A DNA stretch of 64,000 nt from Faecalibacterium sp. I3-3-89 (GTDB lineage: Bacteria > Bacillota > Clostridia > Oscillospirales > Ruminococcaceae), in the NCBI RefSeq assembly GCF_023347275.1, contig NZ_CP094468.1, positions 310,001 to 374,000 of the forward strand. Reading direction: 5' to 3'. How positions within the stretch are numbered: position 1 is the first letter of the stretch; every line of letters begins with the position of its first letter. Position numbers and translations under genes: made by a program. This document shows, in pieces, positions 1-64,000 of the stretch. The notes under the pieces were generated by a model, which made no database searches, was not told the DNA's origin, and worked only from the letters and a program-made list of their open reading frames with translations.

Positions 1-1
1 C

Positions 2-433
2 TATGACATCTACGATGAAAATGAAAACACGGTCTATATCGTGAAAGGCCAGCTCTCTTGGGGACACTGCCTGAAAATATTCGACGCCAGCGAGGAGCAC
101 GAGCTGGGCACTGTGAAGGAGCGGATTTTTTCTTGGTGGCCCCAATTCGAACTTTACGAGGGGAGCGACTGCATCGGCACCCTGAAAAAAGAACCGTGGG
201 GCTGGTTCAAGCCGCGGTATAATATCGACTTCAACGGCTGGCACATCGAAGGCGACTGGGCGGAATGGGACTACACCATCACCGGGCCGGATGGGGCGAC
301 GGTGGCGGCAATCTCCAAGGAGCTGCTCCACTGGACGGATACTTATGTGCTGGACATTGCAAAGCCGGAGGATGCGCTGTATGTGCTGATGTTCGTGCTG
401 GCCATCGACGCTGAAAAGTGTTCCTGCAACTAA
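2..433 (+). CDS. LURP-one-related protein, 5' end cut by the window edge
   Basis: The reading frame is open from base 2, so the N-terminus lies outside the window. The visible part is rich in Trp, Tyr and Asp, with short alternating strands such as YIVKGQLSWG and FNGWHIEGDW. This is the pattern of the LURP-one/YxjI family, a tubby-like beta-barrel. In bacteria these are small cytoplasmic or membrane-associated proteins of unknown role. A GTG at 41 could look like a start, but the upstream codons (YDIYDENENTVYI) clearly continue the same fold, so I treat the gene as partial. It ends just before a bidirectional hairpin shared with the convergent DegV gene. The family call is from pattern recognition only. 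Confidence 0.6.
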   Translation, partial: YDIYDENENTVYIVKGQLSWGHCLKIFDASEEHELGTVKERIFSWWPQFELYEGSDCIGTLKKEPWGWFKPRYNIDFNGWHIEGDWAEWDYTITGPDGATVAAISKELLHWTDTYVLDIAKPEDALYVLMFVLAIDAEKCSCN

Positions 434-435
434 AA

Positions 436-475
436 AACGGCCCGGCTGTGGAGTTTTCCACTTGGCCGGGCCGTC
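436..475. terminator. Bidirectional hairpin between convergent genes
   Basis: Arms ACGGCCCGGC (437-446) and GCCGGGCCGT (465-474) pair perfectly. An A-run precedes the left arm, which gives a U-tract for transcripts on the minus strand. It probably ends both the LURP-one gene and the DegV gene. Confidence 0.75.
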
Positions 476-490
476 TTGGTTGAATCCTGT

Positions 491-1336
491 TCAGACTTTC
501 TTTGCGAATACGATGCCGATGGTGCCGGGGCCGGAGTAGCCGCCGATGGTCGTGCCGATGTCGGTCTCGATGATGTTCTCGAATTTGCCGTACCTGCGCA
601 GACCGGCTTTGATGGCCTCCATGCAGCCGGGCTTGGGCTGGCAGGACGAGATAAAGACCATGCAGTTGTCGATGTCGTCCCGGCCGTCCAGCAGGTCGGT
701 GATGTACTTGCCGACACAGATGGGCAGGCTGCCGCGATACTTCTTGACGACCTTCAGCTCACCGTCGATGACAGCGAGGCTGGGCTTGATGCCCAGAAGG
801 TTTGCGCCGAACGCCAGCACGCCGGAGCAGCGGCCGCTCTTGGCCATGTAATTGAGCTGGTCCAGCACGAAGCTCAGTTCCACCCGCTTAGCGAGGTTCT
901 GGAGCCGCATACAGATGTTGCGGGCCGTCAGGCCGTCTGCCGCCCATTTGGCGGCGCGGAGGACAAGATAGCCCTGTCCGGTGCAGATGTTCTCGCTGTC
1001 GATGACTGAGACGTTGTCGTATTCCTGCGCGGCAAGGCAGGCGTTCTGATAGCAGGACGAAAGCTTGGCGCTGACCGAGATGTGGATGACAGCGTCGTAC
1101 TCTTTGGCGAACGGCCCGAAGAAGTCGATGTACTCCACCGGATTTGCTGCGGCGGATTTCGGGGTCTGGCCGCCGGCCTCCACATGGGCAAAGACGTCAG
1201 CAGGGCGGACGGTGATGCCGTCCAGATAGCTCTCGCCGCCCATCAGGATATGCATGGGCATGAGAGAGATGTCCCATTGCCGCAGCAGCGCTTCGGAGAG
1301 GTCGCAGGTGCTGTCGGCCGTGATTTTGATCTTCAA
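491..1336 (-). CDS. DegV family fatty-acid-binding protein
   Basis: A 281-residue DegV-family protein. The N-terminus KIKITADSTCDLSE is the family opening with its conserved Asp-Ser-Thr-Cys-Asp. The later segments LNYMAKSGRCSG and LGIKPSLAVIDGELK are typical of the C-terminal domain. DegV/FakB proteins bind a fatty acid and present it to the kinase FakA for phosphorylation; no fakA is visible here. I place the start at the TTG at 1336, because GGAGA lies at the right distance just upstream. A longer ATG frame (from 1393) would add 19 unlikely residues and ignore that ribosome site. A second DegV homologue lies at 58793-59695. Family confidence is high; the ligand is unknown. Confidence 0.88.
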   Translation of the reverse strand: MKIKITADSTCDLSEALLRQWDISLMPMHILMGGESYLDGITVRPADVFAHVEAGGQTPKSAAANPVEYIDFFGPFAKEYDAVIHISVSAKLSSCYQNACLAAQEYDNVSVIDSENICTGQGYLVLRAAKWAADGLTARNICMRLQNLAKRVELSFVLDQLNYMAKSGRCSGVLAFGANLLGIKPSLAVIDGELKVVKKYRGSLPICVGKYITDLLDGRDDIDNCMVFISSCQPKPGCMEAIKAGLRRYGKFENIIETDIGTTIGGYSGPGTIGIVFAKKV

Positions 1337-1572
1337 AAAAGTGTCTCCTCTTTTCGTGCCGGGCACAGCCGACGTCGATGCAGGCGCTGCCACAGCAAAA
1401 TTTCCTCTATAACTATATCACAAAAATCTCAAGATCGTTAGCTATTTATCCTGAGTAATTGTAAATCTTTTGTGAAGCGTCAAAATAGCTAGCCTTGGCC
1501 CGCAGATTCTATACAGATAGCACAAAAGTGCGTATGATTTTATAGTTCTTTCCGAAAATTCGCTCCGAAGTG

Positions 1573-1601
1573 TTTATTTTGTGCGCCAAAAATTATATAA
1601 T
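1573..1601 (+). promoter_or_regulatory. Candidate sigma-A promoter for murC
   Basis: TTTATT (1573-1578), a 17-base spacer and a perfect TATAAT (1596-1601) lie in the AT-rich gap of about 330 bases between the divergent DegV and murC genes. I see no gene in that gap (1337-1667). Confidence 0.5.
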
Positions 1602-1667
1602 AATAGGTGTCACTAGAATGGATACGGTCTGCCCGGCAGCCGTTTATATTATTGGAGGATGCTTTCT

Positions 1668-3050
1668 ATGTTCATGTACACCGATTACACCCAGCACCTG
1701 CTGGATAATGTGAAGAAGATCCATTTCATTGGCTGCGGCGGCAGCGGAATGTATCCGCTCATCCAGATCCTGGCCGCAAAGGGCTATGACATCTCGGGCA
1801 GCGACGTGCTGGACGGCAGCATCATCCGCTCCGAGCGGGAGATGGGCGTTAAGGTCACGCTGGGCCACAGCGCAGACAATGTCATCGGTGCAGACCTCGT
1901 GGTCTACTCCGCCGCCATTGCGAAGGACAATGTGGAGCTGAATGCGGCAGCTTCCTACGGCATCACGACGGTGGAGCGCAGCGTCCTGCTGGGCTATGTG
2001 AGCCGCCTGTACAAGCAGAGCATCTGCGTTTCCGGTACCCACGGCAAGACCACCACGACTTCCATGATCACCACTGCGCTGGAGCTGGCAGGACGCGACC
2101 CCTCTGCGGTCATCGGCGGCAAGCTGCCCCTCATCCACGGCTACGGCAAGGCGGGCAAGGGCGACGACATCGTCATCGAGGCCTGTGAGTTCTCGGAGAC
2201 CTTCCTGAAACTGACCCCCTACCTCTCGGTTGTGCTGAACATCGACAACGACCATCTGGACTATTACGGCAGCATGGGCGAGCTGAAGTTTGCCTTCAAG
2301 CGCTTCGCCCTTATGACCCAGTTCATGATCTTTGCAAACGCCGACGACAAGAACACGATGGACGTTATGTATACCCTCGACCGCCGTGTGCGCACTTTCG
2401 GCATCAACAACGACGGTGACTATCAGGCCGTCAATGTACAGGAGTATAAGCCCGGCTTCTTCGAGTTCGACCTGAAGGAGTGGAGCAAAGTCACCGGCCA
2501 CATCCGGCTGGCTGTGCCGGGCCGTCACAATATCTACAACGCGCTGGCCATGTGCGCGGTCTGCCGCTTTGCGGGCCTGACCGTCGAGCAGTGCGCCGCC
2601 GCTGCCGCAAGCTTCAAGGGCGCAGGCCGCCGCTTCGAGGTCTACGGCGAGTGCAACGGCGCTGTGGTGGTGGACGACTACGCCCACCATCCCACCGAGC
2701 TGCGCGCGACCCTGACCACTGCCAAGGAGCTGGGCTACAAGCGCCTCATCGCCGTCCATCAGCCGTTTACATACAGCCGCACCAAGATGCTGTTCAACGA
2801 CTTCGTGGATGTGCTCAAGATCCCCGACATTGCGGTCATCACCCCCATCATGGGCAGCCGCGAGCCGAACGACCCGTCCATCACCAGCGCAAAGCTGGCG
2901 GCGCAGATCCCCGGCTCGGTGCTGGTGGACAGTCTGGAAGCTGCCGCCGACTGGGTGAAGCAGAATGCCCGCGAGGGTGACTTGGTCATCACGCTGGGCT
3001 GCGGCGACATATATAAGGCCAGCAAGATGATGGTGGCCGACAACAAGTAA
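1668..3050 (+). CDS. murC: UDP-N-acetylmuramate--L-alanine ligase
   Basis: MurC adds L-alanine to UDP-MurNAc in the cytoplasm, the first step of the peptidoglycan stem peptide. The 460-residue length is normal. The N-terminal Rossmann motif HFIGCGGSGM binds UDP-MurNAc. The ATP loop GTHGKTTTTSM follows near residue 125, then LNIDNDHLDYYG and the C-terminal VVDDYAHHPTE block, all Mur ligase signatures. Start choice: GGAGG at 1654-1658 sits 9 bases before the ATG at 1668. The in-frame ATG at 1659 touches that site and is too close. The gene stands alone, with its own promoter and a strong terminator. Confidence 0.93.
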   Translation: MFMYTDYTQHLLDNVKKIHFIGCGGSGMYPLIQILAAKGYDISGSDVLDGSIIRSEREMGVKVTLGHSADNVIGADLVVYSAAIAKDNVELNAAASYGITTVERSVLLGYVSRLYKQSICVSGTHGKTTTTSMITTALELAGRDPSAVIGGKLPLIHGYGKAGKGDDIVIEACEFSETFLKLTPYLSVVLNIDNDHLDYYGSMGELKFAFKRFALMTQFMIFANADDKNTMDVMYTLDRRVRTFGINNDGDYQAVNVQEYKPGFFEFDLKEWSKVTGHIRLAVPGRHNIYNALAMCAVCRFAGLTVEQCAAAAASFKGAGRRFEVYGECNGAVVVDDYAHHPTELRATLTTAKELGYKRLIAVHQPFTYSRTKMLFNDFVDVLKIPDIAVITPIMGSREPNDPSITSAKLAAQIPGSVLVDSLEAAADWVKQNAREGDLVITLGCGDIYKASKMMVADNK

Positions 3051-3060
3051 AAAGAAAAAT

Positions 3061-3105
3061 AAAAAGTGAGGCTCCACGGTGTTCGCCGTGGAGCCTCACT
3101 TTTTT
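3061..3105. terminator. Strong bidirectional rho-independent terminator
   Basis: A perfect stem pairs 3061-3079 with 3086-3104 around the loop TGTTCG, with an A-run on the left and a T-run on the right. It separates the convergent murC and uxaC genes. Confidence 0.92.
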
Positions 3106-3119
3106 ATAAAACGAAGAAA

Positions 3120-4553
3120 TTACAGGTTGAAGTAGCGCTTTGCGTTGTCGAAGCAGATGCCGCGGACGATCTTCTCCAGAGCCTTCTCGTCGTTGGGATA
3201 CTCGCCGTCCTCGACCCACTGGCCGATGAGGTTGCAGAGGATGCGGCGGAAGTAGTCGTGGCGGGTGTAGCTCAGGAAGCTGCGGCTGTCGGTCAGCATA
3301 CCGACGAAGTTGCCCAGCAGGCCGAGGCTGGCCAGACGGGACATCTGCTCTTCCATGCCGATCTTGTGGTCGTTGAACCACCAAGCGGAGCCGTGCTGGA
3401 TCTTGCCCGGGACCTCGCTGTTCTGGAAGCAGCCGAGGATGGTGCCGATCTGAGCGTCATCGCCGGGGTTCAGGCTGTAGATGATGGTCTTGGGGCACTC
3501 GTCGGTGTCGTTCAGGGCGCTCAGCAGAGCTGCGATCTCGCCGCCGCAGGTGGCGGTGTTGATCATGTCGAAACCGGTATCGGGTCCCAGCAGGGTGTTC
3601 ATCTTGCGGTTGACGCCGCGCAGGCAGTTGTAGTGGATCTGCATGGCGATGCCGAGGCGGTGATACTGCTTGCCCAGATGGATGAGGATGTAGGTCTGAT
3701 ACTTCTCAGCCTCTTCCCGCGTGACGGCCTCGCCCTTCATGACTTTCTGGTAGATGGCGTTGACCTCGTCCTTGGAGGCCTCACGGTAGGGGATGTAGTC
3801 CAGACCGTGGTCGGAAGCGCGGCAGCCCATCTCGGCGAAGAACTCGATGCGGTCGGTCAGAGCACCGGTGACGCAGTCGATGCAGGCCAGTTTCTCCTTG
3901 CCGACGGCAGCAGCCAGCTTGCCCATGTACTCAACGAAGCCGGGCTTGTTGATGTTGATGGCCTTGTCGGGGCGGAAGGAAGGAGCCACGGTGAACTTGA
4001 TGGTGGGGTCTTCCTTGATCTTCTTGTGCCACTCGAGGCTGTCGATGGGGTCATCGGTGGTGCCGATGAAAGCCACGTTGCTCTGCTCGATGAGGCCGCG
4101 GACGGTCAGCTTGGGGTCGTGCTGGAGCTTGTCGTTGCACAGGTTCCAGACTTCCTCGGCGGTGTCGCCGTTCAGCACGCCGTCATAGCCGAAGAAGGTG
4201 TGCAGCTCGAGGTTGGTCCAGTGGTACATCGGGTTGCCGATGGCCATGGGCAGAGCCTCGGCAAACTTCTGGAAACGCTCGCGGTCGGGCTTGTCGCCGG
4301 TGATGTACTCCTCGGGCACGCCGTTGGAGCGCATGACGCGCCATTTGTAATGGTCGCCGAAGTAGCTGCCGTCCGGGTTGCGGCCGCCCAGCCAGACCTG
4401 AGCGATGTTGTCGAAGCGGCGGTTCTCGTAGATCTCGCGGGGAGGGATGTGGCAGTGGTAGTCACAGATGGGCATACCCTCAGCGTAAGCGTGATACAGG
4501 TGCTGTGCGGTGGGCGACTGGAGCATGAACTCCTTATCCATAAATGCTTTCAT
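3120..4553 (-). CDS. uxaC: Uronate (glucuronate/galacturonate) isomerase
   Basis: UxaC isomerizes D-glucuronate to D-fructuronate and D-galacturonate to D-tagaturonate in the cytoplasm. The protein has 477 residues, the usual length. It shows the family N-terminus MKAFMDKEFML and the metal-binding ICDYHCHIPP motif of the amidohydrolase-like barrel, then FGYDG, HLGKQYHRLG and MLTDSRSFLSY. The ATG at 4553 is preceded by AAAAAGGAG at good spacing; the frame extends further upstream but without a ribosome site. The gene is transcribed divergently from uxaB. Its promoter carries a TTGTATACAT-type palindrome over the -35 box, so repression by the nearby GntR regulator is likely. Confidence 0.95.
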   Translation of the reverse strand: MKAFMDKEFMLQSPTAQHLYHAYAEGMPICDYHCHIPPREIYENRRFDNIAQVWLGGRNPDGSYFGDHYKWRVMRSNGVPEEYITGDKPDRERFQKFAEALPMAIGNPMYHWTNLELHTFFGYDGVLNGDTAEEVWNLCNDKLQHDPKLTVRGLIEQSNVAFIGTTDDPIDSLEWHKKIKEDPTIKFTVAPSFRPDKAININKPGFVEYMGKLAAAVGKEKLACIDCVTGALTDRIEFFAEMGCRASDHGLDYIPYREASKDEVNAIYQKVMKGEAVTREEAEKYQTYILIHLGKQYHRLGIAMQIHYNCLRGVNRKMNTLLGPDTGFDMINTATCGGEIAALLSALNDTDECPKTIIYSLNPGDDAQIGTILGCFQNSEVPGKIQHGSAWWFNDHKIGMEEQMSRLASLGLLGNFVGMLTDSRSFLSYTRHDYFRRILCNLIGQWVEDGEYPNDEKALEKIVRGICFDNAKRYFNL

Positions 4554-4652
4554 GGTCAGAACTCCTTTTTTCAATGGTCTTGACGGTTTGAAACATTCTT
4601 TAAAAAATAGGGGTATGGGCCTGTTCCGTGCAAACAGGCGATGCCTGTCTTT

Positions 4653-4681
4653 AGTATACCGGAAAATGCGGATGTATACAA
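4653..4681 (-). promoter_or_regulatory. uxaC promoter
   Basis: Read on the minus strand: -35 TTGTAT (4676-4681), a 17-base spacer and -10 TATACT (4653-4658). The -35 box is part of the palindrome at 4672-4681. Confidence 0.7.
4672..4681. promoter_or_regulatory. Candidate uronate-regulator operator at uxaC
   Basis: ATGTATACAA (TTGTATACAT on the other strand) overlaps the uxaC -35 hexamer. It differs by one base from the perfect palindrome TTGTATACAA in the uxaB promoter. The core resembles published operators of GntR/FadR-type uronate regulators, which is family knowledge rather than proof. Confidence 0.6.
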
Positions 4682-4776
4682 CTGAAAAACTGCCCAAAAT
4701 TCTCGCCCAGACTTGTACAATTCGCTGGTTTTTATAAAAACGGCCCCTTTTCCTGCAAAAAACTGTGGAGAACCAC

Positions 4777-4806
4777 TTGACTTATTTGTATACAACAGCA
4801 TAAAAT
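4777..4806 (+). promoter_or_regulatory. uxaB-uxaA operon promoter
   Basis: TTGACT (4777-4782), an 18-base spacer and TAAAAT (4801-4806). The perfect palindrome TTGTATACAA lies inside the spacer, the classic place for a repressor that blocks RNA polymerase. Confidence 0.72.
4786..4795. promoter_or_regulatory. Candidate uronate-regulator operator at uxaB
   Basis: The perfect 10-base palindrome TTGTATACAA lies between the -35 and -10 boxes of the uxaB promoter. Similar sites occur at 4672-4681 (uxaC) and 11713-11722 (kdgA). The likely ligand-responsive factor is the GntR protein encoded at 9161-9859. Confidence 0.65.
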
Positions 4807-4877
4807 AGAGAAAGAGAAGGGCGCGGCTCTGGCTGCCCCGTGAAAGGCAAAGCAAATTGATAAAAGGAGACACTCAA

Positions 4878-6392
4878 ATGGAAACTTTGAATTACAAGGT
4901 TCTGGAAAGCACCGGTTACAACGGCTATATCCTCAAGGACGCACCCGTTAAGGTGATGCAGTTCGGCGAGGGCAATTTCCTGCGCGCATTCGTGGATTAC
5001 TTTATCGACATCGCCAACGAGAAGGCTGGCTTCAACGGCAAGGTCAAGCTGGTGCAGCCCATCGCTAACTTCCCCCAGATGGCGGACTGGATGAACGAGC
5101 AGGAGGGCCTGTACACCCTGTACCTGCGCGGCAGCGAGAAGGGCCAGAAGGTCGATGCAAAGCGCGTCATCTCCTGCGTCTCCGACTGCGTCTGCCCCTA
5201 CTCCGAGGGCAAGTGGGACGAAGTTCTGGCTCTGGCCCGCTCTGAGGATCTCGAAATCGTCGTCTCCAACACCACCGAGGCCGGCATCGCCTATACGCAG
5301 GGCGACAGCCAGTTCGATCAGGTTCCCCCCAACAGCTTCCCTGCAAAGCTGACCCGCGTGCTGTATGAGCGCTACACCGCATTCAAGGGCGCTGCCGACA
5401 AGGGTCTGATCATCCTGTCCTGCGAGCTGATCGACAACAACGGCAAGGAGCTGCAGAAGTGCTGCAACAACTACGCTAAGGACTGGAACCTCGACGCTGC
5501 CTTCATCGACTGGATGAACAACGCCAACACCTTCTGCTCCACTCTGGTGGACCGCATCGTCCCGGGCCGCATCCGTGACCCGCAGGAGCTGGCTGCTCTG
5601 GAAGAGGCCAACGGCTACACCGATAAGGCGCTGGACGTCGGCGAAGTCTTCGGCGTCTGGGTTATCGAGGGTCCCGATGGTCTGGAGGACAAGCTGCCGT
5701 TCAAGAAGGCCGGTGTCAACGTCATGGTCGTGCCCGATGTCACCCCCTACAAGAAGCGCAAGGTCCGCATCCTGAACGGCGCACACACCGGCTTCGTTCT
5801 GGGCGCATATCTGGCTGGCTTCGACATCGTGCGTGACTGCATGCACAACGACACCGTCCGCGGCTTCATGAACAAGATGCTGCATGAGGAGGTCATCCCC
5901 ACCCTGCCTCTGGACAAGAAGGATCTCGAGGAGTTTGCTTCTGCTGTGCAGGACCGCTTCAACAACCCCTTCATCAACCACGAGCTGATGAGCATCTCCC
6001 TGAACTCCACCTCCAAGTGGAAGGCCCGCAATATGCCCTCCTTCCTGACCTACATCGAGGAGCAGAAGAAGCTGCCCAAGTGCCTGACCATGTCTCTGGC
6101 TGCTTACATCGCCTTCTACTCCAACGACATTCAGGAGCGCACCGCCGACGGCCTCATCTGCAAGCGTCCGGCCGGCAATACCTATAAGATTCAGGATGAC
6201 GCATGGGCACTGGACTTCTACTATGCACACAAGGACGACACCGCTGCCCAGCTGGTACACGCCGTGCTGACCAACACCCAGATGTGGGATCAGGATCTGA
6301 CCAAGATCGAGGGCCTTGAGGCCGCTGTTCTGGCAGACCTCGAGCTGATCCGCACCGAGGGCGCAGAGGCTGCTTACAAGAGCTGCCTGTAA
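4878..6392 (+). CDS. uxaB: Tagaturonate reductase (altronate oxidoreductase)
   Basis: UxaB reduces D-tagaturonate to D-altronate with NADH, the second step of galacturonate catabolism. The 504-residue protein belongs to the mannitol dehydrogenase family. It shows VMQFGEGNFLRAFVDYFID at the N-terminus, VSNTTEAGIAY, the block FCSTLVDRIVPG and the catalytic-lysine region KVRILNGAHTG. These match UxaB better than fructuronate reductase UxuB. The ATG at 4878 follows AAAAGGAG; an upstream ATG at 4857 lacks a site. It leads the uxaB-uxaA operon, separated from uxaA by a hairpin that may reduce read-through. Confidence 0.93.
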   Translation: METLNYKVLESTGYNGYILKDAPVKVMQFGEGNFLRAFVDYFIDIANEKAGFNGKVKLVQPIANFPQMADWMNEQEGLYTLYLRGSEKGQKVDAKRVISCVSDCVCPYSEGKWDEVLALARSEDLEIVVSNTTEAGIAYTQGDSQFDQVPPNSFPAKLTRVLYERYTAFKGAADKGLIILSCELIDNNGKELQKCCNNYAKDWNLDAAFIDWMNNANTFCSTLVDRIVPGRIRDPQELAALEEANGYTDKALDVGEVFGVWVIEGPDGLEDKLPFKKAGVNVMVVPDVTPYKKRKVRILNGAHTGFVLGAYLAGFDIVRDCMHNDTVRGFMNKMLHEEVIPTLPLDKKDLEEFASAVQDRFNNPFINHELMSISLNSTSKWKARNMPSFLTYIEEQKKLPKCLTMSLAAYIAFYSNDIQERTADGLICKRPAGNTYKIQDDAWALDFYYAHKDDTAAQLVHAVLTNTQMWDQDLTKIEGLEAAVLADLELIRTEGAEAAYKSCL

Positions 6393-6412
6393 GCTGAAAA
6401 TTTGGACACAGA

Positions 6413-6443
6413 GGGCTGCTGCTTTGGGCAGCAGCCCCCTTTT
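6413..6443 (+). terminator. Intercistronic hairpin between uxaB and uxaA
   Basis: GGGCTGCTGC (6413-6422) pairs with GCAGCAGCCC (6428-6437), followed by CCTTTT. Because uxaA follows at once without an obvious new promoter, this is probably a partial terminator or an mRNA-stabilizing structure. Confidence 0.6.
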
Positions 6444-6470
6444 GCGTTATGAGAGAGTAGGAGAAAAACT

Positions 6471-7961
6471 ATGCCGCAGGCGATCCATATCAGCCCCATC
6501 GACAACGTCGTTGTCGCTCTGCATCCCATTGCCAAGGGCACCCTCGTCGAGGTGGACGGCCTTGCCGTCACCGCGCTGGAGGACATCCCGCAGGGCCACA
6601 AGATGGCAGTCAAGGCCATCCGGAACGGCGAGAACGTCATCAAGTACGGCTTCCCCATCGGCCACGCCACCGCCGACGCCGAGCCGGGTACTTGGATGCA
6701 CACCCACAATGTCCACACCAACCTCTCCGGCGAGGTGGAGTACAGCTATAACCCCTCCCCCGAGCTGGCCCCGCTGCCCAAGGTGGAGGCCGAGACCTTC
6801 ATGGGCTTCCGCCGCAAGGATGGCCGCGCCGCCATCCGCAACGAGATCTGGATCATCCCCACCGTCGGCTGTGTCAACGACATCGCCAAGAAGATGGTGG
6901 CCGACAATCAGGACCTCGTCACCGGCACCATCGAGGGCCTCTACACCTTCACCCATCCCTTCGGCTGCAGCCAGACCGGCCATGACCACGCACAGACCCG
7001 CAAGCTGCTGGCCGCTCTCGTCCGCCATCCCAATGCCGCCGCCGTTCTGGTGCTGCATCTGGGCTGTGAGAACCTGCAGCACGACCAGTTCGTGGAAGAG
7101 CTGGGCGAGTATGACCACGACCGGGTGAAATTCCTGACCTGTCAGGACGTGGACGATGAATTTGCCGCCGCCCGCGACATCCTGAAGGAGCTGGCCGCTT
7201 ACGCCGGCCAGTTCAAGCGCGAGCCGATCCCCGTGAGCGAGCTGGTGGTCGGCATGAAGTGCGGCGGCTCGGATGGTCTGTCGGGCATCACCGCCAACCC
7301 CACCATCGGACGCTTCTCCGACATGATGGGCCAGCGCGGCGGCTCCACCGTCCTGACCGAGGTGCCCGAGATGTTCGGCGCCGAGGGCTTCCTGATGGAC
7401 CGCTGCATCAACCACGACGTCTTCGTCAAGGCCGAGAAGATGATCAACGGCTTTAAGGACTACTTCATCAGCCACAATGAGGTCGTCTACGACAACCCCT
7501 CTCCGGGCAACAAGCAGGGCGGCATCACCACGCTGGAGGACAAGAGCTGCGGCTGCGTCCAGAAGGGCGGCACGGCCCCCATCATGGATGTCATCGGCTA
7601 CGGCGACCCCGTCGTCACCAAGGGCCTGAATATGCTCTACGGCCCCGGCAATGACCTCGTTTCCGCCACCGCCATGACCGCCGCCGGTGCACACCTCATC
7701 CTCTTCTCCACCGGCCGCGGCACGCCCTTCTCTGCCCCGGCTCCCACCCTGAAGATCTCCACCAACACCCCGCTGGCGGAGAAGAAGTCGGGCTGGATCG
7801 ATTTCAACACCGGCGTCATCGCCGACGGTGAGAAGACCATCGACGAGGCCGCAAAGGATCTGCTGGATCTGGTCATCCGGGTGGCCAGCGGCGAGCAGAC
7901 CAAGGCCGAGAAGCACGGTTTCCGCGAGATCTCCATCTTCAAGGACGGCGTCGTTCTTTAA
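6471..7961 (+). CDS. uxaA: Altronate dehydratase
   Basis: UxaA dehydrates D-altronate to 2-keto-3-deoxy-D-gluconate, linking the UxaC/UxaB branch to KdgK. The protein has 496 residues, as expected. The small N-terminal SAF-type domain (about residues 1-95, with IGHATADAEPGTWMHTHNV) is followed by the large catalytic domain, with WIIPTVGCVND, THPFGCSQTGHDH and KCGGSDGLSGITANP. Conserved cysteines and histidines in these blocks are thought to hold the iron centre. The ATG at 6471 follows TAGGAGAA at normal distance. It is the second gene of the uxa operon. Confidence 0.95.
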   Translation: MPQAIHISPIDNVVVALHPIAKGTLVEVDGLAVTALEDIPQGHKMAVKAIRNGENVIKYGFPIGHATADAEPGTWMHTHNVHTNLSGEVEYSYNPSPELAPLPKVEAETFMGFRRKDGRAAIRNEIWIIPTVGCVNDIAKKMVADNQDLVTGTIEGLYTFTHPFGCSQTGHDHAQTRKLLAALVRHPNAAAVLVLHLGCENLQHDQFVEELGEYDHDRVKFLTCQDVDDEFAAARDILKELAAYAGQFKREPIPVSELVVGMKCGGSDGLSGITANPTIGRFSDMMGQRGGSTVLTEVPEMFGAEGFLMDRCINHDVFVKAEKMINGFKDYFISHNEVVYDNPSPGNKQGGITTLEDKSCGCVQKGGTAPIMDVIGYGDPVVTKGLNMLYGPGNDLVSATAMTAAGAHLILFSTGRGTPFSAPAPTLKISTNTPLAEKKSGWIDFNTGVIADGEKTIDEAAKDLLDLVIRVASGEQTKAEKHGFREISIFKDGVVL

Positions 7962-7969
7962 GTAAAAAT

Positions 7970-8009
7970 GAGGCTGCTGAGCGGTACATACCGCCCGGCG
8001 GCCTCTTTA
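7970..8009 (+). terminator. Hairpin after uxaA
   Basis: GAGGCTGCTGAGCGG (7970-7984) pairs with CCGCCCGGCGGCCTC (7991-8005), with two G-U pairs and one mismatch, followed by a short T-run. It probably lowers expression of the two genes downstream. Confidence 0.6.
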
Positions 8010-8031
8010 TGCATAGCGAAAGGAGAATTTT

Positions 8032-8196
8032 ATGAGAATAGGAGCCAATGGAGCGCTGCTCTTCACACTGCTGATTTATGCAGCCGTCATCTGCATCGCG
8101 GCCCGCATCGTCAAATACTTTATCCGCTATGGCATCGATTATTATTTTGAAAAACTGGCGGAATACCAGAAAAACCAGAAAAATACGGAGGACTGA
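8032..8196 (+). CDS. Small single-pass membrane protein
   Basis: A 54-residue frame starts with ATG at 8032 behind AAAGGAG at ideal spacing. It has one hydrophobic segment (about residues 8-24, LLFTLLIYAAVICIAA) and then a basic and polar tail ending in EKLAEYQKNQKNTED. The stop is three bases before the ATG of the epimerase gene, and the ribosome site of that gene lies inside its last codons, so the two are probably translationally coupled. I do not recognise a family. Its place between uxaA and the epimerase suggests a role linked to sugar uptake or to the operon, which is inference only. Confidence 0.65.
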   Translation: MRIGANGALLFTLLIYAAVICIAARIVKYFIRYGIDYYFEKLAEYQKNQKNTED

Positions 8197-8199
8197 ACT

Positions 8200-9081
8200 A
8201 TGAACCAGATCACCACCCAGTACATCACCGAGAACGGCGCCTGTTATGAGCAGTACGTCATCACCGACCCCGCCGCCAAGACCAGCCTAACCATCACCCC
8301 CGAGCGCGGCGGCATGATCACCGGCTTTACCCTCGACGGCGACGAGTATATCTGGACCCGCCGCCCCAACTTCTCGGAGTGCAACCGTCCCCGCTTCGGC
8401 GTGCCGGTGCTCTTCCCCAGCTGCGGCAACCCCGACGGCGGCGTCCACAACTTTGAGGGCAAGGCCTACCCCATGGAGACCCATGGCTTCGCCGACCTGT
8501 GCGCTTGGGACGTGGAGAGCGTCGGCCCGGACGGCGTGACGCTGGCGCTGGAATCCACCCCGCTGACCAAGTTCCTCTACCCCTTCGACTTCACCCTGCT
8601 GGTGAACTACAACCTCGAGGGCAATAAGGCCCTCATCAGCCTGACCGTCATCAACGAGGGCGACAAGCCCATGCCCTTCAGCTTCGGCTACCACCCCTAT
8701 TTCGTGGCCTCTGCGCTGGAAAATGTGGACTTTGACATCAAGTGCGCCACCTGCTCCGAGAATGCCAAGGGCGAGCAGCCCGCTGCCCCGGAAAAGATCA
8801 CCCTCACCCGCAAGGAGGGCGCAGACAACACCATCCGCCTGATGACCGGCGTGGAGTTCCCCATGACCTTCACCGACAAGGGCAACGGCCATAAGGTCAC
8901 GGTGGACGCCGATGAGACCTTCGACAAGGGCGTGCTCTGGCAGCAGGATGCCGAGAGCTTCGTCTGCATGGAGCCTTGGAATGGCTGGGCCAACAGCGTC
9001 AACGAGGAGGGCCATCACGAGGTGCTGGACGTCGATGAGGCCATGACCAGCGAGTGGAGCATCACCATCGAGAAGGTCTGA
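8200..9081 (+). CDS. Aldose 1-epimerase family protein
   Basis: A 293-residue galactose-mutarotase-like beta-sandwich protein. Signature pieces in order are GGMITGFTLDGDEYIW, RFGVPVLFPSCG, PMETHGFAD (conserved His), FSFGYHPYF (second His) and FVCMEPWNGWANSVN (catalytic Glu). Such enzymes interconvert the alpha and beta anomers of free or phosphorylated sugars. As the last gene of the uxa operon it may supply the anomer used by the isomerase, but the true substrate is not visible from sequence. The ATG follows GGAGGACTGAACT. A bidirectional terminator lies directly behind. Confidence 0.82.
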   Translation: MNQITTQYITENGACYEQYVITDPAAKTSLTITPERGGMITGFTLDGDEYIWTRRPNFSECNRPRFGVPVLFPSCGNPDGGVHNFEGKAYPMETHGFADLCAWDVESVGPDGVTLALESTPLTKFLYPFDFTLLVNYNLEGNKALISLTVINEGDKPMPFSFGYHPYFVASALENVDFDIKCATCSENAKGEQPAAPEKITLTRKEGADNTIRLMTGVEFPMTFTDKGNGHKVTVDADETFDKGVLWQQDAESFVCMEPWNGWANSVNEEGHHEVLDVDEAMTSEWSITIEKV

Positions 9082-9111
9082 GCACCCTCCGAAACTTTAC
9101 CGTAGAATAAA

Positions 9112-9153
9112 ACGCCGCACAGCGATTTTGATACGCTGTGCGGCGTTTTTTTG
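9112..9153. terminator. Bidirectional terminator, epimerase versus GntR gene
   Basis: ACGCCGCACAGCG (9112-9124) pairs perfectly with CGCTGTGCGGCGT (9134-9146). T-runs occur on both strands. Confidence 0.93.
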
Positions 9154-9160
9154 TGTCTGG

Positions 9161-9859
9161 TCAGATGTGGTCTACCGGGTGGACGGTCCCCTCGGTAAAA
9201 TACTCAGGGTGGCGCTGGCGGGCCTGCTCCACCGAGAGCTTGTAGCGGTTCAGATGGTCGCTGAGGGCACGGCTGAGGTCTTCCTCCGAGCCGCGCAGGA
9301 CGGCCTCGAGGATGCGGGTGTGGGCTGCGCAGACGGACTTGTTCTCCTCCGTCTGGAGGCTGAATTTCCGCAGACGCTCGATGTGCTGGAAGGTGGAGAG
9401 CATATGGTCGAAGTGCTCCTCCATGCCGCACAGCTCAAAGGCCCGGCGGTGGAAGGCGTTGTCGAGGTCGAGCATCCTCGTCTCCCGGTTTTCGGCGGAG
9501 GGGTCGCGCTCCAGCTGGCGGTAGCTCTCAAGGTTGAGTCGGTAGGCGACCTCCTGCTCGGCGGTCAGACGGCCCCGGATGCGGTTCAGGATCTCCTTTT
9601 CCAGCGTGAAGCGGGCGAACTGCTCCATCTCCATCAGCTTGAGGTCGATGGGGGCCACATGGGTGCCGCTCTGGGGCTTGATGACCACCATGTGGGCGAT
9701 GTTGAGCATGATGAGCGCCTCCCGCATGGGGGTGCGGCTGATGCCCAGCTCCTGCGCCAGCTCTCGGTCGTTCAGTTCGTCGCCGGGCTTTAAGTCCATC
9801 GTGATGATCCGGCTGCGGATGGTCTCGTAGGCGATCTCCCGCGCACTTCGTGATGCCAT
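9161..9859 (-). CDS. GntR/FadR-family regulator, likely uronate repressor
   Basis: A 232-residue FadR-type GntR regulator. The N-terminal winged helix spans about residues 5-72, with the recognition region LNDRELAQELGISRTPMREAL. The C-terminal FCD all-helical domain spans about 90-215, and includes LDLDNAFHRRAFEL and SDHLNRY, whose Asp and His residues usually hold a metal next to the ligand. Family members such as ExuR and UxuR respond to uronates. It is convergent with the uxa operon and flanked by uronate genes, so it is the best candidate for the TTGTATACAA palindromes. Its own promoter has a different palindrome (9903-9912). The ligand is not proven. Confidence 0.85.
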   Translation of the reverse strand: MASRSAREIAYETIRSRIITMDLKPGDELNDRELAQELGISRTPMREALIMLNIAHMVVIKPQSGTHVAPIDLKLMEMEQFARFTLEKEILNRIRGRLTAEQEVAYRLNLESYRQLERDPSAENRETRMLDLDNAFHRRAFELCGMEEHFDHMLSTFQHIERLRKFSLQTEENKSVCAAHTRILEAVLRGSEEDLSRALSDHLNRYKLSVEQARQRHPEYFTEGTVHPVDHI

Positions 9860-9902
9860 GGCCGTGTCATGCTCCTTTCGAAGCGGGCAGTGCCCGCAGA
9901 TG

Positions 9903-9950
9903 TGATATATCAGCTACCACCATTGTACCCGCGGGCCGCTGTGCCGTCAA
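9903..9950 (-). promoter_or_regulatory. Promoter and palindrome upstream of the GntR gene
   Basis: On the minus strand: TTGACG (9945-9950), a 17-base spacer and TACAAT (9922-9927). The palindrome TGATATATCA (9903-9912) lies just downstream, near the transcript start. It may serve autoregulation, but differs from the uxa-type site. Confidence 0.55.
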
Positions 9951-9989
9951 GAGCGGACACAGCAAAAACGGCATATTTTATCCGAAAAC

Positions 9990-10622
9990 TCACGCCTTCC
10001 GGGGGCGAAGATAGAGCACCGGCACCCAGACCAGCGCCACGGCCAGCCCGCAGAAGACGTCGATGATGGAGTGCTGCTTGGTAAAGACGGTAGAGGCGCA
10101 GATGAGGGCAGCCCAGCCGAAGGCCAGGATCTTGAGCCACTTCTTTTTCCGGGCCAGCGTGCTGCCCGAGAAGGCGATGGCCATGCAGGCCGAGCTTTGG
10201 CAGTGGATGGAGGGGCAGACGTTCACCGAGGCGTCGGCCTTCCAGATAAGCTGCATCAGGGTCATGGCGAGATTGCTGCGGCCCACCTCCTCCGCCATGG
10301 GGCGGATATCGAGGCCGTTGGGCAGCACCATATAGACGATGAGGCAGAAGGTCATGCCCGAGAACATCATGAGACAGAGCTTGTCGTAGCTGGCGGTGTC
10401 GAACCACCACAGCAGCGCCGTGACCCCGGCCAGCAGGAAAAACCAGCTGCCGTAGGGGAAGATGAACCACTCGTTGAAGGGGATGAAGTCGTCCAGCGGG
10501 CTGCGGATGATGTATTTCGGGTCGGTGACGGTGAAGTCCAGCCAGAAGAACCAGATGAGGTAGAGCACCCAGTAGAGCTGGTACCACAGATGGGGCCGTG
10601 CACGAAGAAGGGAAGTTTTCAT
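9990..10622 (-). CDS. PAP2 superfamily membrane phosphatase
   Basis: A 210-residue integral membrane protein with about six hydrophobic segments, for example LYWVLYLIWFFWLDF and WFFLLAGVTALLWWF. The phosphatidic-acid-phosphatase motifs are visible: CPSIHC near residue 138 (the PSxH motif) and TKQHSIIDVFCG near residue 186 (the HSxxD motif), which carry the catalytic histidines and aspartate. Such enzymes remove phosphate from lipid phosphates such as phosphatidate or undecaprenyl pyrophosphate at the membrane surface. The ATG follows TAGGAGAATTTAC. It is convergent with nothing obvious and has its own promoter. The substrate is unknown. Confidence 0.8.
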   Translation of the reverse strand: MKTSLLRARPHLWYQLYWVLYLIWFFWLDFTVTDPKYIIRSPLDDFIPFNEWFIFPYGSWFFLLAGVTALLWWFDTASYDKLCLMMFSGMTFCLIVYMVLPNGLDIRPMAEEVGRSNLAMTLMQLIWKADASVNVCPSIHCQSSACMAIAFSGSTLARKKKWLKILAFGWAALICASTVFTKQHSIIDVFCGLAVALVWVPVLYLRPRKA

Positions 10623-10657
10623 GTAAATTCTCCTATAAATCTGTCATACGATGATAC

Positions 10658-10686
10658 ATTTTACCACACTTGGCCGACTTGCGCAA
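10658..10686 (-). promoter_or_regulatory. Promoter of the PAP2 gene
   Basis: On the minus strand: TTGCGC (10681-10686), a 17-base spacer and TAAAAT (10658-10663). Confidence 0.55.
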
Positions 10687-10768
10687 ATCTATTTCCTGTT
10701 ATAGAATAAAGACAGCCTGCTCCGCCGGGGCAGGAGAAATGTGTATGCACGAGCACAAAGGAGCTTTC

Positions 10769-11686
10769 ATGTCTATTTCATCTCACCCCATCCTTCTTGC
10801 GGCCCTCGACTTGGACGGCACGCTGCTCAACAGCAGCGGCGAAGTCACGGACTACACCCGGAAGGTCCTGTCCGAGGCCTCTGACCGGGGCGTCGTGATC
10901 ATCCCGGCCACGGGCCGTCCGCTGGCCAGCCTGCCGCCTGTGGTGGCAAAACAGCCTTGGGTGCGTTATGCCCTCACCTCCAACGGTGCGGCGGTCTGGG
11001 ACCTCGGAAATGACCCTCTGGGCTGCGTCTACAGCCGGTACGCCAACGCCGCCCAGCATGAGACCAGCCAGCCGGAGTGCATCATCCGGCGCTGCTTCCC
11101 GGTGGAGACGGCCCGGGAGGTCTACGAGGCCTTCCGCGGCCTGCCCGGCGGGCTGAACATCTTCAGCGATGGCCGTGCCCTCCGGGACACGGTGCAGCAG
11201 CGCTTCTTCGACGAGCGCTTTGCCCGTCTGGCGGCCGTGCGGGGGACGGAGGCCATCCAGCCCAACGACGGCCGCTTCACCATCCTGCGGGAGCAGAGCG
11301 AGTGGATGAGCCGCCACGCCCATGCAGTGGAGAAGTTTTGCATGTTCTTCCACTCTGCCGAGGAGGCGCGGCAGTATCTGCCCCGCTTCACGGCCATCCG
11401 GGGCGTTGAGGTGGTGCAAGGCTCCCCCGACAACATCGAGGTCACGGCGGCGGGGGTGAACAAGGGCGAGAGCCTGCTGGCGCTGGCCGACCATCTGGGC
11501 ATCCCCCGGGAAGCCACGCTGGCCGTGGGCGACAGCGAAAACGACCGCGCCATGCTGGAAAAGGCGGGCGTCGCCGCTGTGATGGCCAACGGGATGGAGC
11601 ACATCCGCAGATTGGCCGACATCGTCAGCGAAAACGACAATGACCACGACGGCGTGGCCGAAATCTTTGCCCGTCTCGGGGTTTAA
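10769..11686 (+). CDS. Cof-type HAD-superfamily phosphatase
   Basis: A 305-residue HAD hydrolase of the Cof/YbiV type. Motif 1 is ALDLDGTLL at the N-terminus, with the nucleophile Asp. Motif 2 is VIIPATGRP. The C2 cap spans about residues 85-210. Motifs 3 and 4 lie near the C-terminus in NKGESLLALADHLG and VGDSENDRAMLEKAG. These enzymes dephosphorylate sugar phosphates or similar small molecules in the cytoplasm. The ATG at 10769 is preceded by AAAGGAG; longer upstream starts lack a ribosome site. It may act on a phosphorylated intermediate of the surrounding sugar genes, but the substrate cannot be read from the sequence. Confidence 0.85.
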   Translation: MSISSHPILLAALDLDGTLLNSSGEVTDYTRKVLSEASDRGVVIIPATGRPLASLPPVVAKQPWVRYALTSNGAAVWDLGNDPLGCVYSRYANAAQHETSQPECIIRRCFPVETAREVYEAFRGLPGGLNIFSDGRALRDTVQQRFFDERFARLAAVRGTEAIQPNDGRFTILREQSEWMSRHAHAVEKFCMFFHSAEEARQYLPRFTAIRGVEVVQGSPDNIEVTAAGVNKGESLLALADHLGIPREATLAVGDSENDRAMLEKAGVAAVMANGMEHIRRLADIVSENDNDHDGVAEIFARLGV

Positions 11687-11705
11687 GAAGCCAAAATCGG
11701 CGTTT

Positions 11706-11783
11706 TTGTGCAATGTATACAAGCTCTTATGCAAAACATTGTGCTTGTTGAGCATTACCAAACGGGCCGATGTCGTTTATACT
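11706..11783 (+). promoter_or_regulatory. kdgA promoter region with uxa-type operator
   Basis: ATGTATACAA (11713-11722) matches the uxaC operator exactly. A candidate promoter TTGTGC (11706-11711), 16 bases, TATGCA would place it in the spacer. A better promoter, TTACCA (11755-11760), 17 bases, TATACT (11778-11783), lies downstream. The leader to kdgA is then about 85 bases. Confidence 0.5.
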
Positions 11784-11872
11784 AAAGATACGAATGCATG
11801 GTGGGGAAGGTATGCCCGCAAGGGACTCCAGCCATGTGAATTCATGCAAATGTTAAAAAGGAGAAATGCGTT

Positions 11873-12835
11873 ATGAATCCCATCGTAGAAAAGGTCTATC
11901 AGATCGGCATTATCCCTGTTATTGCTTTTAACAGCGTAGACGAGGCCCTGCCCCTGTGCAAGGCTCTGGCTGAGGGCGGCCTGCCCGCAGCTGAGGTCAC
12001 CTTCCGCACCGCATGTGCTGAGGATTGCATCCGCAAGATCCACGAGGAGATGCCCGAGATGCTGCTGGGCGCCGGCACTGTCCTGACCTGTGAGCAGGCT
12101 GACCGCGCTATGGCTGCAGGCGCTTCCTTCATCGTCGCTCCCGGCTTCGACCCCGAGGTCTGCAAGCACGTCATCGACAAGGGCGGCATCATGATGCCCG
12201 GCACCGCCTCCGCAGGCGAGATGCAGCAGGCCATGAACATGGGCTGCGAGGCTCTGAAGTTCTTCCCCGCCGAGGCAAACGGCGGCGTGGGTATGCTGAA
12301 GAACATCGGCGCTGCCCTGAAGGGTGCCCGCTGGATGTGCACCGGCGGCGTCAACGCCAAGAACGTCAACGACTATCTGGGCTATGACCAGATCTTCGCA
12401 GTCGGCGGCACCTGGATGTGCAAGAGCGACGTCATCAAGGCCGGCGATTGGGCCAAGATCACCGCACAGAGCAAGGAAGCTGTTGACACCATGCTGGGCC
12501 TGCACCTCATCCATGTCGGCATCAACACCGGCAACGAGGAAGAGGCTGCCAAGGTGGCCGGCCTGATCTCCACCATGCTGAACATGAAGGTCGCTCCGGG
12601 CAACTCCAGCATCTTCGTGGGCAACAAGGAGTTCGAGATCATGAAGAAGCCGGGCCGCGGCACCAACGGCCACATCGCCATCGGCTGCAACAACGTGGAT
12701 CGTGCAATCTACCACCTGTCTCAGCGCGGCGTGAAGTTCGACCTCGACAGCAAGAACGTCAAGAACGGCAAGACCGTCGCCTGCTACATGGAGGGCGAGA
12801 TCGCCGGCTTTGCATTCCATCTGGTTCAGGCATAA
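11873..12835 (+). CDS. kdgA: KDPG aldolase with C-terminal VOC-like domain
   Basis: Residues 1 to about 205 form a complete class I 2-keto-3-deoxy-6-phosphogluconate aldolase. It shows GIIPVIAF, the conserved EVTFRTACAED, LLGAGTVLT, IVAPGFDPEV and the Schiff-base lysine in CEALKFFPAEANGG. It splits KDPG into pyruvate and glyceraldehyde 3-phosphate, the last step of this pathway. Residues about 206-320 (starting LHLIHVGINTGNEEEA) form an extra domain that looks like a single vicinal-oxygen-chelate module, absent from E. coli Eda; its role is unknown. The ATG at 11873 follows AAAAAGGAG. First gene of the kdgA-kdgK-kduI operon. Confidence 0.9.
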   Translation: MNPIVEKVYQIGIIPVIAFNSVDEALPLCKALAEGGLPAAEVTFRTACAEDCIRKIHEEMPEMLLGAGTVLTCEQADRAMAAGASFIVAPGFDPEVCKHVIDKGGIMMPGTASAGEMQQAMNMGCEALKFFPAEANGGVGMLKNIGAALKGARWMCTGGVNAKNVNDYLGYDQIFAVGGTWMCKSDVIKAGDWAKITAQSKEAVDTMLGLHLIHVGINTGNEEEAAKVAGLISTMLNMKVAPGNSSIFVGNKEFEIMKKPGRGTNGHIAIGCNNVDRAIYHLSQRGVKFDLDSKNVKNGKTVACYMEGEIAGFAFHLVQA

Positions 12836-12901
12836 TTGCCGCTCCATTCCGTCAATACCCGCTGCGGCGGGATGATATACGAACATAAAAGGAGAAACAC
12901 T

Positions 12902-13927
12902 ATGAAAGTCGTTACCTTTGGCGAGCTGATGGTTCGTCTGCAGCCCTTCAACTACGAGCGTTTCGTTCAGGCCAACAGCCTGGAGTTCACCTTCGGCGGC
13001 GGTGAGGCCAACGTCGCTGTCTCTCTGGCCAACTACGGTCTGGATGCAGCCTTCGTCACCAAGCTCCCCGCACACGCCATCGGTCAGGCCGCTGTCAACA
13101 GCCTGCGCCGCTACGGCGTCGATACCAGCATGATCACCCGCGGCGGTGACCGTGTCGGCATCTACTACAACGAGAAGGGCGCTTCTCAGCGCGGCTCTGT
13201 CTGCATCTACGACCGTGCCAACAGCGCTATCCAGCTGGCTCAGCCCTCCGATTTCGACTGGGATAAGATCTTCGAGGGCGTGGATTGGTTCCACTTCACC
13301 GGCATCACCCCGGCTCTGGGCGCAAATGTCGTCGAGATCTGCCTCGAGGCCTGCAAGGCTGCTAAGGCTCACGGCGTGAAGATCAGCTGCGACCTGAACT
13401 ACCGCGGCAAGCTGTGGACCCGTGCCGAGGCTCGTGAGGCTATGACCAAGCTGTGCGAGTACGTCGATGTCTGCATCTCCAACGAGGAGGATGCAAAGGA
13501 CGTGTTCGGCATCGAGGCCGAGGCTACCGACATCTACGGCGGCAAGCTGAACGCTGAGGGCTACAAGAGCGTCGCAAAGCAGCTGGCTGACAAGTTCCAC
13601 TTCGAGAAGGTCGCTATCACCCTGCGTGAGAGCCACAACGCCTCCGAGAACGGCTGGAGCGCTATGCTGTACGATGTCGCTTCCAACGAGTACTGCTTCT
13701 CCAAGAAGTACGAGCTGAAGATCATCGACCGCGTCGGCGGCGGTGACTCCTTCGGCGGCGGCCTGATCTACGCTCTGCTGAACGGCAAGAGCACTCAGGA
13801 TGCTGTTGAGTTCGCTGTTGCTGCTTCTGCTCTGAAGCACACCATCGAGGGCGACTACAACATGATGACTGTCTCCGAGGTCGAGAAGCTGGCTGGCGGC
13901 GACGGTTCCGGCCGTATCCAGCGCTAA
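12902..13927 (+). CDS. kdgK: 2-keto-3-deoxygluconate kinase (PfkB family)
   Basis: KdgK phosphorylates 2-keto-3-deoxygluconate to KDPG, feeding the aldolase encoded just upstream. The protein has 341 residues from the ATG at 12902, which follows AAAAGGAG; the frame extends upstream but without a site. PfkB features include FGELMVRLQP at the N-terminus, FGGGEANVAVSLANYG (substrate-binding region) and the C-terminal anion-hole and catalytic motif DRVGGGDSFGGGL with the catalytic Asp. The intergenic gap to kdgA is 66 bases. It receives KDG from UxaA and, after the KduI/KduD steps, from unsaturated pectin fragments. Confidence 0.93.
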   Translation: MKVVTFGELMVRLQPFNYERFVQANSLEFTFGGGEANVAVSLANYGLDAAFVTKLPAHAIGQAAVNSLRRYGVDTSMITRGGDRVGIYYNEKGASQRGSVCIYDRANSAIQLAQPSDFDWDKIFEGVDWFHFTGITPALGANVVEICLEACKAAKAHGVKISCDLNYRGKLWTRAEAREAMTKLCEYVDVCISNEEDAKDVFGIEAEATDIYGGKLNAEGYKSVAKQLADKFHFEKVAITLRESHNASENGWSAMLYDVASNEYCFSKKYELKIIDRVGGGDSFGGGLIYALLNGKSTQDAVEFAVAASALKHTIEGDYNMMTVSEVEKLAGGDGSGRIQR

Positions 13928-13946
13928 GCAGGAAAGGAGATCCGCA

Positions 13947-14795
13947 ATGGAGATCCGCTATTCCTGCAATCAGAAAGACTTCAAGCGCTACACCACCGAG
14001 GAGATGCGCGACGAGATGCTCATCACCGGCCTGTACAAGGCCGACGAGGTCGTGGCCGTCTACAGCCATGTTGACCGTATGGTCACGCTGGGCTGTATGC
14101 CGGTCCACGAGACGGTCTCCATCGACAAGGGCATCGACGTCTGGGCCAACTTTGGCACCCACTATTTCCTCGAGCGCCGCGAGATCGGTATCTTCAACAT
14201 CGGCAAGGACTCCACGGGCATCGTGGTGGCCGACGGTGTGAAGTACGAGCTGGGCTATAAGGACTGCCTGTATATCACGCAGGGCACCAAGGAAGTGACT
14301 TTCGCTTCCGCAGACCCTGAGCATCCGGCAAAGTTCTATATGGTCTCCGCTCCGGCACATTGCTCTTACGAGACCCGCCTCATCAAGATGGCTGATGCAA
14401 ATCACCGTCCTCTGGGCAGCGTCGAGACCTGCAATAAGCGCACCATCAATCAGTTCATCCACCCCGATGTGCTCAAGACCTGTCAGCTGAGCATGGGTAT
14501 GACCGAGCTGGAGCCTGGCTCCAACTGGAATACCATGCCCAGCCACACGCACGAACGTCGGATGGAGATCTACACCTATTTTGAACTGCCCGAGGGGCAG
14601 GTGGTGTTCCATATGTGCGGCGAGCCGACTCAGACCCGCCACATCGTGATGCACAACGAGGATGCTGTCATCAGCCCCTCCTGGAGCATCCACAGCGGCG
14701 TAGGCACTTCCAACTACACCTTTATCTGGGCAATGGGCGGCGAGAACATGGAGTTTGACGACATGGACAACATCGCTACCACCGACCTGCGCTAA
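13947..14795 (+). CDS. kduI: 4-deoxy-L-threo-5-hexosulose-uronate isomerase
   Basis: KduI isomerizes 5-keto-4-deoxyuronate, formed from unsaturated galacturonate, to 2,5-diketo-3-deoxygluconate. The 282-residue length is typical. The cupin fold carries the zinc ligands in MPSHTHERRMEIYTYFEL (His, His, Glu) and a further His in ISPSWSIHSGVG. N-terminal VDRMVTLGCMPV and the FFLERRE-like FLERREIGIFNIG block also match. The ATG follows AAAGGAGATCCGCA, 19 bases after the kdgK stop, so the genes are co-transcribed. Its presence implies that the cell handles products of pectate lyase or unsaturated glucuronyl hydrolase; neither is in this window. Confidence 0.95.
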   Translation: MEIRYSCNQKDFKRYTTEEMRDEMLITGLYKADEVVAVYSHVDRMVTLGCMPVHETVSIDKGIDVWANFGTHYFLERREIGIFNIGKDSTGIVVADGVKYELGYKDCLYITQGTKEVTFASADPEHPAKFYMVSAPAHCSYETRLIKMADANHRPLGSVETCNKRTINQFIHPDVLKTCQLSMGMTELEPGSNWNTMPSHTHERRMEIYTYFELPEGQVVFHMCGEPTQTRHIVMHNEDAVISPSWSIHSGVGTSNYTFIWAMGGENMEFDDMDNIATTDLR

Positions 14796-14810
14796 ACAGT
14801 ACACCATACA

Positions 14811-14846
14811 ACGCCCCGCACCGGGAGACCGGCGCGGGGCGTTTTG
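14811..14846 (+). terminator. Terminator after kduI
   Basis: ACGCCCCGC (14811-14819) pairs with GCGGGGCGT (14834-14842) and is followed by TTTTG. An inner CCGG/CCGG stem extends the hairpin. It separates kduI from kduD. Confidence 0.88.
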
Positions 14847-14920
14847 CTAAATATTTAACTTGGCTCTCTCAGCCCTACCACACCTGCCAGCGTGGAGCGG
14901 ACAGAGAAAAACACGCTATC

Positions 14921-14944
14921 ACGTCAGGGCGATGGCCCTGACGT
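14921..14944 (+). promoter_or_regulatory. Perfect hairpin in the kduD leader
   Basis: ACGTCAGGGC (14921-14930) and GCCCTGACGT (14935-14944) form a perfect 10-bp stem with the 4-base loop GATG. It lies 10 bases before the kduD ribosome site and lacks a T-run, so it is not a terminator. It may stabilize mRNA or bind a regulator. Confidence 0.6.
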
Positions 14945-14966
14945 TACGATCAACAGGAGGAATACA

Positions 14967-15767
14967 ATGGATCTGTCAGCTTTTGACCTGAAGGGCAAGG
15001 TCGCCCTCATCACCGGCGGTGCCCACGGCATCGGCTTTTCCATCGCAGAGGGGATGGCCAAGTGCGGTGCGGCCATCTGCTTCAACTGCTCTTCCGAAGC
15101 CAGCCTCGAAAAAGGCATGGCGGCTTACAAGGCAGCAGGCATCGAGGCCCACGGCTATGTCGCCGATGTGTCCGACGAGGACGCCGTCAACGCGATGGTG
15201 GCAAAGATCAAGGCCGAGGTCGGCCCGGTGGACATTCTGGTCAACAACGCCGGTCTGATGAAACGGGTGCCGATGGTCGAGATGAGCCACGCCGATTTCA
15301 TGCGGGTCATCGACGTCCATGTGGGCGGCGCATTCAACTGCTCCAAGGCCGTCCTGCCCGACATGATGGAAAAGCGTGAGGGCAAGATCATCAACATCTG
15401 CTCCATGATGAGCGAGCTGGGCCGCGAGACCGTCTCCGCCTACGCCGCTGCCAAGGGCGCGCTCAAGATGCTGACCAAGAACATCGCCTCCGAGTACGGC
15501 GAGTACAACATCCAGTGCAATGGCATGGGCCCCGGCTACATCGCCACCGCCCAGACCGCCCCGCTGCGGGAGATCCAGCCCGACGGCAGCCGCCACCCCT
15601 TCGACCAGTTCATCACCGCCAAGACCCCCGCAGGCCGCTGGGGCGAGGCGGAGGACATGGTAGGCCCCTGCGTCTTCCTCGCCTCCCATGCTTCGGACTT
15701 CGTGAACGGCCAGATCCTCTACGCCGACGGCGGCATCCTCGCCTATATCGGCCGTCAGCCTAAGTAA
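14967..15767 (+). CDS. kduD: 2-deoxy-D-gluconate 3-dehydrogenase (KduD)
   Basis: KduD reduces 2,5-diketo-3-deoxygluconate to 2-keto-3-deoxygluconate with NAD(P)H, the step after KduI. The 266-residue protein is a short-chain dehydrogenase. The cofactor motif is ITGGAHGIGFSIAEGM (TGxxxGxG), then ILVNNAGLMKR (NNAG) and the catalytic set Ser in ICSMMSELG and Tyr-x-x-x-Lys in SAYAAAKGALK. The ATG at 14967 follows CAGGAGG; a longer frame from 14892 crosses the leader hairpin and is unlikely. It has a long leader after the kduI terminator, so it may have its own promoter, although I see no strong one. Confidence 0.9.
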   Translation: MDLSAFDLKGKVALITGGAHGIGFSIAEGMAKCGAAICFNCSSEASLEKGMAAYKAAGIEAHGYVADVSDEDAVNAMVAKIKAEVGPVDILVNNAGLMKRVPMVEMSHADFMRVIDVHVGGAFNCSKAVLPDMMEKREGKIINICSMMSELGRETVSAYAAAKGALKMLTKNIASEYGEYNIQCNGMGPGYIATAQTAPLREIQPDGSRHPFDQFITAKTPAGRWGEAEDMVGPCVFLASHASDFVNGQILYADGGILAYIGRQPK

Positions 15768-15780
15768 TCTCAGGCAGCAA

Positions 15781-15812
15781 AAAAGCCCTGTGGCACCCGC
15801 CGCAGGGCTTTT
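15781..15812. terminator. Bidirectional terminator, kduD versus deformylase gene
   Basis: AAAAGCCCTG (15781-15790) pairs with CAGGGCTTTT (15803-15812). Confidence 0.9.
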
Positions 15813-15818
15813 GTCGTC

Positions 15819-16229
15819 TCAGATGAGGATGCCGTCGCAGTGGTCGATCTCGTGCTGGAGGATCTCGGCGGTCCAGCCGGTAAAGGTCTTGATGCGGGTC
15901 TGGAATTTTTCGTTCTGCCACTGGACCTTGATGGTCTGGAAGCGCTTGGTCTTTCGGGTGCCGGTGAGGGAGAGACAGCCCTCCTCGGTCTCATACGGCC
16001 CGGACTTTTTGAGGATGACCGGGTTGAACATGACGAGATAGCCGTCCTCGCCCTCGACGGCGATGATGCGCTTTGCAGCGCCGATCATGTTCGCCGCCAT
16101 GCCGACACAGCCGTCTTTGTGGGCGATGAGCGTTTCCAGCAGATCCTGCGCGATGGGCAGGTCTTCCGGGGAGGCCGATGCGGCTTTCCGGGCGAGAAAA
16201 AGCTCGTCTTTGCAGATGTCACGGATCAT
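15819..16229 (-). CDS. def: Peptide deformylase-like protein
   Basis: A 136-residue deformylase. Motif 2 is EGCLSL (residues 83-88, metal-binding Cys85) and motif 3 is QHEIDH (125-130, two metal-binding His and the catalytic Glu127). Motif 1, normally GxGLAAxQ, reads CVGMAANM here (41-48): the first Gly is Cys and the catalytic Gln is Met. Deformylases remove the formyl group from new proteins. The gene has its own AGGAGG and ATG at 16229, so it is expected to be made alone. It is also in frame with the recombinase upstream, because a mobile element has inserted just before it. Such short, altered-motif copies often coexist with a canonical one elsewhere. Confidence 0.8.
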   Translation of the reverse strand: MIRDICKDELFLARKAASASPEDLPIAQDLLETLIAHKDGCVGMAANMIGAAKRIIAVEGEDGYLVMFNPVILKKSGPYETEEGCLSLTGTRKTKRFQTIKVQWQNEKFQTRIKTFTGWTAEILQHEIDHCDGILI

Positions 16230-17780
16230 AGAAAACCTCCTGTGCAGATGAAGAAAGCCACGATGTGCGTCATTCTCCGACGCTTCATCGTGGCTTTTTT
16301 GTGGTCGAGCAGAGCTGGACAAATCCGAACTATTTCCCACTGCTTCAGCAGCAGTCAAGGCATCCTCAAAGCGGATGGTTTGAGAACCATCCTTGTAGTT
16401 GAACGTAATCAGCATCCGGTCATCATACAGGAAAATCGCGTTCACAAAAATCTCAATCAGTGCTTTGCGCTGTTTTTGCTGCGATATATCGAACTTTCTG
16501 AATTTCATCAGCCAGAACCGGATGAAATCGGCATTGAAGGATGGCTTTCTTAACTTCTCGTCAGCAATTTTGGCAGTCAGTTCATCCTTCTGAGCTTCCA
16601 AGGCATCCAGACGCTCCTTGGTCGTCCGGGTAAATAAGCCCTCCTCGATTGCTTTCATCAGGTTGTCCAGTTTCCTGTCCACCTCTCGGAGCTGCTTTTC
16701 CAAGAGCGGAATCGTGGTGTTCTCTTGGTTCTGAAAATCCATAACCAGTTGAACGATCCGTTCAATCATGGCATCATCCTGAATCAGCTTCATCGTCTCT
16801 TGGACGACCAAACTTTCGAGCCAGTCTTTCTGTACGGTTTTCTTATTGCAGCCTTTGCGCCGCTTGGCAGTAGCACATTTATAGTAATAGTAGGTTCGTC
16901 CGGTGGCACTTGTTCCGCTTTCGCCAAACATCAATGCTCTACACTTGCCACAGAACAGCTTGGTGGTCAATAAGTATTCCTCATCTGCCTTTCCGCGAGC
17001 TGGTGCGCGCTTGTTTTTCTCCAGACGCTTCTGAACACGGTCAAACAGGTCTTTCGGGACGATGGCAGGAATCGCATCTGGCACAACGGTATCTCGGAAA
17101 GAAAGCTCTCCAATGTAACGGCGATTCTTCAACATGGTGTTCATGCTGCTGCACGTCAGTTTTCCACCCAGCATATTACGAACGCCTTTTTCGTTGAGAT
17201 AGTTCAGAATCTCAACGATTTTTTCACCATTGTCGTACCGCTGAAAAGCCTCTAATACAAATGGAGCAACAAGCGGGTCGATGCGATAGAACTTTTCTTC
17301 GTCGATTTTATATCCAATCGTTCCGGTGCCGCCTGTGCATTTCCCTTTCAGGGCGTTTTCGGTCTGACCTCGAATGACCTTTTCGGAAAGTTCAGCCGAA
17401 TAGTATTCTGCCATGCCCTCCAGCAACGTTTCCACCAGAATGCCCTGCGAACCTTCAGCAATTGGTTCCATGACCGAAATCAAGTGGACATTATTCTTTT
17501 TCAGAATCATCTTGTAGTTTGCACTGTCAAAACGATTCCGGGCAAAGCGGTCAAACTTCCAGACCAGCACAATTTCAAACAGCTTCTTATTACTGTCCCG
17601 AATCATTTGCTGGAAATCCGGTCGATTATCCGTTTTGGCAGAAAGTGCACGGTCAATGTAGTGCCTGACCACTGTGATGCCGTTTCTTTCGGCATAGGCT
17701 GTGCATTCACGAATCTGACCCTCGATGGATTCTTCACGCTGGTTATCACTGGAATAGCGAGCGTAGATCACAGCATTCAT
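15819..17780 (-). CDS. Large serine recombinase, reading frame fused to deformylase
   Basis: The element's recombinase. The catalytic domain spans about residues 1-150, with IYARYSSDNQREES carrying the nucleophile Ser. A Recombinase domain follows (about 165-265), then a zinc ribbon (FCGKCRALMF and CATAKRRKGC) and a coiled coil with many Glu and Lys. It catalyses site-specific integration and excision. The ATG at 17780 follows GAGGTGCTTGCC. About residue 493 the frame crosses the left element boundary at 16302-16307 and reads on through host sequence into the deformylase, giving 653 residues. In the circular element the tail would instead come from the right end (37515 down to the stop at 37402-37404). 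So the visible C-terminus is an integration product. Confidence 0.85.
   Translation of the reverse strand: MNAVIYARYSSDNQREESIEGQIRECTAYAERNGITVVRHYIDRALSAKTDNRPDFQQMIRDSNKKLFEIVLVWKFDRFARNRFDSANYKMILKKNNVHLISVMEPIAEGSQGILVETLLEGMAEYYSAELSEKVIRGQTENALKGKCTGGTGTIGYKIDEEKFYRIDPLVAPFVLEAFQRYDNGEKIVEILNYLNEKGVRNMLGGKLTCSSMNTMLKNRRYIGELSFRDTVVPDAIPAIVPKDLFDRVQKRLEKNKRAPARGKADEEYLLTTKLFCGKCRALMFGESGTSATGRTYYYYKCATAKRRKGCNKKTVQKDWLESLVVQETMKLIQDDAMIERIVQLVMDFQNQENTTIPLLEKQLREVDRKLDNLMKAIEEGLFTRTTKERLDALEAQKDELTAKIADEKLRKPSFNADFIRFWLMKFRKFDISQQKQRKALIEIFVNAIFLYDDRMLITFNYKDGSQTIRFEDALTAAEAVGNSSDLSSSARPQKSHDEASENDAHRGFLHLHRRFSMIRDICKDELFLARKAASASPEDLPIAQDLLETLIAHKDGCVGMAANMIGAAKRIIAVEGEDGYLVMFNPVILKKSGPYETEEGCLSLTGTRKTKRFQTIKVQWQNEKFQTRIKTFTGWTAEILQHEIDHCDGILI
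16254..16300. terminator. Hairpin between the element end and the deformylase gene
   Basis: AAAGCCACGATG (16254-16265) pairs with CATCGTGGCTTT (16286-16297) and T-runs occur on both strands. If the mobile element is removed on paper, this hairpin falls directly behind tRNA-Pro, so it is probably the original tRNA terminator of the host. Confidence 0.7.
16302..16307 (-). other. Left attachment site core (attL)
   Basis: CGACCA on the minus strand, inside the recombinase frame (codons for Arg and Pro). It is followed by CAAAAA, as the tRNA copy is followed by GACAAAAA. The identical core is short, as is usual for serine recombinases. Confidence 0.6.
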
Positions 17781-17804
17781 GGCAAGCACCTCACTTTTAT
17801 ACAT

Positions 17805-17953
17805 CGTTGCACGCTAAAGCGTTCATTCAAAAATTGTTTCGTATAATGTATATACCATAATATACGATGGATTGCAAGATATATTTACACTATTATAGGC
17901 AGAAGAGGTGGTGTTCATTTTGGACACCACCTCTTCTGTCGCTTGTGAATCGC
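17805..17953. promoter_or_regulatory. AT-rich recombinase promoter region and hairpin
   Basis: The gap between the recombinase start and the lacZ end. It contains AT-rich sequence with TATA-like boxes (17828-17870) that probably serve recombinase transcription. The hairpin AGAAGAGGTGGTGT (17901-17914) with ACACCACCTCTTCT (17924-17937) lies just behind lacZ. It lacks a clear T-run, so it may be a weak terminator or a mRNA 3'-end structure. Confidence 0.5.
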
Positions 17954-20977
<3,024 letters not shown>

Positions 20978-21035
20978 TTACCTCCAAGGGAGAAAATGAC
21001 ACAGACGAACCTTGAGTTACGCTGCGGGAAAATAT

Positions 21036-21803
21036 TCAATAATTTTTGATATCCTGAATCCGTTCTTCCAGATGCAGATTCTTTTCCATTGTGGAATACA
21101 CAGAGAATGCTGCTAACAGACTGGGGACCCATAATCCAGTGAGCAGAAACATAAACGCACATCGTGGAATCAAGAATGCTATCAGCAGCCAGTATCCAAC
21201 CTGCACGATTGCAGAGAGGGCAGTCTGCGGTAGGAAGCCGAAGAACATCCGGATGCAATTGGACGACTTTTGAAAAATCGAGCCATAAAACAGTGCGTTC
21301 TGCATCCAGAAGTAGTTGCCCAGCGTCAAGAGAAGAACGGCATCCAGCAGCAGAATCAGCGCAAAGCTCAGGGAGATTTCTGTCATCTGCGGCAGCACGA
21401 ATGCCGACCATGCAAGCAGTGCCCACAACACGGTAAACACGATGCCGGGAACAAGACTGCTTCGGAAGTTCTGCTTCCATGCCCGCTTGTAGGTGTGCCA
21501 CCAGAATCCCGGCTCATCCCGCAAGGCACGCAGGATGGTATCGTACAGTCCGGTCAGAGCCGGACCCACCAGCCACCCGGCGGCGACCGCCGCCAGCAGG
21601 CACAGCGGCAGGCTGCCCAGCCAGAGGGCAATGCCTGCCAGAATTGCTGCCGGGACGCAGACTAACATCGCCAGTGCCCCGGACAGGAAAATGCCGTCCA
21701 GATCCCGGCTCAGAATTTCAAACAACCGCGCCAGCCCTTTTTTGCGGGGCGTATCCGGGTTGATTTCTGCACCTTCCGGCATAAAGTTCTGTTCAAACAT
21801 CAT
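21036..21803 (-). CDS. YesL-like (DUF624) membrane protein
   Basis: A 255-residue protein with about five or six membrane segments (for example LAMLVCVPAAILAGIALWLG, LVPGIVFTVLWALLAW and FALILLLDAVLLLTLGNYFW). The N-terminus KGLARLFEILSRDLDGIF and the GLYDTILRALRDEPGFWWHTYKRAWKQNF-type loop (residues 86-114) are typical of the YesL/DUF624 family. These proteins accompany YesM/YesN-type two-component systems and sugar ABC transporters in Firmicutes, also in the B. subtilis rhamnogalacturonan cluster. The function is unknown, possibly a helper in transport or signalling. The start follows GGAGGAAGCAGA. It sits between the GH28 and lacZ genes in one operon. Confidence 0.8.
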   Translation of the reverse strand: MMFEQNFMPEGAEINPDTPRKKGLARLFEILSRDLDGIFLSGALAMLVCVPAAILAGIALWLGSLPLCLLAAVAAGWLVGPALTGLYDTILRALRDEPGFWWHTYKRAWKQNFRSSLVPGIVFTVLWALLAWSAFVLPQMTEISLSFALILLLDAVLLLTLGNYFWMQNALFYGSIFQKSSNCIRMFFGFLPQTALSAIVQVGYWLLIAFLIPRCAFMFLLTGLWVPSLLAAFSVYSTMEKNLHLEERIQDIKNY

Positions 21804-21904
21804 TCTGCTTCCTCCATTGCGGTTCGTTTTACAGTTTTATTGTACCACAGTCAGAGAGAAAACGGGTTGTAGAAAAGAGGCTGCTTTTTTGGAGAAAAAC
21901 GGCA

Positions 21905-23434
21905 TCATTCCGGCTGCACCCCTGACCGGACGGTAATATTTTCAAAACTGACATTCCGGCAGTACTGCATCCGGATGTTTTGCTCCGGGCCGCCGTTGTC
22001 CTCTAACACCACATCCTTGAAGCAAATGTTCTTCACCTCATAGCCCGGCACATCAAAGCCCTTCAGCTCGATGGCAGGACAGGTGTGCCATACATGGTCG
22101 TGGTCAATGTATCGTCCAAGCAGCGTCACCCGATTATAGCGGAAATCTTCCAGCACAGGCGGCACAGGTGCACCGATGCCGTCATCGTTGTACCCGACCG
22201 AATGCACCATGACATGAGAGAGGGTGCAGTCCCGTACTTCCACATTCCGGACATAGCCGCCCCGCTTTTTCGTAACCTTGATCTCCAGCCCGGAGGTGGA
22301 TACTGCCATATCACAGTCCCAGATCTTCACATCCTCCACACCGCCGCTCATCTCGCTTCCGATGCAGATACCGTGTCCGAAACCGCTGTGGCAGTCGAAC
22401 ACGCGGATGTGTTTCGTCGGGCGGTCGATGATATTCCCCTCCGGGTTCTTGCCGGACTTGATGGCAACGGCATCGTCTCCGGTAAAAAACTCGCAGGCGA
22501 AGATCGTACAGTTTGTGGAAGAATCCGGGTCCCAGCCGTCCCCGTTCCAGACACCATCCGACCGGATGGTACAGTGGTCGGTCACGATTTGGTCGGAGTA
22601 GACCATATGCAGATTCCAGCTTGCGCCGTTTGCAAATGTCAGCCCTTCCATCCAGATGTTCCGGCAGTTGCTCATGTTGACAAGTCTCGGCCGGACGCGC
22701 CCCGGAATCGTATCGGCATTTTCGCAGGTAGAAACAAGAGTGGCATTTTGGGCAAGGTAGTCCTTCAGCCTTTCCCGCTCGCTTGCAATGATGCGCTCTG
22801 CCAGCAGTTTTCCGCCGGATGCAATCGTTCCCTTGCCGCGCAGAATTACGTTTTCACAGTTTGGCCCGGCAGTATGGTCAAGCGTACCGAGGTTCAACAG
22901 GCTGCTGTAGCACTCCATCTCAGTGCCCTCAAAGCGGCTGGAAATGCGCGGCAGATAATCCTCTGGGTCTGCTGTGCCTTGCAGCACAGCTCCTTCTTCA
23001 AGGTAAAGTTCCATATTGCTGTGCAGACGCAATGTGCCTGTGCAGTAAACACCTGCCGGAAAATAGATTTGTTCACGCTCGCCGCAGTCGTCGATGGCTT
23101 TTTGCAGGGCGGCAGTATTCATGGCCTTTCCATCGCCCACAGCAGAATAAGGAGATGCAGTCACATCCAAACAGCGTTTGGTCGGTGTTGTCCGGATAGT
23201 CAATTCCCCAATGCTGCCGCTCCGCCACTGAACGAACAGCGAATAGGTCGTTTCCGGACGCAGATTCTCCAATGTACAGTGGGTCTTTTGGGTATGAGCA
23301 GCAGCGGCATCGTCCAGCAGGACGGTATAGGTTTCGACCGCACCGGCAGCGGCGGGCTTATCCCAGAACAAGGTAATGCTTGTATCGGTGCAGCAGGCGG
23401 TCAGGCCGTTCTGTGAAAAGAAATGGTTCGGCAT
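21905..23434 (-). CDS. Glycoside hydrolase family 28 (polygalacturonase-like) with fibronectin III domain
   Basis: A 509-residue protein. Residues about 8-95 form a fibronectin type III domain (ITLFWDKPAAAGAVETYTVL, ETTYSLFVQW). The right-handed beta helix of GH28 follows. The catalytic Asp residues are visible: Asp302 in DGWDPDSSTNC and Asp320-Asp321 in GDDAVAIKSG, then His354 in GHGICIGSE and the substrate-binding ..IKVTKK motif. GH28 enzymes hydrolyse galacturonic acid linkages in homogalacturonan or rhamnogalacturonan. No signal peptide is visible, which points to an exo-acting cytoplasmic enzyme that frees galacturonate from imported oligomers. The ATG at 23434 follows AAGGAGAGCTTTT; the longer frame upstream overlaps the esterase gene. 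Confidence 0.9.
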   Translation of the reverse strand: MPNHFFSQNGLTACCTDTSITLFWDKPAAAGAVETYTVLLDDAAAAHTQKTHCTLENLRPETTYSLFVQWRSGSIGELTIRTTPTKRCLDVTASPYSAVGDGKAMNTAALQKAIDDCGEREQIYFPAGVYCTGTLRLHSNMELYLEEGAVLQGTADPEDYLPRISSRFEGTEMECYSSLLNLGTLDHTAGPNCENVILRGKGTIASGGKLLAERIIASERERLKDYLAQNATLVSTCENADTIPGRVRPRLVNMSNCRNIWMEGLTFANGASWNLHMVYSDQIVTDHCTIRSDGVWNGDGWDPDSSTNCTIFACEFFTGDDAVAIKSGKNPEGNIIDRPTKHIRVFDCHSGFGHGICIGSEMSGGVEDVKIWDCDMAVSTSGLEIKVTKKRGGYVRNVEVRDCTLSHVMVHSVGYNDDGIGAPVPPVLEDFRYNRVTLLGRYIDHDHVWHTCPAIELKGFDVPGYEVKNICFKDVVLEDNGGPEQNIRMQYCRNVSFENITVRSGVQPE

Positions 23435-23445
23435 AAAAGCTCTCC

Positions 23446-24186
23446 TTATAACAGACTCTGATAAGCTTCCAGATACCGCAGCCCCAATGTGCGCAGGGCT
23501 TCGGTGGTAAAGTGCAGTCCATCCGGGCGTGCTGTCAGGCCTTTTGCCGAGACTACGGCACACCGGGGCAGCTGCGCTGCCCACTCCGGCAGACGACGGT
23601 TGAATTCGTGCAGCAGTTCTGCGGGTGTTCCGTGAAAGCCGTTTTCCGGCCAGCCCAGTTCGCCCACCACGATGGGCAGATCGCCGAGTTCTTTCCGGAA
23701 CGCCTGCATCGTGCGCTGAAACTGTTCGGGGTAGGCTTCCAGCTGTTCCGGTGCAAGGCAGTCGCTCTCACCCTGATGCCATAAAATCGCCGTAAGCGCA
23801 GAAGTACGCTGTGCCAGCCTTGCCTGAAACACGGCATGGTCAAACAGCACCTCGCCCGGCTGCCACTGGGAAATGCGGGTGCCGCCGTCTGCACATGGAA
23901 TCAGGCCGATTTTTGCTCCGGTCTCTTTTTGCAGCTGCGCCGCAAAGCTGGCTGCAAGGTTTGCCCCGCTGCGGGGAACTGCCCCTTCCACCACGGCCCG
24001 GTCCACATTGATTGGTTCGCTCATCTCCTGCCAGCGGCCCATCCGCAGCATAAAGCAGTCCGGTGCAGTGATGGCGTTTTCCTTTGTCAGGTCGCCGCGC
24101 CCGGCCATGTTAGACTGCCCCACCAGCAGAAAAGAATGGATATCTGCTGCCGCTTCATGCAGCCCATCGTTGATCCATAATGCCAT
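23446..24186 (-). CDS. SGNH-type carbohydrate acetylesterase (sialate O-acetylesterase/CE6-like)
   Basis: A 246-residue esterase. The N-terminal block FLLVGQSNMAGRGDL contains the nucleophile Ser of the SASA/DUF303 family, the middle has AILWHQGESDC and the C-terminus has RPDGLHFT with the catalytic Asp and His. Such enzymes remove acetyl groups from plant polysaccharides (xylan, pectin) or sialic acids. Without a signal peptide it should deacetylate imported oligosaccharides, so that the GH28 and GH2 enzymes can act. It is the first gene of the minus-strand operon; the ATG follows AGGAGGCGTTTTGTT, and GH28 follows 11 bases after its stop. Confidence 0.85.
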   Translation of the reverse strand: MALWINDGLHEAAADIHSFLLVGQSNMAGRGDLTKENAITAPDCFMLRMGRWQEMSEPINVDRAVVEGAVPRSGANLAASFAAQLQKETGAKIGLIPCADGGTRISQWQPGEVLFDHAVFQARLAQRTSALTAILWHQGESDCLAPEQLEAYPEQFQRTMQAFRKELGDLPIVVGELGWPENGFHGTPAELLHEFNRRLPEWAAQLPRCAVVSAKGLTARPDGLHFTTEALRTLGLRYLEAYQSLL

Positions 24187-24539
24187 AACAAAACGCCTCC
24201 TGCGTGTTTTTTAACTCAGTATAGCACAAAAGCAGCCGACATTCACGAACGGCTGCTTCTATGCTGTGAAAATGATGAAGAAGGAGAAAACCAAGCAAAA
24301 AGTCTTGGGAGGAATACCGCTCCCACCTCCATCGGCGGCAGATGCCGGTGGCAATCAATGGATGCAGGTTGCACGATGCGGATTTCCTGTGGCTTCAGAA
24401 TATCACATTCTGCCCGGTTCTGCCTGTACAAATCCGGCATTCTTCTTGAACCGGAGCGACATTCTGCGGGCAAATCTTGCAAATTATAATAAAGTATATT
24501 ATTTTATAGGCAGGAGAAAATGGTGAAGGAGAGAGCAAC
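24187..24539. promoter_or_regulatory. Divergent control region of the utilization locus
   Basis: 353 bases between the esterase operon (minus) and the regulator operon (plus), with no supported gene. A -10 box TATACT on the minus strand (24218-24223) lacks a good -35 box, as expected for an activator-dependent promoter. A hairpin AGCAGCCG/CGGCTGCT spans 24231-24257. AT-rich sequence with TATAAT-like boxes near 24484-24510 precedes the response-regulator gene. The response regulator probably binds here. Confidence 0.45.
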
Positions 24540-26000
24540 TTGTATACACTGTTGATCGTGGACGATGAGGAGATCGAGCGTGAAGGAATGGCACAGTTCA
24601 TACCGTGGGATTCCTATGAGATAAAGGTCGTTTCCACCGCTCGGAACGGTGCCGAGGGGTTGGAAAAAATCGCAAAATTCCGGCCTGACCTCGCCATCGT
24701 GGACATCAAGATGCCGGTGATGAACGGCATTGAGATGATCCGGCAGGCAAAGGAGCAGTACCCGGATATGACCTTTGTGGTGCTTTCCGGCTATGGTGAC
24801 TACGAATTTACCAGTCAGGCCATGGAGCTGGGGGTGCGGCATTACATCCTCAAGCCCTGCGATGAATCCAAAATGATCCCGGTGCTGAACAAGGCGTTTG
24901 CGGAACTGGAAGAAGCCCGCAAAAAGAATGCACGCTCCGAAAAGCTGGAGACCGAAGCCCGGCTGCTGAAGCCCTATGCACGGGAGCAGCTGTTCCGGGA
25001 TCTGCTGTTGGGAAAGGCGCAGGCATCTTCCGGCGCACGGCAGCTTGTGGACGAACTGGGCGGCGAACAGCGCATGGTCCTGCTGTTGGATTTCCGCCTC
25101 AAATGCGGATTCGACTCGCTGGAACGGTATGTCGTGGGCAATATGCTGGGCGACCTTTTGCCGGACGGCACCCTGCTCATGACCACCGGTGTGGACCGGG
25201 ATGTTCTGGTTCTGGCAGATGCTATGGCGGAATCCAGTGTGGAAACAGCGGTTCAGGTGCTCAAAAAAGAATTCAAGCGGTTTGAAACGCTTCCAATGCT
25301 TTCTTCTGCCAGCCGGACAGGAACGCTTGCAGAGCTTTCCGTGCTGTTCCGGCAGGCGCAGGAGCTTTTGCAGCTGAACATGGATGAAAACGAGCCCGCC
25401 CTTCTGCGCCCTTCCCGGAATGCGGCATTGCCGGAAACGGTGAACGAGATCTTTGATCTGGAAGCACTGCGGCAGACCGGCAGCTATGAGGAGCTTTTGC
25501 AGGAGCTTGCGTTTTCCTTTGCCAAAATGGAGGCAAAGGACTATCGCCCGCAGCAGCGGCAAAAGCTCTGCGAGCTGGCGTGGAAGCTGCTGTTCGAGGA
25601 CAAGGCTGCCCCGGAGGATTCGCTCCCGGCATGGGCAGATGCTCTGACCGCCGCATGGAACCACCCCCAGCCCGATGCTCGGAGCCGGGAGATCTTTCTT
25701 GCCATCTACGAAAACCTCCCGGAGCCGGAGTTCAGCTTGCAGACCATTGCACAGCAGCGGCTTTTCATGAGCGAAGATCACCTGCGGCGCATCTTCTCCC
25801 AGATGACCGGCAACCGGTTCTCGGCGTATCTGGAACACTGCCGCATCACACAGGCCCGGCGGCTGCTGGAATTTCAGCCGGATATGAAGATCAGCCGTCT
25901 GGCGGAACTGGTGGGCTACCCGCTGGACGGACAGTATTTTTCCAAAGTATTCCGTAAGATCTGCGGCGTGACACCGACGGAATACCGGAACCATCATTGA
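24540..26000 (+). CDS. YesN-type response regulator, AraC family
   Basis: A 486-residue response regulator. The receiver domain covers residues 1-120 with Asp8-Asp9, the phosphorylated Asp55 in LAIVDIKMP and Lys105 in YILKP. A long linker follows. The C-terminal AraC/XylS domain (about 385-486) has two helix-turn-helix units, with LFMSEDHLRRIFSQMTGN and KISRLAELVGYPLDGQYFSKVF. It is paired with the YesM-type kinase at 31446-33233 and probably activates both cargo operons. The start is a TTG at 24540 after AAGGAGAG, since no ATG in frame lies near. It begins the plus-strand operon and is separated from the binding-protein gene by a terminator. Confidence 0.88.
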   Translation: MYTLLIVDDEEIEREGMAQFIPWDSYEIKVVSTARNGAEGLEKIAKFRPDLAIVDIKMPVMNGIEMIRQAKEQYPDMTFVVLSGYGDYEFTSQAMELGVRHYILKPCDESKMIPVLNKAFAELEEARKKNARSEKLETEARLLKPYAREQLFRDLLLGKAQASSGARQLVDELGGEQRMVLLLDFRLKCGFDSLERYVVGNMLGDLLPDGTLLMTTGVDRDVLVLADAMAESSVETAVQVLKKEFKRFETLPMLSSASRTGTLAELSVLFRQAQELLQLNMDENEPALLRPSRNAALPETVNEIFDLEALRQTGSYEELLQELAFSFAKMEAKDYRPQQRQKLCELAWKLLFEDKAAPEDSLPAWADALTAAWNHPQPDARSREIFLAIYENLPEPEFSLQTIAQQRLFMSEDHLRRIFSQMTGNRFSAYLEHCRITQARRLLEFQPDMKISRLAELVGYPLDGQYFSKVFRKICGVTPTEYRNHH

Positions 26001-26013
26001 ACAGGCTGCTTTT

Positions 26014-26051
26014 GAATGTCGGTTTTTTCCAAGAGAAAGACCGACATTTTC
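26014..26051 (+). terminator. Terminator after the response-regulator gene
   Basis: AATGTCGGT (26015-26023) pairs with ACCGACATT (26040-26048), followed by TTCC and further T-rich sequence. A TACAAT box at about 26079 then gives the next gene its own promoter. Confidence 0.65.
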
Positions 26052-26165
26052 CATTTTGTTTTTGAAAAAAAGCGATACAATAAAAGCAACAAAAGGGTGC
26101 GTACCATACAGGGAGCGACGGCTCCCCCGTAACAGAAAACACGAAGGAAAATGGAGGAAATTCTC

Positions 26166-27512
26166 ATGAAGATCTCTCGCAGAAACTTTCTGAAGGTCGC
26201 CGGTGCTGCCGGTGTGGCATCCGCACTGGCCGCCTGCGGCGGCGCATCCAGCTCCACCGCTGCTTCTTCTGCCGCATCCGGCAGCGCATCTGCCGTAAAC
26301 GGCGATGTGACCATTCGCTTTACATGGTGGGGCGGCCAGACCCGTCACGACCTGACCCAGAAAGTGCTGGACAAGTACACCGAGCTGAACCCCAATGTGC
26401 ATTTTGAGACCACCCCCTCCGGCTGGGATGGCTACTTTGAGAAGCTGGCTACCGACACAGCCACCGGCGGCATGGCTGATATCGTCCAGATGGACTATAT
26501 GTACATCTCCACCTACGCCAAGAACGGCTCTCTGGCAGACCTGTCCTCTTATGCTTCGGACGGCACGCTGGATATTTCCAACGTGGACGATGCCCTGATC
26601 GATGCAGGCACCATTGGCGGCAAGATGGTGGGTATCCCGCTGTCCACCTCGCTGGTCTCCTTCATCTACAACCCCTCTGTGCTGGAAGAGGCCGGTGTCA
26701 CCGCTCCTCAGAACGGCTGGACCTGGGACGACTTTGTTTCCATCTGCAAGACCGTCAAGGAAAAGACCGGCAAGTACGGCTTCGGCGGCTCTGCGTTCAT
26801 CGACACCAACCTGCTGAACTACTGGGTGCGTGAGCATGGTGTCTCCCTGTTCGCAGAGGACAACAAGAGCCTGGGCTTTGATGATGTGCAGATCCTGACC
26901 GATTACTTCCAGCTTTGGAAAGAACTGATCGATGCCGGTGCCGCACCGAACCCCGATGAGTACGAGCAGATTGCGACCCTTGGCAATGACGCAAGCCCGG
27001 TCATCACCGGCGATGCAGCATTCCACCAGTCCTGGAACAACTTTGGCACCATCGGTGCAAATGCCGGCAACGACACGCTGGAGCTGCTGGTTCCCCCGGT
27101 GAAGAAGGCCGGAGAGAAAGCTCTTTGGTACAAGCCCGGCATGTTCTTCTCCGTGTCCGAGACTTCCAAGGTCAAGGATGCTGCTGCCGCTTTCATCAGC
27201 TGGTTCCTGAACAGCGACGAAGCCAACGACATCATGCTGGGCGAGCGCGGCACTCCCTCCGCAAGCAACTCCCGTGATCATCTGACCAGCAGCGGCGCGC
27301 TGACCCAGAAGCAGGTTGAAATGTTCGACTTCGTTTCCGATGCCGCTGATTACTGCGGCGATACCCCGGCACCGGACCCCTCCGGTATTTCCGAGATCAA
27401 CACCCAGTTCAAGAACATTGCCTACAGCGTGTTCTACGGTCAGGCCACTCCCGCCGAGGCTGCACAGCAGTTCTATGACGAGGCCAACAACATCCTCGCC
27501 ACCAACAACTAA
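26166..27512 (+). CDS. Sugar ABC transporter substrate-binding lipoprotein
   Basis: A 448-residue family 1 extracellular solute-binding protein (YesO/UgpB-like). The N-terminus has a twin-arginine type signal SRRNFLKVAGAAGV followed by the lipobox ALAAC, so the protein is probably exported and lipid-anchored to the outer face of the membrane. A Ser/Ala-rich linker leads to the binding domain (VTIRFTWWGGQTRHD..., YPFSNS-like core DIVQMDYMYI). It captures the oligosaccharide. The ATG at 26166 follows GGAGGAAATTCTC; the upstream ATG at 26151 overlaps that site. A terminator behind the gene suggests it is made in excess over the permeases. Confidence 0.88.
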   Translation: MKISRRNFLKVAGAAGVASALAACGGASSSTAASSAASGSASAVNGDVTIRFTWWGGQTRHDLTQKVLDKYTELNPNVHFETTPSGWDGYFEKLATDTATGGMADIVQMDYMYISTYAKNGSLADLSSYASDGTLDISNVDDALIDAGTIGGKMVGIPLSTSLVSFIYNPSVLEEAGVTAPQNGWTWDDFVSICKTVKEKTGKYGFGGSAFIDTNLLNYWVREHGVSLFAEDNKSLGFDDVQILTDYFQLWKELIDAGAAPNPDEYEQIATLGNDASPVITGDAAFHQSWNNFGTIGANAGNDTLELLVPPVKKAGEKALWYKPGMFFSVSETSKVKDAAAAFISWFLNSDEANDIMLGERGTPSASNSRDHLTSSGALTQKQVEMFDFVSDAADYCGDTPAPDPSGISEINTQFKNIAYSVFYGQATPAEAAQQFYDEANNILATNN

Positions 27513-27521
27513 TGAAACCAT

Positions 27522-27558
27522 GCGGGAGGGGTCACTCCACAGACCCCTCCCGCCTTTT
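27522..27558 (+). terminator. Attenuating terminator behind the binding-protein gene
   Basis: GCGGGAGGGGTC (27522-27533) pairs perfectly with GACCCCTCCCGC (27542-27553), followed by CTTTTTG. Permease genes follow directly, so it probably sets the ratio of binding protein to permease. Confidence 0.85.
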
Positions 27559-27578
27559 TGTGAAAAGGAGGCCTCGCT

Positions 27579-28490
27579 GTGTCAAACACAAAAGCTGTTG
27601 CGCTGAAAAAGCACAATTTTGGCGATGATACCAAAGTCGGCTATCTGCTGCTGGCTCCGTGGCTGTTTGGATTCATCTTCATGTATGTGATCCCGGCTGC
27701 GATGTCCATCTACTATTCCTTTACGGATTATAACCTGCTGTCCGCCCCCAACTGGGTCGGACTGAAAAACTATATCACTATTTTTACAACCGATAAGACC
27801 TTTCGCAAGGCGTTGGTCGTTACGTTCAGCTATGTCTTTATCATGGTGCCGCTCCGTCTGGCCTTTGCGCTGTTCGTGGCAACGTTGCTGAACAAAAAGC
27901 ACATGGGCATGGCGTTTTATCGTGTTCTGTATTACATCCCGTCCATCGTCGGCGGCTCTATCGCTGTTTCCGTGGTCTGGAAGCAGATTTTCGGCAACAA
28001 GGGTGTTCTTATGAGCCTGCTGTCTGCCATTGGCATCGAACAGAAATTCTCCCTGCTGGGCAACCCCAAAACTGCTCTGTTCGTCATCGTCCTGATGGGT
28101 GTGTGGCAGTTCGGTTCCTGTATGCTGGTGTTCCTCTCCGGGCTGAAGCAGATTCCGAATTCCCTGTATGAATCTGCTTCGCTGGATGGTGCTTCCAAGA
28201 TGCAGCAATTCTGGAAAATCACCATGCCGATGCTGACCCCGACTATCTTCTTCAACCTCATCCAGCAGATCATCAACGGTTTCCGCGTCTTTACCGAGAG
28301 TTACGTTATCACGGATGGCGGCCCCATGAACAGCACTCTGACCTATGTGCTGTACCTGTACCGCTCGGCATTTGCAAACTTCCACATGGGTTACTCCTGC
28401 GCACTGGCATGGATTCTGGTTGCCATCATCGGAGTTATGACCCTGATCCTGTTCAAGAGCCAGAACAGCTGGGTTCATTACGAAGGGTAA
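27579..28490 (+). CDS. Sugar ABC transporter permease (MalF/UgpA type)
   Basis: A 303-residue inner-membrane permease with six predicted membrane segments; the first is LLLAPWLFGFIFMYVIPAAM. The conserved cytoplasmic EAA loop reads ESASLDGASKMQQFWKITMP, which contacts the ATPase. Together with the next gene it forms the channel for the oligosaccharide bound by the lipoprotein. The start is a GTG at 27579 with AAAAGGAGG upstream. It resembles YesP/LplB-type permeases. No ATPase gene is present in the element, so a shared MsmK/UgpC-type ATPase from the chromosome must energize it (family knowledge). Confidence 0.9.
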   Translation: MSNTKAVALKKHNFGDDTKVGYLLLAPWLFGFIFMYVIPAAMSIYYSFTDYNLLSAPNWVGLKNYITIFTTDKTFRKALVVTFSYVFIMVPLRLAFALFVATLLNKKHMGMAFYRVLYYIPSIVGGSIAVSVVWKQIFGNKGVLMSLLSAIGIEQKFSLLGNPKTALFVIVLMGVWQFGSCMLVFLSGLKQIPNSLYESASLDGASKMQQFWKITMPMLTPTIFFNLIQQIINGFRVFTESYVITDGGPMNSTLTYVLYLYRSAFANFHMGYSCALAWILVAIIGVMTLILFKSQNSWVHYEG

Positions 28491-28502
28491 GGAGAAAGAA
28501 AA

Positions 28503-29354
28503 ATGGTTGGTCAGAAAAGTACAAAGGCACAATCCGTGTTCTTCCACATTTTTTCCTGTGTTCTGGGCTTTATCATGGTGTATCCGCTGCTGTGGCTGCT
28601 GATGAGCTCTTTCAAGTCCAACGACACCATGTTCCACAACGCATGGTCGCTCATCCCGGAAAAGTGGGATATTCTCACAAACTACCTTTCCGGCTGGAAG
28701 GGTATCGCGGGCATTCCGTTCTGGCGGTTTACATTGAACAGCGTCATCGTTACTGTGGTCTCGGTTGCAGGCACTATCTTCTGTTCCCTGCTCGCCGCCT
28801 ATGCGGTTTCCCGCCTGAAATTCAAGGGTGCAAACTTCTGGTTCGGCTGCATCGTCATGACTATGATGATTCCTTCGCAGGTCATGGTAGTGCCCCAGTA
28901 CATCATCCTGAAAAAGCTGGGACTTTCCGATACGCTGGTTTCTATGACCCTGCCGTGGGTGTTCGGCTACGGCTTCTTCATCTTCCTCATCGCCCAGTAT
29001 ATGCGCGGCATTCCCCGTGATCTGGACGAGGCTGCCATGCTGGACGGCTGTTCCAAGCCCGGCATCCTGTTCAAAATTATGATTCCCATCGTCAAGCCCG
29101 CCATCGTGACCGCAGCCATCTTCGCCTTCTACTGGATCTGGCAGGACTTCTTCCAGCCGCTGATCTTCGTTTCCAGCCCGAAGAATTATACCATCCCGCT
29201 GGCACTGAAGCTCTACACCGACCCCAATAGCTACAACAACTACGGCGGTCTGTTCGCTATGTCGGTGCTGTCGTTGCTGCCGGTCATCATCGTGTTCATC
29301 CTGTTCCAGAAATATATCGTTGAAGGTATCGCCACTGACGGCATCAAGGGTTAA
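28503..29354 (+). CDS. Sugar ABC transporter permease (MalG/UgpE type)
   Basis: A 283-residue permease, partner of the preceding one, with six membrane segments (for example FIMVYPLLWLLMSSFKSN at the N-terminus, the typical YPL..L..SFK pattern). The EAA loop reads DEAAMLDGCSKPGILFKIMIP. The C-terminus FILFQKYIVEGIATDGIKG matches the YtcP/UgpE ending IVEGITAGAVKG-like. The ATG at 28503 follows AAGGAGAAAGAAAA, 12 bases after the previous stop, so the two permeases are coupled. A terminator follows before the GH115-like gene. Confidence 0.9.
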   Translation: MVGQKSTKAQSVFFHIFSCVLGFIMVYPLLWLLMSSFKSNDTMFHNAWSLIPEKWDILTNYLSGWKGIAGIPFWRFTLNSVIVTVVSVAGTIFCSLLAAYAVSRLKFKGANFWFGCIVMTMMIPSQVMVVPQYIILKKLGLSDTLVSMTLPWVFGYGFFIFLIAQYMRGIPRDLDEAAMLDGCSKPGILFKIMIPIVKPAIVTAAIFAFYWIWQDFFQPLIFVSSPKNYTIPLALKLYTDPNSYNNYGGLFAMSVLSLLPVIIVFILFQKYIVEGIATDGIKG

Positions 29355-29365
29355 GTTCATTCATC

Positions 29366-29399
29366 AAGGCACTGTGCGGCGCGTACAGTGCCTTTTTTC
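29366..29399 (+). terminator. Terminator after the permease pair
   Basis: AAGGCACTGT (29366-29375) pairs with ACAGTGCCTT (29385-29394), followed by TTTT. Confidence 0.85.
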
Positions 29400-29418
29400 A
29401 AAAGAGAGGTTTTTGTGT

Positions 29419-31425
29419 ATGATTCTCAACCGGAATAGTCAGATTGTTGCTACGGAGCCGCCAAAGCCCGTACAGTATGCCATCTCTGCCTTGCAGAGAG
29501 ATAAGAAAGCTGTATTCACAGAGACCGGAATGCCCGGCGGCGATATCGTTCTTGCAAAGGATAGTGACCTTCCGCCGGAGTGTTTCTGCCTGCAGGTGCA
29601 TGAGGACAGACTGATGCTGACCGCCGCCGATGCCCTCGGCTTTGTATACGGTCTGTTTGAAATCAGTCGCCGTTTTCTGGGTGTGCAGCCCTTCTGGTTC
29701 TGGAACGATCAGAAATTTATCCAGACCGATGGCGTGACTGTGCCGCAGAATTTCACATATGAAAGCAAGCCCGCACGGGTACGGTACCGCGGCTGGTTCG
29801 TCAACGATGAAACTCTGATTTCCCACTGGAAGGTGGAACGCCGCAGCGAGATGCCCTTTGTGATGGTCTTTGAGACGCTGCTGCGGCTGGGCGGCAATCT
29901 GGTGATTCCCGGCACGGGCAAAAACGGCCACCGCTACCATGATCTTGCAGCGGATATGGGCCTCATCATCACCCACCACCATGCCGAGCCGCTGGGAGCC
30001 GAAATGTTTGTGCAGGCGTACCCGGAGCTGGAACCAAAGTTCAGTCTCTACCCGGAAAAGTTCCGCGCGCTCTGGCAGCAGGCCATTGACCGGCAAAAAA
30101 ATACACCCACCGTCTGGAACATCGGGTTCCGGGGGCAGGGCGATAAACCCTTCTGGGAGGACGACCCCCAGTACGACACCCCGGAAAAGCGGGGCGCACT
30201 GATTTCCTCCCTCATCCGGGAACAGTATGATCTGGTCAAGCACAGCGACCCGCATGCCGTCTGCTGCACCAATCTGTATGGGGAGACTATGGAACTGTAC
30301 CAGCAGGGCTGCCTTGATCTGCCGGACGAGGTGATCAAAATCTGGGCAGACAATGGTTTCGGCAAGATGGTCAGCCGCCGTCAGGGTAACAGCAATCCGC
30401 GTGTGAAAGCACTGCCTCCGCAGGGCGATACCGGTGCGCATGGTCTGTATTATCACGCATCCTTTTATGATTTGCAGGCGGCAAGTCACATTACCATGCT
30501 GCCCAACAGCACGGAGTTTGTCTGCGAGGAGCTGACCAATGCTCTCCGTCACGGTGTGGACGATTATTGGCTCATCAACTGCTCCAACGTCAAACCCCAT
30601 GCATATCTGCTGGATTATATCGCCCAGCTCTGGCAGAACGGCACCGCCGACCCGGAGGGACACTGCATCGCTTATGCACAGGCTTACTACGGCAAAGCCA
30701 ATGCCCTGCCCGTGGCAAAATGCCTTGCCGGATATGCGGACCATGCCGTATCGTACGGGGAACACCCGGACGACCATGCAGGTGATCAATTTTACAACCA
30801 TGTGCCCAGGATGCTTATTACCCAGTTCCTCCGTGACCGCACCCAGCCCAGCGAGGACCTGAACTGGCTATGTGACCGTCCGGCTCTGAGCGGGCAGGCA
30901 GCATGGTGCGGTGAAAAATTCCGAGAAGCCATGCAAAACTATGAGCAGTATCTTCGCCAATGCGAAGCTACTGCTGCCACTCTGACTGGTGCCGCACGGA
31001 CACTTTTTCAGGATACGCTTTTGATGCAGGCACAGCTCTACACATTCTGGGCAGAGGGCGGCGAGGACGTATGCGCAGCACTGGAGGCCGGTTTCGTGGG
31101 CGACTGGAAGCATTGCTTCTATCAGGCAGGCCGGGCAAAAAATGCCTACACTGCCGCAAATGCTGCCATGCGGAACCGGGAACATGGAAAATGGATTGAC
31201 TTTTACGCCAACGAGTGTCAAACTGATGTTAAACAGTCGGCACAGCTTTGTGGTTACCTGATGAGCTTTGCACGTACAATGGGCGAAGGCCCGCATTTTT
31301 ACGAATGGATGCGGGAGTTTAACGACAGCGAAGCGGACCGCCGTGTGATGCTGATCCTGAACACGGACAATCACCCGGATGATGACACCCTTTGGCGGCT
31401 TATGGAGCAGCACTGGGGGCAGTAA
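29419..31425 (+). CDS. Glycoside hydrolase family 115-like protein (alpha-glucuronidase type)
   Basis: A 668-residue protein with the layout of a short GH115 enzyme. The N-terminal domain (about 1-100) has ADALGFVYGLFEISRRFLGV, a typical helix of alpha-glucuronidase-type accessory folds. The barrel follows with VRYRGWFVNDE (GH115 RG.F.NDE), VIPGTGKNGHRYHDLAADMG and MGLIITHHHAEPLG. GH115 enzymes release (4-O-methyl)glucuronic acid from xylan or arabinogalactan side chains. It is shorter than well-studied GH115 proteins and may have another specificity. No signal peptide is visible. The ATG at 29419 has only a GAGAGG-like site; the frame upstream runs through a terminator. The family call is from motif pattern, moderately certain. 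Confidence 0.72.
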   Translation: MILNRNSQIVATEPPKPVQYAISALQRDKKAVFTETGMPGGDIVLAKDSDLPPECFCLQVHEDRLMLTAADALGFVYGLFEISRRFLGVQPFWFWNDQKFIQTDGVTVPQNFTYESKPARVRYRGWFVNDETLISHWKVERRSEMPFVMVFETLLRLGGNLVIPGTGKNGHRYHDLAADMGLIITHHHAEPLGAEMFVQAYPELEPKFSLYPEKFRALWQQAIDRQKNTPTVWNIGFRGQGDKPFWEDDPQYDTPEKRGALISSLIREQYDLVKHSDPHAVCCTNLYGETMELYQQGCLDLPDEVIKIWADNGFGKMVSRRQGNSNPRVKALPPQGDTGAHGLYYHASFYDLQAASHITMLPNSTEFVCEELTNALRHGVDDYWLINCSNVKPHAYLLDYIAQLWQNGTADPEGHCIAYAQAYYGKANALPVAKCLAGYADHAVSYGEHPDDHAGDQFYNHVPRMLITQFLRDRTQPSEDLNWLCDRPALSGQAAWCGEKFREAMQNYEQYLRQCEATAATLTGAARTLFQDTLLMQAQLYTFWAEGGEDVCAALEAGFVGDWKHCFYQAGRAKNAYTAANAAMRNREHGKWIDFYANECQTDVKQSAQLCGYLMSFARTMGEGPHFYEWMREFNDSEADRRVMLILNTDNHPDDDTLWRLMEQHWGQ

Positions 31426-31445
31426 ACGAAATGTGAGGAAAGGCC

Positions 31446-33233
31446 ATGTTCCACCGAGCCAAAAAACAGTTTCTTGATTTACCGCTGGCACAGAAATTTG
31501 TCGGTATCTTTGCGGTACTGACCCTGCTCAGCGGTGCGCTGATGATCGGCGCACTGCATTTGGGACTTTCAGTCTTTGAGGAAAAGTTCTATGAGAAATC
31601 CCTGCAGGAACTGGATTTTTTCGTGCAGAAGGTGGACGATGATATTCAGGGCATTGACACCCTGACCCGCAGCATCGCCGTGGATTCCACGATTCAGCAG
31701 CAGATGAACGCCCTTTCAAACGCAGACCCGGAGACAGCAAATTACTATTATCTGCTCACAGGCATCCGCCCGCTCCTGCTGGAAAAAATCTATCAGGACG
31801 GGCAAATCAGCAGCCTGCAATATACCGATCTGTATGGACATACACTGACCATCGGGCAGGATATGCCCGACCCCGGTGCGGCCCGGTTGACCGCCCTTGA
31901 AATGTCGCTGAACCAGACCCCCGGCGGCTTTACACTGGTGTCATCCGACAGTGCAGACTATCCGTACATCCTCTGTGGGCGGAGAATCTTGCGCAGTCAG
32001 GACATGAGCCTGAAAAAACTGGGCACCGTTGTGGTAGCACTGAATGTCGGGAAATTGCTGGACAATGAGATTCACCGCCTTTCCAGCAAACCATCTGAAC
32101 TGTATCTGTACAATTGTCAGACGCTGGTTTATCACAGCGGTAAGGCGGCGGATGCCGTTGTGCTGCCGGACAGCGCACAGGGTTATAAGATCCAGACCTT
32201 GAGCGGCAAGAAAAAATTCATCTGCTGGCAAACCAGTTCACTTACTGGACTTCGGCTATGCAGTGTATTTGACTACCATGAAATCTATGGCCAAATCAAT
32301 GCGGCTCGAAATGCCCTGATATTCGGTGAATGTGCGATTCTGCTTCTGTTTGCATGGGTGCTTCTGCATATGGCGCGCCTTGTCACAAAGCCAATCCATA
32401 CTCTGGGCGAAGCGGTGCAGACGGTTGACCAGCAGGAGGGTAACTTTGCAGCAGCCCGCGCCCTGTTGCCGAAAGACATCTCGGCAGATGAAATTGGCAC
32501 ATTGACAAAAGAATTTGATTCCATGCTGGGCAAGATCGACACACTGATCCATGAGAATTACGAAAAACAGATTCTCCTGCAGGAAACCCGGTATAAGATG
32601 CTGCAGGCACAGATCAACCCGCACTTCTTATACAACACCCTCGGAACGCTGAACTGGCTGGTCAAAGCAGGCAACCGGGAAGATGCCTGTAAGATGATCG
32701 TCAGTCTGGGCGACATTCTCCGTGCCGCCCTCAGCCCGCGCCAGAATTCTACCGCGGCAGCAGATGTACAGCTGGCAGGCAGTTACATCGCCATTCAGCA
32801 ACTTCGCTATAAGAGCCGTGCGGAGTTTACGCTGACGGCATCCGGTGAACTGGAGCAATGGTCCTTGCCGCACTTTACCTTGCAGCCGCTTGTAGAAAAC
32901 GCAATCCATTATGGCGTGGAGGACAGTGATGAAGTTTGCAAAATCGATGTGATCGTGCAAGCAGAGGATGATACCTTGACATTGATTGTTCACAATACTG
33001 GAAAGCCTGTCAAACCAGAGAAGCTAACTAAGATACGAACCTTCACAGTCAAACCGCAGGGACACGGCATTGGCTTGAAAAACATCTACGAGCGGCTGTC
33101 TATGCTTTACAAGGCCTTTGGGTTTGATTTTGACAGTGATGAATCCGGCACGACGGTCAAAATTGTACTGAAGCAGGAAAATCTGGCCGTTTCGGAAGAT
33201 ATTAGTGATACTTCTACCGCTTTACCGCAATAA
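31446..33233 (+). CDS. YesM-type sensor histidine kinase
   Basis: A 595-residue membrane kinase. The first membrane segment is about 18-42 and the second about 288-312. Between them lies an extracellular sensor domain of about 245 residues that probably detects the sugar or the loaded binding protein. A HAMP-like linker with TKPIHTLGEAV follows, then a His_kinase (LytS/YesM) domain with QAQINPHFLYNTL, where His393 is the phosphorylated residue. The ATPase part has QPLVENAIHYGV and GHGIGLKNIYERL. It pairs with the regulator at 24540. ATG after GTGAGGAAAGGCC, 20 bases after GH115. It is the last gene of the cargo before the mobilization region. Confidence 0.88.
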   Translation: MFHRAKKQFLDLPLAQKFVGIFAVLTLLSGALMIGALHLGLSVFEEKFYEKSLQELDFFVQKVDDDIQGIDTLTRSIAVDSTIQQQMNALSNADPETANYYYLLTGIRPLLLEKIYQDGQISSLQYTDLYGHTLTIGQDMPDPGAARLTALEMSLNQTPGGFTLVSSDSADYPYILCGRRILRSQDMSLKKLGTVVVALNVGKLLDNEIHRLSSKPSELYLYNCQTLVYHSGKAADAVVLPDSAQGYKIQTLSGKKKFICWQTSSLTGLRLCSVFDYHEIYGQINAARNALIFGECAILLLFAWVLLHMARLVTKPIHTLGEAVQTVDQQEGNFAAARALLPKDISADEIGTLTKEFDSMLGKIDTLIHENYEKQILLQETRYKMLQAQINPHFLYNTLGTLNWLVKAGNREDACKMIVSLGDILRAALSPRQNSTAAADVQLAGSYIAIQQLRYKSRAEFTLTASGELEQWSLPHFTLQPLVENAIHYGVEDSDEVCKIDVIVQAEDDTLTLIVHNTGKPVKPEKLTKIRTFTVKPQGHGIGLKNIYERLSMLYKAFGFDFDSDESGTTVKIVLKQENLAVSEDISDTSTALPQ

Positions 33234-33866
33234 ATTTCGCAAAACAATATTGACGCACCTACACTTTCATGATACCCTTTATTCCAAATCCTGCTGACAA
33301 AAGTGGTGGTTCTCACCGTGATAACCACCACTTTCAGTGGACGATTGCCCAGAAAGAACGTACCGCCCGCAACACACCCGATTCATTTTGCCGCCGATTC
33401 ACCCGACAAAATCATCGCTGCGCTGCGTGGGCGGTATTTTTCTTTTATGGGAAACGCACCTTGAAAATTTCATGAGCCGACCGGACGTGATACCGACTTT
33501 TCGTCAACGCCGCTGTACAAACAGGGGCAGGAACTTCGTTCGGAGCAAACGGTGACTCCCTTACATGAGCAGCATCACCTCTACTTATTTTTGCGTCTTA
33601 ACAATTCGGAAACATTTGTTGAAAATGCGTTTTGAGCGCAGCGGTAGAGGGCAAGAACCGTCCCGTGGCCACAAATTTTCAATTCTTGAAAATGTTGTGC
33701 TCCACCGGGACTTCACTTCTTCAATGCGTCTGCATTTCCGAAGTGATCTTGTTGGGGCGTGCCTGCCCCAAACCCTGCTCATCATTCGTGCCTTGCGGCA
33801 CGAATGGAACGGCGTGTCGTGCTTACATAACTTCACCGAGGAGTTATCGAACAGACAGGAGGTACA
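33234..33866. other. Non-coding mobilization region with several palindromes
   Basis: About 630 bases without a supported gene. Structures seen: hairpin AAAGTGGTGGTT (33300-33311) with AACCACCACTTT (33323-33334); a roughly 50-base imperfect palindrome at 33661-33710 with inner arms ATTTTCAA/TTGAAAAT and outer CACAA/TTGTG; and a perfect stem at 33783-33806. Its position directly upstream of mobC and the relaxase is where an oriT is normally found. Confidence 0.6.
33783..33806. other. Candidate oriT inverted repeat
   Basis: CATTCGTGCC (33783-33792) pairs perfectly with GGCACGAATG (33797-33806) around TTGC. The flank GGAACGGCGTGTCGTGC on the mobC side could hold the nick site. Relaxases of this class nick beside such a repeat; the exact nick is not visible. 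Confidence 0.5.
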
Positions 33867-34301
33867 ATGACCAAAACGAATGTTCAACTGACCCCTAGCA
33901 ATTCCCAGCACCACGACACGCCGAACAACAAAACGCACGTCATCAAGTTCCGTGTGACAGCGGAGGAAAAAGCGTCACTGGAACTCACTTGCAAACTCCT
34001 GAATCTCTCCCTCTCCACTTTCATCCGCCGTGCCATCCACAACGTCAAGATCGAGAAAACGGTCATCGTTGCCGGCGGCGGAGAAGAAACCCTGACCGCT
34101 GTTTCCACCCTGCTTGCCCAGTGCAACAAGGTGGGCGGCAACCTCAACCAGCTTGCAAGGCACTTCAATTCCGGCGGTGCAGACACCGAGCAGATCCGGG
34201 CGAAACTCCTTGACGAACTTGCAGACCTGACTGCATTCCGGCTCAGCGCCGAGAAAGTTCTGGGTGAACTGTATGGCAACGCTCAAGCATATCAGCTCTA
34301 A
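33867..34301 (+). CDS. mobC: MobC-like relaxosome accessory protein
   Basis: A 144-residue protein. The N-terminal half has a ribbon-helix-helix-like DNA-binding pattern (HVIKFRVTAEEKASLELTCKLL then LSTFIRRAIH). The C-terminal half has the MobC block TLLAQCNKVGGNLNQLARHFN, which is characteristic of mobilization accessory proteins. It is thought to bind oriT and help the relaxase to open the strands. The ATG follows ACAGGAGGTACA. It overlaps the relaxase start by 29 bases, which implies coupled translation. The location beside palindromes at 33.2-33.8 kb fits this role. Confidence 0.85.
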   Translation: MTKTNVQLTPSNSQHHDTPNNKTHVIKFRVTAEEKASLELTCKLLNLSLSTFIRRAIHNVKIEKTVIVAGGGEETLTAVSTLLAQCNKVGGNLNQLARHFNSGGADTEQIRAKLLDELADLTAFRLSAEKVLGELYGNAQAYQL

Positions 34302-35808
34302 GAACTCGGATTACACCGCCATCGAAGCGTACCTCGTTTACCAGCACGACGCGTTCACCGGAAAACAGCTTCTGGACGAACAAGGCAGACCGAAGCTGCG
34401 GGAATCCTACCTGCTCGATACCCTTGAGTGCGGCGATTTCTCGTTTGCAACAGCCTGTCTGCTGGCAAACCGCAAGTATGGCAAGAACACCCAGCATGGT
34501 GATATCAAAAGCCACCAGTATATCATCAGCTTTGACCCAAGAGATGCAGCCGACAACGGCTTGACCATGGAAAAGGCACAGGCACTTGGTCTGAAATTCT
34601 GCGAAGAAAACTTCCCCGGTCATCCCGCCATCGTCTGCACCCACCCGGATGGGCACAACCATTCGGGAAACATCCATGTCCACATCGTGATCGGCAGCAT
34701 CCGAATGCGCGAGGTGGAACGCAAGCCCTATATGCAGAAGCCCCGTGACTGGCTAGAGGGCATGAAGCACTCCAGCACAGCCCAGACCATGCGGCACTTG
34801 CGTGTTGAGGTCATGGAGCTGTGCGAGGGTGCCGGACTGTACCAGATCGACCTGCTCAACGGCTCGAAAGAGCGCGTGAGCGAAGCCGAGTATTGGGCGC
34901 GCAGGCGTGGCCAGTTGAAACTTGACCGTGAAAACGCAGCCCTTACCGCAGCCGGACAGCAGACAACACAAACGAAGTTTGAAACCTCAAAGAAAACCTT
35001 GCGGAGACAGATTTCGGAGGTTCTCAATGTTGCAACGAGTTTTGAAGATTTCTCGGACAGGCTCTTGCAGCAGTACGGCATTACCGTCAAGGAAAGCCGT
35101 GGACGGCTCAGCTATCTGCCTGCTGGAAGGACAAAGTTCATCCGGGCGCGCAGCATCGGTGACAAGTTCGAGAAAGAACTTGTGCTTGCCGCTCTGAAAG
35201 CCAATACCGAACGCAAGCGCACTATCCAGTCCAAGTCTGACCGCATCGGGAAACTGCTCGATATTCAGGCGAAGCTGAAGCAGGGTAAGGGCATCGGCTA
35301 CGAGCGTTGGGCGAAAAAACACAACCTCAAAGCTATGGCACAGACCTTGATCCTCTTGCAGGAAAATGGTCTGCTCAACGAGGACGCACTCGACCAGAGA
35401 ATTACAGAGCTTGATACCAAGTTCCACGATTCGCTGGCAGTGGTGAAAGATCTCGAAGGTCGCATGAAAGCCAACAAAGAGCTGCGCTATCATGTCGCAG
35501 CCTACGCCAGCACCAAGAACATCGCCCAGCAGTTAAAGACCGCCAAGTGCCCCGCAGCCTTTGAGGAACAGCATCGTGCAGAGCTGACAGCGTACCGAGC
35601 GGCAGCAGCCTATTTCAAGGCAAACAACACCACAAAGCTGCCCAGCCCGAAAAAGCTGGAAGCCGAGTATGCACAGTTGGCATCCGAAAAGGCAAAGTTC
35701 TATGAGCAGTACAAAGAAGCCAAGGAAGAACTGCTCAAGCTGAAAACCGCAAAGCAGAACGTTGCGTCCTTTTTCCGGGAGGAAGAACAGGCGCAGCAGG
35801 AGAGATAA
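34273..35808 (+). CDS. MOBP-type relaxase (MobA/MobL-like)
   Basis: A 511-residue relaxase. The N-terminal nuclease domain begins MATLKHISSKNSDYTAIEAYL, with candidate catalytic Tyr residues, and has the metal-binding histidine motif HPDGHNHSGNIHVHI at residues 124-138. It nicks oriT and pilots the single strand during conjugation. The C-terminal half is charged and helical, ending in a coiled coil (KAKFYEQYKEAKEELLKLKTAKQN). The start at ATG 34273 lies inside mobC; a GTG at 34264 is also in frame. Without transfer-channel genes in the window, it must use a channel supplied in trans. Confidence 0.88.
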   Translation: MATLKHISSKNSDYTAIEAYLVYQHDAFTGKQLLDEQGRPKLRESYLLDTLECGDFSFATACLLANRKYGKNTQHGDIKSHQYIISFDPRDAADNGLTMEKAQALGLKFCEENFPGHPAIVCTHPDGHNHSGNIHVHIVIGSIRMREVERKPYMQKPRDWLEGMKHSSTAQTMRHLRVEVMELCEGAGLYQIDLLNGSKERVSEAEYWARRRGQLKLDRENAALTAAGQQTTQTKFETSKKTLRRQISEVLNVATSFEDFSDRLLQQYGITVKESRGRLSYLPAGRTKFIRARSIGDKFEKELVLAALKANTERKRTIQSKSDRIGKLLDIQAKLKQGKGIGYERWAKKHNLKAMAQTLILLQENGLLNEDALDQRITELDTKFHDSLAVVKDLEGRMKANKELRYHVAAYASTKNIAQQLKTAKCPAAFEEQHRAELTAYRAAAAYFKANNTTKLPSPKKLEAEYAQLASEKAKFYEQYKEAKEELLKLKTAKQNVASFFREEEQAQQER

Positions 35809-35820
35809 AGGAGTGTGCGT

Positions 35821-36696
35821 ATGATCAACTTGAAAATTGACCCGGAGTTCCAGTCCCAGATCCCTCCACTGACCGATGATGAATTCAAGCAGCTTGAAGA
35901 AAATATCCTGAAAGAGGGCAAGCTGCTCTCTCCTTTGATTGTTTGGAATAACACCCTTGTTGATGGTCACAACCGTTATGAAATCGTTCAGGAACATCCC
36001 GAAATCTCCTTCTCCACGATGCCGCTCCCGTTTGAAAGCAGAGAAGAAGTCCTCGCATGGATCTGCAAAAACCAGTTGGGGCGGCGCAACCTTACACCGG
36101 AGCAGAAGAAGTTCCTCATTGGAAAGCAGTACAGTGTGGAACATCGAAAGCCCGGTGGAAACGGCAACAACCAGCACACGACGTCTTCCAAGAAAACCGC
36201 CCCGGAGGAATTGTGTCAAATTGACACAATTCCTCCCACTGCCACAGATACAAGCGTCCGCAAGCAGATTGCAGAGCGGAACAACGTTAGCGAATCCTAT
36301 GTTGTCCGCTCGGAAAAGTTCATGCGGGGCGTTCAAATCATGGATCAGATGATACCCGGTATGCAGGAGAAAATTCTGTCCGGGCAGTTCAAAGTCCGTG
36401 ATGCCGATATGCACCGTCTTGCCAGGGCAGATTTTCCGAACCGCAAGCAGATCGTGCACGAAATTCTGCACCCGGAGGAGCGCCCTGCTCCGCAGAAACG
36501 CATCTACGGAATCAACTATTCTGCGCTGGAAGCTGCCGTCCGGCGAATCCAGCAGGATGTTGATTTCCTGATGAAGTATCTCCCCAAGGTGCCTGATGAT
36601 GCCTATGTGAAAGTGGAGACCACGAAGATCCTGAAGCAGCACAAGGCGTATATGGCACAGTTTGAAGAAATGCTGAACGATGAAAAAGTCGCATAA
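35821..36696 (+). CDS. ParB/Spo0J-like nuclease-domain protein
   Basis: A 291-residue protein with a ParB N-terminal domain: PPLTDDEFKQLEENILKEG, LIVWNNTLVDGHNRYEI and the EVLAWICKNQLGRRNLTPEQ continuation, a pattern found in element-borne ParB-like proteins. A helix-turn-helix-like part follows (VRKQIAERNNVSESYVVRSE). The role may be DNA binding, element maintenance or regulation. A 33-base palindrome sits inside the gene at 36204-36236. The ATG at 35821 follows AAAGGAGTGTGCGT. The gene is 12 bases behind the relaxase, so they form one operon. Confidence 0.8.
   Translation: MINLKIDPEFQSQIPPLTDDEFKQLEENILKEGKLLSPLIVWNNTLVDGHNRYEIVQEHPEISFSTMPLPFESREEVLAWICKNQLGRRNLTPEQKKFLIGKQYSVEHRKPGGNGNNQHTTSSKKTAPEELCQIDTIPPTATDTSVRKQIAERNNVSESYVVRSEKFMRGVQIMDQMIPGMQEKILSGQFKVRDADMHRLARADFPNRKQIVHEILHPEERPAPQKRIYGINYSALEAAVRRIQQDVDFLMKYLPKVPDDAYVKVETTKILKQHKAYMAQFEEMLNDEKVA
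36204..36236. repeat. 33-base near-perfect palindrome inside the parB-like gene
   Basis: Arms of 16 bases, GGAGGAATTGTGTCAA (36204-36219) and TTGACACAATTCCTCC (36221-36236), flank a single A. The RNA would form a very stable hairpin within the message. The linker codons it covers encode EELCQIDTIPP. Confidence 0.9.
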
Positions 36697-36840
36697 CGAC
36701 AGGCACTTGTAAGCCATCAACGAGCCACCAGCCGCAAGTGCAGGGCGGAAAGCATCCGCGCCCTTGCGCCTGACATGAAATTGGAACTTTGATTTTCTTG
36801 CCCGGCTTTGCCACGGTGGGACAGTCAAAGGAGCGTGCGT

Positions 36841-37122
36841 TTGAACAAAAAGAAAAAGTCCACAAACACTTCCCCTTACCCCGATGAAGTCATCGACCGT
36901 CTGGCACGGGCATTCTACCCGGCCATCCTTGCCTGCTGGAACAGCGAGGAAGGCCAGCGGGAGTTTGCTGCATGGCAGGCGGAGCAGGCTCATCATGCCC
37001 CCAGCAAAGAGAAACAGAGCGTTCCCGACGGGGAACGCCCTGTTGTACATATCGTTGTCGTAGGTGGATTTTTCAGGGTGCGTCCGGGTGGGCGCACCCT
37101 GTTTTTACGTTTAGTCCTCTAG
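36841..37122 (+). CDS. Small element-borne protein of unknown function
   Basis: A 93-residue frame. The TTG at 36841 follows AAAGGAGCGTGCGT, almost the same leader as the parB-like gene. The N-terminus is lysine-rich, then comes PYPDEVIDRLARAFYPAILACWNSEEGQREFAAW as a compact helical stretch (residues 10-43, quoted in two parts: PYPDEVIDRLARAFY and PAILACWNSEEGQREF). I do not recognise a characterized family, but such short genes are common behind relaxase operons. The last 20 residues or so read through a terminator-like hairpin (37075-37100) and look unnatural, so the native stop may have been lost. The 3' end overlaps the convergent small gene by 12 bases. Confidence 0.6.
   Translation: MNKKKKSTNTSPYPDEVIDRLARAFYPAILACWNSEEGQREFAAWQAEQAHHAPSKEKQSVPDGERPVVHIVVVGGFFRVRPGGRTLFLRLVL
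37075..37105 (+). terminator. Terminator-like hairpin inside the 3' end of the small gene
   Basis: AGGGTGCG (37075-37082) pairs with CGCACCCT (37093-37100), followed by GTTTTTA. Confidence 0.7.
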
Positions 37123-37362
37123 TCCGTGACTACCAGCCGCATTCTTCAGATACTCCTCTGGCTCACCGTTCAGAATCAACTCAGCATACGCCAGCGGGTC
37201 ATTATAGATGAGGTAGTCCAATTCAGTCCGCTGTGCCATAGTGACATCCAGTGCATCCTCGACCCCGGTGCAGTTGATGGAAATTTTTCTCCCATCCCGG
37301 AGCAGCAGCTCCACACAGCCGGTGTCCATGTTAAAATGACAGGCTCTTGCATCGTACTTCAT
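37111..37362 (-). CDS. Small conserved protein (DUF6061-like)
   Basis: An 83-residue protein with the ATG at 37362 behind a strong AGGAGG. It opens MKYDARACHFNMDTGCVELLL and continues RDGRKISINCTGVEDALDVTMAQRTELDYL and ends in EPEEYLKNAAGSHGLED (given in parts of 20 residues or fewer: MKYDARACHFNMDTGCVELL, RDGRKISINCTGVEDAL). The pattern resembles small DUF6061 proteins found on clostridial mobile elements; function unknown. It runs opposite to the mobilization operon and lies near the right end of the element, between that operon and tRNA-Pro. Confidence 0.65.
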   Translation of the reverse strand: MKYDARACHFNMDTGCVELLLRDGRKISINCTGVEDALDVTMAQRTELDYLIYNDPLAYAELILNGEPEEYLKNAAGSHGLED

Positions 37363-37465
37363 AATCGTGTCCTCCTGAAATCACTGTCTGGCTTGTATCG
37401 GTCAATCTATGATTTCGGATTTCGTCTTCTGTCGGAAACCGCTATTGAGCTTTCCGAAGAAAACA

Positions 37466-37509
37466 AATAATCCGAACCCATCTCCTATTGGAAATAAGTT
37501 CGGATTATT
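37466..37509. terminator. Hairpin at the right end of the element
   Basis: AATAATCCGAAC (37466-37477) pairs with GTTCGGATTATT (37498-37509), with T-runs on both sides. It ends the tRNA-Pro transcript in the integrated state. Read on the minus strand from 37515, the same bases are an open frame that would extend the recombinase in the circular form. Confidence 0.8.
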
Positions 37510-37515
37510 TTTGTC

Positions 37516-37521
37516 TGGTCG
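37516..37521 (-). other. Right attachment site core (attR) within the tRNA-Pro 3' end
   Basis: CGACCA on the minus strand: the last acceptor bases, the discriminator A and CCA. The same six bases in the same orientation occur at 16302-16307. Element sequence GACAAAAATAATCC follows directly. Confidence 0.6.
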
Positions 37522-37591
37522 GAGTGGCGAGACTCGAACTCGCGGCCTCCTGCTCCCAAAGCAGGCGCGCTACCAACTGCGCAACACCCCG
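37516..37591 (-). tRNA. tRNA-Pro (anticodon UGG)
   Basis: A 76-base tRNA including the encoded CCA. The acceptor stem CGGGGTG pairs with CACTCCG (one G-U). The D loop has GCAGTTGGTAGCGC, the anticodon stem CCTGC/GCAGG encloses loop TTTGGGA with anticodon TGG, and the T arm has GAGTTCGAGTC. All arms fold normally, so the mobile element inserted at its 3' end has left the tRNA intact. Confidence 0.95.
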
Positions 37592-37652
37592 GCGGTGATA
37601 CCTAAACAGTATACCTTTTTTTGGGCGCGGAGTCAATCCCGGGGCAGAAAAA

Positions 37653-38102
37653 TCAGGACTTGGCGCCGCAGCAGCCGCAGCCCTCGTTGACGGACGGGAG
37701 GCTCTGGGCCAGCTGCTCGAGGGTCACGCTGTCGATGTACTGATTGATGACCTCGTCGAGGCCCGCCCAGAAGGGCAGGGTGAAGCACTGGTCGGACATG
37801 GGGCACTCGTTGGTCACGCTGCCGAGGCAGGGGATGGGGGCGACGCTGCCCTCGATGGCCCGCAGGATCTCACCGGCGGTGTAGTCGGCGGGGGCCTTGG
37901 TCAGGCGGTAGCCGCCCTGACTGCCCCGCTCGCTCTTGACGAGGCCCACGCGGGCCAGCGGGGTGACGATTTGTTCGAGATATTTCAAGCTCAGCTGTTG
38001 GCGCTCGCTGATCTCCTTCAGGGAGACGGTGGTGCCCGGCGCATAGCGGGCCAGCTCGGCCATCAGCCGCAGCGCATAGCGGCTCTTGGTGGAAAATTTC
38101 AT
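37653..38102 (-). CDS. Rrf2/IscR-family iron-sulfur regulator
   Basis: A 149-residue Rrf2 protein. The winged helix covers about residues 1-70 (MKFSTKSRYALRLMAELA, LSLKYLEQIVTPL, RGSQGGYRL). Three cysteines at 92, 100 and 106 (PCLGSVTNECPMSDQC) match the [2Fe-2S] ligand region of IscR, so it probably senses cluster status. The tail has GCGCCG, three more Cys. The start at 38102 has AAGGAGAG upstream. It lies divergent from the rhodanese gene and near nifS-nifU, which it probably controls. The identity as a true IscR orthologue is not certain; CymR-type regulators are close relatives but lack these Cys. Confidence 0.85.
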   Translation of the reverse strand: MKFSTKSRYALRLMAELARYAPGTTVSLKEISERQQLSLKYLEQIVTPLARVGLVKSERGSQGGYRLTKAPADYTAGEILRAIEGSVAPIPCLGSVTNECPMSDQCFTLPFWAGLDEVINQYIDSVTLEQLAQSLPSVNEGCGCCGAKS

Positions 38103-38228
38103 AGCGGTCTCTCTCCTTATTCGTCTTTCAGTATACCACGGCGTCCCGCTTTTGGAAAGTGAAAAAACCTTCCTTTCGGCAGCATCCGAGGGGGACCGGG
38201 AAAAATACCGCGAGAGGGAAGCGGCATC

Positions 38229-38257
38229 TTGCGAGAGCAAAAAATATCTGTTATCAT
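38229..38257 (+). promoter_or_regulatory. Promoter of the rhodanese gene
   Basis: TTGCGA (38229-38234), a 17-base spacer and TATCAT (38252-38257). Confidence 0.55.
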
Positions 38258-38294
38258 AAGATGATACAACAAGAGACGATAAGGAGAGACACCT

Positions 38295-38618
38295 ATGATA
38301 CAGAAGATCGACCCCGCAGCCGCCATCCGTCTGCTGGACGCGAAAAAGGCACAGGCAGTGGACGTGCGGGAGCCGGATGAATACGCAGTGGGACATATCC
38401 CGGGGGCAAAGCTGCTGCCGCTGGGCGAGGTGATGAGCCGTGCCGCTGAGGTGCTGCCCGATAAGGATGCGCCGTGGCTGGTCTACTGCCGCACCGGACG
38501 CCGCAGCGCGGATGCAGCCCAGAAGCTGGATGCGCTGGGGTATACCAATATCTATGACCTCGGGGGCATCCTCAGCTGGCCCTATGAGATCGAGGGGGAC
38601 TTTGAGGGGCATTTCTGA
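38295..38618 (+). CDS. Rhodanese-like sulfurtransferase
   Basis: A single-domain rhodanese of 107 residues. The active-site loop VYCRTGRRSADAA contains Cys65, which carries the persulfide. The CH2A-like segment is AVDVREPDEYAVGHIPGA, and the C-terminus ends with GGILSWPYEIEG, the typical GG...W element. It may carry sulfur for iron-sulfur cluster assembly or for detoxification. The ATG follows AAGGAGAGACACCT. It is divergent from the IscR-like gene and upstream of nifS-nifU, which supports a role in sulfur handling. Confidence 0.9.
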   Translation: MIQKIDPAAAIRLLDAKKAQAVDVREPDEYAVGHIPGAKLLPLGEVMSRAAEVLPDKDAPWLVYCRTGRRSADAAQKLDALGYTNIYDLGGILSWPYEIEGDFEGHF

Positions 38619-38628
38619 GAGGGATTGC

Positions 38629-39132
38629 GCGCTGGTGGCGCGGGGGTAGAGCGCGGTTACGCGGGGTTAAGTTCTCTTTTGCGTGCCAAAAGAGAACCAG
38701 AAAAGCACCCGCTACTTTCGAGGCGCGGGAGGCACGAATCAAGGGCTGCTCGCCCTTGATAATCCCGGAGGAGTAGTCGAAGTACAAAAATGCTAGCCGC
38801 TTCGCTAAACGCATTTTTTGTACTTCTCCGGTTTACGGCTCCGCCGATGGTGTTACGTTTTCGCAGAACTTTACGTTCTGCAAGGGCGTAAAGTCTGCTG
38901 CGAAGCAGCAAATGGGAGAAACGAGAAAAAAGCGTTAAGCGCAGCGGCTAGCTTTTTTCCGTTTCGACTTCCACATTGGAATTGTTAAGGGCGAGCAGCC
39001 CTTAACTCGTTGCGGGGAGAGTGGAGTCCAGAGGTAGGGAGGGGGGAGTCGAAACACCCCTCCCTGCCTCTGGCCCGCGCGGAGCGCAAGCCACTTGACA
39101 ATAAGAAAAAACCTGCCCCGCGCCACCAGCGC
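38629..39132. repeat. 504-base nested inverted-repeat element (MITE-like)
   Basis: Ends: GCGCTGGTGGCGCGGGG (38629-38645) and its exact reverse complement (39116-39132). Inside are nested or paired structures: AAGGGCTGCTCGCCCTT (38741-38757) and its reverse complement (38987-39003); a long hairpin at 38779-38826; GCAGAAC/GTTCTGC near 38865; and a 17-bp stem with one G-T pair (39028-39044 with 39057-39073). No gene is supported in it. It looks like a non-autonomous repeat or a highly structured RNA. The gap continues to 39282 without further features. Confidence 0.8.
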
Positions 39133-39282
39133 AAAATCTCACTTAAAGAAAACCAAGCCCTGCTGCAACAGTGCTCCGCCCTGCGCCGCAGGCGCATACG
39201 CCCGCTTGACGAAAACATATCCCGCCGAAAAATCAATTCACCCTAAGAAGTCTCACCTCACAGAAAGCAGAAAGGTCAGAAG

Positions 39283-39720
39283 ATGTTTACTGCCAAACAG
39301 TTCGCCGGCACCCACTGCGGCTGCCGCTACCAGCAGGACTACCGCCCCACGCTGGGCCGGGACGGTAAAAAAGAGTCTGGCACATTGGAGGTCATCAAAT
39401 TCTATTACGACGGTGCCATCCGGATGGAGCAGCACTGCTATGGCGAGGCGGCGACCTTCGTGTTCGGCGTCTGGGCCAAGGGGATGGACGCCGACGGCAC
39501 CCTCCACTGGGCACTGCCCGACCGCCGCAAGAGCTACTACGACGAGGACTATCTGCCCAAGAAGCTGGACCGGGTGGACGAAGAGGGAAACCTCTACTTC
39601 GACGGCAGCCCCTTCCCGTGGCGGCTGGCCGACGACTTCGCGGAAGACAAGCGCTGGGGCTACCCGAAGTGGAAGGTGTTGCTGGGAAAACTCACCGGAA
39701 AAGGCCTGAAATGTGACTGA
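39283..39720 (+). CDS. Conserved hypothetical protein
   Basis: A 145-residue soluble protein, aromatic and acidic. Visible pieces are MFTAKQFAGTHCGCRYQQDY, EVIKFYYDGAIRMEQHCYGE and the C-terminal WGYPKWKVLLGKLTGKG. I recognise no family and see no signal peptide or membrane segment. The start has AAAGGTCAGAAG upstream. It is flanked by the nested repeat element and by the nifS promoter, and reads in the same direction as nifS. Codon use matches the flanking chromosome, so it is probably a native gene. A link to iron-sulfur assembly is only positional. Confidence 0.6.
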   Translation: MFTAKQFAGTHCGCRYQQDYRPTLGRDGKKESGTLEVIKFYYDGAIRMEQHCYGEAATFVFGVWAKGMDADGTLHWALPDRRKSYYDEDYLPKKLDRVDEEGNLYFDGSPFPWRLADDFAEDKRWGYPKWKVLLGKLTGKGLKCD

Positions 39721-39736
39721 ATCACGAAATTCGAGT

Positions 39737-39773
39737 ATTCCCATTGACATACTAGGGAATGATATGATATAAC
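39737..39773 (+). promoter_or_regulatory. nifS-nifU promoter with candidate Rrf2 operator
   Basis: TTGACA (39744-39749), an 18-base spacer and TATAAC (39768-39773). ATTCCC (39737-39742) and GGGAAT (39755-39760) form an inverted repeat that brackets the -35 box, a good position for repression by the IscR-like regulator. Confidence 0.6.
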
Positions 39774-39861
39774 TATTCCGTCAAATGGAATCCATGCGGG
39801 TGCGCCCCGGCCCCCGAGAAGGCGCGGCGTACCCACATTTCAGCAGAAAGGAATCATTCCT

Positions 39862-41079
39862 ATGGAAAACACAGAAAAAGTGGTTTATCTGGATAACGCT
39901 GCTACCACCGCCTGTGCCCCCGAGGCTCTGGCTGTGATGGTCGAGGCCCTGAGCGGTGCCTGCGGCAACCCCAGCAGCCATTACAGTGTGGGCTATGAGG
40001 CCAAGGAATTTGTGGATAAGGGCCGCGCACAGGTGGCAAAGGCCATCAACGCATCCCCGGCCGAGATCTTCTTTACCGGCTGCGGCTCTGAGGCCGACAA
40101 CTGGGCGGTGAAGGGCACTGCCTTCACCAAGGCACGCCAGAACAAAAAGCACCTCATCACCAGCGCGTTCGAGCACCACGCCATCATGCACAGCATGGCC
40201 GCTCTCGAGCGTATGGGCTTTGAGGTCACTTATATCAAGCCCACCACCGAGGGCTATATCCGCCCCGAGGACGTCGAGGCTGCCATCCGCCCCGACACGG
40301 CCCTCATCAGCATCATGATGGCCAACAACGAGATCGGCACCATCCAGCCCATCAAGGAGATCGCGGAGATCGCCCACAAGCATGGCATCTGGATGCACAC
40401 CGACGCCGTTCAGGCAGTCGGTGCGATCCCCGTGGACGTCAAAGAGCTGGGCGTGGATATGCTGTCCATGAGCGCTCACAAGTTCAACGGCCCCAAGGGC
40501 ATGGGTGCACTCTACTGCCGCAAGGGCATCTGGCCTCAGAACCTCATCGACGGCGGCAGTCAGGAAGCACGCCACCGCGCAGGCACCGAGAACGTCGCCG
40601 GCATCGCTGGTATGGGCAAGGCCCTCGAGATGGCCACGGAGCATCTGGAAGAGCGGATGGCCCACGAGAAGGTGCTGCGCGATTACGTCATCGACCGTGT
40701 CCTGAAGAACATCCCCGAGGCACGCCTGAACGGCGGCCTTGAGCACCGTCTGCCCGGCAATGTGAACATCAGCTTCCCGGGTCTGGAGGGCGAGACCATC
40801 CTGTTGGACCTCGATATGCACGGTATCTGCGCCTCGACCGGCTCTGCCTGCAACTCCGACAGCCTCGATCCCAGCCATGTCCTGCTGAGCATCGGCGTGC
40901 CGGAGGAGATCGGCCACGGTTCCATGCGGTTCACCTTTGGCCCGCAGAACACCATGGAAGAAGCAAAATATCTGTGCGATGTGCTGGAGGAGGTCATTCC
41001 CCGCCGTCGTGCTATGAGTTGTATGTGGCTGCAGGGTCAGAACACGGCCCGCCAGTTCAGCCTGAAGGGAGATAAGTAA
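39862..41079 (+). CDS. nifS: Cysteine desulfurase
   Basis: A 405-residue class V aminotransferase-fold enzyme. It takes sulfur from cysteine as a persulfide and passes it to the scaffold. The PLP-binding Lys207 lies in SMSAHKFNGPKG. The catalytic Cys330 lies in GICASTGSACNSD with a short loop, typical of IscS/NifS group I. N-terminal YLDNAATTACAPEAL and the FTGCGSEADNWAV cofactor region are also clear. The ATG follows AAAGGAATCATTCCT. It is co-transcribed with nifU, whose ATG comes two bases after its stop codon. Confidence 0.94.
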   Translation: MENTEKVVYLDNAATTACAPEALAVMVEALSGACGNPSSHYSVGYEAKEFVDKGRAQVAKAINASPAEIFFTGCGSEADNWAVKGTAFTKARQNKKHLITSAFEHHAIMHSMAALERMGFEVTYIKPTTEGYIRPEDVEAAIRPDTALISIMMANNEIGTIQPIKEIAEIAHKHGIWMHTDAVQAVGAIPVDVKELGVDMLSMSAHKFNGPKGMGALYCRKGIWPQNLIDGGSQEARHRAGTENVAGIAGMGKALEMATEHLEERMAHEKVLRDYVIDRVLKNIPEARLNGGLEHRLPGNVNISFPGLEGETILLDLDMHGICASTGSACNSDSLDPSHVLLSIGVPEEIGHGSMRFTFGPQNTMEEAKYLCDVLEEVIPRRRAMSCMWLQGQNTARQFSLKGDK

Positions 41080-41080
41080 A

Positions 41081-41530
41081 ATGGCAGGTATGTATAGCGC
41101 AAAGGTCATGGAGCATTTTGCACATCCGCACAACGTGGGCGAGCTCCCCGATGCAAACGGCGTGGGCGAGGTCGGCAATCCCAAGTGCGGCGACATCATG
41201 CGGATGTACCTCAAGATCGAGAACAACGTCATCGTTGATGTCAAGTTCCTCACCTTCGGCTGCGGCGCAGCCATTGCCACCAGCAGCATGGCCACCGACC
41301 TCATCAAGGGTAAGACCGTGGACGAGGCTCTGAAGCTGACCAACAAGGCTGTTGTCGAGGCTCTGGAAGGTCTGCCTCCCATCAAGGTCCACTGCTCTGT
41401 TCTGGCTGAGCAGGCCGTCAAGTCGGCGCTGTCTGACTACTACCGTCGTCAGGGCATCGACCCGGAACCCATCGTGGGCAAGCTGGAAGAGGACTGCGAC
41501 CATTGCAGCGGCGAGAGCTGCGGCCGCTGA
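41081..41530 (+). CDS. nifU: NifU/IscU-type iron-sulfur scaffold
   Basis: A 149-residue scaffold with the three cluster-binding cysteines Cys36 (GNPKCGD), Cys61 (TFGCGAA) and Cys105 (KVHCSVLAE), and the conserved Asp38 beside the first Cys. New [2Fe-2S] clusters are built here with sulfur from the desulfurase. The C-terminal tail CDHCSGESCGR adds three more Cys that are not in E. coli IscU and occur in anaerobe-type NifU homologues. The gene follows nifS at once. The assembly pair would serve the Rnf complex downstream, which needs many clusters. Confidence 0.92.
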   Translation: MAGMYSAKVMEHFAHPHNVGELPDANGVGEVGNPKCGDIMRMYLKIENNVIVDVKFLTFGCGAAIATSSMATDLIKGKTVDEALKLTNKAVVEALEGLPPIKVHCSVLAEQAVKSALSDYYRRQGIDPEPIVGKLEEDCDHCSGESCGR

Positions 41531-41559
41531 GATGTCCCCGGCTCGATAATTGAATAAGC

Positions 41560-41603
41560 AAGGCCCGGCGGATGCTGTACAAGCGTCTGCCGGGCCTTTT
41601 TTG
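41560..41603 (+). terminator. Terminator after nifU
   Basis: AAGGCCCGGC (41560-41569) pairs with GCCGGGCCTT (41589-41598), followed by TTTT. An inner part of the stem continues with few mismatches. Confidence 0.9.
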
Positions 41604-41664
41604 CACCCCGGAGGCGGGCGGTGCATAGGATAGCGCACCGAGGATAGGGGGAGGGGATCTTGCA

Positions 41665-42456
41665 GTGGAAGGACGGAAGCAGTTTGCGGTGGTGGGCGGC
41701 GACGCCCGGCAGGCGGCAGCGGCCCGGGCGCTGGCCCGGGCAGGGTACAGTGTGGGCGGGCCGGAGAAGATCGCGGTGGCGGATTATATCCTGCTGCCTC
41801 TGCCGCTGGACGCGGCCCGGACGCCGCTGGCCGAGCTGCTGCGGGCCGCACGGCCCGGCACGCTGGCGCTGGGCGGGATGCTCTCGGCGGAGGCGAAGGC
41901 CATCGCTGCCGAGGCGGGGGTGGAGCTGGTGGACTACTTCGCCCGGGAGGAACTGACCATCCGCAATGCCATCCCCACGGCGGAGGGCTGCATCGGCATC
42001 CTGATGGCGGAGCGCAGCCGCACCCTGTGGGGCAGCAGCATCCTCCTCACCGGCTTCGGGCCGGTGGGGCAGGCGCTGGGCGTCCGGCTGGGGGCGCTGG
42101 GGGCGCAGGTGACAGCGGCGGCCCGCCGTCCGGCCCAGAGGGCGCTGGCGGAGAGCTTCGGGCTGCGGAGCGTGGCCATCGGACGGCTCGGGCAGCTGGC
42201 CCCGGCCTTCGACACCGTGGTGAACACCGTCCCGGCGCAGGTGCTGAGTGCGGAGGTGCTGGCCCGGCTGCGGCCGGAGAGCCTCATCGTAGATCTGGCG
42301 TCCCGCCCCGGCGGCACCGACTTTGAGGCCGCCCGGCGGCTGGGCCACAGAGCCATCCATGCGCTGAGCCTGCCCGCCGCCTGTGCGCCCGAGACGGCAG
42401 GGGAGGCGGTGGCCCAGACGGTGTGCGAGATGATCGGGCAGAGGGAGGAAGCATGA
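41665..42456 (+). CDS. dpaA: Dipicolinate synthase subunit A
   Basis: A 263-residue Rossmann protein of the SpoVFA family. The N-terminal domain begins FAVVGGDARQAAAARALARAG, and the second dinucleotide-binding block is ILLTGFGPVGQALGVRLGALG. Also typical is IRNAIPTAEGCIGILM. With subunit B it converts dihydrodipicolinate to dipicolinate, the calcium chelator of the spore core. The start is a GTG at 41665 behind GGGGAGGGG. It overlaps dpaB by four bases (ATGA). Very GC-rich codon use. Presence is notable if the organism is asporogenous, as Faecalibacterium is described. Confidence 0.88.
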   Translation: MEGRKQFAVVGGDARQAAAARALARAGYSVGGPEKIAVADYILLPLPLDAARTPLAELLRAARPGTLALGGMLSAEAKAIAAEAGVELVDYFAREELTIRNAIPTAEGCIGILMAERSRTLWGSSILLTGFGPVGQALGVRLGALGAQVTAAARRPAQRALAESFGLRSVAIGRLGQLAPAFDTVVNTVPAQVLSAEVLARLRPESLIVDLASRPGGTDFEAARRLGHRAIHALSLPAACAPETAGEAVAQTVCEMIGQREEA

Positions 42457-43046
42457 TGAGAGGAACGAGAACGCGCTGCGCGGCCTTTGCGGTCTGCGGC
42501 AGCTTCTGCACGCTGGATGCGGCGCTGGATGCGGCCCGGGCGCTGCGGGGGCAGGGGTGGGAGCTTCTGCCGGTGATGAGCTTTGCGGCGGGGCAGGACA
42601 CCCGCTTTGGCCGGGGGGCGGGCTGGCGGCAGCAGCTCGAGGGCCTGACCGGGCATCCGGTGCTGGATACCTTGCAGGCCGTCGAGCCTCTCGGCCCGCG
42701 CCGCCTGGCCGATGCCCTCGTCATCGCGCCCTGCACCGGGGCCACGCTGGCCCGGCTGGCCGAGGGTCTTTCTGATACGCCGGTGACACTGGCGGCGAAA
42801 AGCCTGCTCCGGGTGGGAAGCCCCATCGTGGTGGCCGTCTCCACCAACGACGGGCTGGGGGCATCCGGGGAGAACATCGCCCGGCTCTACCAGCGCAAGC
42901 ACTATTATTTTGTGCCTTACGGGCAGGATGACCCGAACACGAAGCCCCAGAGCCTCAAGGCGCGGTTCGAGCTGCTGCCCCAGACCCTCGAGGCGGCGTT
43001 GGAAGGACGGCAGCTGCAGCCGGTATTGCAGTGTCCATGTGGATGA
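42453..43046 (+). CDS. dpaB: Dipicolinate synthase subunit B
   Basis: A 197-residue flavoprotein of the SpoVFB family. The frame from ATG 42453 follows GGAGGAAGC and overlaps dpaA. It shows CAAFAVCGSFCTLDAAL at the N-terminus, a PPC-decarboxylase-like flavin fold with DALVIAPCTGATLARLAEGLSDTPV, and SPIVVAVSTNDGLG. It forms the dipicolinate synthase with subunit A. The tail ENIARLYQRKHYYFVPYGQDDP is highly typical. In spore formers this pair is made in the mother cell under sigma-K; no sigma-K promoter could be confirmed here. Confidence 0.9.
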   Translation: MMRGTRTRCAAFAVCGSFCTLDAALDAARALRGQGWELLPVMSFAAGQDTRFGRGAGWRQQLEGLTGHPVLDTLQAVEPLGPRRLADALVIAPCTGATLARLAEGLSDTPVTLAAKSLLRVGSPIVVAVSTNDGLGASGENIARLYQRKHYYFVPYGQDDPNTKPQSLKARFELLPQTLEAALEGRQLQPVLQCPCG

Positions 43047-43116
43047 GAAAGCTTTTCAGCCGGGGAAAAGTGTGGTATACTAACAGCATCTATGAAGATT
43101 TGTGGAGAATGAACGA

Positions 43117-44424
43117 ATGAAAAAATACCTCGCTGCGCTTCTCACAGCGTTGCTCCTGCTCTGCACGGTCCTGTCCGCCGGTGCCGTCGGCCCGGCCCTG
43201 ACGGCGACGGAGGCCTACTGCATCCTTGATGCAGACACCGGCCTTGTGCTGGCGCAGCAGAATATGAACGAAGAGCTGCACCCGGCGTCCATCACCAAGG
43301 TGATGACGCTGGGCCTTGCCTGCCAGAAAGCGCAGGGGAACTGGGACGGCGTCAAGCTTACCGTCTCCCACGAGGACGTCTACTCCCTCGCGGGCACCGA
43401 TTCCAGCCACATCGCCCTGCAGGAGGGCGAGGAGGTGCCCTTGCAGGATGCGCTCTACGGTACCATGATCGCCAGCGCCAACGACGGCGCGAACCTGCTG
43501 GCCGAATACTTCGGCGGCGGCACCATCGAGGGCGGCGTGGCGGCGATGAACGCGCAGGTGGAGGCACTGGGCCTTGAACACACCCACTTCGCCAACCCCC
43601 ACGGCATCAGCAACGACGACCACTACACCAGCTGTTACGACATGGCCCAGATCCTGCGATGGGCACTGGAGCAGCCGGGATTCGAGACGGTCTTTACCCG
43701 CAACGAGATGTACACCATGCAGCCCACGAACGTCCAGCCGGTGACCCGCTATTTCTCCCAGCAGGACAAGATGCGGCTGCATTACAGCAGGTATTATATC
43801 CCTGCCATCCTCGGCTCAAAGATCGGCTACACCAACATCGCCCGTTACAGCTACGTCTGCCTCGCGGAGCAGAACGGCGTCCGCCTCATCTGCGTGACCA
43901 TGCAGAGCCAGACCAAGCCCGATAAGTACAGCGATGTCCGCACCCTGCTGGAGGATGCGTTCGCCCGCTTCACGAGCTACACCGACCTGCCCGCGAAGGG
44001 GCTGACCGAGGAGCTGGAGGTCGTGGGCGGCGGCGGGACGCTGGGCCGCGTGACCGTCACCGACCCGGGCGTCCGGCTGCTGCTGGCCGACGGTGTGACG
44101 GCGCAGGACGTCTCGGTGTCGCTGGAGCTGCCCGAGCGGTACGTTCTGGGTGCTTCGCCGGAGGCGTATGCGGTGTATACCGTCAGCGGCGGGGACAAGC
44201 AGGAGTCGGTGGGCGTCCGGGTCCCGGCGGTCATCACCGGGCTGGACGAGCTGCTGGACGCAAACGTGGGCCGGGAGCTGGAGACCGCCTCCGACGTCCG
44301 GCCTGCCAAGACCGCCGGAATGCTCATCCTCATCTCGCTGGCCTGCACGGCTGCTGCTGCGGTCGTCACGGTGGGTGTGATGAGGCTGCTGCGCCGCCGG
44401 AACAGAAAGACCCGGAAGCGCTGA
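43117..44424 (+). CDS. Serine-type D-Ala-D-Ala carboxypeptidase (DacF/DacA type)
   Basis: A 435-residue penicillin-binding protein. It has a signal peptide at residues 1-22 (KKYLAALLTALLLLCTVLSA) and a C-terminal membrane anchor (about 405-425) followed by a basic tail RRRNRKTRKR. The active site has Ser58-Ile-Thr-Lys61 (HPASITK), Ser120-Ala-Asn122 and the third motif Lys235-Ile-Gly237 in LGSKIGYT, where most family members have KTG or KSG. It trims the terminal D-alanine from stem peptides outside the membrane. The ATG at 43117 follows GGAGAATGAACGA. Its place after dpaAB suits a DacF-like role in cortex synthesis, but that is inference. Confidence 0.88.
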   Translation: MKKYLAALLTALLLLCTVLSAGAVGPALTATEAYCILDADTGLVLAQQNMNEELHPASITKVMTLGLACQKAQGNWDGVKLTVSHEDVYSLAGTDSSHIALQEGEEVPLQDALYGTMIASANDGANLLAEYFGGGTIEGGVAAMNAQVEALGLEHTHFANPHGISNDDHYTSCYDMAQILRWALEQPGFETVFTRNEMYTMQPTNVQPVTRYFSQQDKMRLHYSRYYIPAILGSKIGYTNIARYSYVCLAEQNGVRLICVTMQSQTKPDKYSDVRTLLEDAFARFTSYTDLPAKGLTEELEVVGGGGTLGRVTVTDPGVRLLLADGVTAQDVSVSLELPERYVLGASPEAYAVYTVSGGDKQESVGVRVPAVITGLDELLDANVGRELETASDVRPAKTAGMLILISLACTAAAAVVTVGVMRLLRRRNRKTRKR

Positions 44425-44434
44425 ATCTACGCGC

Positions 44435-44455
44435 AAAAGCCGCAAAAAGGCTTTT
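44435..44455 (+). terminator. Short hairpin after the carboxypeptidase gene
   Basis: AAAAGCC (44435-44441) pairs with GGCTTTT (44449-44455). Weak, as the stem is only seven pairs. Confidence 0.45.
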
Positions 44456-44510
44456 CCATATACAACAGATCGACAAAAAACGATAAAACAAAACAGAGAG
44501 GAAAATCATT

Positions 44511-45077
44511 ATGGGTAAGTTCACGTTTACGCAGACCGAGATCCCCGGTGTCGTCGTCATTGAGCCGCAGGTGTTCGGCGATGACCGCGGCTACTTCATG
44601 GAGACGTATCAGAAGGACCAGTTCGCCGAGGCCGGCATCGACAAGGAATTTGTGCAGGACAACCAGAGCCGCTCCACCCGCGGCGTGCTGCGCGGCCTCC
44701 ACTTCCAGAAAGAGCACACGCAGGGCAAGCTGGTGCGTGTGACCAAGGGCGAGGTCTTTGACGTTGCCGTGGACTGCCGCCCCCACAGCGCCACCTTCGG
44801 CAAGTGGGTGGGCGTGACCCTCTCCGAGGAGAACAAGAAGATGTTCTATATCCCCGAGGGCTTTGCCCACGGCTTCCTTGTGCTGAGCGATGTGGCCGAG
44901 TTCTGCTACAAGTGCACCGACGTCTACGACCCCACCAGCGAGGGCGGCATCCCCTACGATGACCCCACCGTCAACGTCCAGTGGCCCGACTGCGGCTGTG
45001 AGCACAAGACCAGCGCCAAGGACAAGATCCACGAGCCGTTTGCCGCCCAGAAGTTCGAGTATTTTGAAAAGTGGTGA
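44511..45077 (+). CDS. rfbC: dTDP-4-dehydrorhamnose 3,5-epimerase
   Basis: A 188-residue cupin enzyme. It opens FTFTQTEIPGVVVIEPQVFG and has DDRGYFMETYQKDQF, the conserved QDNQSRSTRGVLRGLHFQ (substrate-binding and catalytic His) and YIPEGFAHGFLVLSD. It makes dTDP-4-dehydro-L-rhamnose, the third step of the dTDP-rhamnose pathway. The other rml genes are not in the window. The ATG follows AGAGAGGAAAATCATT. It starts a surface-polysaccharide cluster: the ABC-2 permease follows after six bases. Confidence 0.94.
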   Translation: MGKFTFTQTEIPGVVVIEPQVFGDDRGYFMETYQKDQFAEAGIDKEFVQDNQSRSTRGVLRGLHFQKEHTQGKLVRVTKGEVFDVAVDCRPHSATFGKWVGVTLSEENKKMFYIPEGFAHGFLVLSDVAEFCYKCTDVYDPTSEGGIPYDDPTVNVQWPDCGCEHKTSAKDKIHEPFAAQKFEYFEKW

Positions 45078-45083
45078 TCGCCG

Positions 45084-45893
45084 GTGAAAAAGCTCAAGGC
45101 AATGTTCAACGGCCTGTGGTGCTACCGCTATCTGCTGTGGAACCTCGTCAGCCGTGACTTCAAGCTCAAATACCGCCGCAGTGTGCTGGGTGTGGTGTGG
45201 AGCGTGCTCAATCCCCTGCTTATGTGTCTGGTGTACTGGGCCGTGTTCAGCAGCCTGATGGATATGCGGGGCAGCGGCATCGACAACTTCCCGGTCTTTT
45301 TGATGTGCGGCCAGCTGCTCTTCAACTTCTTCAATGAGGCTACCTCCACCAGCATGAGCAGCGTCCTCGGCGCGGCCTCCCTGCTCAAGAAGGTCTATAT
45401 CCCCAAGTACGTCTTCCCGCTGGAAAAGTGCTGCTTCGCCATGGTCAACTGCGTCTTCAGCTTCGTGGCGCTGGCGCTGGTGATGGTGTTCACCGGCAGC
45501 CCTATCCACATCACGGTCTTTGAGGCGCTCTACCCGCTGGTGACGCTCTTCTTCTTCAGCCTCGGCGTGGGCCTCTTCCTCGCGGCGGCGACGGTGTTCT
45601 TCCGGGACATCATGCACATCTGGAGCGTCTTTATCACGGCGCTGCTCTACTTCTCCGCCATCTTCTACGACCCCACCCAGATGACCTTCTCCATCGGCGG
45701 CTTCAATATGCAGCAGATCATCAAGCTGAACCCGATGTACTGGTATATCACGGGCTTCCGCCGCACCCTGATGTGGGGCATCCCGCTGGACATCAATATG
45801 TTCCTCGTCTGCGGCCTGTGCGCCGTCGTCTCGATGCTGGTGGGCGTCCAGATGTTCCGCAGGACACAGGACCGCTTCGTGCTGCATATATAA
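45084..45893 (+). CDS. ABC-2 type polysaccharide export permease (Wzm/TagG-like)
   Basis: A 269-residue membrane protein with six predicted segments. The cytoplasmic N-terminus has LLWNLVSRDFKLKYRRSVLGVVWS-like sequence (residues 18-42), the signature of O-antigen and teichoic-acid exporters, followed by LNPLLMCLVYWAVFSSLMDM. The C-terminal part has LNPMYWYITGFRRTLMWG. Together with the ATPase gene behind it, it exports a lipid-linked polysaccharide across the membrane. The start is a GTG at 45084 with a weak site, so it probably depends on coupling to rfbC. Confidence 0.9.
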   Translation: MKKLKAMFNGLWCYRYLLWNLVSRDFKLKYRRSVLGVVWSVLNPLLMCLVYWAVFSSLMDMRGSGIDNFPVFLMCGQLLFNFFNEATSTSMSSVLGAASLLKKVYIPKYVFPLEKCCFAMVNCVFSFVALALVMVFTGSPIHITVFEALYPLVTLFFFSLGVGLFLAAATVFFRDIMHIWSVFITALLYFSAIFYDPTQMTFSIGGFNMQQIIKLNPMYWYITGFRRTLMWGIPLDINMFLVCGLCAVVSMLVGVQMFRRTQDRFVLHI

Positions 45894-45906
45894 GGAGGAG
45901 AGAACG

Positions 45907-46650
45907 ATGGAACCTATCATCAAAGTGGACAATGTATCCATGTGCTTCAATCTCTCCACCGAAAAGCACGAGAGCCTGAAGGAATACCTCCTTGCCATGG
46001 TGCAGGGGCGCTTGCAGTACGATGAGTTCTACGCCCTCAGGGACGTGAGCCTCGACATCATGCCCGGCGATTTCTACGGCCTTGTGGGCCTGAACGGCTC
46101 GGGCAAATCCACCCTGCTCAAGACCATCGCGGGCGTGTATAAGCCCAGCAAGGGCAAGGTGACAGTCAACGGCACCATTGCGCCCCTCATCGAGCTGGGC
46201 GCAGGCTTCGACATGGACCTGACTGCCCGGGAGAACATCTACCTCAACGGCACGGTGCTGGGCTTCTCGCCCAAGTATCTGGACGAGAAATTTGACGAGA
46301 TCGTGGAGTTCAGCGAGCTGCAGAACTTCCTCGACGTCCCGCTGAAGAACTACTCCTCCGGCATGGTGGCCCGCATCGGCTTCGCCATCGCCACCATCAC
46401 CAAGCCCGACATCCTCATCGCCGACGAGGTGCTGTCGGTGGGCGACTTCCTCTTCCAGCAGAAGTGCGAGAAGCGGATGAAGGAGCTGATGGCAGGCGGC
46501 ACCACGGTCATTCTGGTGTCCCACTCCATCGAGCAGATCGAGCGGATGTGCAGCAAGGTGGCATGGCTGAGCCACGGCCGCCTCAGGATGAACGGCGACA
46601 CCCAGACCGTCTGCAACGCCTACAAGGCCGTGCAGCGGGGCGAGGCATAA
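45907..46650 (+). CDS. ABC transporter ATPase for polysaccharide export (Wzt/TagH-like)
   Basis: A 247-residue ATPase. The N-terminus IIKVDNVSMCFNLSTEKHES and the KEYLLAMVQGRLQYDEFYAL insertion are typical of polysaccharide exporters. Walker A is GLNGSGKSTLLK, the signature is YSSGMVARIGFA (a TagH/Wzt variant of LSGGQ) and Walker B is ILIADEVLSVGD. It lacks the C-terminal carbohydrate-binding domain of some Wzt proteins, so export is not expected to need a capped chain. The ATG follows AAGGAGGAGAGAACG and the gene pairs with the preceding permease. Confidence 0.92.
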   Translation: MEPIIKVDNVSMCFNLSTEKHESLKEYLLAMVQGRLQYDEFYALRDVSLDIMPGDFYGLVGLNGSGKSTLLKTIAGVYKPSKGKVTVNGTIAPLIELGAGFDMDLTARENIYLNGTVLGFSPKYLDEKFDEIVEFSELQNFLDVPLKNYSSGMVARIGFAIATITKPDILIADEVLSVGDFLFQQKCEKRMKELMAGGTTVILVSHSIEQIERMCSKVAWLSHGRLRMNGDTQTVCNAYKAVQRGEA

Positions 46651-46654
46651 AGCG

Positions 46655-48535
46655 ATGGATGTACGACTCAAACGCGCCAAAGAGCTGGCGGGCTATGCCG
46701 TCCGGCTCACAAAGGACGAGGGCCTGCCCACGATGGTGAAGCGGGGCGCGGGCTTTGTCCGCCGCCGCTTCTTCGGCAAGAGGGCGCGCTATCTGCCCGG
46801 CAGAAAGGTGCTGGAAGCCCAGAGGGCCGAGATGGCAGGAAAAACCGCCGAGGACTGCGGCCTGCCCACCATCTCCATCCTGACCCCGCTGTATAATACG
46901 CCCGAGAATTACCTGCGGGAGTTTCTGGATTCCTTTGTGGGCCAGACGGCTCCCAACGGTCAGCTCTGTCTCGCCGACGCCTCCGATGACGCCCACCCCG
47001 AGGTGGAGCGTATCGTCCGGGAATATCAGCAGAAAAATCAACGCATCGGATACAAAAAGGTCGAAAACAAGGGCATCGCCGCCAACACCAACGCCGCCGA
47101 GGCGCTGGCCGACGGCGAATACCTCGCCCTCGCCGACCATGACGATGTGTTGGCCCCCCATGCCATGTATGCGATGGGAAAGGCTATTTTGCAGCTGCGC
47201 CAGAGGGGCGAGCCGGACGGCTTTGTCTACAGCGACGAGGCCCTCTTCTCAAAGAGCATCAAAAAGCCGATGGTGGGCCATTTCAAGCCCGATTATGCCC
47301 CGGATTATCTGCTCTGCTGTAATTATATCTGCCATCTGGCGGTCTTCAGGCGGGCGCTGTACGAGCAGCTGGGCGGCGAGCGGCCCGCCTGCGACGGCAG
47401 TCAGGACCACGACCTCTTCCTCCGCCTCATCGAGCAGACCGGCGGCGCGGCCCATGTCCCGCAGGTGCTCTACTACTGGCGGGTCCACGCCGGTTCGACC
47501 TCCGGCGGCACCGACGCCAAGCCCTATGTGGCGGCGGCGGCGAAAAAGGCGCTGGCCGACCATCTGGCCCGCACCGGGCGCACCGGCAGGGTGGAGGACG
47601 GCATTTTCCCCAGCACCTACCGGGTGAAGTGGGACATCGAGGGCGACCCCAAGGTCAGCATCCTCATCCCCAGCAAGGACCACACCGACGACCTCGAGAA
47701 GTGTCTGCACAGCATCTGGGCCAAGACCGAGTGGGACAACTTCGAGGTCATCGTCATCGAGAACAACTCCACCGACCCGGCCACCTTTGCCTATTACGAG
47801 GCGGCAGAGAAGCGGTACGACGGGCTGAAGGTGGTGACGTGGCCGGAAAAGGGCTTCAACTTCTCGGCCATCAACAACTTTGGCCGGAAAGCCGCGTCGG
47901 GCGAGTACCTGCTGCTGCTGAACAACGACGTGGAGGTGCGGAACGGCGGCTGGCTCACCGAGCTGCTGCGTCCGTGTGCCCACCCCGGCGGCGCGGCCAT
48001 CTGCGGCGCGATGCTCTATTACCCCGACGAGACCCTCCAGCACGCAGGCGTCGTCACGGGTCTGGGCGGCTACGCGGGCCACAGCCACAAGTACAAGAAG
48101 GCCGGCGGCAGCGGCTATATGTTCCGCACCGCGACGGTGCAGGACTTCTCTGCGGTCACGGGGGCCTGCCTGCTGGTGAAGGCCAGTGTGTGGGATGAAG
48201 TGAACGGCCTCGACGAGAAGTTCGCCGTGGCCTTCAACGACGTGGACTTCTGCCTCCGGGTGCGGGACCGGGGCTATCGCATCGCGTGGACGCCCTACGC
48301 CCAGCTGACCCATTACGAGAGCAAGAGCCGGGGCGGCGATGAGAAGGATCCCGCCAAGGCAGCCCGCTTTGCGGCCGAACAGCAGCGTCTCTACGACGTT
48401 CACGGCAAGGCGGACATCCTTGACGACCCCTATTACAATCCCAGTCTGACCCGCGACCGGGAGGACTTCTCGGAGAGCGGCGACCTGCGGAACCTGAAAG
48501 AGGGAAAAGTGACTGTGAGGTGGCGGAACGCATGA
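46655..48535 (+). CDS. Double-domain family 2 glycosyltransferase
   Basis: A 626-residue cytoplasmic protein with two GT2 domains. After about 70 basic residues, the first domain (about 72-300) starts TISILTPLYNTP with the metal motif ALADHDDVLAP. The second (about 325-570) starts KVSILIPSKDHTDDLEKCLHSIW with the motif LLLNNDVEVRNGGW and the C-terminal FAVAFNDVDFCLRVRD (pieces kept under 20 residues). This layout is typical of rhamnan or other repeating-unit synthases that build a chain before ABC export. It probably uses dTDP-rhamnose, given rfbC nearby. The start has only a weak site, so it is likely coupled to the ATPase gene. Confidence 0.9.
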   Translation: MDVRLKRAKELAGYAVRLTKDEGLPTMVKRGAGFVRRRFFGKRARYLPGRKVLEAQRAEMAGKTAEDCGLPTISILTPLYNTPENYLREFLDSFVGQTAPNGQLCLADASDDAHPEVERIVREYQQKNQRIGYKKVENKGIAANTNAAEALADGEYLALADHDDVLAPHAMYAMGKAILQLRQRGEPDGFVYSDEALFSKSIKKPMVGHFKPDYAPDYLLCCNYICHLAVFRRALYEQLGGERPACDGSQDHDLFLRLIEQTGGAAHVPQVLYYWRVHAGSTSGGTDAKPYVAAAAKKALADHLARTGRTGRVEDGIFPSTYRVKWDIEGDPKVSILIPSKDHTDDLEKCLHSIWAKTEWDNFEVIVIENNSTDPATFAYYEAAEKRYDGLKVVTWPEKGFNFSAINNFGRKAASGEYLLLLNNDVEVRNGGWLTELLRPCAHPGGAAICGAMLYYPDETLQHAGVVTGLGGYAGHSHKYKKAGGSGYMFRTATVQDFSAVTGACLLVKASVWDEVNGLDEKFAVAFNDVDFCLRVRDRGYRIAWTPYAQLTHYESKSRGGDEKDPAKAARFAAEQQRLYDVHGKADILDDPYYNPSLTRDREDFSESGDLRNLKEGKVTVRWRNA

Positions 48536-49068
48536 ACATCAAGGGCCATTTTGAGACCATCACCCGGCATAAGCTGCTGGTGATGAAATACTGCTTTGCC
48601 TGCGGACTGTACGAGCAGGGCCTGGCCCACGACCTGAGCAAGTACAGCCCCACCGAGTTCATCCCCGGCTGCATCTATTATCAGGGCGACCACAGCCCCA
48701 ACGAGGCGGAGCGGGAGGCCAAGGGCTACACCTCGGCGTGGCTCCACCACAAGGGCCGCAACAAGCATCACCTCGAGTACTGGATCGACTACAGCACCAC
48801 CAAGGCGGGGCTGACCGGCATGAAGATCCCGCTGCGGTATGTCTGCGAGATGGTCTGCGACCGGGTCGCAGCCAGCCAGATCTATCTGGGTGACAGATAC
48901 ACCGACGCCTCCCCTTGGGAGTACTACGAGCGCAGCAGGGACCACTACCTCCTCCACCCCGAGACCCGGGCGCTGCTGGAAAAGCTCCTCCAGATGGTGC
49001 GCGACCTCGGACAGGAGCGGACGTTTGCCTACATGAAGTTCCTGCTGGGCTGCGAAAAAGATTACTGA
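48532..49068 (+). CDS. DUF5662-like protein (HD-type fold pattern)
   Basis: A 178-residue soluble protein. The pattern GLAHDLSKYSPTEF, then SAWLHHKGRNKHHLEYWIDY and EMVCDRVAASQIYLGD fits DUF5662, a small family with conserved His and Asp residues that suggest a metal site. The function is unknown. The ATG at 48532 overlaps the stop codon of the glycosyltransferase (ATGA), with GAGG upstream; a GTG at 48520 is also in frame. It ends the polysaccharide operon and is followed by a terminator. The operon position may reflect only coupling. Confidence 0.78.
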   Translation: MNIKGHFETITRHKLLVMKYCFACGLYEQGLAHDLSKYSPTEFIPGCIYYQGDHSPNEAEREAKGYTSAWLHHKGRNKHHLEYWIDYSTTKAGLTGMKIPLRYVCEMVCDRVAASQIYLGDRYTDASPWEYYERSRDHYLLHPETRALLEKLLQMVRDLGQERTFAYMKFLLGCEKDY

Positions 49069-49080
49069 GCAAAAACAGGA

Positions 49081-49116
49081 ATGCCTCCGGCTGCTGCGTC
49101 TCCGGAGGCATTTTTC
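49081..49116 (+). terminator. Terminator of the polysaccharide operon
   Basis: ATGCCTCCGG (49081-49090) pairs with CCGGAGGCAT (49102-49111), followed by TTTT. Confidence 0.9.
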
Positions 49117-49143
49117 AGGGGCGGTGTACGCCGCAAAGCCAAA

Positions 49144-49193
49144 CATCCCCCAGCCCGGACGGGACACCGCTCAGGCTGGGGGATGCTGTTTTT
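49144..49193. terminator. Second hairpin between convergent units
   Basis: CATCCCCCAGCC (49144-49155) pairs with GGCTGGGGGATG (49174-49185), followed by CTGTTTTTC on the plus strand. Confidence 0.75.
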
Positions 49194-49208
49194 CAAAAGC
49201 AGAGAAGA

Positions 49209-49331
49209 TCAGTCTTCGCTGTTGTCGATCTGGATATAGTGGGGGCCGCGTTTGTCCACAAAGAGCAGCACGCCGGTCAGCGTGACAGCCAGACAGGTCA
49301 AAACAGCGAGCAGTACTTTCAGAAATTTCAT
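49209..49331 (-). CDS. 40-residue membrane peptide
   Basis: A short frame with the ATG at 49331 behind AAGGAGGG at ideal distance. The sequence opens MKFLKVLLAVLTCLAVTLTG, one hydrophobic segment that could be a membrane anchor or signal peptide, followed by VLLFVDKRGPHYIQIDNSED, an acidic end. The strong ribosome site argues that it is real, although the family is unknown to me. It is convergent with the polysaccharide operon and divergent from rnfC. Similar tiny proteins are easily missed by annotation. Confidence 0.6.
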   Translation of the reverse strand: MKFLKVLLAVLTCLAVTLTGVLLFVDKRGPHYIQIDNSED

Positions 49332-49660
49332 GGTCAGACCCTCCTTAACGGGATGCGCCCCGGGCACGGGGTGCGCCCTGAGCTTTGTTGATTGTAGTAT
49401 AGCATATTCCTGCCGGAAAGGCAAACGACCGGACTTTGGGAAAAGTTGTGCGATACGAACGAAAAAATAGGAGGTTAGTCTCAACTAATCGTGAAAAACA
49501 GCCAAGAAATTTAAGAAAATCCTCTCATTTTGGCCTTGTTGTCGTTGACTTCCCACCGCAAAATGATACAATAAGTGTGTTAAGCAGCACCTGTCCCTGT
49601 ACCAGTGCGCCTGCATGGGCGTGGGGACGGCAATTCAAGCAGAATGGGGGATTTAATTCC
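49332..49660. promoter_or_regulatory. Long leader region of the rnf operon
   Basis: A 329-base gap. The promoter TTGACT (49545-49550), 16-base spacer, TACAAT (49567-49572) lies about 90 bases before rnfC. Upstream there is an inverted repeat TTAGT (49475-49479)/ACTAA (49484-49488), with a free AGGAGG (49469-49474). A long in-frame extension of rnfC through this region is not supported by composition. Confidence 0.55.
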
Positions 49661-50983
49661 ATGTTGAACAAGCTGAAACGTGCGGCGCTTGGCGCGCATA
49701 CGCCGCATGACAAGGCAACTGCTGCAAGCAAACCGGTCCCGATGCCTCTGCCCGCGCAGGTACGCATCCTGATGAGCCAGCACATCGGCGCTCCCGCCAA
49801 GGCATTGGTGAAGAAGGGCGACGAGGTGTTCGTCGGTACCAAGATCGGTGAAGCTGGCGGCTTTGTGTCTGCAAATATCCACTCCAGCGTTTCGGGCACC
49901 GTGGCGGCTGTGGAGCCGTTCCGTCTGTCCAACGGCCGTATGTGCGACTCTGTGGTCATCAAGACCGATGGCAAACAGACCGTAGACCCCGCCGTGAAGG
50001 CTCCCGAAGTGACCGATAAGGCCAGCTTCCTCGCCGCCGTGCGGGAGAGCGGTCTGGTCGGTCTGGGCGGCGCAGGCTTCCCGACCGACGTCAAGCTCCA
50101 GCCCAAGGATCCCGTGGACACCCTGCTCATCAACGCCTCCGAGTGTGAAGTCTGGCTGACCAGTGACACGCAGGAGATGCTGAATTGTGCAGACGACATC
50201 ATCCGGGGCATCGAGGCGGTGCTGAAGTACACCGGCATCCCGAAGTGCGTCATCGGTATTGAGAACAACAAGCCCGAGTGCATCGACCTGCTGTGCCAGA
50301 AGACCAAGGACAAGCCCGCCATCGAGGTCAAGCCCCTGCCCAGCGTCTACGGCACCGGCGCAGAGCTGATCCTCATCGAGAAGTGTCTGGGCCGCGAGGT
50401 CCCGCACGGCGGCCTGCCCGCCGCAGCCGGCGCCATCGTCATGAACGTGACCAGCGTGTCCAGCCTCGGCAAGTATCTGGCTACCGGTATGCCGGTGGTC
50501 AGCCGCGTCATCACCGTGGACGGCGATGCCTGCGAGAAGCCCCAGAACCTCATCGTCCCTGTGGGTACTTCCTATGAGGATGTCCTGAACACGGCCGGCC
50601 TGAAGGGCGGCGTGACGCTGGGCAAGGTCGTGGCCGGCGGCGCGATGATGGGTCCCGCAGTGCGCGACCTGAGCTACCCCACCACCAAGACCACCTCCGG
50701 CCTCATCATGCTGAGCGAGGCTACGGCACAGCCTCCGCAGGTCAACCCCTGCATCCGCTGCGGCCGCTGCGTCGAGTACTGCCCGATGGGCCTGGAGCCT
50801 GTCGAGGTCAATCAGGCCTACGCAGCCCGCGATGTTCAGGAGCTGGGCAAGCTGCACGTTGATTACTGCTTCAACTGCGGCTCCTGCACCTTCGTCTGCC
50901 CGGCCAAGCGCCCCTGCACCCAGATGATGGGTCTGGCCAAGGCGTTCTATCTCGGTGAAATCAAAAAAGGAGGCAATAAGTAA
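49661..50983 (+). CDS. rnfC: Rnf complex subunit RnfC
   Basis: RnfC is the peripheral subunit that takes electrons from, or gives them to, NAD. The 440-residue protein has the N-terminal barrel-sandwich domain (PLPAQVRILMSQHIGAP, KKGDEVFVGTKIGEAGGF), the NADH- and FMN-binding Rossmann part with LVGLGGAGFPTDVKL and NASECEVWLTSD, and two [4Fe-4S] motifs near the C-terminus: PCIRCGRCVEYCPMGL and CFNCGSCTFVCPAKRPC. The start at 49661 follows GGGGGATTTAATTCC. It heads the operon rnfCDGEAB, whose complex couples ferredoxin oxidation and NAD reduction to ion pumping. Confidence 0.95.
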   Translation: MLNKLKRAALGAHTPHDKATAASKPVPMPLPAQVRILMSQHIGAPAKALVKKGDEVFVGTKIGEAGGFVSANIHSSVSGTVAAVEPFRLSNGRMCDSVVIKTDGKQTVDPAVKAPEVTDKASFLAAVRESGLVGLGGAGFPTDVKLQPKDPVDTLLINASECEVWLTSDTQEMLNCADDIIRGIEAVLKYTGIPKCVIGIENNKPECIDLLCQKTKDKPAIEVKPLPSVYGTGAELILIEKCLGREVPHGGLPAAAGAIVMNVTSVSSLGKYLATGMPVVSRVITVDGDACEKPQNLIVPVGTSYEDVLNTAGLKGGVTLGKVVAGGAMMGPAVRDLSYPTTKTTSGLIMLSEATAQPPQVNPCIRCGRCVEYCPMGLEPVEVNQAYAARDVQELGKLHVDYCFNCGSCTFVCPAKRPCTQMMGLAKAFYLGEIKKGGNK

Positions 50984-51936
50984 TGGATACGAAGCTTATT
51001 GTTTCGGCCTCCCCGCACCTGCGCTCTGAGGAGACGACCACCGGCCTGATGGCCAACGTGATCGTGGCCCTGACCCCGTGCGTCGTGGCCTCTGCCATCA
51101 TCTTTGGTCTGCGTGCCCTGCTGGTCACTGCCGTGTCGGTCGTGGCCTGCGTGGCGTTCGAGTGGCTGTACTGCAAGCTGATGAAGAAGGCAAACCCCAT
51201 CGGCGACCTGTCTGCTGTAGTCACCGGCATCATCCTCGCCCTGAATGTGCCTGTGGGGATGCCCATCGGTGAGCTGCTCATCGGCGACTTCGTGGCCATC
51301 ATCGTGGTCAAGCAGCTGTTCGGCGGCATCGGCATGAACTTTGCGAACCCCGCTCTGGTGGGCCGTATCGTGCTGTTCATCAGCTTCGCCGGCGCGATGA
51401 ACAAGTGGGTGTTCCCGGATGCAGCCGTCGATCAGCTGTCCTCCGCGACCCCGCTGGCCGTGGCTGACCCCAACAAGCTGAGCCTGCTGGACCTCTTCAT
51501 GGGCGTCCATGGCGGCGTTCTGGGCGAGACCTGCGCTCTGGCCATCGTGCTGGGCCTGATCTACCTCGTCGTCACTAAGACCATCAGCATCGCCATCCCC
51601 GCCGCCTACGTTGGCAGCATGTTCCTGTTCTACCTCATCGCCACCCACAGCGTCCACGCTGCACTGGTGGCTGTGCTGAGCGGCGGCCTGCTGTTCGGCG
51701 CTGTGTTCATGGCGACCGACTACGTCACCAGCCCCTTCACCCTGAAGGGCAAGCTGGTCTACGGCGTGGCGCTGGGCATCGTCACCTTCGCCATCCGTTA
51801 CTGGGGCAGCTACACCGAGGGCGTGTCCTTCGCGCTGCTGTTCATGAACCTGTGGGTCCCGTACATCAATGATATGACCCGCCAGACGCCGTATGGCTAC
51901 GTCAAACCTGCAAAGAAGGAGGCTGCTGGCAAATGA
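50983..51936 (+). CDS. rnfD: Rnf complex subunit RnfD
   Basis: A 317-residue membrane subunit with about nine or ten hydrophobic segments. The covalent FMN site is the Thr in DQLSSATPLA, and the segment FMATDYVTSPFT is conserved. It moves electrons through the membrane as part of the ion pump. It starts with ATG at 50983, sharing one base with the rnfC stop codon, after AAAGGAGGCAATAAGT. It overlaps rnfG by four bases (ATGA). Length and topology fit the family. Confidence 0.94.
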   Translation: MDTKLIVSASPHLRSEETTTGLMANVIVALTPCVVASAIIFGLRALLVTAVSVVACVAFEWLYCKLMKKANPIGDLSAVVTGIILALNVPVGMPIGELLIGDFVAIIVVKQLFGGIGMNFANPALVGRIVLFISFAGAMNKWVFPDAAVDQLSSATPLAVADPNKLSLLDLFMGVHGGVLGETCALAIVLGLIYLVVTKTISIAIPAAYVGSMFLFYLIATHSVHAALVAVLSGGLLFGAVFMATDYVTSPFTLKGKLVYGVALGIVTFAIRYWGSYTEGVSFALLFMNLWVPYINDMTRQTPYGYVKPAKKEAAGK

Positions 51937-52478
51937 ATAAGTCTACTTGGGATAGCACGGTAAAGCCGGTGGTCGTGCTGAGCGTGATCGCACTGGTGGT
52001 CAGCTTCCTGCTGGCTCTGGTCAACTCCTTTACTGCGCCCATCATCGACGCCAACCAGAAGGCCGCCACTCTGGCAGCTTATGTGGACGTCATGCCCACT
52101 GTTTCCGACGCAAAGACGCTGGAAGAAGTGACCGGCTACACCACCGAGAACGTCACCGGCGTGGTCAAGGCCGAGGATGGCAGCATCGCCATCAAGGCTG
52201 AGGAGAAGGGCTTCGACGGCGGCATCCTGTCCGTCATCATGGGCTTCGACACCAACGGCACCGTCACCGGCATCTGGGTGGACGCTTCCACTCAGACCAA
52301 GGGCATCGGCTCCAATGTCGCAACGGATACCTTCCTTGCCCAGTTCAACGGCATGGACGGCACCCAGAATATCGCCATCGGTCAGGGCTTTGACGCATAC
52401 AGCGGCGCGACCATTTCCTCTAAGGCACTGTTCGCCGCCATCAACGACTGCGTCAACTGCTACAACGAGCTGGCATAA
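51933..52478 (+). CDS. rnfG: Rnf complex subunit RnfG
   Basis: A 181-residue subunit with one N-terminal membrane anchor (about 12-33, VVVLSVIALVVSFLLALVNS) and an extracytoplasmic FMN-binding domain. The covalent FMN attaches to the Thr in AYSGATISSKAL. It hands electrons between RnfD and RnfE/A in the complex. The ATG overlaps the rnfD stop, and an AAGGAGG lies inside the end of rnfD. Typical length for clostridial RnfG. Confidence 0.94.
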   Translation: MNKSTWDSTVKPVVVLSVIALVVSFLLALVNSFTAPIIDANQKAATLAAYVDVMPTVSDAKTLEEVTGYTTENVTGVVKAEDGSIAIKAEEKGFDGGILSVIMGFDTNGTVTGIWVDASTQTKGIGSNVATDTFLAQFNGMDGTQNIAIGQGFDAYSGATISSKALFAAINDCVNCYNELA

Positions 52479-52494
52479 AGGAGGTTGGTAAGAA

Positions 52495-53157
52495 ATGGCA
52501 TCTGAAAACAAGTCCAAGGTAAGCATCCTTACCAACGGCATCATCAAAGAGAACCCCGTTCTGCGTCTGGTTCTGGGCACCTGCTCCTGTCTGGCAGTCA
52601 CCACGGCAGTTTCCAGCGCACTGGGCATGGGCGCAGCCTTCACCTTCGTGCTGGTCTGCTCCAACATCCTGATCTCGCTGCTGCGCAACGTGATCCCCGC
52701 GAAGGTCCATCTGCCCTGCTACATCGTCATCATCGCAGGCTTCGTCACCATCGTCCAGATGGTCATGCACGCCTACATGGACAGCCTGTACACCGCTCTG
52801 GGCGTCTTCCTGCCCCTGATCGTCGTCAACTGCATCATCCTCGGCCGTGCCGAGATGTTCGCCTGCAAGAACAACGTCGTTGACTCCGCACTGGACGGCG
52901 TCGGCATGGGCATCGGCTATACCCTCACCGTCGTGCTGATGGCTACCATCCGCGAGGTGCTGGGCAGCGGCACTTGGCTGGGCTTCCAGGTCCTGCCCGA
53001 CAGCGTCGCCCGCATCGGCATCATGACGCAGGCTCCCGGCGCGTTCTTCTGCTACGGCATCCTGATGGCTGGCTGTGTCTGGCTGGAGGGCAAGCTGGAT
53101 GCGCGCATCGAGCGCAAGAGCTGCTGCGACATCGACAATCTGAAGAAGGAGGGCTAA
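52495..53157 (+). CDS. rnfE: Rnf complex subunit RnfE
   Basis: A 220-residue membrane subunit with six segments. It opens with SILTNGIIKENPVLRLVLGT, the standard RnfE start, followed by CSCLAVTTAV with a Cys pair. RnfE and RnfA are paralogues with inverted topology and share an iron centre at their interface in the membrane. The ATG follows AAGGAGGTTGGTAAGA, 16 bases after rnfG. The charged C-terminus DARIERKSCCDIDNLKKEG is cytoplasmic. Confidence 0.94.
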   Translation: MASENKSKVSILTNGIIKENPVLRLVLGTCSCLAVTTAVSSALGMGAAFTFVLVCSNILISLLRNVIPAKVHLPCYIVIIAGFVTIVQMVMHAYMDSLYTALGVFLPLIVVNCIILGRAEMFACKNNVVDSALDGVGMGIGYTLTVVLMATIREVLGSGTWLGFQVLPDSVARIGIMTQAPGAFFCYGILMAGCVWLEGKLDARIERKSCCDIDNLKKEG

Positions 53158-53161
53158 TAAG

Positions 53162-53794
53162 ATGCTCGTCAAACTCGCTGCTATCTTCTTCAGCATGATC
53201 CTTGTCAACAACTACGTGCTGGTGAAGTTCTATGGCATCTGCCCGTTCTTGGGCGTTTCCAAGAAGCTTGACTCCGCCGTGGGTATGTCTGGCGCCGTCA
53301 TCTTCGTCATGTTCATGGCTACGGCCGTGACCTTCCCGCTGCAGATCTTTGTTCTGGACCCCGCCGGTCTGAGCTATCTGCAGACCATCGTGTTCATTCT
53401 GGTCATTGCAGTCCTCGTGCAGTTCATCGAGATCTTCCTGAAGAAGTATGTCGTGGCTCTGTACAATTCTCTGGGCGTTTATCTGCCCCTGATCACCACC
53501 AACTGCTGCGTTCTGGCTGTCACCATTCTGGTCGTCGATGACTACGGCGCCGATGTGGCTGCTCTGGGCTTTGGCGCTGCTTACATCGAGGCTCTGATCT
53601 GTGCCGTGGGCGCAGGCGTCGGCTTCATGCTGGCAATGGTCATGTTCAGCGGCGTGCGCAAGCGTGTGGAGGCCTGTGATCCCCCCGCTTCCTTCAAGGG
53701 CCTGCCCATCACTCTGCTGGCCGCAGCGATCACCAGCCTGTCCTTTATGGGCTTTGGCGGCATCGTTGAGAATCTGTTCAATGTGACGCTGTAA
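53162..53794 (+). CDS. rnfA: Rnf complex subunit RnfA
   Basis: A 210-residue membrane subunit with six segments. Landmark pieces are ILVNNYVLVKFYGICPFLGVSKK near the N-terminus (residues 15-37; the Cys lies in GICPFLG), LGVYLPLITTNCCVLA with the conserved TNC, and RKRVEACDPPASFKGLPITL near the end. It forms the membrane iron-centre core with RnfE. The ATG is four bases after the rnfE stop, with AAGGAGGG inside rnfE. Confidence 0.94.
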   Translation: MLVKLAAIFFSMILVNNYVLVKFYGICPFLGVSKKLDSAVGMSGAVIFVMFMATAVTFPLQIFVLDPAGLSYLQTIVFILVIAVLVQFIEIFLKKYVVALYNSLGVYLPLITTNCCVLAVTILVVDDYGADVAALGFGAAYIEALICAVGAGVGFMLAMVMFSGVRKRVEACDPPASFKGLPITLLAAAITSLSFMGFGGIVENLFNVTL

Positions 53795-53810
53795 AGGAGG
53801 AACAGGATTT

Positions 53811-54716
53811 ATGAATATCGCATCTGCTGTTATCCTCTGCACCATCGTCGGTGCTGTCGGCGCAATCATTCTGGTCGCCGCTGCCAAGTTCATGGCAGTT
53901 GAGGAAGACCCCCGCATCGAAGAAGTCGCCAGCTGTCTGGCCGGCGCAAACTGCGGCGGCTGCGGCTACGCAGGCTGTGCCGACTACGCAAAGGCCGTCG
54001 TCATGGACGGCGTGCCCTGCGACAAGTGCGCCCCCGGCGGCCCCAAGGCTGCCGCCGCTATCGCCAAGATCATGGGCGGTGAGGCAAGCGCTGTGGAGAA
54101 GAAGGCCGTGGTCCAGTGTCAGGGCAGCTCCGAGCACTGCAAGCCCGCGTATGACTACAAGGGCATCCAGACCTGTGCCGCTGCGGCTACCCTGTACGGC
54201 GGCCCCAAGACCTGCTCCTTCGCCTGCATCGGTTTGGGCGACTGCACCAAGGTCTGTAAGTTTGACGCCATCCACATTGTGGACGGCGTGGCCAAGGTGG
54301 ACAAGGACAAGTGCACCGGCTGCGGTGCCTGCGCCAACATCTGCCCCAAGAAGGTCATCATGATCGACGCAGGCGGCCCGCGCAAGCCGGTCGTTATGTG
54401 CTCCAATCAGGACAAGGGCGCTGTCGCCAACAAGCTCTGCACCACCAGCTGCATCGCTTGCGGTATGTGCGAGCGCACCTGTAAGTTCGACGCCATCCAT
54501 GTCGTGGACGGCGTGGCCCGTGTGGACTACGACAAGTGCAAGGGCTGCGGTATGTGCGCCCAGAAGTGCCCGAAGAAGATCATCCTCTTCCCGCTGAAGG
54601 ACGATCCGTATCCCCCGAAGCCCGTGGTGAAGCCTGCTGCCCCCGCAGCAGCAAAGCCCGCCGCACCGGCTGCAAAGCCGGAGGCTGAGGCAAAGCCCGA
54701 GACCAAGGCGGAATAA
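53811..54716 (+). CDS. rnfB: Rnf complex subunit RnfB
   Basis: A 301-residue subunit that accepts electrons from ferredoxin. A membrane anchor lies at about 5-28. The conserved cluster motif CLAGANCGGCGYAGCADYA follows (residues 44-62). After a linker come paired [4Fe-4S] ferredoxin modules: CIGLGDCTKVCKFDA, CTGCGACANICPKK, CIACGMCERTCKFDA and CKGCGMCAQKCPKK, so at least six clusters in all. The last 34 residues are a Pro-Ala-Lys tail of low complexity. ATG after AAAGGAGGAACAGGATTT. Last gene of the operon. Confidence 0.95.
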   Translation: MNIASAVILCTIVGAVGAIILVAAAKFMAVEEDPRIEEVASCLAGANCGGCGYAGCADYAKAVVMDGVPCDKCAPGGPKAAAAIAKIMGGEASAVEKKAVVQCQGSSEHCKPAYDYKGIQTCAAAATLYGGPKTCSFACIGLGDCTKVCKFDAIHIVDGVAKVDKDKCTGCGACANICPKKVIMIDAGGPRKPVVMCSNQDKGAVANKLCTTSCIACGMCERTCKFDAIHVVDGVARVDYDKCKGCGMCAQKCPKKIILFPLKDDPYPPKPVVKPAAPAAAKPAAPAAKPEAEAKPETKAE

Positions 54717-54729
54717 GCACTGACCTCAG

Positions 54730-54763
54730 AGAGGGCCGGACGTTTTGTCCGGCCCTCTTTTTG
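54730..54763 (+). terminator. Terminator of the rnf operon
   Basis: AGAGGGCCGGAC (54730-54741) pairs with GTCCGGCCCTCT (54747-54758), followed by TTTTT. Confidence 0.94.
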
Positions 54764-54776
54764 TGTATGGAGAGAG

Positions 54777-54811
54777 CGCAAAAGGCTCTCCCTCTGGGAG
54801 AGCCTTTTGCG
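54777..54811. repeat. Solo hairpin repeat related to the 56.7 kb element
   Basis: CGCAAAAGGCTCTCCC (54777-54792) pairs perfectly with 54796-54811 around TCT. The core GGCTCTCCC/GGGAGAGCC is the same as the subterminal hairpin of the repeat at 56733-57028. Confidence 0.7.
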
Positions 54812-54821
54812 GAAACTCCGG

Positions 54822-54849
54822 TTGCATAAAACGCGCAACGCGCTATAAT
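54822..54849 (+). promoter_or_regulatory. Promoter of the MFS gene
   Basis: TTGCAT (54822-54827), a 16-base spacer and a perfect TATAAT (54844-54849), about 65 bases before the ATG. Confidence 0.65.
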
Positions 54850-54914
54850 AAAACAGGATACAACGCGCTTATGGTGAGTGCGGACGGAAAAGGAAAACAG
54901 GAAAGAGGAACCAT

Positions 54915-56045
54915 ATGGAACAAAAGAACACCCGCCTGCGGAACGTGGGCTTCATCACCTTCTTTTTCAGCGGCATCTGTGCCATCTCCAGCGGCGTGGT
55001 GGTCAGTCTATTGCAGGAGCAGTACGGCTTTGCCTACGGTATGACCGGCACGCTGCTGTCCCTTATGAGCATCGGCAACCTGCTGGCGGGCTTTCTCATT
55101 GCGATGCTGCCCGGCAGGCTGGGGATGAAGCCCAGCATCCTGCTGCTGACCATCGGCTACGCGGTGGGCTACGCCATGATGGGCCTCAGCGGTGCGGTGG
55201 CTGTGCTGGCGCTGGGGTTCTTCCTCGTGGGCATCGCCAAGGGCAGCGTCATCAACACCTGCACCATCCTCGTCAGCGATCATTCGGCCGACCGCACCCG
55301 GAGCATGAACCTGATGCACAGCTGCTACGCCTGCGGCGCACTGCTCTGCCCCTTCTTCATCGCGGCGGCGGGCAGGGTGAGCGGCTCCTTTGCGGTGCTG
55401 GTGCTGGCGGTGCTGGGCCTGCTGCTCTGGCTGGTGTATATGGGCACTCCCTTTGCCGGGAAAGGCGCAGGCAGGAAGGAAGTCACCGACTGGGGCTTCC
55501 TCAAGTCCACTCGCTTCTGGCTGCTGACCGGCCTGCTGTTCTGCCAGAACGCCGCCGAGCAGAGCGTCACCGGCTGGATGGTCACTTACTTTAAGGGCAG
55601 CGGCATCATCGCGGGTGCACTGGCGGCCTATACCGTCACCGTCATGTGGGGCGCGACCCTCGTGGCCCGCCTGCTCATCGCCTTCGTCTTTCCCTTCAAG
55701 CAGCCCCGCAAGGCCATGGTGGTCATGGGCGTGAGCTGCACCATCTTCTACATCCTGCTGGTGCAGGCCCGCAGTCAGGGGGCGGCCATCGCGCTGCTGT
55801 TCGCCTTCGCCTTTGCGATGGCGGGCATGAACCCCACCGCCGTGGCCAGCGCGGGCCGGATGACCAGCGTGACCAGTATGGGCATCATGCTGCCGGTGGC
55901 GGCCAGCGGTGCCATCCTGATGCCGTGGGTCATCGGCATGGTGGCCGAGGGTGCGGGCCTTGCCGCCGGTATGATGACCAACATCATCCCCTGCGTGGGT
56001 CTGGTCCTCTTTGCCATCCTCGTGGCACGGCTGCCGGAAGAATAA
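54915..56045 (+). CDS. Major facilitator superfamily transporter
   Basis: A 376-residue membrane protein with about twelve segments. The first helix VGFITFFFSGICAISSGVVV and the loop after helix 2-3 with LLAGFLIAMLPGRLGMKPSI (motif A-like GRLG) mark an MFS carrier. The closest look is to fucose/glucose-type (FucP-like) or small sugar carriers, but the substrate cannot be read. The ATG follows AGAGGAACCAT. It has its own promoter and a strong bidirectional terminator, so it is a single-gene unit. It is slightly shorter than the usual 400 residues, with short loops. Confidence 0.82.
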   Translation: MEQKNTRLRNVGFITFFFSGICAISSGVVVSLLQEQYGFAYGMTGTLLSLMSIGNLLAGFLIAMLPGRLGMKPSILLLTIGYAVGYAMMGLSGAVAVLALGFFLVGIAKGSVINTCTILVSDHSADRTRSMNLMHSCYACGALLCPFFIAAAGRVSGSFAVLVLAVLGLLLWLVYMGTPFAGKGAGRKEVTDWGFLKSTRFWLLTGLLFCQNAAEQSVTGWMVTYFKGSGIIAGALAAYTVTVMWGATLVARLLIAFVFPFKQPRKAMVVMGVSCTIFYILLVQARSQGAAIALLFAFAFAMAGMNPTAVASAGRMTSVTSMGIMLPVAASGAILMPWVIGMVAEGAGLAAGMMTNIIPCVGLVLFAILVARLPEE

Positions 56046-56051
56046 AGAAGA

Positions 56052-56087
56052 CCAGAAGGGCCGCTGCGCACGCAGCGGCCCTTCTGG
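56052..56087. terminator. Bidirectional terminator, MFS versus queH
   Basis: CCAGAAGGGCCGCTGC (56052-56067) pairs perfectly with GCAGCGGCCCTTCTGG (56072-56087). Confidence 0.88.
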
Positions 56088-56705
56088 TCATTCGATGCCG
56101 CGGGCCTTTGCACTGAACTCGCAGCCGCAGTAATCCTGCCGGTAGAGACCGTATTCCTCCGACAGCTGCAGGGAGCGCAGATAGCCGTTCTGCTTCTTGA
56201 AGTCGGAGGGAAGGTGCCGGACGCCGAACTCCTGTTCCAGCTCCTGCCCGATGGCGTTGATGCGCTTGGCGTCCTTATGGGGGCTGATGGAGAGGGTGGT
56301 GGTGAACCAGTCGAAGCCGTGCTCGGCGGCATACTGGGCAGCGCGGCGCATCCGCAGCCGGTAGCAGACGGTGCAGCGTCCGCCCCGCTCCGGCTCATTC
56401 TCAAGGCCTGCCACGGCGGAGTAGAACTCCTGCGGGTCGTACCGGTCCTCCACCACCGTCACCCCCAGCGGATGGGCAGCGGCGACGAAACGCTCCAGCT
56501 CCTCGCCCCGGCGGTGATACTCGGCGGCGGGCCATGTGTTGGGGTTGTAGTAGAGGACGGTGATGTCGAAATACTGGCACAGCCGCTCCAGCACGGCGCT
56601 GGAGCAGGGCCCACAGCAGGCGTGCAGCAGCAGCCGGGGACGGGAAGTACCCAGAGTTTTCAACACTTCGTCCATCTGCTGTGAAAAATTGAGTTGGTTT
56701 GACAT
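56088..56705 (-). CDS. queH: Epoxyqueuosine reductase QueH
   Basis: A 205-residue protein of the former DUF208 family. It carries LLLHACCGPCSSAVLERL with the CC..C metal-binding cysteines, GRCTVCYRLRMRRAA with CxxC and the C-terminal QDYCGCEF. QueH performs the last step of queuosine synthesis in tRNA, reducing epoxyqueuosine without cobalamin, in contrast to QueG. The ATG at 56705 follows AAAGGACTTTTCTT. It stands alone, next to a miniature repeat element that lies directly upstream and may have moved its promoter. Confidence 0.92.
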   Translation of the reverse strand: MSNQLNFSQQMDEVLKTLGTSRPRLLLHACCGPCSSAVLERLCQYFDITVLYYNPNTWPAAEYHRRGEELERFVAAAHPLGVTVVEDRYDPQEFYSAVAGLENEPERGGRCTVCYRLRMRRAAQYAAEHGFDWFTTTLSISPHKDAKRINAIGQELEQEFGVRHLPSDFKKQNGYLRSLQLSEEYGLYRQDYCGCEFSAKARGIE

Positions 56706-56732
56706 AAGAAAAGTCCTTTGCTATACTAAAAT

Positions 56733-57028
56733 AGCCCTCTCAGGCGCTTCGCGCCAGCTCTCCCAAAGGGAGAGCCATTGGCAAGCCGGGCGACCTTGTT
56801 GCTGGACGCTGAAAGCGTACAGTGGCGCAAAATGCCGGGCCTTGCTTGCGAGGGCAGCTGCTTCTGGACAGGAGCGCCCCTTGTTAAGCTGCTGTGAATC
56901 AAGACAGCAGGGCACTACTGCCTCGGAAACGAGAAAACTTCCCTCGTCCAGCAAAGACCTGACCGGCACGCCAGCGGCTCCCCCTTTGGGGGAGCTGGCA
57001 AAGCCGACAGGCTTTGACTGAGAGGGCT
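56733..57028. repeat. 296-base miniature inverted-repeat element
   Basis: Terminal inverted repeats AGCCCTCTCAG (56733-56743) and CTGAGAGGGCT (57018-57028). Each end continues with small hairpins: GGCGC/GCGCC then GCTCTCCC-AAA-GGGAGAGC on the left; GCTCCCCC-TTT-GGGGGAGC then AAAGCC/GGCTTT on the right. No gene is supported inside. I see no clear target duplication. It resembles the dispersed non-autonomous repeats common in such genomes. Confidence 0.82.
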
Positions 57029-57062
57029 GCTAACATTATATCACAAACGGAGGCAAACTTCG

Positions 57063-57266
57063 ATGACCAAAGAAAAGATCGCCCGCATCAACGAGCTGGC
57101 ACACAAGAGCAAGACCGTCGGCCTGACCGAGGCCGAAAAAACCGAGCAGCAGGCGCTGCGCAAGGAGTATATCGAGGAGATGAAGTCCAGCCTCCGCGCT
57201 CAGTTGGAGCGCACCTCCATCAAAGAGCCGGACGGCACCATCCACAAGGTGAGCAAAAAGAACTGA
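57063..57266 (+). CDS. DUF896 family protein (YnzC-like)
   Basis: A 67-residue cytoplasmic protein. The helical hairpin KEKIARINELAHKSKTVGL then TEAEKTEQQALRKEYIEEM and the tail DGTIHKVSKKN are the full DUF896/YnzC pattern. In B. subtilis the family member is linked to the SOS region, with no clear biochemical role. The ATG follows GGAGGCAAACTTCG. It is directly behind the miniature repeat and ahead of a terminator, so it is a single-gene unit. Confidence 0.9.
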   Translation: MTKEKIARINELAHKSKTVGLTEAEKTEQQALRKEYIEEMKSSLRAQLERTSIKEPDGTIHKVSKKN

Positions 57267-57271
57267 ACGGG

Positions 57272-57310
57272 GAGGAAAAAGTCGTACAAAACCGCTTTTT
57301 CCTCTTTTTT
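57272..57310 (+). terminator. Terminator after the DUF896 gene
   Basis: GAGGAAAAAG (57272-57281) pairs with CTTTTTCCTC (57295-57304), followed by TTTTTT. Confidence 0.85.
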
Positions 57311-57462
57311 TGTGGGCAAAAGCGTGCTATACTTATACTTGAGCTGTTGTGGGCTTCGGCGAGGAGCTGCACGGCAGAAAACAAGTTTCCCAAGGTGGCG
57401 TATCCCGGGCAAGGTGCACGGAAAAGGCTGTCTTTTGAAAAACAATAAAGAGGTCATTTATT

Positions 57463-58758
57463 ATGCTTACTGCAATTACGGGTATCAACTGGGGCGACGA
57501 GGGCAAGGGCCGCATGGTCGATCTGATCAGCCAGGAGTATGATATTGTTGCGCGCTATCAGGGCGGCAACAACGCTGGTCATACCGTGAAGAACGAGCGT
57601 GGCAAGTTCGTGCTGAACCTGCTGCCCTCCGGCATCCTCCGTCCCGATGTTGTCTGCGTGATGGGCAACGGTATGGTCATCGACCCCCACCATCTGGACG
57701 GTGAGATCAACAAGCTGCGCGAGCAGGGCATCTCCATCACCCCCGCCAACCTGAAGATCTCCGACCGCGCCACCATCACCATGCCCTATCATGTGGAGCA
57801 GGACGGTCTGGAAGAGGCCCGTCTGTCCAAGACCGGCGCACAGTTCGGCTCCACCAAGCGGGGCATCGCCTACGCTTACGGTGACAAGTACATGAAGAAG
57901 ACCCTCCGCATGGGCGACCTGCTCCATCTGGATGACTCCGTCCACAAGCGCCTCGTCACCATGGTGGACTCCAAGAACCTCGTCATGGAGGGCAGCTACA
58001 ACGCCGCCCCCATCAGCGTGGACGAGATGTGGGCATGGCTGGAGAAGTACGCCGCCATCTTCAAGGACTACATCTGCGATGTGGGCCAGTATCTGGCCGA
58101 CGCCGACGCTGCGGGCAAGAAGGTGCTGTTCGAGGCCCAGCTGGGCGCTCTGCGCGACATCGACTTCGGCATCTACCCCTACACCACCTCCTCCAACGTC
58201 ATCGGTGCTTACGCCCCCATCGGCGCAGGCATCCCGGGCCACAAGCTGACCAACTCCATCGGCGTCATGAAGGCTTACTCCTCCTGCGTCGGCGACGGCC
58301 CCTTCGCCGCCGAGCTGGCCATGACCGAGGAAGAGAAGCATGACCTGCGTGAGGCTGGCCACGAGTACGGCGCCGCCACCGGTCGTCCCCGCCGCGTCGG
58401 CCCCATCGATCTGGTGGCAAGCCGCTACGGTGTCTTCTGCCAGGGCTGCGACGAGGTCGCGCTGACCCTGCTGGATGTGCTGGACTACATGGAGAAGATC
58501 CCCATGGTCACGGCCTATAAGCTGACCGACGGCACTACCACCACCCGCTTCCCCATGGGCGAGGCTCTGGACACCGCACAGCCGGTGGTCGAGTATCTGC
58601 CCGGCTGGCACTGCGACATCACCGCTGCCCGCAAGTGGGAGGATCTGCCCAAAGAGGCCCGGGACTACGTCGAGTATCTGGAAAAGGCCGTGGGCTGCAA
58701 GATCACCTATATCTCTGTGGGCGCAGAGCGTGAGGCATACATCCACCACGTCGTCTGA
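57463..58758 (+). CDS. purA: Adenylosuccinate synthetase
   Basis: PurA joins IMP and aspartate with GTP, the first committed step to AMP. The 431-residue length is normal. The N-terminal loop ITGINWGDEGKGRMVDL holds the catalytic Asp, then YQGGNNAGHTV follows, and the C-terminal GTP-binding segment is SVGAEREAYIHH. TGRPRRVGPIDLVASRYG is the IMP-binding arginine region. The ATG follows AAAGAGGTCATTTATT. The leader from 57311 has a TATACT box near 57330 but no recognizable purine riboswitch. It is followed by degV after 34 bases. Confidence 0.95.
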   Translation: MLTAITGINWGDEGKGRMVDLISQEYDIVARYQGGNNAGHTVKNERGKFVLNLLPSGILRPDVVCVMGNGMVIDPHHLDGEINKLREQGISITPANLKISDRATITMPYHVEQDGLEEARLSKTGAQFGSTKRGIAYAYGDKYMKKTLRMGDLLHLDDSVHKRLVTMVDSKNLVMEGSYNAAPISVDEMWAWLEKYAAIFKDYICDVGQYLADADAAGKKVLFEAQLGALRDIDFGIYPYTTSSNVIGAYAPIGAGIPGHKLTNSIGVMKAYSSCVGDGPFAAELAMTEEEKHDLREAGHEYGAATGRPRRVGPIDLVASRYGVFCQGCDEVALTLLDVLDYMEKIPMVTAYKLTDGTTTTRFPMGEALDTAQPVVEYLPGWHCDITAARKWEDLPKEARDYVEYLEKAVGCKITYISVGAEREAYIHHVV

Positions 58759-58792
58759 GCCTTGAATTTGCCGAAAAGAGGGACCGCCGCTT

Positions 58793-59695
58793 ATGTTTGA
58801 CATCATCACCGACAGCGCCTGCGACCTGACGCCGGAAATGGCCCAGAAGATGGGTGTAGAGGTCGTGCCGTTCTATGTTTCGCTGGACGGTGAGCACTAC
58901 CGCAAGGAGGGCAAGGAGATCGCTGTGCGGGATTTCTACCAGTTCATGGTGGACAACCCCTCGGCCTACCCCAAGACCAGCCTTGCTTCCATCGAGGATT
59001 TCGAGGAGGCGTTCCGCCGTCAGGCAGAACTCGGACGGCCCACCCTCTGCCTCTGCTTCACCGGCAAGATGAGCGGCTGCGTGGGCAGTGCCCGCAACGC
59101 CCGGGAGCTGGTGCTCGAGGACTATCCCGACGCGAAGATCGAGGTGCTCGACTCGGCGGCGGCTACCGTCACCGAGGCCACGATGGTGGAGAATGCGGTG
59201 GCCATCCGGGACGCAGGCTGCACGCTGGACGAGGCGGTGACGTGGCTGGAGGCGGAAAAGGCCACCAACAACATCTTCTTTACGGTGGGCAACCTTGACT
59301 ACCTCATCAAGGGCGGACGCATCGGCAAGGTGTCCGGCCGGGCGGCGAACCTTCTGGGCATCAAGCCCATGATCCTCTTCAAGGACGGCGAGATCTTCTC
59401 GGGCGGCGTGGCCCGGGGACGCCAGAAGAGCTTCGAGAAGGCCCTCGAGCAGCTGATGAACTATCTGGATGCCAACGGCGGCACGCCGGACGACTACCGC
59501 CTCATTGTGGGCTACGGCTACGACGAGGAAGAGGGCAAGCGGCTCTGGCTCCAGACCCGTGCCGCCCTGCGGGCCAAGTACCCTGCCGCTGCGTGCGAGG
59601 TGGGCCTGCTTCAGATCGGCTGCACCATCGCAGTGCACACCGGCCCCTACGCGCTGGGCATGGGCGTCATGCGCCGCTGGAAAAAGCAGCAGTAA
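58793..59695 (+). CDS. DegV family fatty-acid-binding protein
   Basis: A 300-residue DegV protein. It opens FDIITDSACDLTPEMAQKMG with the conserved DSxCDL and continues with PTLCLCFTGKMSGCVGSARN. The YLIKGGRIGKVSGRAANLLG block and the closing segment CTIAVHTGPYALGMGVMRRW are diagnostic. It binds a fatty acid and is a partner of FakA kinase in related bacteria. It differs clearly from the DegV at 491-1336. The ATG has AAAGAGGGACCGCCGCTT upstream. It may share the purA transcript; a terminator follows. Confidence 0.93.
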   Translation: MFDIITDSACDLTPEMAQKMGVEVVPFYVSLDGEHYRKEGKEIAVRDFYQFMVDNPSAYPKTSLASIEDFEEAFRRQAELGRPTLCLCFTGKMSGCVGSARNARELVLEDYPDAKIEVLDSAAATVTEATMVENAVAIRDAGCTLDEAVTWLEAEKATNNIFFTVGNLDYLIKGGRIGKVSGRAANLLGIKPMILFKDGEIFSGGVARGRQKSFEKALEQLMNYLDANGGTPDDYRLIVGYGYDEEEGKRLWLQTRAALRAKYPAAACEVGLLQIGCTIAVHTGPYALGMGVMRRWKKQQ

Positions 59696-59710
59696 AGCGC
59701 AGAAAACAGG

Positions 59711-59747
59711 AAAAGCTCCTCTCCCGACGATGGGAGAGGAGCTTTTT
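59711..59747. terminator. Bidirectional terminator, degV versus corC-like gene
   Basis: AAAAGCTCCTCTCCC (59711-59725) pairs with GGGAGAGGAGCTTTT (59732-59746). Confidence 0.93.
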
Positions 59748-59763
59748 GTATGTTCGGATGAAG

Positions 59764-61080
59764 TTATCGGCTCTCGGTGCGCTGAGGCAGGCGGGAGAAA
59801 CGCTTGTCTTTGTCCTTATCCTTGTCCTCGTCCTGCGCCGGGGTGAGGCTCAGCCGGACTTCGGTGACGCGGCGGCGGGCCGTGCGGGTCACGACGCCCT
59901 CGTAGCCGCCCAGCGTGAAGTGGTCGCCCACCTTGGGCAGATGGCAGGTCTTCTCCTGCACGAGGCCGTTGACGGTGTTGGAGTCGATGTCCTCGTCCTC
60001 GGGCAGGCCCAGCGTCTCGTAGAGGTCGTCTACGCTGGCCGAGCCGGACACCAGCCAGCTGCCGTCCGACTGCTGGCGGAAGTCCTCGGTGGCCTCATCG
60101 TGTTCATCCCAGATCTCGCCGACCAGCTCCTCCAGAATGTCCTCGAGGGTGATGATGCCCTCGGTGCCGCCGTATTCGTCCACGACGACGGCCATGTGGT
60201 GGTGCTGCTCCCGCAGGGTGCGCAGCAGCTGGGAGATCTGGGTCGAGCCGGTGGTGTAGAGGGTGGGGGCGATGAGGTCCTCCAGTGTGGCGGTTTTTTT
60301 CAGCCGGGCCAGATAGAAGTCCTTCTCGTGCACGACGCCGATGATGTTGTCGATGGTGTCATGGTAGACAGGCAGGCGGGAGTAACCGGACTCCGCGAAG
60401 GTCTGGGCGAGCTGCTCCAGCGAAATATTGTCCTCCACGGCCACCACGTCCACACGGGGGGTCAGGATCTCTTCCACCTCCACGTCATCGAACTCAATGG
60501 CGCTGCGGATGAGCTGGCTTTCGCGGTCGGTCAGTTCGCCGTCGCTCTCGGCCTCGCTCACCATGGTGATCAGCTCACCCTCGGTGATGGTGTCGCTCTC
60601 GCTGCTGTGGACGAAGTGGCCCAGCAGCTTTTTCCACTGGCTGAACAGCCATGTCAGGGGGGTGAAGAGGGTCAGGAGCAGGTTCAGCACCGGGGAGACG
60701 GCGGTGGCGATGGTCTCAGGCATCTCCTTGGCGAGGGTCTTGGGGGTCACTTCGCCGAAGATGAGGACAACGATCGTCAGCACGATGGTGGAGGCGGTGG
60801 CACCCCGCTCCTCACCCAGCCACTTGGTAAAGAGGACCGTGCCGATGGAAGCGGCGGCGATGTTCACGATGTTGTTGCCGATAAGGATGGAGGAGAGAAG
60901 CTTGTCGTACTTCTCGGCCATCGCCAGAACCCGGGCGGCGGAGGTGTCGCCCTCCTCGGCGCGGCTTTTCAGGCGTATCTGGTTCAGGGAAGAAAATGCG
61001 GTCTCAGAGGCGGAGAAGAACGCGGAAAACGCGATCAGGATCACAAGCGCCACCAAGAGCGTTATACTGCCATCGTCCAT
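59764..61080 (-). CDS. CNNM/HlyC/CorC-family transporter
   Basis: A 438-residue membrane protein. The DUF21/CNNM domain spans about residues 5-185 with four segments ([20 protein letters not shown] and [20 protein letters not shown]). Two CBS motifs follow (about 205-330; [40 protein letters not shown]). The C-terminal CorC_HlyC domain (about 345-420) ends in a very acidic-basic repeat, [10 protein letters not shown]. Members move magnesium or affect divalent-ion homeostasis; haemolysis is a historical name. The start lies after AT-rich sequence with only a weak ribosome site, so translation may be low. Confidence 0.9.
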
Positions 61081-61126
61081 AATAAAGGATAATCAACTCT
61101 ACTTTCTTATAATAATATATTAACCA

Positions 61127-61169
61127 AAAAGTGCTTTCCACCGTTGCCTTCGACGATGAAAAGCACTTT
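61127..61169 (-). terminator. Terminator of clpB
   Basis: AAAGTGCTTT (61128-61137) pairs with AAAGCACTTT (61160-61169). On the minus strand the right arm is followed by TTGG after a T-run, in the orientation of clpB. Confidence 0.8.
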
Positions 61170-61258
61170 GTTCAACGCCTATAATATCATATTCCACCCG
61201 CCGGTGCAAGCGTTCCGGTCAGGAGGAGAGATAAAACAGGTAAAAAGTTTGCGGTTTT

Positions 61259-63871
61259 TTAGCGGAGCACGAGGCTGGTGCCGTCGTAATCCACGGTCAG
61301 GGTCGCACCCTCGGGGTAGCTGCCCTGAATGATGGCCTTGGCGATAAGGGTCTCCACACGGCTCTGGATGAACCGCTTGATGGGGCGTGCGCCGTAGACG
61401 CTATCGTAGGACGAATCAATGATGAAGTCCTTGGCGGCGGTGGTGACGTCCAGCTTGAGGTGCTTGCCCTCGTCCATCCGGTGGCGCAGGTCTTCCAGCT
61501 GCAGGTCCACGATCTTGCGGGTCTCGTCCTTCGTCAGGCTCTTGTAGTAGACGATCTCGTCCAGACGGTTCAGGAACTCGGGGCGGAACTTCGACTTCAG
61601 CAGCAGGTCGATCTGCTTGCGGGCGTCCGCGCTCAGTTCGTTGGAGCCTTCGGCGCGGCGCTGCTCAAGGTCGTTCAGGATGATGTCGCTGCCGAGGTTC
61701 GAGGTCAGGATAATGACAGTGTTCTTGAAGTCCACCGTCCGGCCCTGACTGTCGGTGATGCGGCCATCGTCCAGAACCTGCAGCAGGATGTTGAAGACAT
61801 CGGGGTGAGCTTTTTCCACCTCATCGAACAGCACGACGCTGTAGGGTTTGCGGCGGACGGCCTCGGTCAACTGGCCGCCCTCTTCATAACCGACATATCC
61901 CGGAGGCGCGCCGATGAGGCGGCTGACGCTGAACTTCTCCATATACTCGGTCATGTCGATCCGCACCATGTTCCGCTCATCGTCGAACAGGGCCTGTGCC
62001 AGAGCTTTTGCCAGCTCGGTCTTGCCGACGCCGGTGGGGCCGAGGAAGAGGAAGCTGCCGATGGGGCGGTTGGGGTTGGCGATGCCGGCGCGGCTGCGCA
62101 GGATGGCCTCGCTCACCTTGGTGACGGCCTCATCTTGGCCGATGACCCTCTTATGGAGCACATCGTCCAGATGCAGCAGCTTCTCGCGCTCGCCCTCCAC
62201 CAGCTTCTCCACGGGGATGCCGGTCCAGCGGGCCACGATGCGGGCGATCTCTTCGTCGGTCACGCGGTCGCGCAGCAGGCTGTCTTCCTTCTTGGCGGCG
62301 GCGACCTTCTCCTCTTCTTCCAGCTCTTTTTGCAGCTGGGGCAGCTTGCCGTATTTCAGCTCGGCGGCCTTGTTCAGGTCGTATTCGCGCTGGGCCTTCT
62401 CGATGGCGGCATTGGTCTGCTCGATCTGCTCGCGCAGAGACTGCACCTTGCCGATGGCGTTCTTCTCGTTCTCCCACTTTGCCTTCATGCTGCGGAACTT
62501 ATCCTGCAGCTCGGCCAGCTCTTTTTCGAGGTCCTTCAGACGGCTCTGGCTCAGAGCGTCGGTCTCCTTTTTCAGGCTGACCTGCTCGATCTGCAGCTGG
62601 GTGATGCGGTGGGCGAGGTCGTCCATCTCGCTGGGCATACTGTCCATCTCGGTCTTTATCATAGCGCAGGCCTCATCCACAAGGTCGATGGCCTTATCGG
62701 GGAGGAAGCGGTCGGTGATATAGCGGTCGGAGAGGGTCGCGGCGGCGATGAGGGCGTTGTCGCTGATCTTCACGCCGTGGAAGACCTCATACCGCTCTTT
62801 CAGGCCGCGCAGGATGGAGATGGTGTCCTCGACGGTGGGTTCGTCCACCTGTACCGGCTGGAAGCGGCGCTCGAGGGCGGGGTCTTTCTCGATATACTGG
62901 CGGTACTCATCCAGCGTAGTGGCGCCGATGCAGTGCAGCTCGCCGCGGGCCAGCATGGGCTTCAGCAGGTTGCCGGCGTCCATCGCACCGTCGGTCTTGC
63001 CTGCGCCGACGATGGTGTGCAGCTCATCAATGAAGAGGATGATCTTGCCCTCGCTCTTCTTTACCTCGTTCAGGACGCTCTTCAGGCGCTCCTCGAACTC
63101 GCCGCGGTACTTTGCACCGGCCACCAGAGCGCCCATGTCCAAGCTGAACACGATGCGGTCCTTCAGGTTCTCGGGCACGTCGCCCCGGACGATACGCTGG
63201 GCCAGACCCTCGGCGATGGCCGTCTTGCCGACGCCCGGCTCACCGATGAGGCAGGGGTTGTTTTTGGTCTTACGGGACAGGATGCGGATGACGTTCCGGA
63301 TCTCCTGATCGCGGCCGATGACGGGGTCCAGCTTCTGCTTGCGGGCCAGATCGACCAGATCCTGACCGTATTTCTGGAGGGCATTGTAGGTGTCCTCGGG
63401 GTTATCGTTGGTCACGCGCTGGTTGCCGCGGACGGCAGTGAGCTGCTGTAAGAACTTATCCTTTGTAATGCTGAAGGCACGGAACAGCTCAGAGGTGTTC
63501 TGGGTCTGCTCGTCCAGCAAAGCGAGGAAGACGTGCTCGACGCTTACATAGTCGTCCTTCATGGCCTTGGCTTCGCGGGCGGCAGCGCTCAGCACCTTAT
63601 CGGTGGCCTGCGAGATATAGACCTTGTCGGGGTCGCGGCCAGAGCCGGACACCCGGGGCATCGCAGAGAGCTTTTCGGCCACAGCGGCGGAGAAGCTGCC
63701 TGCGTCTACGTTCAATTTCTGGAGCAGCTGAGGGATCAGGCCCTGCTCCTGCGTGGCCAGAGCGTGGAGCAGATGCTCCGGCTCCAGTGCGTTGTGCTGA
63801 TACTCCACAGCCAGCTGCTGTGCGGCCTGCAGAGCCTCAAGGGTCTTCTGGGTATATTGATTGGTATTCAT
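61259..63871 (-). CDS. clpB: ATP-dependent chaperone ClpB
   Basis: ClpB is a hexameric disaggregase that works with DnaK. The 870-residue protein has the Clp N-domain (about 1-145), AAA module 1 with Walker A GEPGVGKT (210-217) and Walker B LFIDELHT, the long coiled-coil middle domain (about 400-530) and AAA module 2 with Walker A GPTGVGKT (611-618). SSNLGS-like ILTSNLGSD is the sensor. No ClpP-binding IGF loop is seen, which separates it from ClpA/ClpC. The ATG follows GGAGGCTTGACTTT. A CIRCE site overlaps its promoter region, so HrcA should repress it. Confidence 0.96.
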
Positions 63872-63932
63872 AAAGTCAAGCCTCCATTCATACCGGAAGT
63901 TGAGATTCAGGCGGTGGGTCGGAATGTTGCTT

Positions 63933-63959
63933 TAGCACTCTTGCTCATCGACTGCTAAA
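63933..63959. promoter_or_regulatory. CIRCE operator (HrcA site) of clpB
   Basis: TTAGCACTC (63933-63941), nine bases, GACTGCTAA (63951-63959). The consensus is TTAGCACTC-N9-GAGTGCTAA, so one base differs. It lies directly after the -10 box. Confidence 0.9.
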
Positions 63960-63988
63960 AATATACTCCAAACAATCCACAATGTCAA
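63960..63988 (-). promoter_or_regulatory. clpB promoter
   Basis: On the minus strand: a perfect TTGACA (63983-63988), a 17-base spacer and TATATT (63960-63965), immediately upstream of the CIRCE site. Confidence 0.85.
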
Positions 63989-64000
63989 TAGGGAAATCCA

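Follow-up and report, generated by a model that had tools for sequence, protein, structure and literature searches.

Organization of the locus

The window (the whole 64,000-nucleotide stretch of DNA analysed, positions 310001-374000 of the 2.82-Mb single-contig genome of Faecalibacterium sp. I3-3-89, here G000) holds a 21,214-bp insertion at a tRNA-Pro(TGG) gene (Table 1). Matches to PF00239, PF07508 and PF13408 (resolvase, recombinase and zinc-ribbon domains) within 15819-17804 show that the element encodes its own recombinase. A sequence-only reading had proposed a 21-kb mobilizable element here, with the recombinase at one end and the mobilization genes at the other, and Pfam bears this layout out for the recombinase, the relaxase and, just below the cut-off, MobC, but offers no match for the protein called ParB-like. 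The cargo genes it named (GH2, YesL-like, GH28, acetylesterase, regulator, binding protein, permeases, GH115 and kinase) all have Pfam support. T4SS families are absent from the element ORFs scanned with Pfam, leaving the element with no mating-pair apparatus of its own; coupling proteins (PF02534) are found at three places elsewhere in the genome, and a near-identity search of the mob genes against plasmids gave no match. The recombinase body, MobC, the relaxase and both ends look intact and sibling-like, and an oriT would most plausibly lie in the conserved non-coding arm upstream of mobC. The G+C content does not clearly set the element apart.

Table 1. Features of the insertion and its surroundings, in window positions (L069 and L070, element-free sites; L179, nearest related element)
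Feature	Position	Strand	Remarks
Chromosomal hexuronate pathway, outside the element	3120..15767		Pfam; collinear in L069 and, from 9207, in L070
pdf-like peptide deformylase, host gene	15819..16229	-	one open frame with the recombinase; adjoins element-free tRNA-Pro in L069 and L070
Host hairpin, displaced	16251..16300		type seen beside tRNA-Pro at several unoccupied sites
attL core TCG	16305..16307		element sequence proper from 16307; L179 similarity begins at 16305
Serine recombinase body, tRNA-Pro class	16305..17804	-	stop codon from host flank
Exchangeable cargo block	17879..33298		borders from comparison with L179
GH2, beta-galactosidase-type	17954..20971	-	Pfam
YesL-like DUF624 membrane protein	21036..21803	-	Pfam
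GH28, pectin-enzyme/exo-polygalacturonase-like	21905..23434	-	Pfam; obvious signal peptide absent
SASA-family acetylesterase	23446..24186	-	Pfam
Response regulator with AraC-type HTH	24540..26000	+	Pfam
Solute-binding lipoprotein	26151..27512	+	Pfam; lipoprotein start by eye
Two ABC permeases	27579..29354 (27579-28490, 28503-29354)	+	Pfam; ATPase absent
GH115, alpha-glucuronidase-like, about 668 aa	29419..31425	+	Pfam
Sensor histidine kinase (His_kinase)	31446..33233	+	Pfam
Conserved non-coding arm upstream of mobC	33299..33866		hairpin 33300-33334; presumed oriT location
NikA/MobC-like accessory protein	33867..34301	+	NikA-like Pfam match; MobC just below cut-off
MobA/VirD2-type relaxase, about 511 aa	34273..35808	+	PF03432
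ParB-like protein	35821..36696	+	called from appearance; no Pfam match
Small ORF, about 83 aa	37111..37362	-	present in several siblings too
Element-borne hairpin, now 3' of the tRNA	37465..37510		putative terminator
tRNA-Pro (TGG), integration site	37516..37591	-	tRNA prediction and Rfam
attR core TCG, final three tRNA-body bases	37519..37521		element stops at 37520 and contributes CCA

Boundaries and empty sites

The ends of the element are secure because two congeners, G012 and G015, have empty sites (L069 and L070) in which hexuronate genes, pdf, a short spacer, tRNA-Pro and Rrf2 follow one another without it. The window aligns with L069 over 1-16230 and then from 37519 to 38730 (about 89-95% identity) and with L070 over 9207-16230 and then from 37519 to 41530 (about 76-90%), which keeps the flanks in order and places the ends within a few bases. 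Empty sites had been predicted to carry the window's left-hand hairpin between pdf and the tRNA, and here the prediction failed: the empty sites exist, but the hairpin is absent from both pdf-linked ones. Hairpins of this type follow tRNA-Pro at the unoccupied sites of G008, G014, G002 and G027. A hairpin similar to the one that the element places beside the tRNA stands next to the tRNA in G024, which has no chassis genes there and where it may be either native or a remnant. An unoccupied site in the window's own species would read hairpin-TTTTTTGTGGTCGGAGTGG.

The nearest relative, L179 in G028, sits at the same tRNA type and gives an exact junction. Its host flanks, when joined, match the unoccupied site of G027 with 4 mismatches and 1 gap over ~490 aligned bases, and the junction is clean: the empty site reads CATATC/GGAGTGG, the left end CATATC/GAGCAG and the right end TCTGGTC/GGAGTGG (slash at the junction). 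TCG is the sole sequence common to both ends of L179. The hexamer CGACCA (TGGTCG as read), which had been proposed to mark the ends in the window, is present at both, but by itself it is weak evidence, and since the host flank that was there before insertion has TGG at this point too, as do unoccupied G008 and G014, the six-base repeat is partly coincidence. Integration restores the body of tRNA-Pro, the only feature matched in an Rfam scan of 15800-38200. The tRNA genes of L069 and L070 do not encode CCA, which in the window the element supplies.

We compared 31 genomes of the genus, one per species, and viewed the surroundings of tRNA-Pro(TGG) in 25 of them (all but G009, G018, G019, G020, G022 and G026). 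The site is occupied in two, G000 and G028, with differing cargo. At the other 23 the recombinase, mob and cargo proteins of the element found no match in the stretch read, which was short in some genomes, apart from a weak hit in G003, to a 104-aa frame that is itself doubtful. No genome examined has the glycan genes at this place without the recombinase and mob genes, a pattern that would have spoken against the mobile-element reading. Specific integration is thus supported by the empty sites at the window's location in other species and, to the exact base, by the sibling L179.

Cargo and its probable substrate

Glycoside hydrolases, an oligosaccharide transporter and a regulator are co-located in the element, as expected of a gpPUL. 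No obvious signal peptide was seen by eye in the GH2, GH28, GH115 or esterase proteins, and the binding protein is of lipoprotein type, so oligosaccharides would be imported and then cut inside the cell. The locus had been called whole and complete, a description that we have to give up: neither an ABC ATPase nor any step of uronate catabolism is found among the element ORFs. A search of the genome turned up a single MalK-type ATPase, outside the element. To the left, the element is flanked by a chromosomal hexuronate pathway (UxaC, UxaB-like, UxaA-like, aldose epimerase, GntR, HAD, KDPG aldolase, KdgK of the PfkB type, KduI and a KduD-like SDR), which ends ~0.5 kb from the insertion, and the host genes would therefore complete the pathway. 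Most or all of this cluster is also present in the empty-site genomes.

Judging from family names, the substrate is likely an acidic plant-wall oligosaccharide, for which we regard pectin as only one option. The pectin-type label given earlier fits GH28, whose best structure match is named a pectate lyase and is followed by exo-polygalacturonases, but GH115 and GH2 would also fit other glycans, such as glucuronidated xylan or arabinogalactan. That the substrate is not pectin but glucuronoxylan, arabinogalactan or some further glucuronidated glycan is a serious contender, in our estimate a little short of an even call. The structure matches of the GH115 protein are, where named, all GH115-type (6 of 6), two of them being named xylan alpha-1,2-glucuronidase, while the best one is unnamed, and elements with a similar GH2 also hold DUF2264, a second GH2 and a heparinase-like protein. 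Against this stand the GH28 matches and the adjoining host pathway, which could take galacturonate or glucuronate. Pectate lyase, GH105 and GH78 families are absent from the element ORFs scanned with Pfam. GH115 proteins of this kind are common in public data (cluster P0001, 2,809 member sequences). DUF2264, GH2 and the heparinase-like protein occur with a transporter and a two-component system at L184/L185, L206 and L213, perhaps for use of arabinogalactan.

A family with a shared frame and exchangeable cargo

DNA matching the mob arm (E<=0.001) is found in 27 of the 31 genomes and DNA matching the recombinase in 26. From a census of 55 loci (L179-L236 without L196-L198) we dropped two duplicates, L199 and L201, and 16 loci whose fetched stretch lacked either the recombinase or all mob genes; in the 37 further loci that remain, a related recombinase and one or more mob genes are paired around other cargo. 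Eleven belong to the tRNA-Pro class, with recombinases 86-95% identical to the window's. In the other 26, whose sites, where identified, differ and whose recombinase-mob pairing is by distance and orientation alone, the identity is 54-65%. Both end sequences are present in 10 of the 10 tRNA-Pro-class elements compared, which span 16.3-21.2 kb; L193, with no arm at its tRNA end, and L194, truncated where its contig ends, were outside this comparison. The recombinase is split into pieces in L200, L208, L210, L222 and L236, among others.

We sorted the cargo of 38 elements, the window's included, by clustering, with Pfam and PADLOC run on representatives and the rest assigned by cluster membership or by eye. 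It is related to sugars or organic acids in 13: besides the window's element these are L179 (rhamnoside/PTS), L180, L187, L189 and L194 (lacto-N-biose), L182, L203, L209, L214 and L223 (TctABC with a sulfatase), L208 (UxaC with TRAP) and L215 (GH1-like with a sulfatase). Type I restriction-modification accounts for 7, a two-gene GHKL-type cargo for 7, an ABC-exporter cluster for 6, ABC genes with a two-component system for 2 and other cargo for 3. Type I restriction-modification cargo is carried on the frame by L181, L188, L190, L191 and L192, and in L191 a 661-bp inverted duplication (6980-7640 and 9169-9829) may shuffle a specificity gene. L200, L210, L212, L217, L224 and L236 hold some 11-17 genes with two ABC exporters and, by eye, alpha/beta-hydrolase-like proteins. 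L180 (G000:C1:1100150-1120149) is a second element in the window's own genome, at tRNA-Pro(GGG), and carries a lacto-N-biose/galacto-N-biose phosphorylase locus (GH112-type, kinase, transporter) that is also present in G011, G012 and G015.

The full cargo of the window's element is at no other locus in the 31 species genomes. Pieces of it occur elsewhere: GH2 relatives (82% DNA identity) at seven further places in the genus, GH28/YesL in G011, the esterase in G029 and the regulator-to-kinase block in G006. On a contig of Ca. F. gallistercoris (L071, the same contig as L196 and counted once) this block lies beside an rve transposase; no chassis recombinase or mob protein was matched there in the stretches read.

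The comparison with L179 separates frame from cargo most directly. Matches to the window are confined to 16305-17878, 33299-34856, 35250-36132 and 36674-37593; both arms are thus common to the two elements and no cargo is. The arms are 80-87% identical, against 87% for a chromosomal stretch compared with the same genome, and a recent transfer of the window's copy therefore lacks support. Upstream of mobC, similarity to the window reaches 501-677 bp in 30 of the 32 elements compared, with gaps in some. The exceptions, L218 with only the nearest 101 bases and L210 with no match, count against a constant mob arm. In the recombinase tree, whose bootstrap is not fully settled, the recombinases of the window and of L179 group together with support, their cargo differing, and ten GGG-class members mix lacto-N-biose, restriction-modification and other cargo. 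A tRNA-Pro(GGG) gene adjoins 7 of these 10, a tRNA fragment adjoins L189 and L191, and L194 is cut by a contig end. That the right ends of L189 and L191 adjoin a fragment of tRNA-Pro(GGG) and not the whole tRNA suggests tandem accretion of several elements. Between G000 and G012 the lacto-N-biose cargo shares 97.9% identity over 8.6 kb, against about 89-95% for the chromosomal region compared; for G000 and G015 the figures are 95.4% over 9.6 kb and about 76-90%. This points to movement of the family between species. The window's own element has no such excess of identity over the chromosome.

Recombinase tails and joined ends

Integration rewrites the C-terminus of the recombinase. In the window its frame crosses the insertion site into pdf and is 661 aa long, whereas in the joined (attP) form it would end after 538 aa. 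A protein database search with the joined form scored 7,993 proteins, of which we analysed the best 120. In all but one (119) a single motif closes the body, and 40 differing tail beginnings follow it, counted as the first six residues (one is empty, another, shared by seven proteins, consists of P alone, and some are near-variants of each other). We reject the reading of the recombinase-pdf open frame as a functional fusion, given this diversity behind one body. Peptide-deformylase tails occur in 17 of the best 120 and fall into two kinds, with 93-98% and 85-86% identity to the tail in the window. Near-identical bodies adjoin both kinds of pdf flank and other flanks, which suggests repeated integration. 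The tail beginning PQEKPR (P0133) is encoded by the hairpins of G008 and G014, and YDKKPR belongs to L179 and G027.

One public recombinase, P0158 (8 member sequences, 87% identical to the query), runs into the right end of an element. Its tail matches L187 at 88.6% over 70 aa from the tRNA boundary of L187, and L191 at 79% over 87 aa. We read P0158 as the attP junction of a GGG-class relative; since it reads across joined ends, a circle or a tandem copy exists. For the window's element a DNA pattern of the attP junction found nothing in the 31 genomes or in viral contigs. The first 20-odd residues of the attP-coded tail are alike in the ten elements compared, and we considered whether this tail is a functional switch of direction, but the same DNA also forms a hairpin, and in P0158 there is a frame change inside the tail.

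In P0182, P0208, P0223, P0228 and P0233, GGG-class recombinase bodies run into one identical frame of 808 aa, radical-SAM-like by eye, which is a possible second integration site. In P0153 the body continues in frame into a type I specificity-subunit domain (PF01420).

Discussion

We hold with considerable confidence, if not certainty, that the window contains an IME at tRNA-Pro(TGG) that would be transferred with the help of a separate conjugation system and whose cargo for acidic oligosaccharides would feed the hexuronate pathway of the host. The large serine recombinase would join attP of a circle to the last three bases of tRNA-Pro(TGG), which read TCG in the window's orientation and CGA in that of the tRNA, and the tRNA is kept whole by the CCA and the new downstream hairpin that the element brings, with the old hairpin pushed to the far end. 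MobC, the relaxase and the conserved region upstream of mobC would nick the circle for transfer through a conjugation system that would have to be external, as the element has none. The kinase and regulator would sense an acidic plant oligosaccharide, and the binding protein and permeases would import it using a host ATPase. Inside the cell, GH115 would remove glucuronate, GH28 galacturonate, GH2 galactose and the esterase acetyl groups, and the released uronates would pass to the chromosomal hexuronate pathway, which here lies alongside by chance.

It is also conceivable, although we think it unlikely, that the element arrived as an IME and is now an immobile genomic island, its cargo kept for use beside the hexuronate genes. 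The rarity of occupied tRNA-Pro(TGG) sites, with different cargo in each, is consistent with this, as are the failure to find the attP junction of the window's copy and the fact that its arms are not unusually similar to those of relatives. But the intact, sibling-like appearance of the recombinase body, MobC, relaxase and both ends argues against a fixed island, and so do the near-identical recombinase bodies beside varied flanks. That the landing beside the hexuronate genes was selected and not accidental strikes us as improbable: the pathway that would consume the products of the cargo does end close to the insertion, but the same class of recombinase is found at tRNA-Pro with rhamnoside, lacto-N-biose or restriction-modification cargo, and the order of hexuronate genes, pdf and tRNA-Pro already exists in the element-free G012 and G015. 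Spread by capsid (GTA or transduction), with the mob genes as relics, is very improbable, since although GTA-like packaging is reported for Faecalibacterium, the packaged fragments given in the accessible text are 8.4-8.9 kb (PMC12946183), too short for 21.2 kb, and the region upstream of mobC is kept in nearly all of the elements compared.

Returning to the mobilizable element, its relatives carry other cargo on a like frame, and it looks like one of a set of swappable nutrient packages. Glycan use varies between strains of Faecalibacterium, an abundant genus of the gut. We find it tempting to speculate, and would put the chances at about even, that serine-recombinase IMEs form a family throughout the genus, with one class landing at tRNA-Pro and repairing the tRNA with CCA and a terminator; that complete cassettes, for metabolism or defence and up to some 15 kb long, are swapped between two constant arms, the Gram-positive equivalent of mobile polysaccharide utilization loci; and that differences in glycan use between strains are largely differences in cassettes. 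With ends, core and tRNA target known, the sequence adjacent to the recombinase tells the site and cargo of each copy, and a defined frame would let one predict in which strains a nutrient pathway can be acquired or lost in a single step. A mobile cassette for uptake and cutting, paired with a fixed uronate pathway, would be a case of mobile genes that need host genes for their use.

Guedon et al. (2025; Sci Rep 15:17013) reportedly describe conjugative and mobilizable elements in Faecalibacterium, which may include the window's family. That work aside, no paper among the best literature matches listed places a serine recombinase at tRNA-Pro in Faecalibacterium. The sequence-only reading had thought such an element little described, which goes too far: publications already cover both ICE/IMEs and mobile glycan loci of Faecalibacterium. 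Many ICE/IMEs and islands are reported in F. prausnitzii (PMC6295017, in the part available); the genus and the large numbers of mobilizable elements are points in common. The beta-mannan locus FpMULL of F. prausnitzii, flanked by relaxase and integrase genes (PMC8262883), and a GalNAc locus, a structural variant that is thought mobile and follows ABO type (PMC10808065), are, as far as the accessible texts go, glycan loci of the same genus with mobile-element flanks or presumed mobility, for other substrates, and these texts do not state their ends, core or empty site. Many serine-integrase IMEs are recorded in gut Firmicutes, with mucus hydrolases enriched on Bacteroidetes elements only, in the available portion of PMC6907783.

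The site and the mechanism also have partial precedents. In the excerpts available of PMC5704250 and PMC7563491, tRNA 3' ends are targets of tyrosine integrases, and serine integrases enter dispensable genes or intergenic DNA. Serine-recombinase IMEs (Tn4451/TndX-like and others; PMC5704250) resemble the window's element in having their own recombinase, a relaxase, no transfer machinery, a very short core and cargo, but they are reported to disrupt dispensable genes, whereas this one uses and restores a tRNA 3' end. In streptococcal rumA ICEs with a single serine integrase, integration swaps the 3' part of the integrase gene for host sequence and alters the C-terminus (PMC4701971, accessible text), and the principle of C-terminal exchange is therefore already known; there the target is an altered protein gene, while here the tRNA is left whole. 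The system of PMC11913394, as given in its available part, likewise keeps a transporter, a regulator and glycoside hydrolases together, and the window's version places such a set on a delimited mobilizable element.
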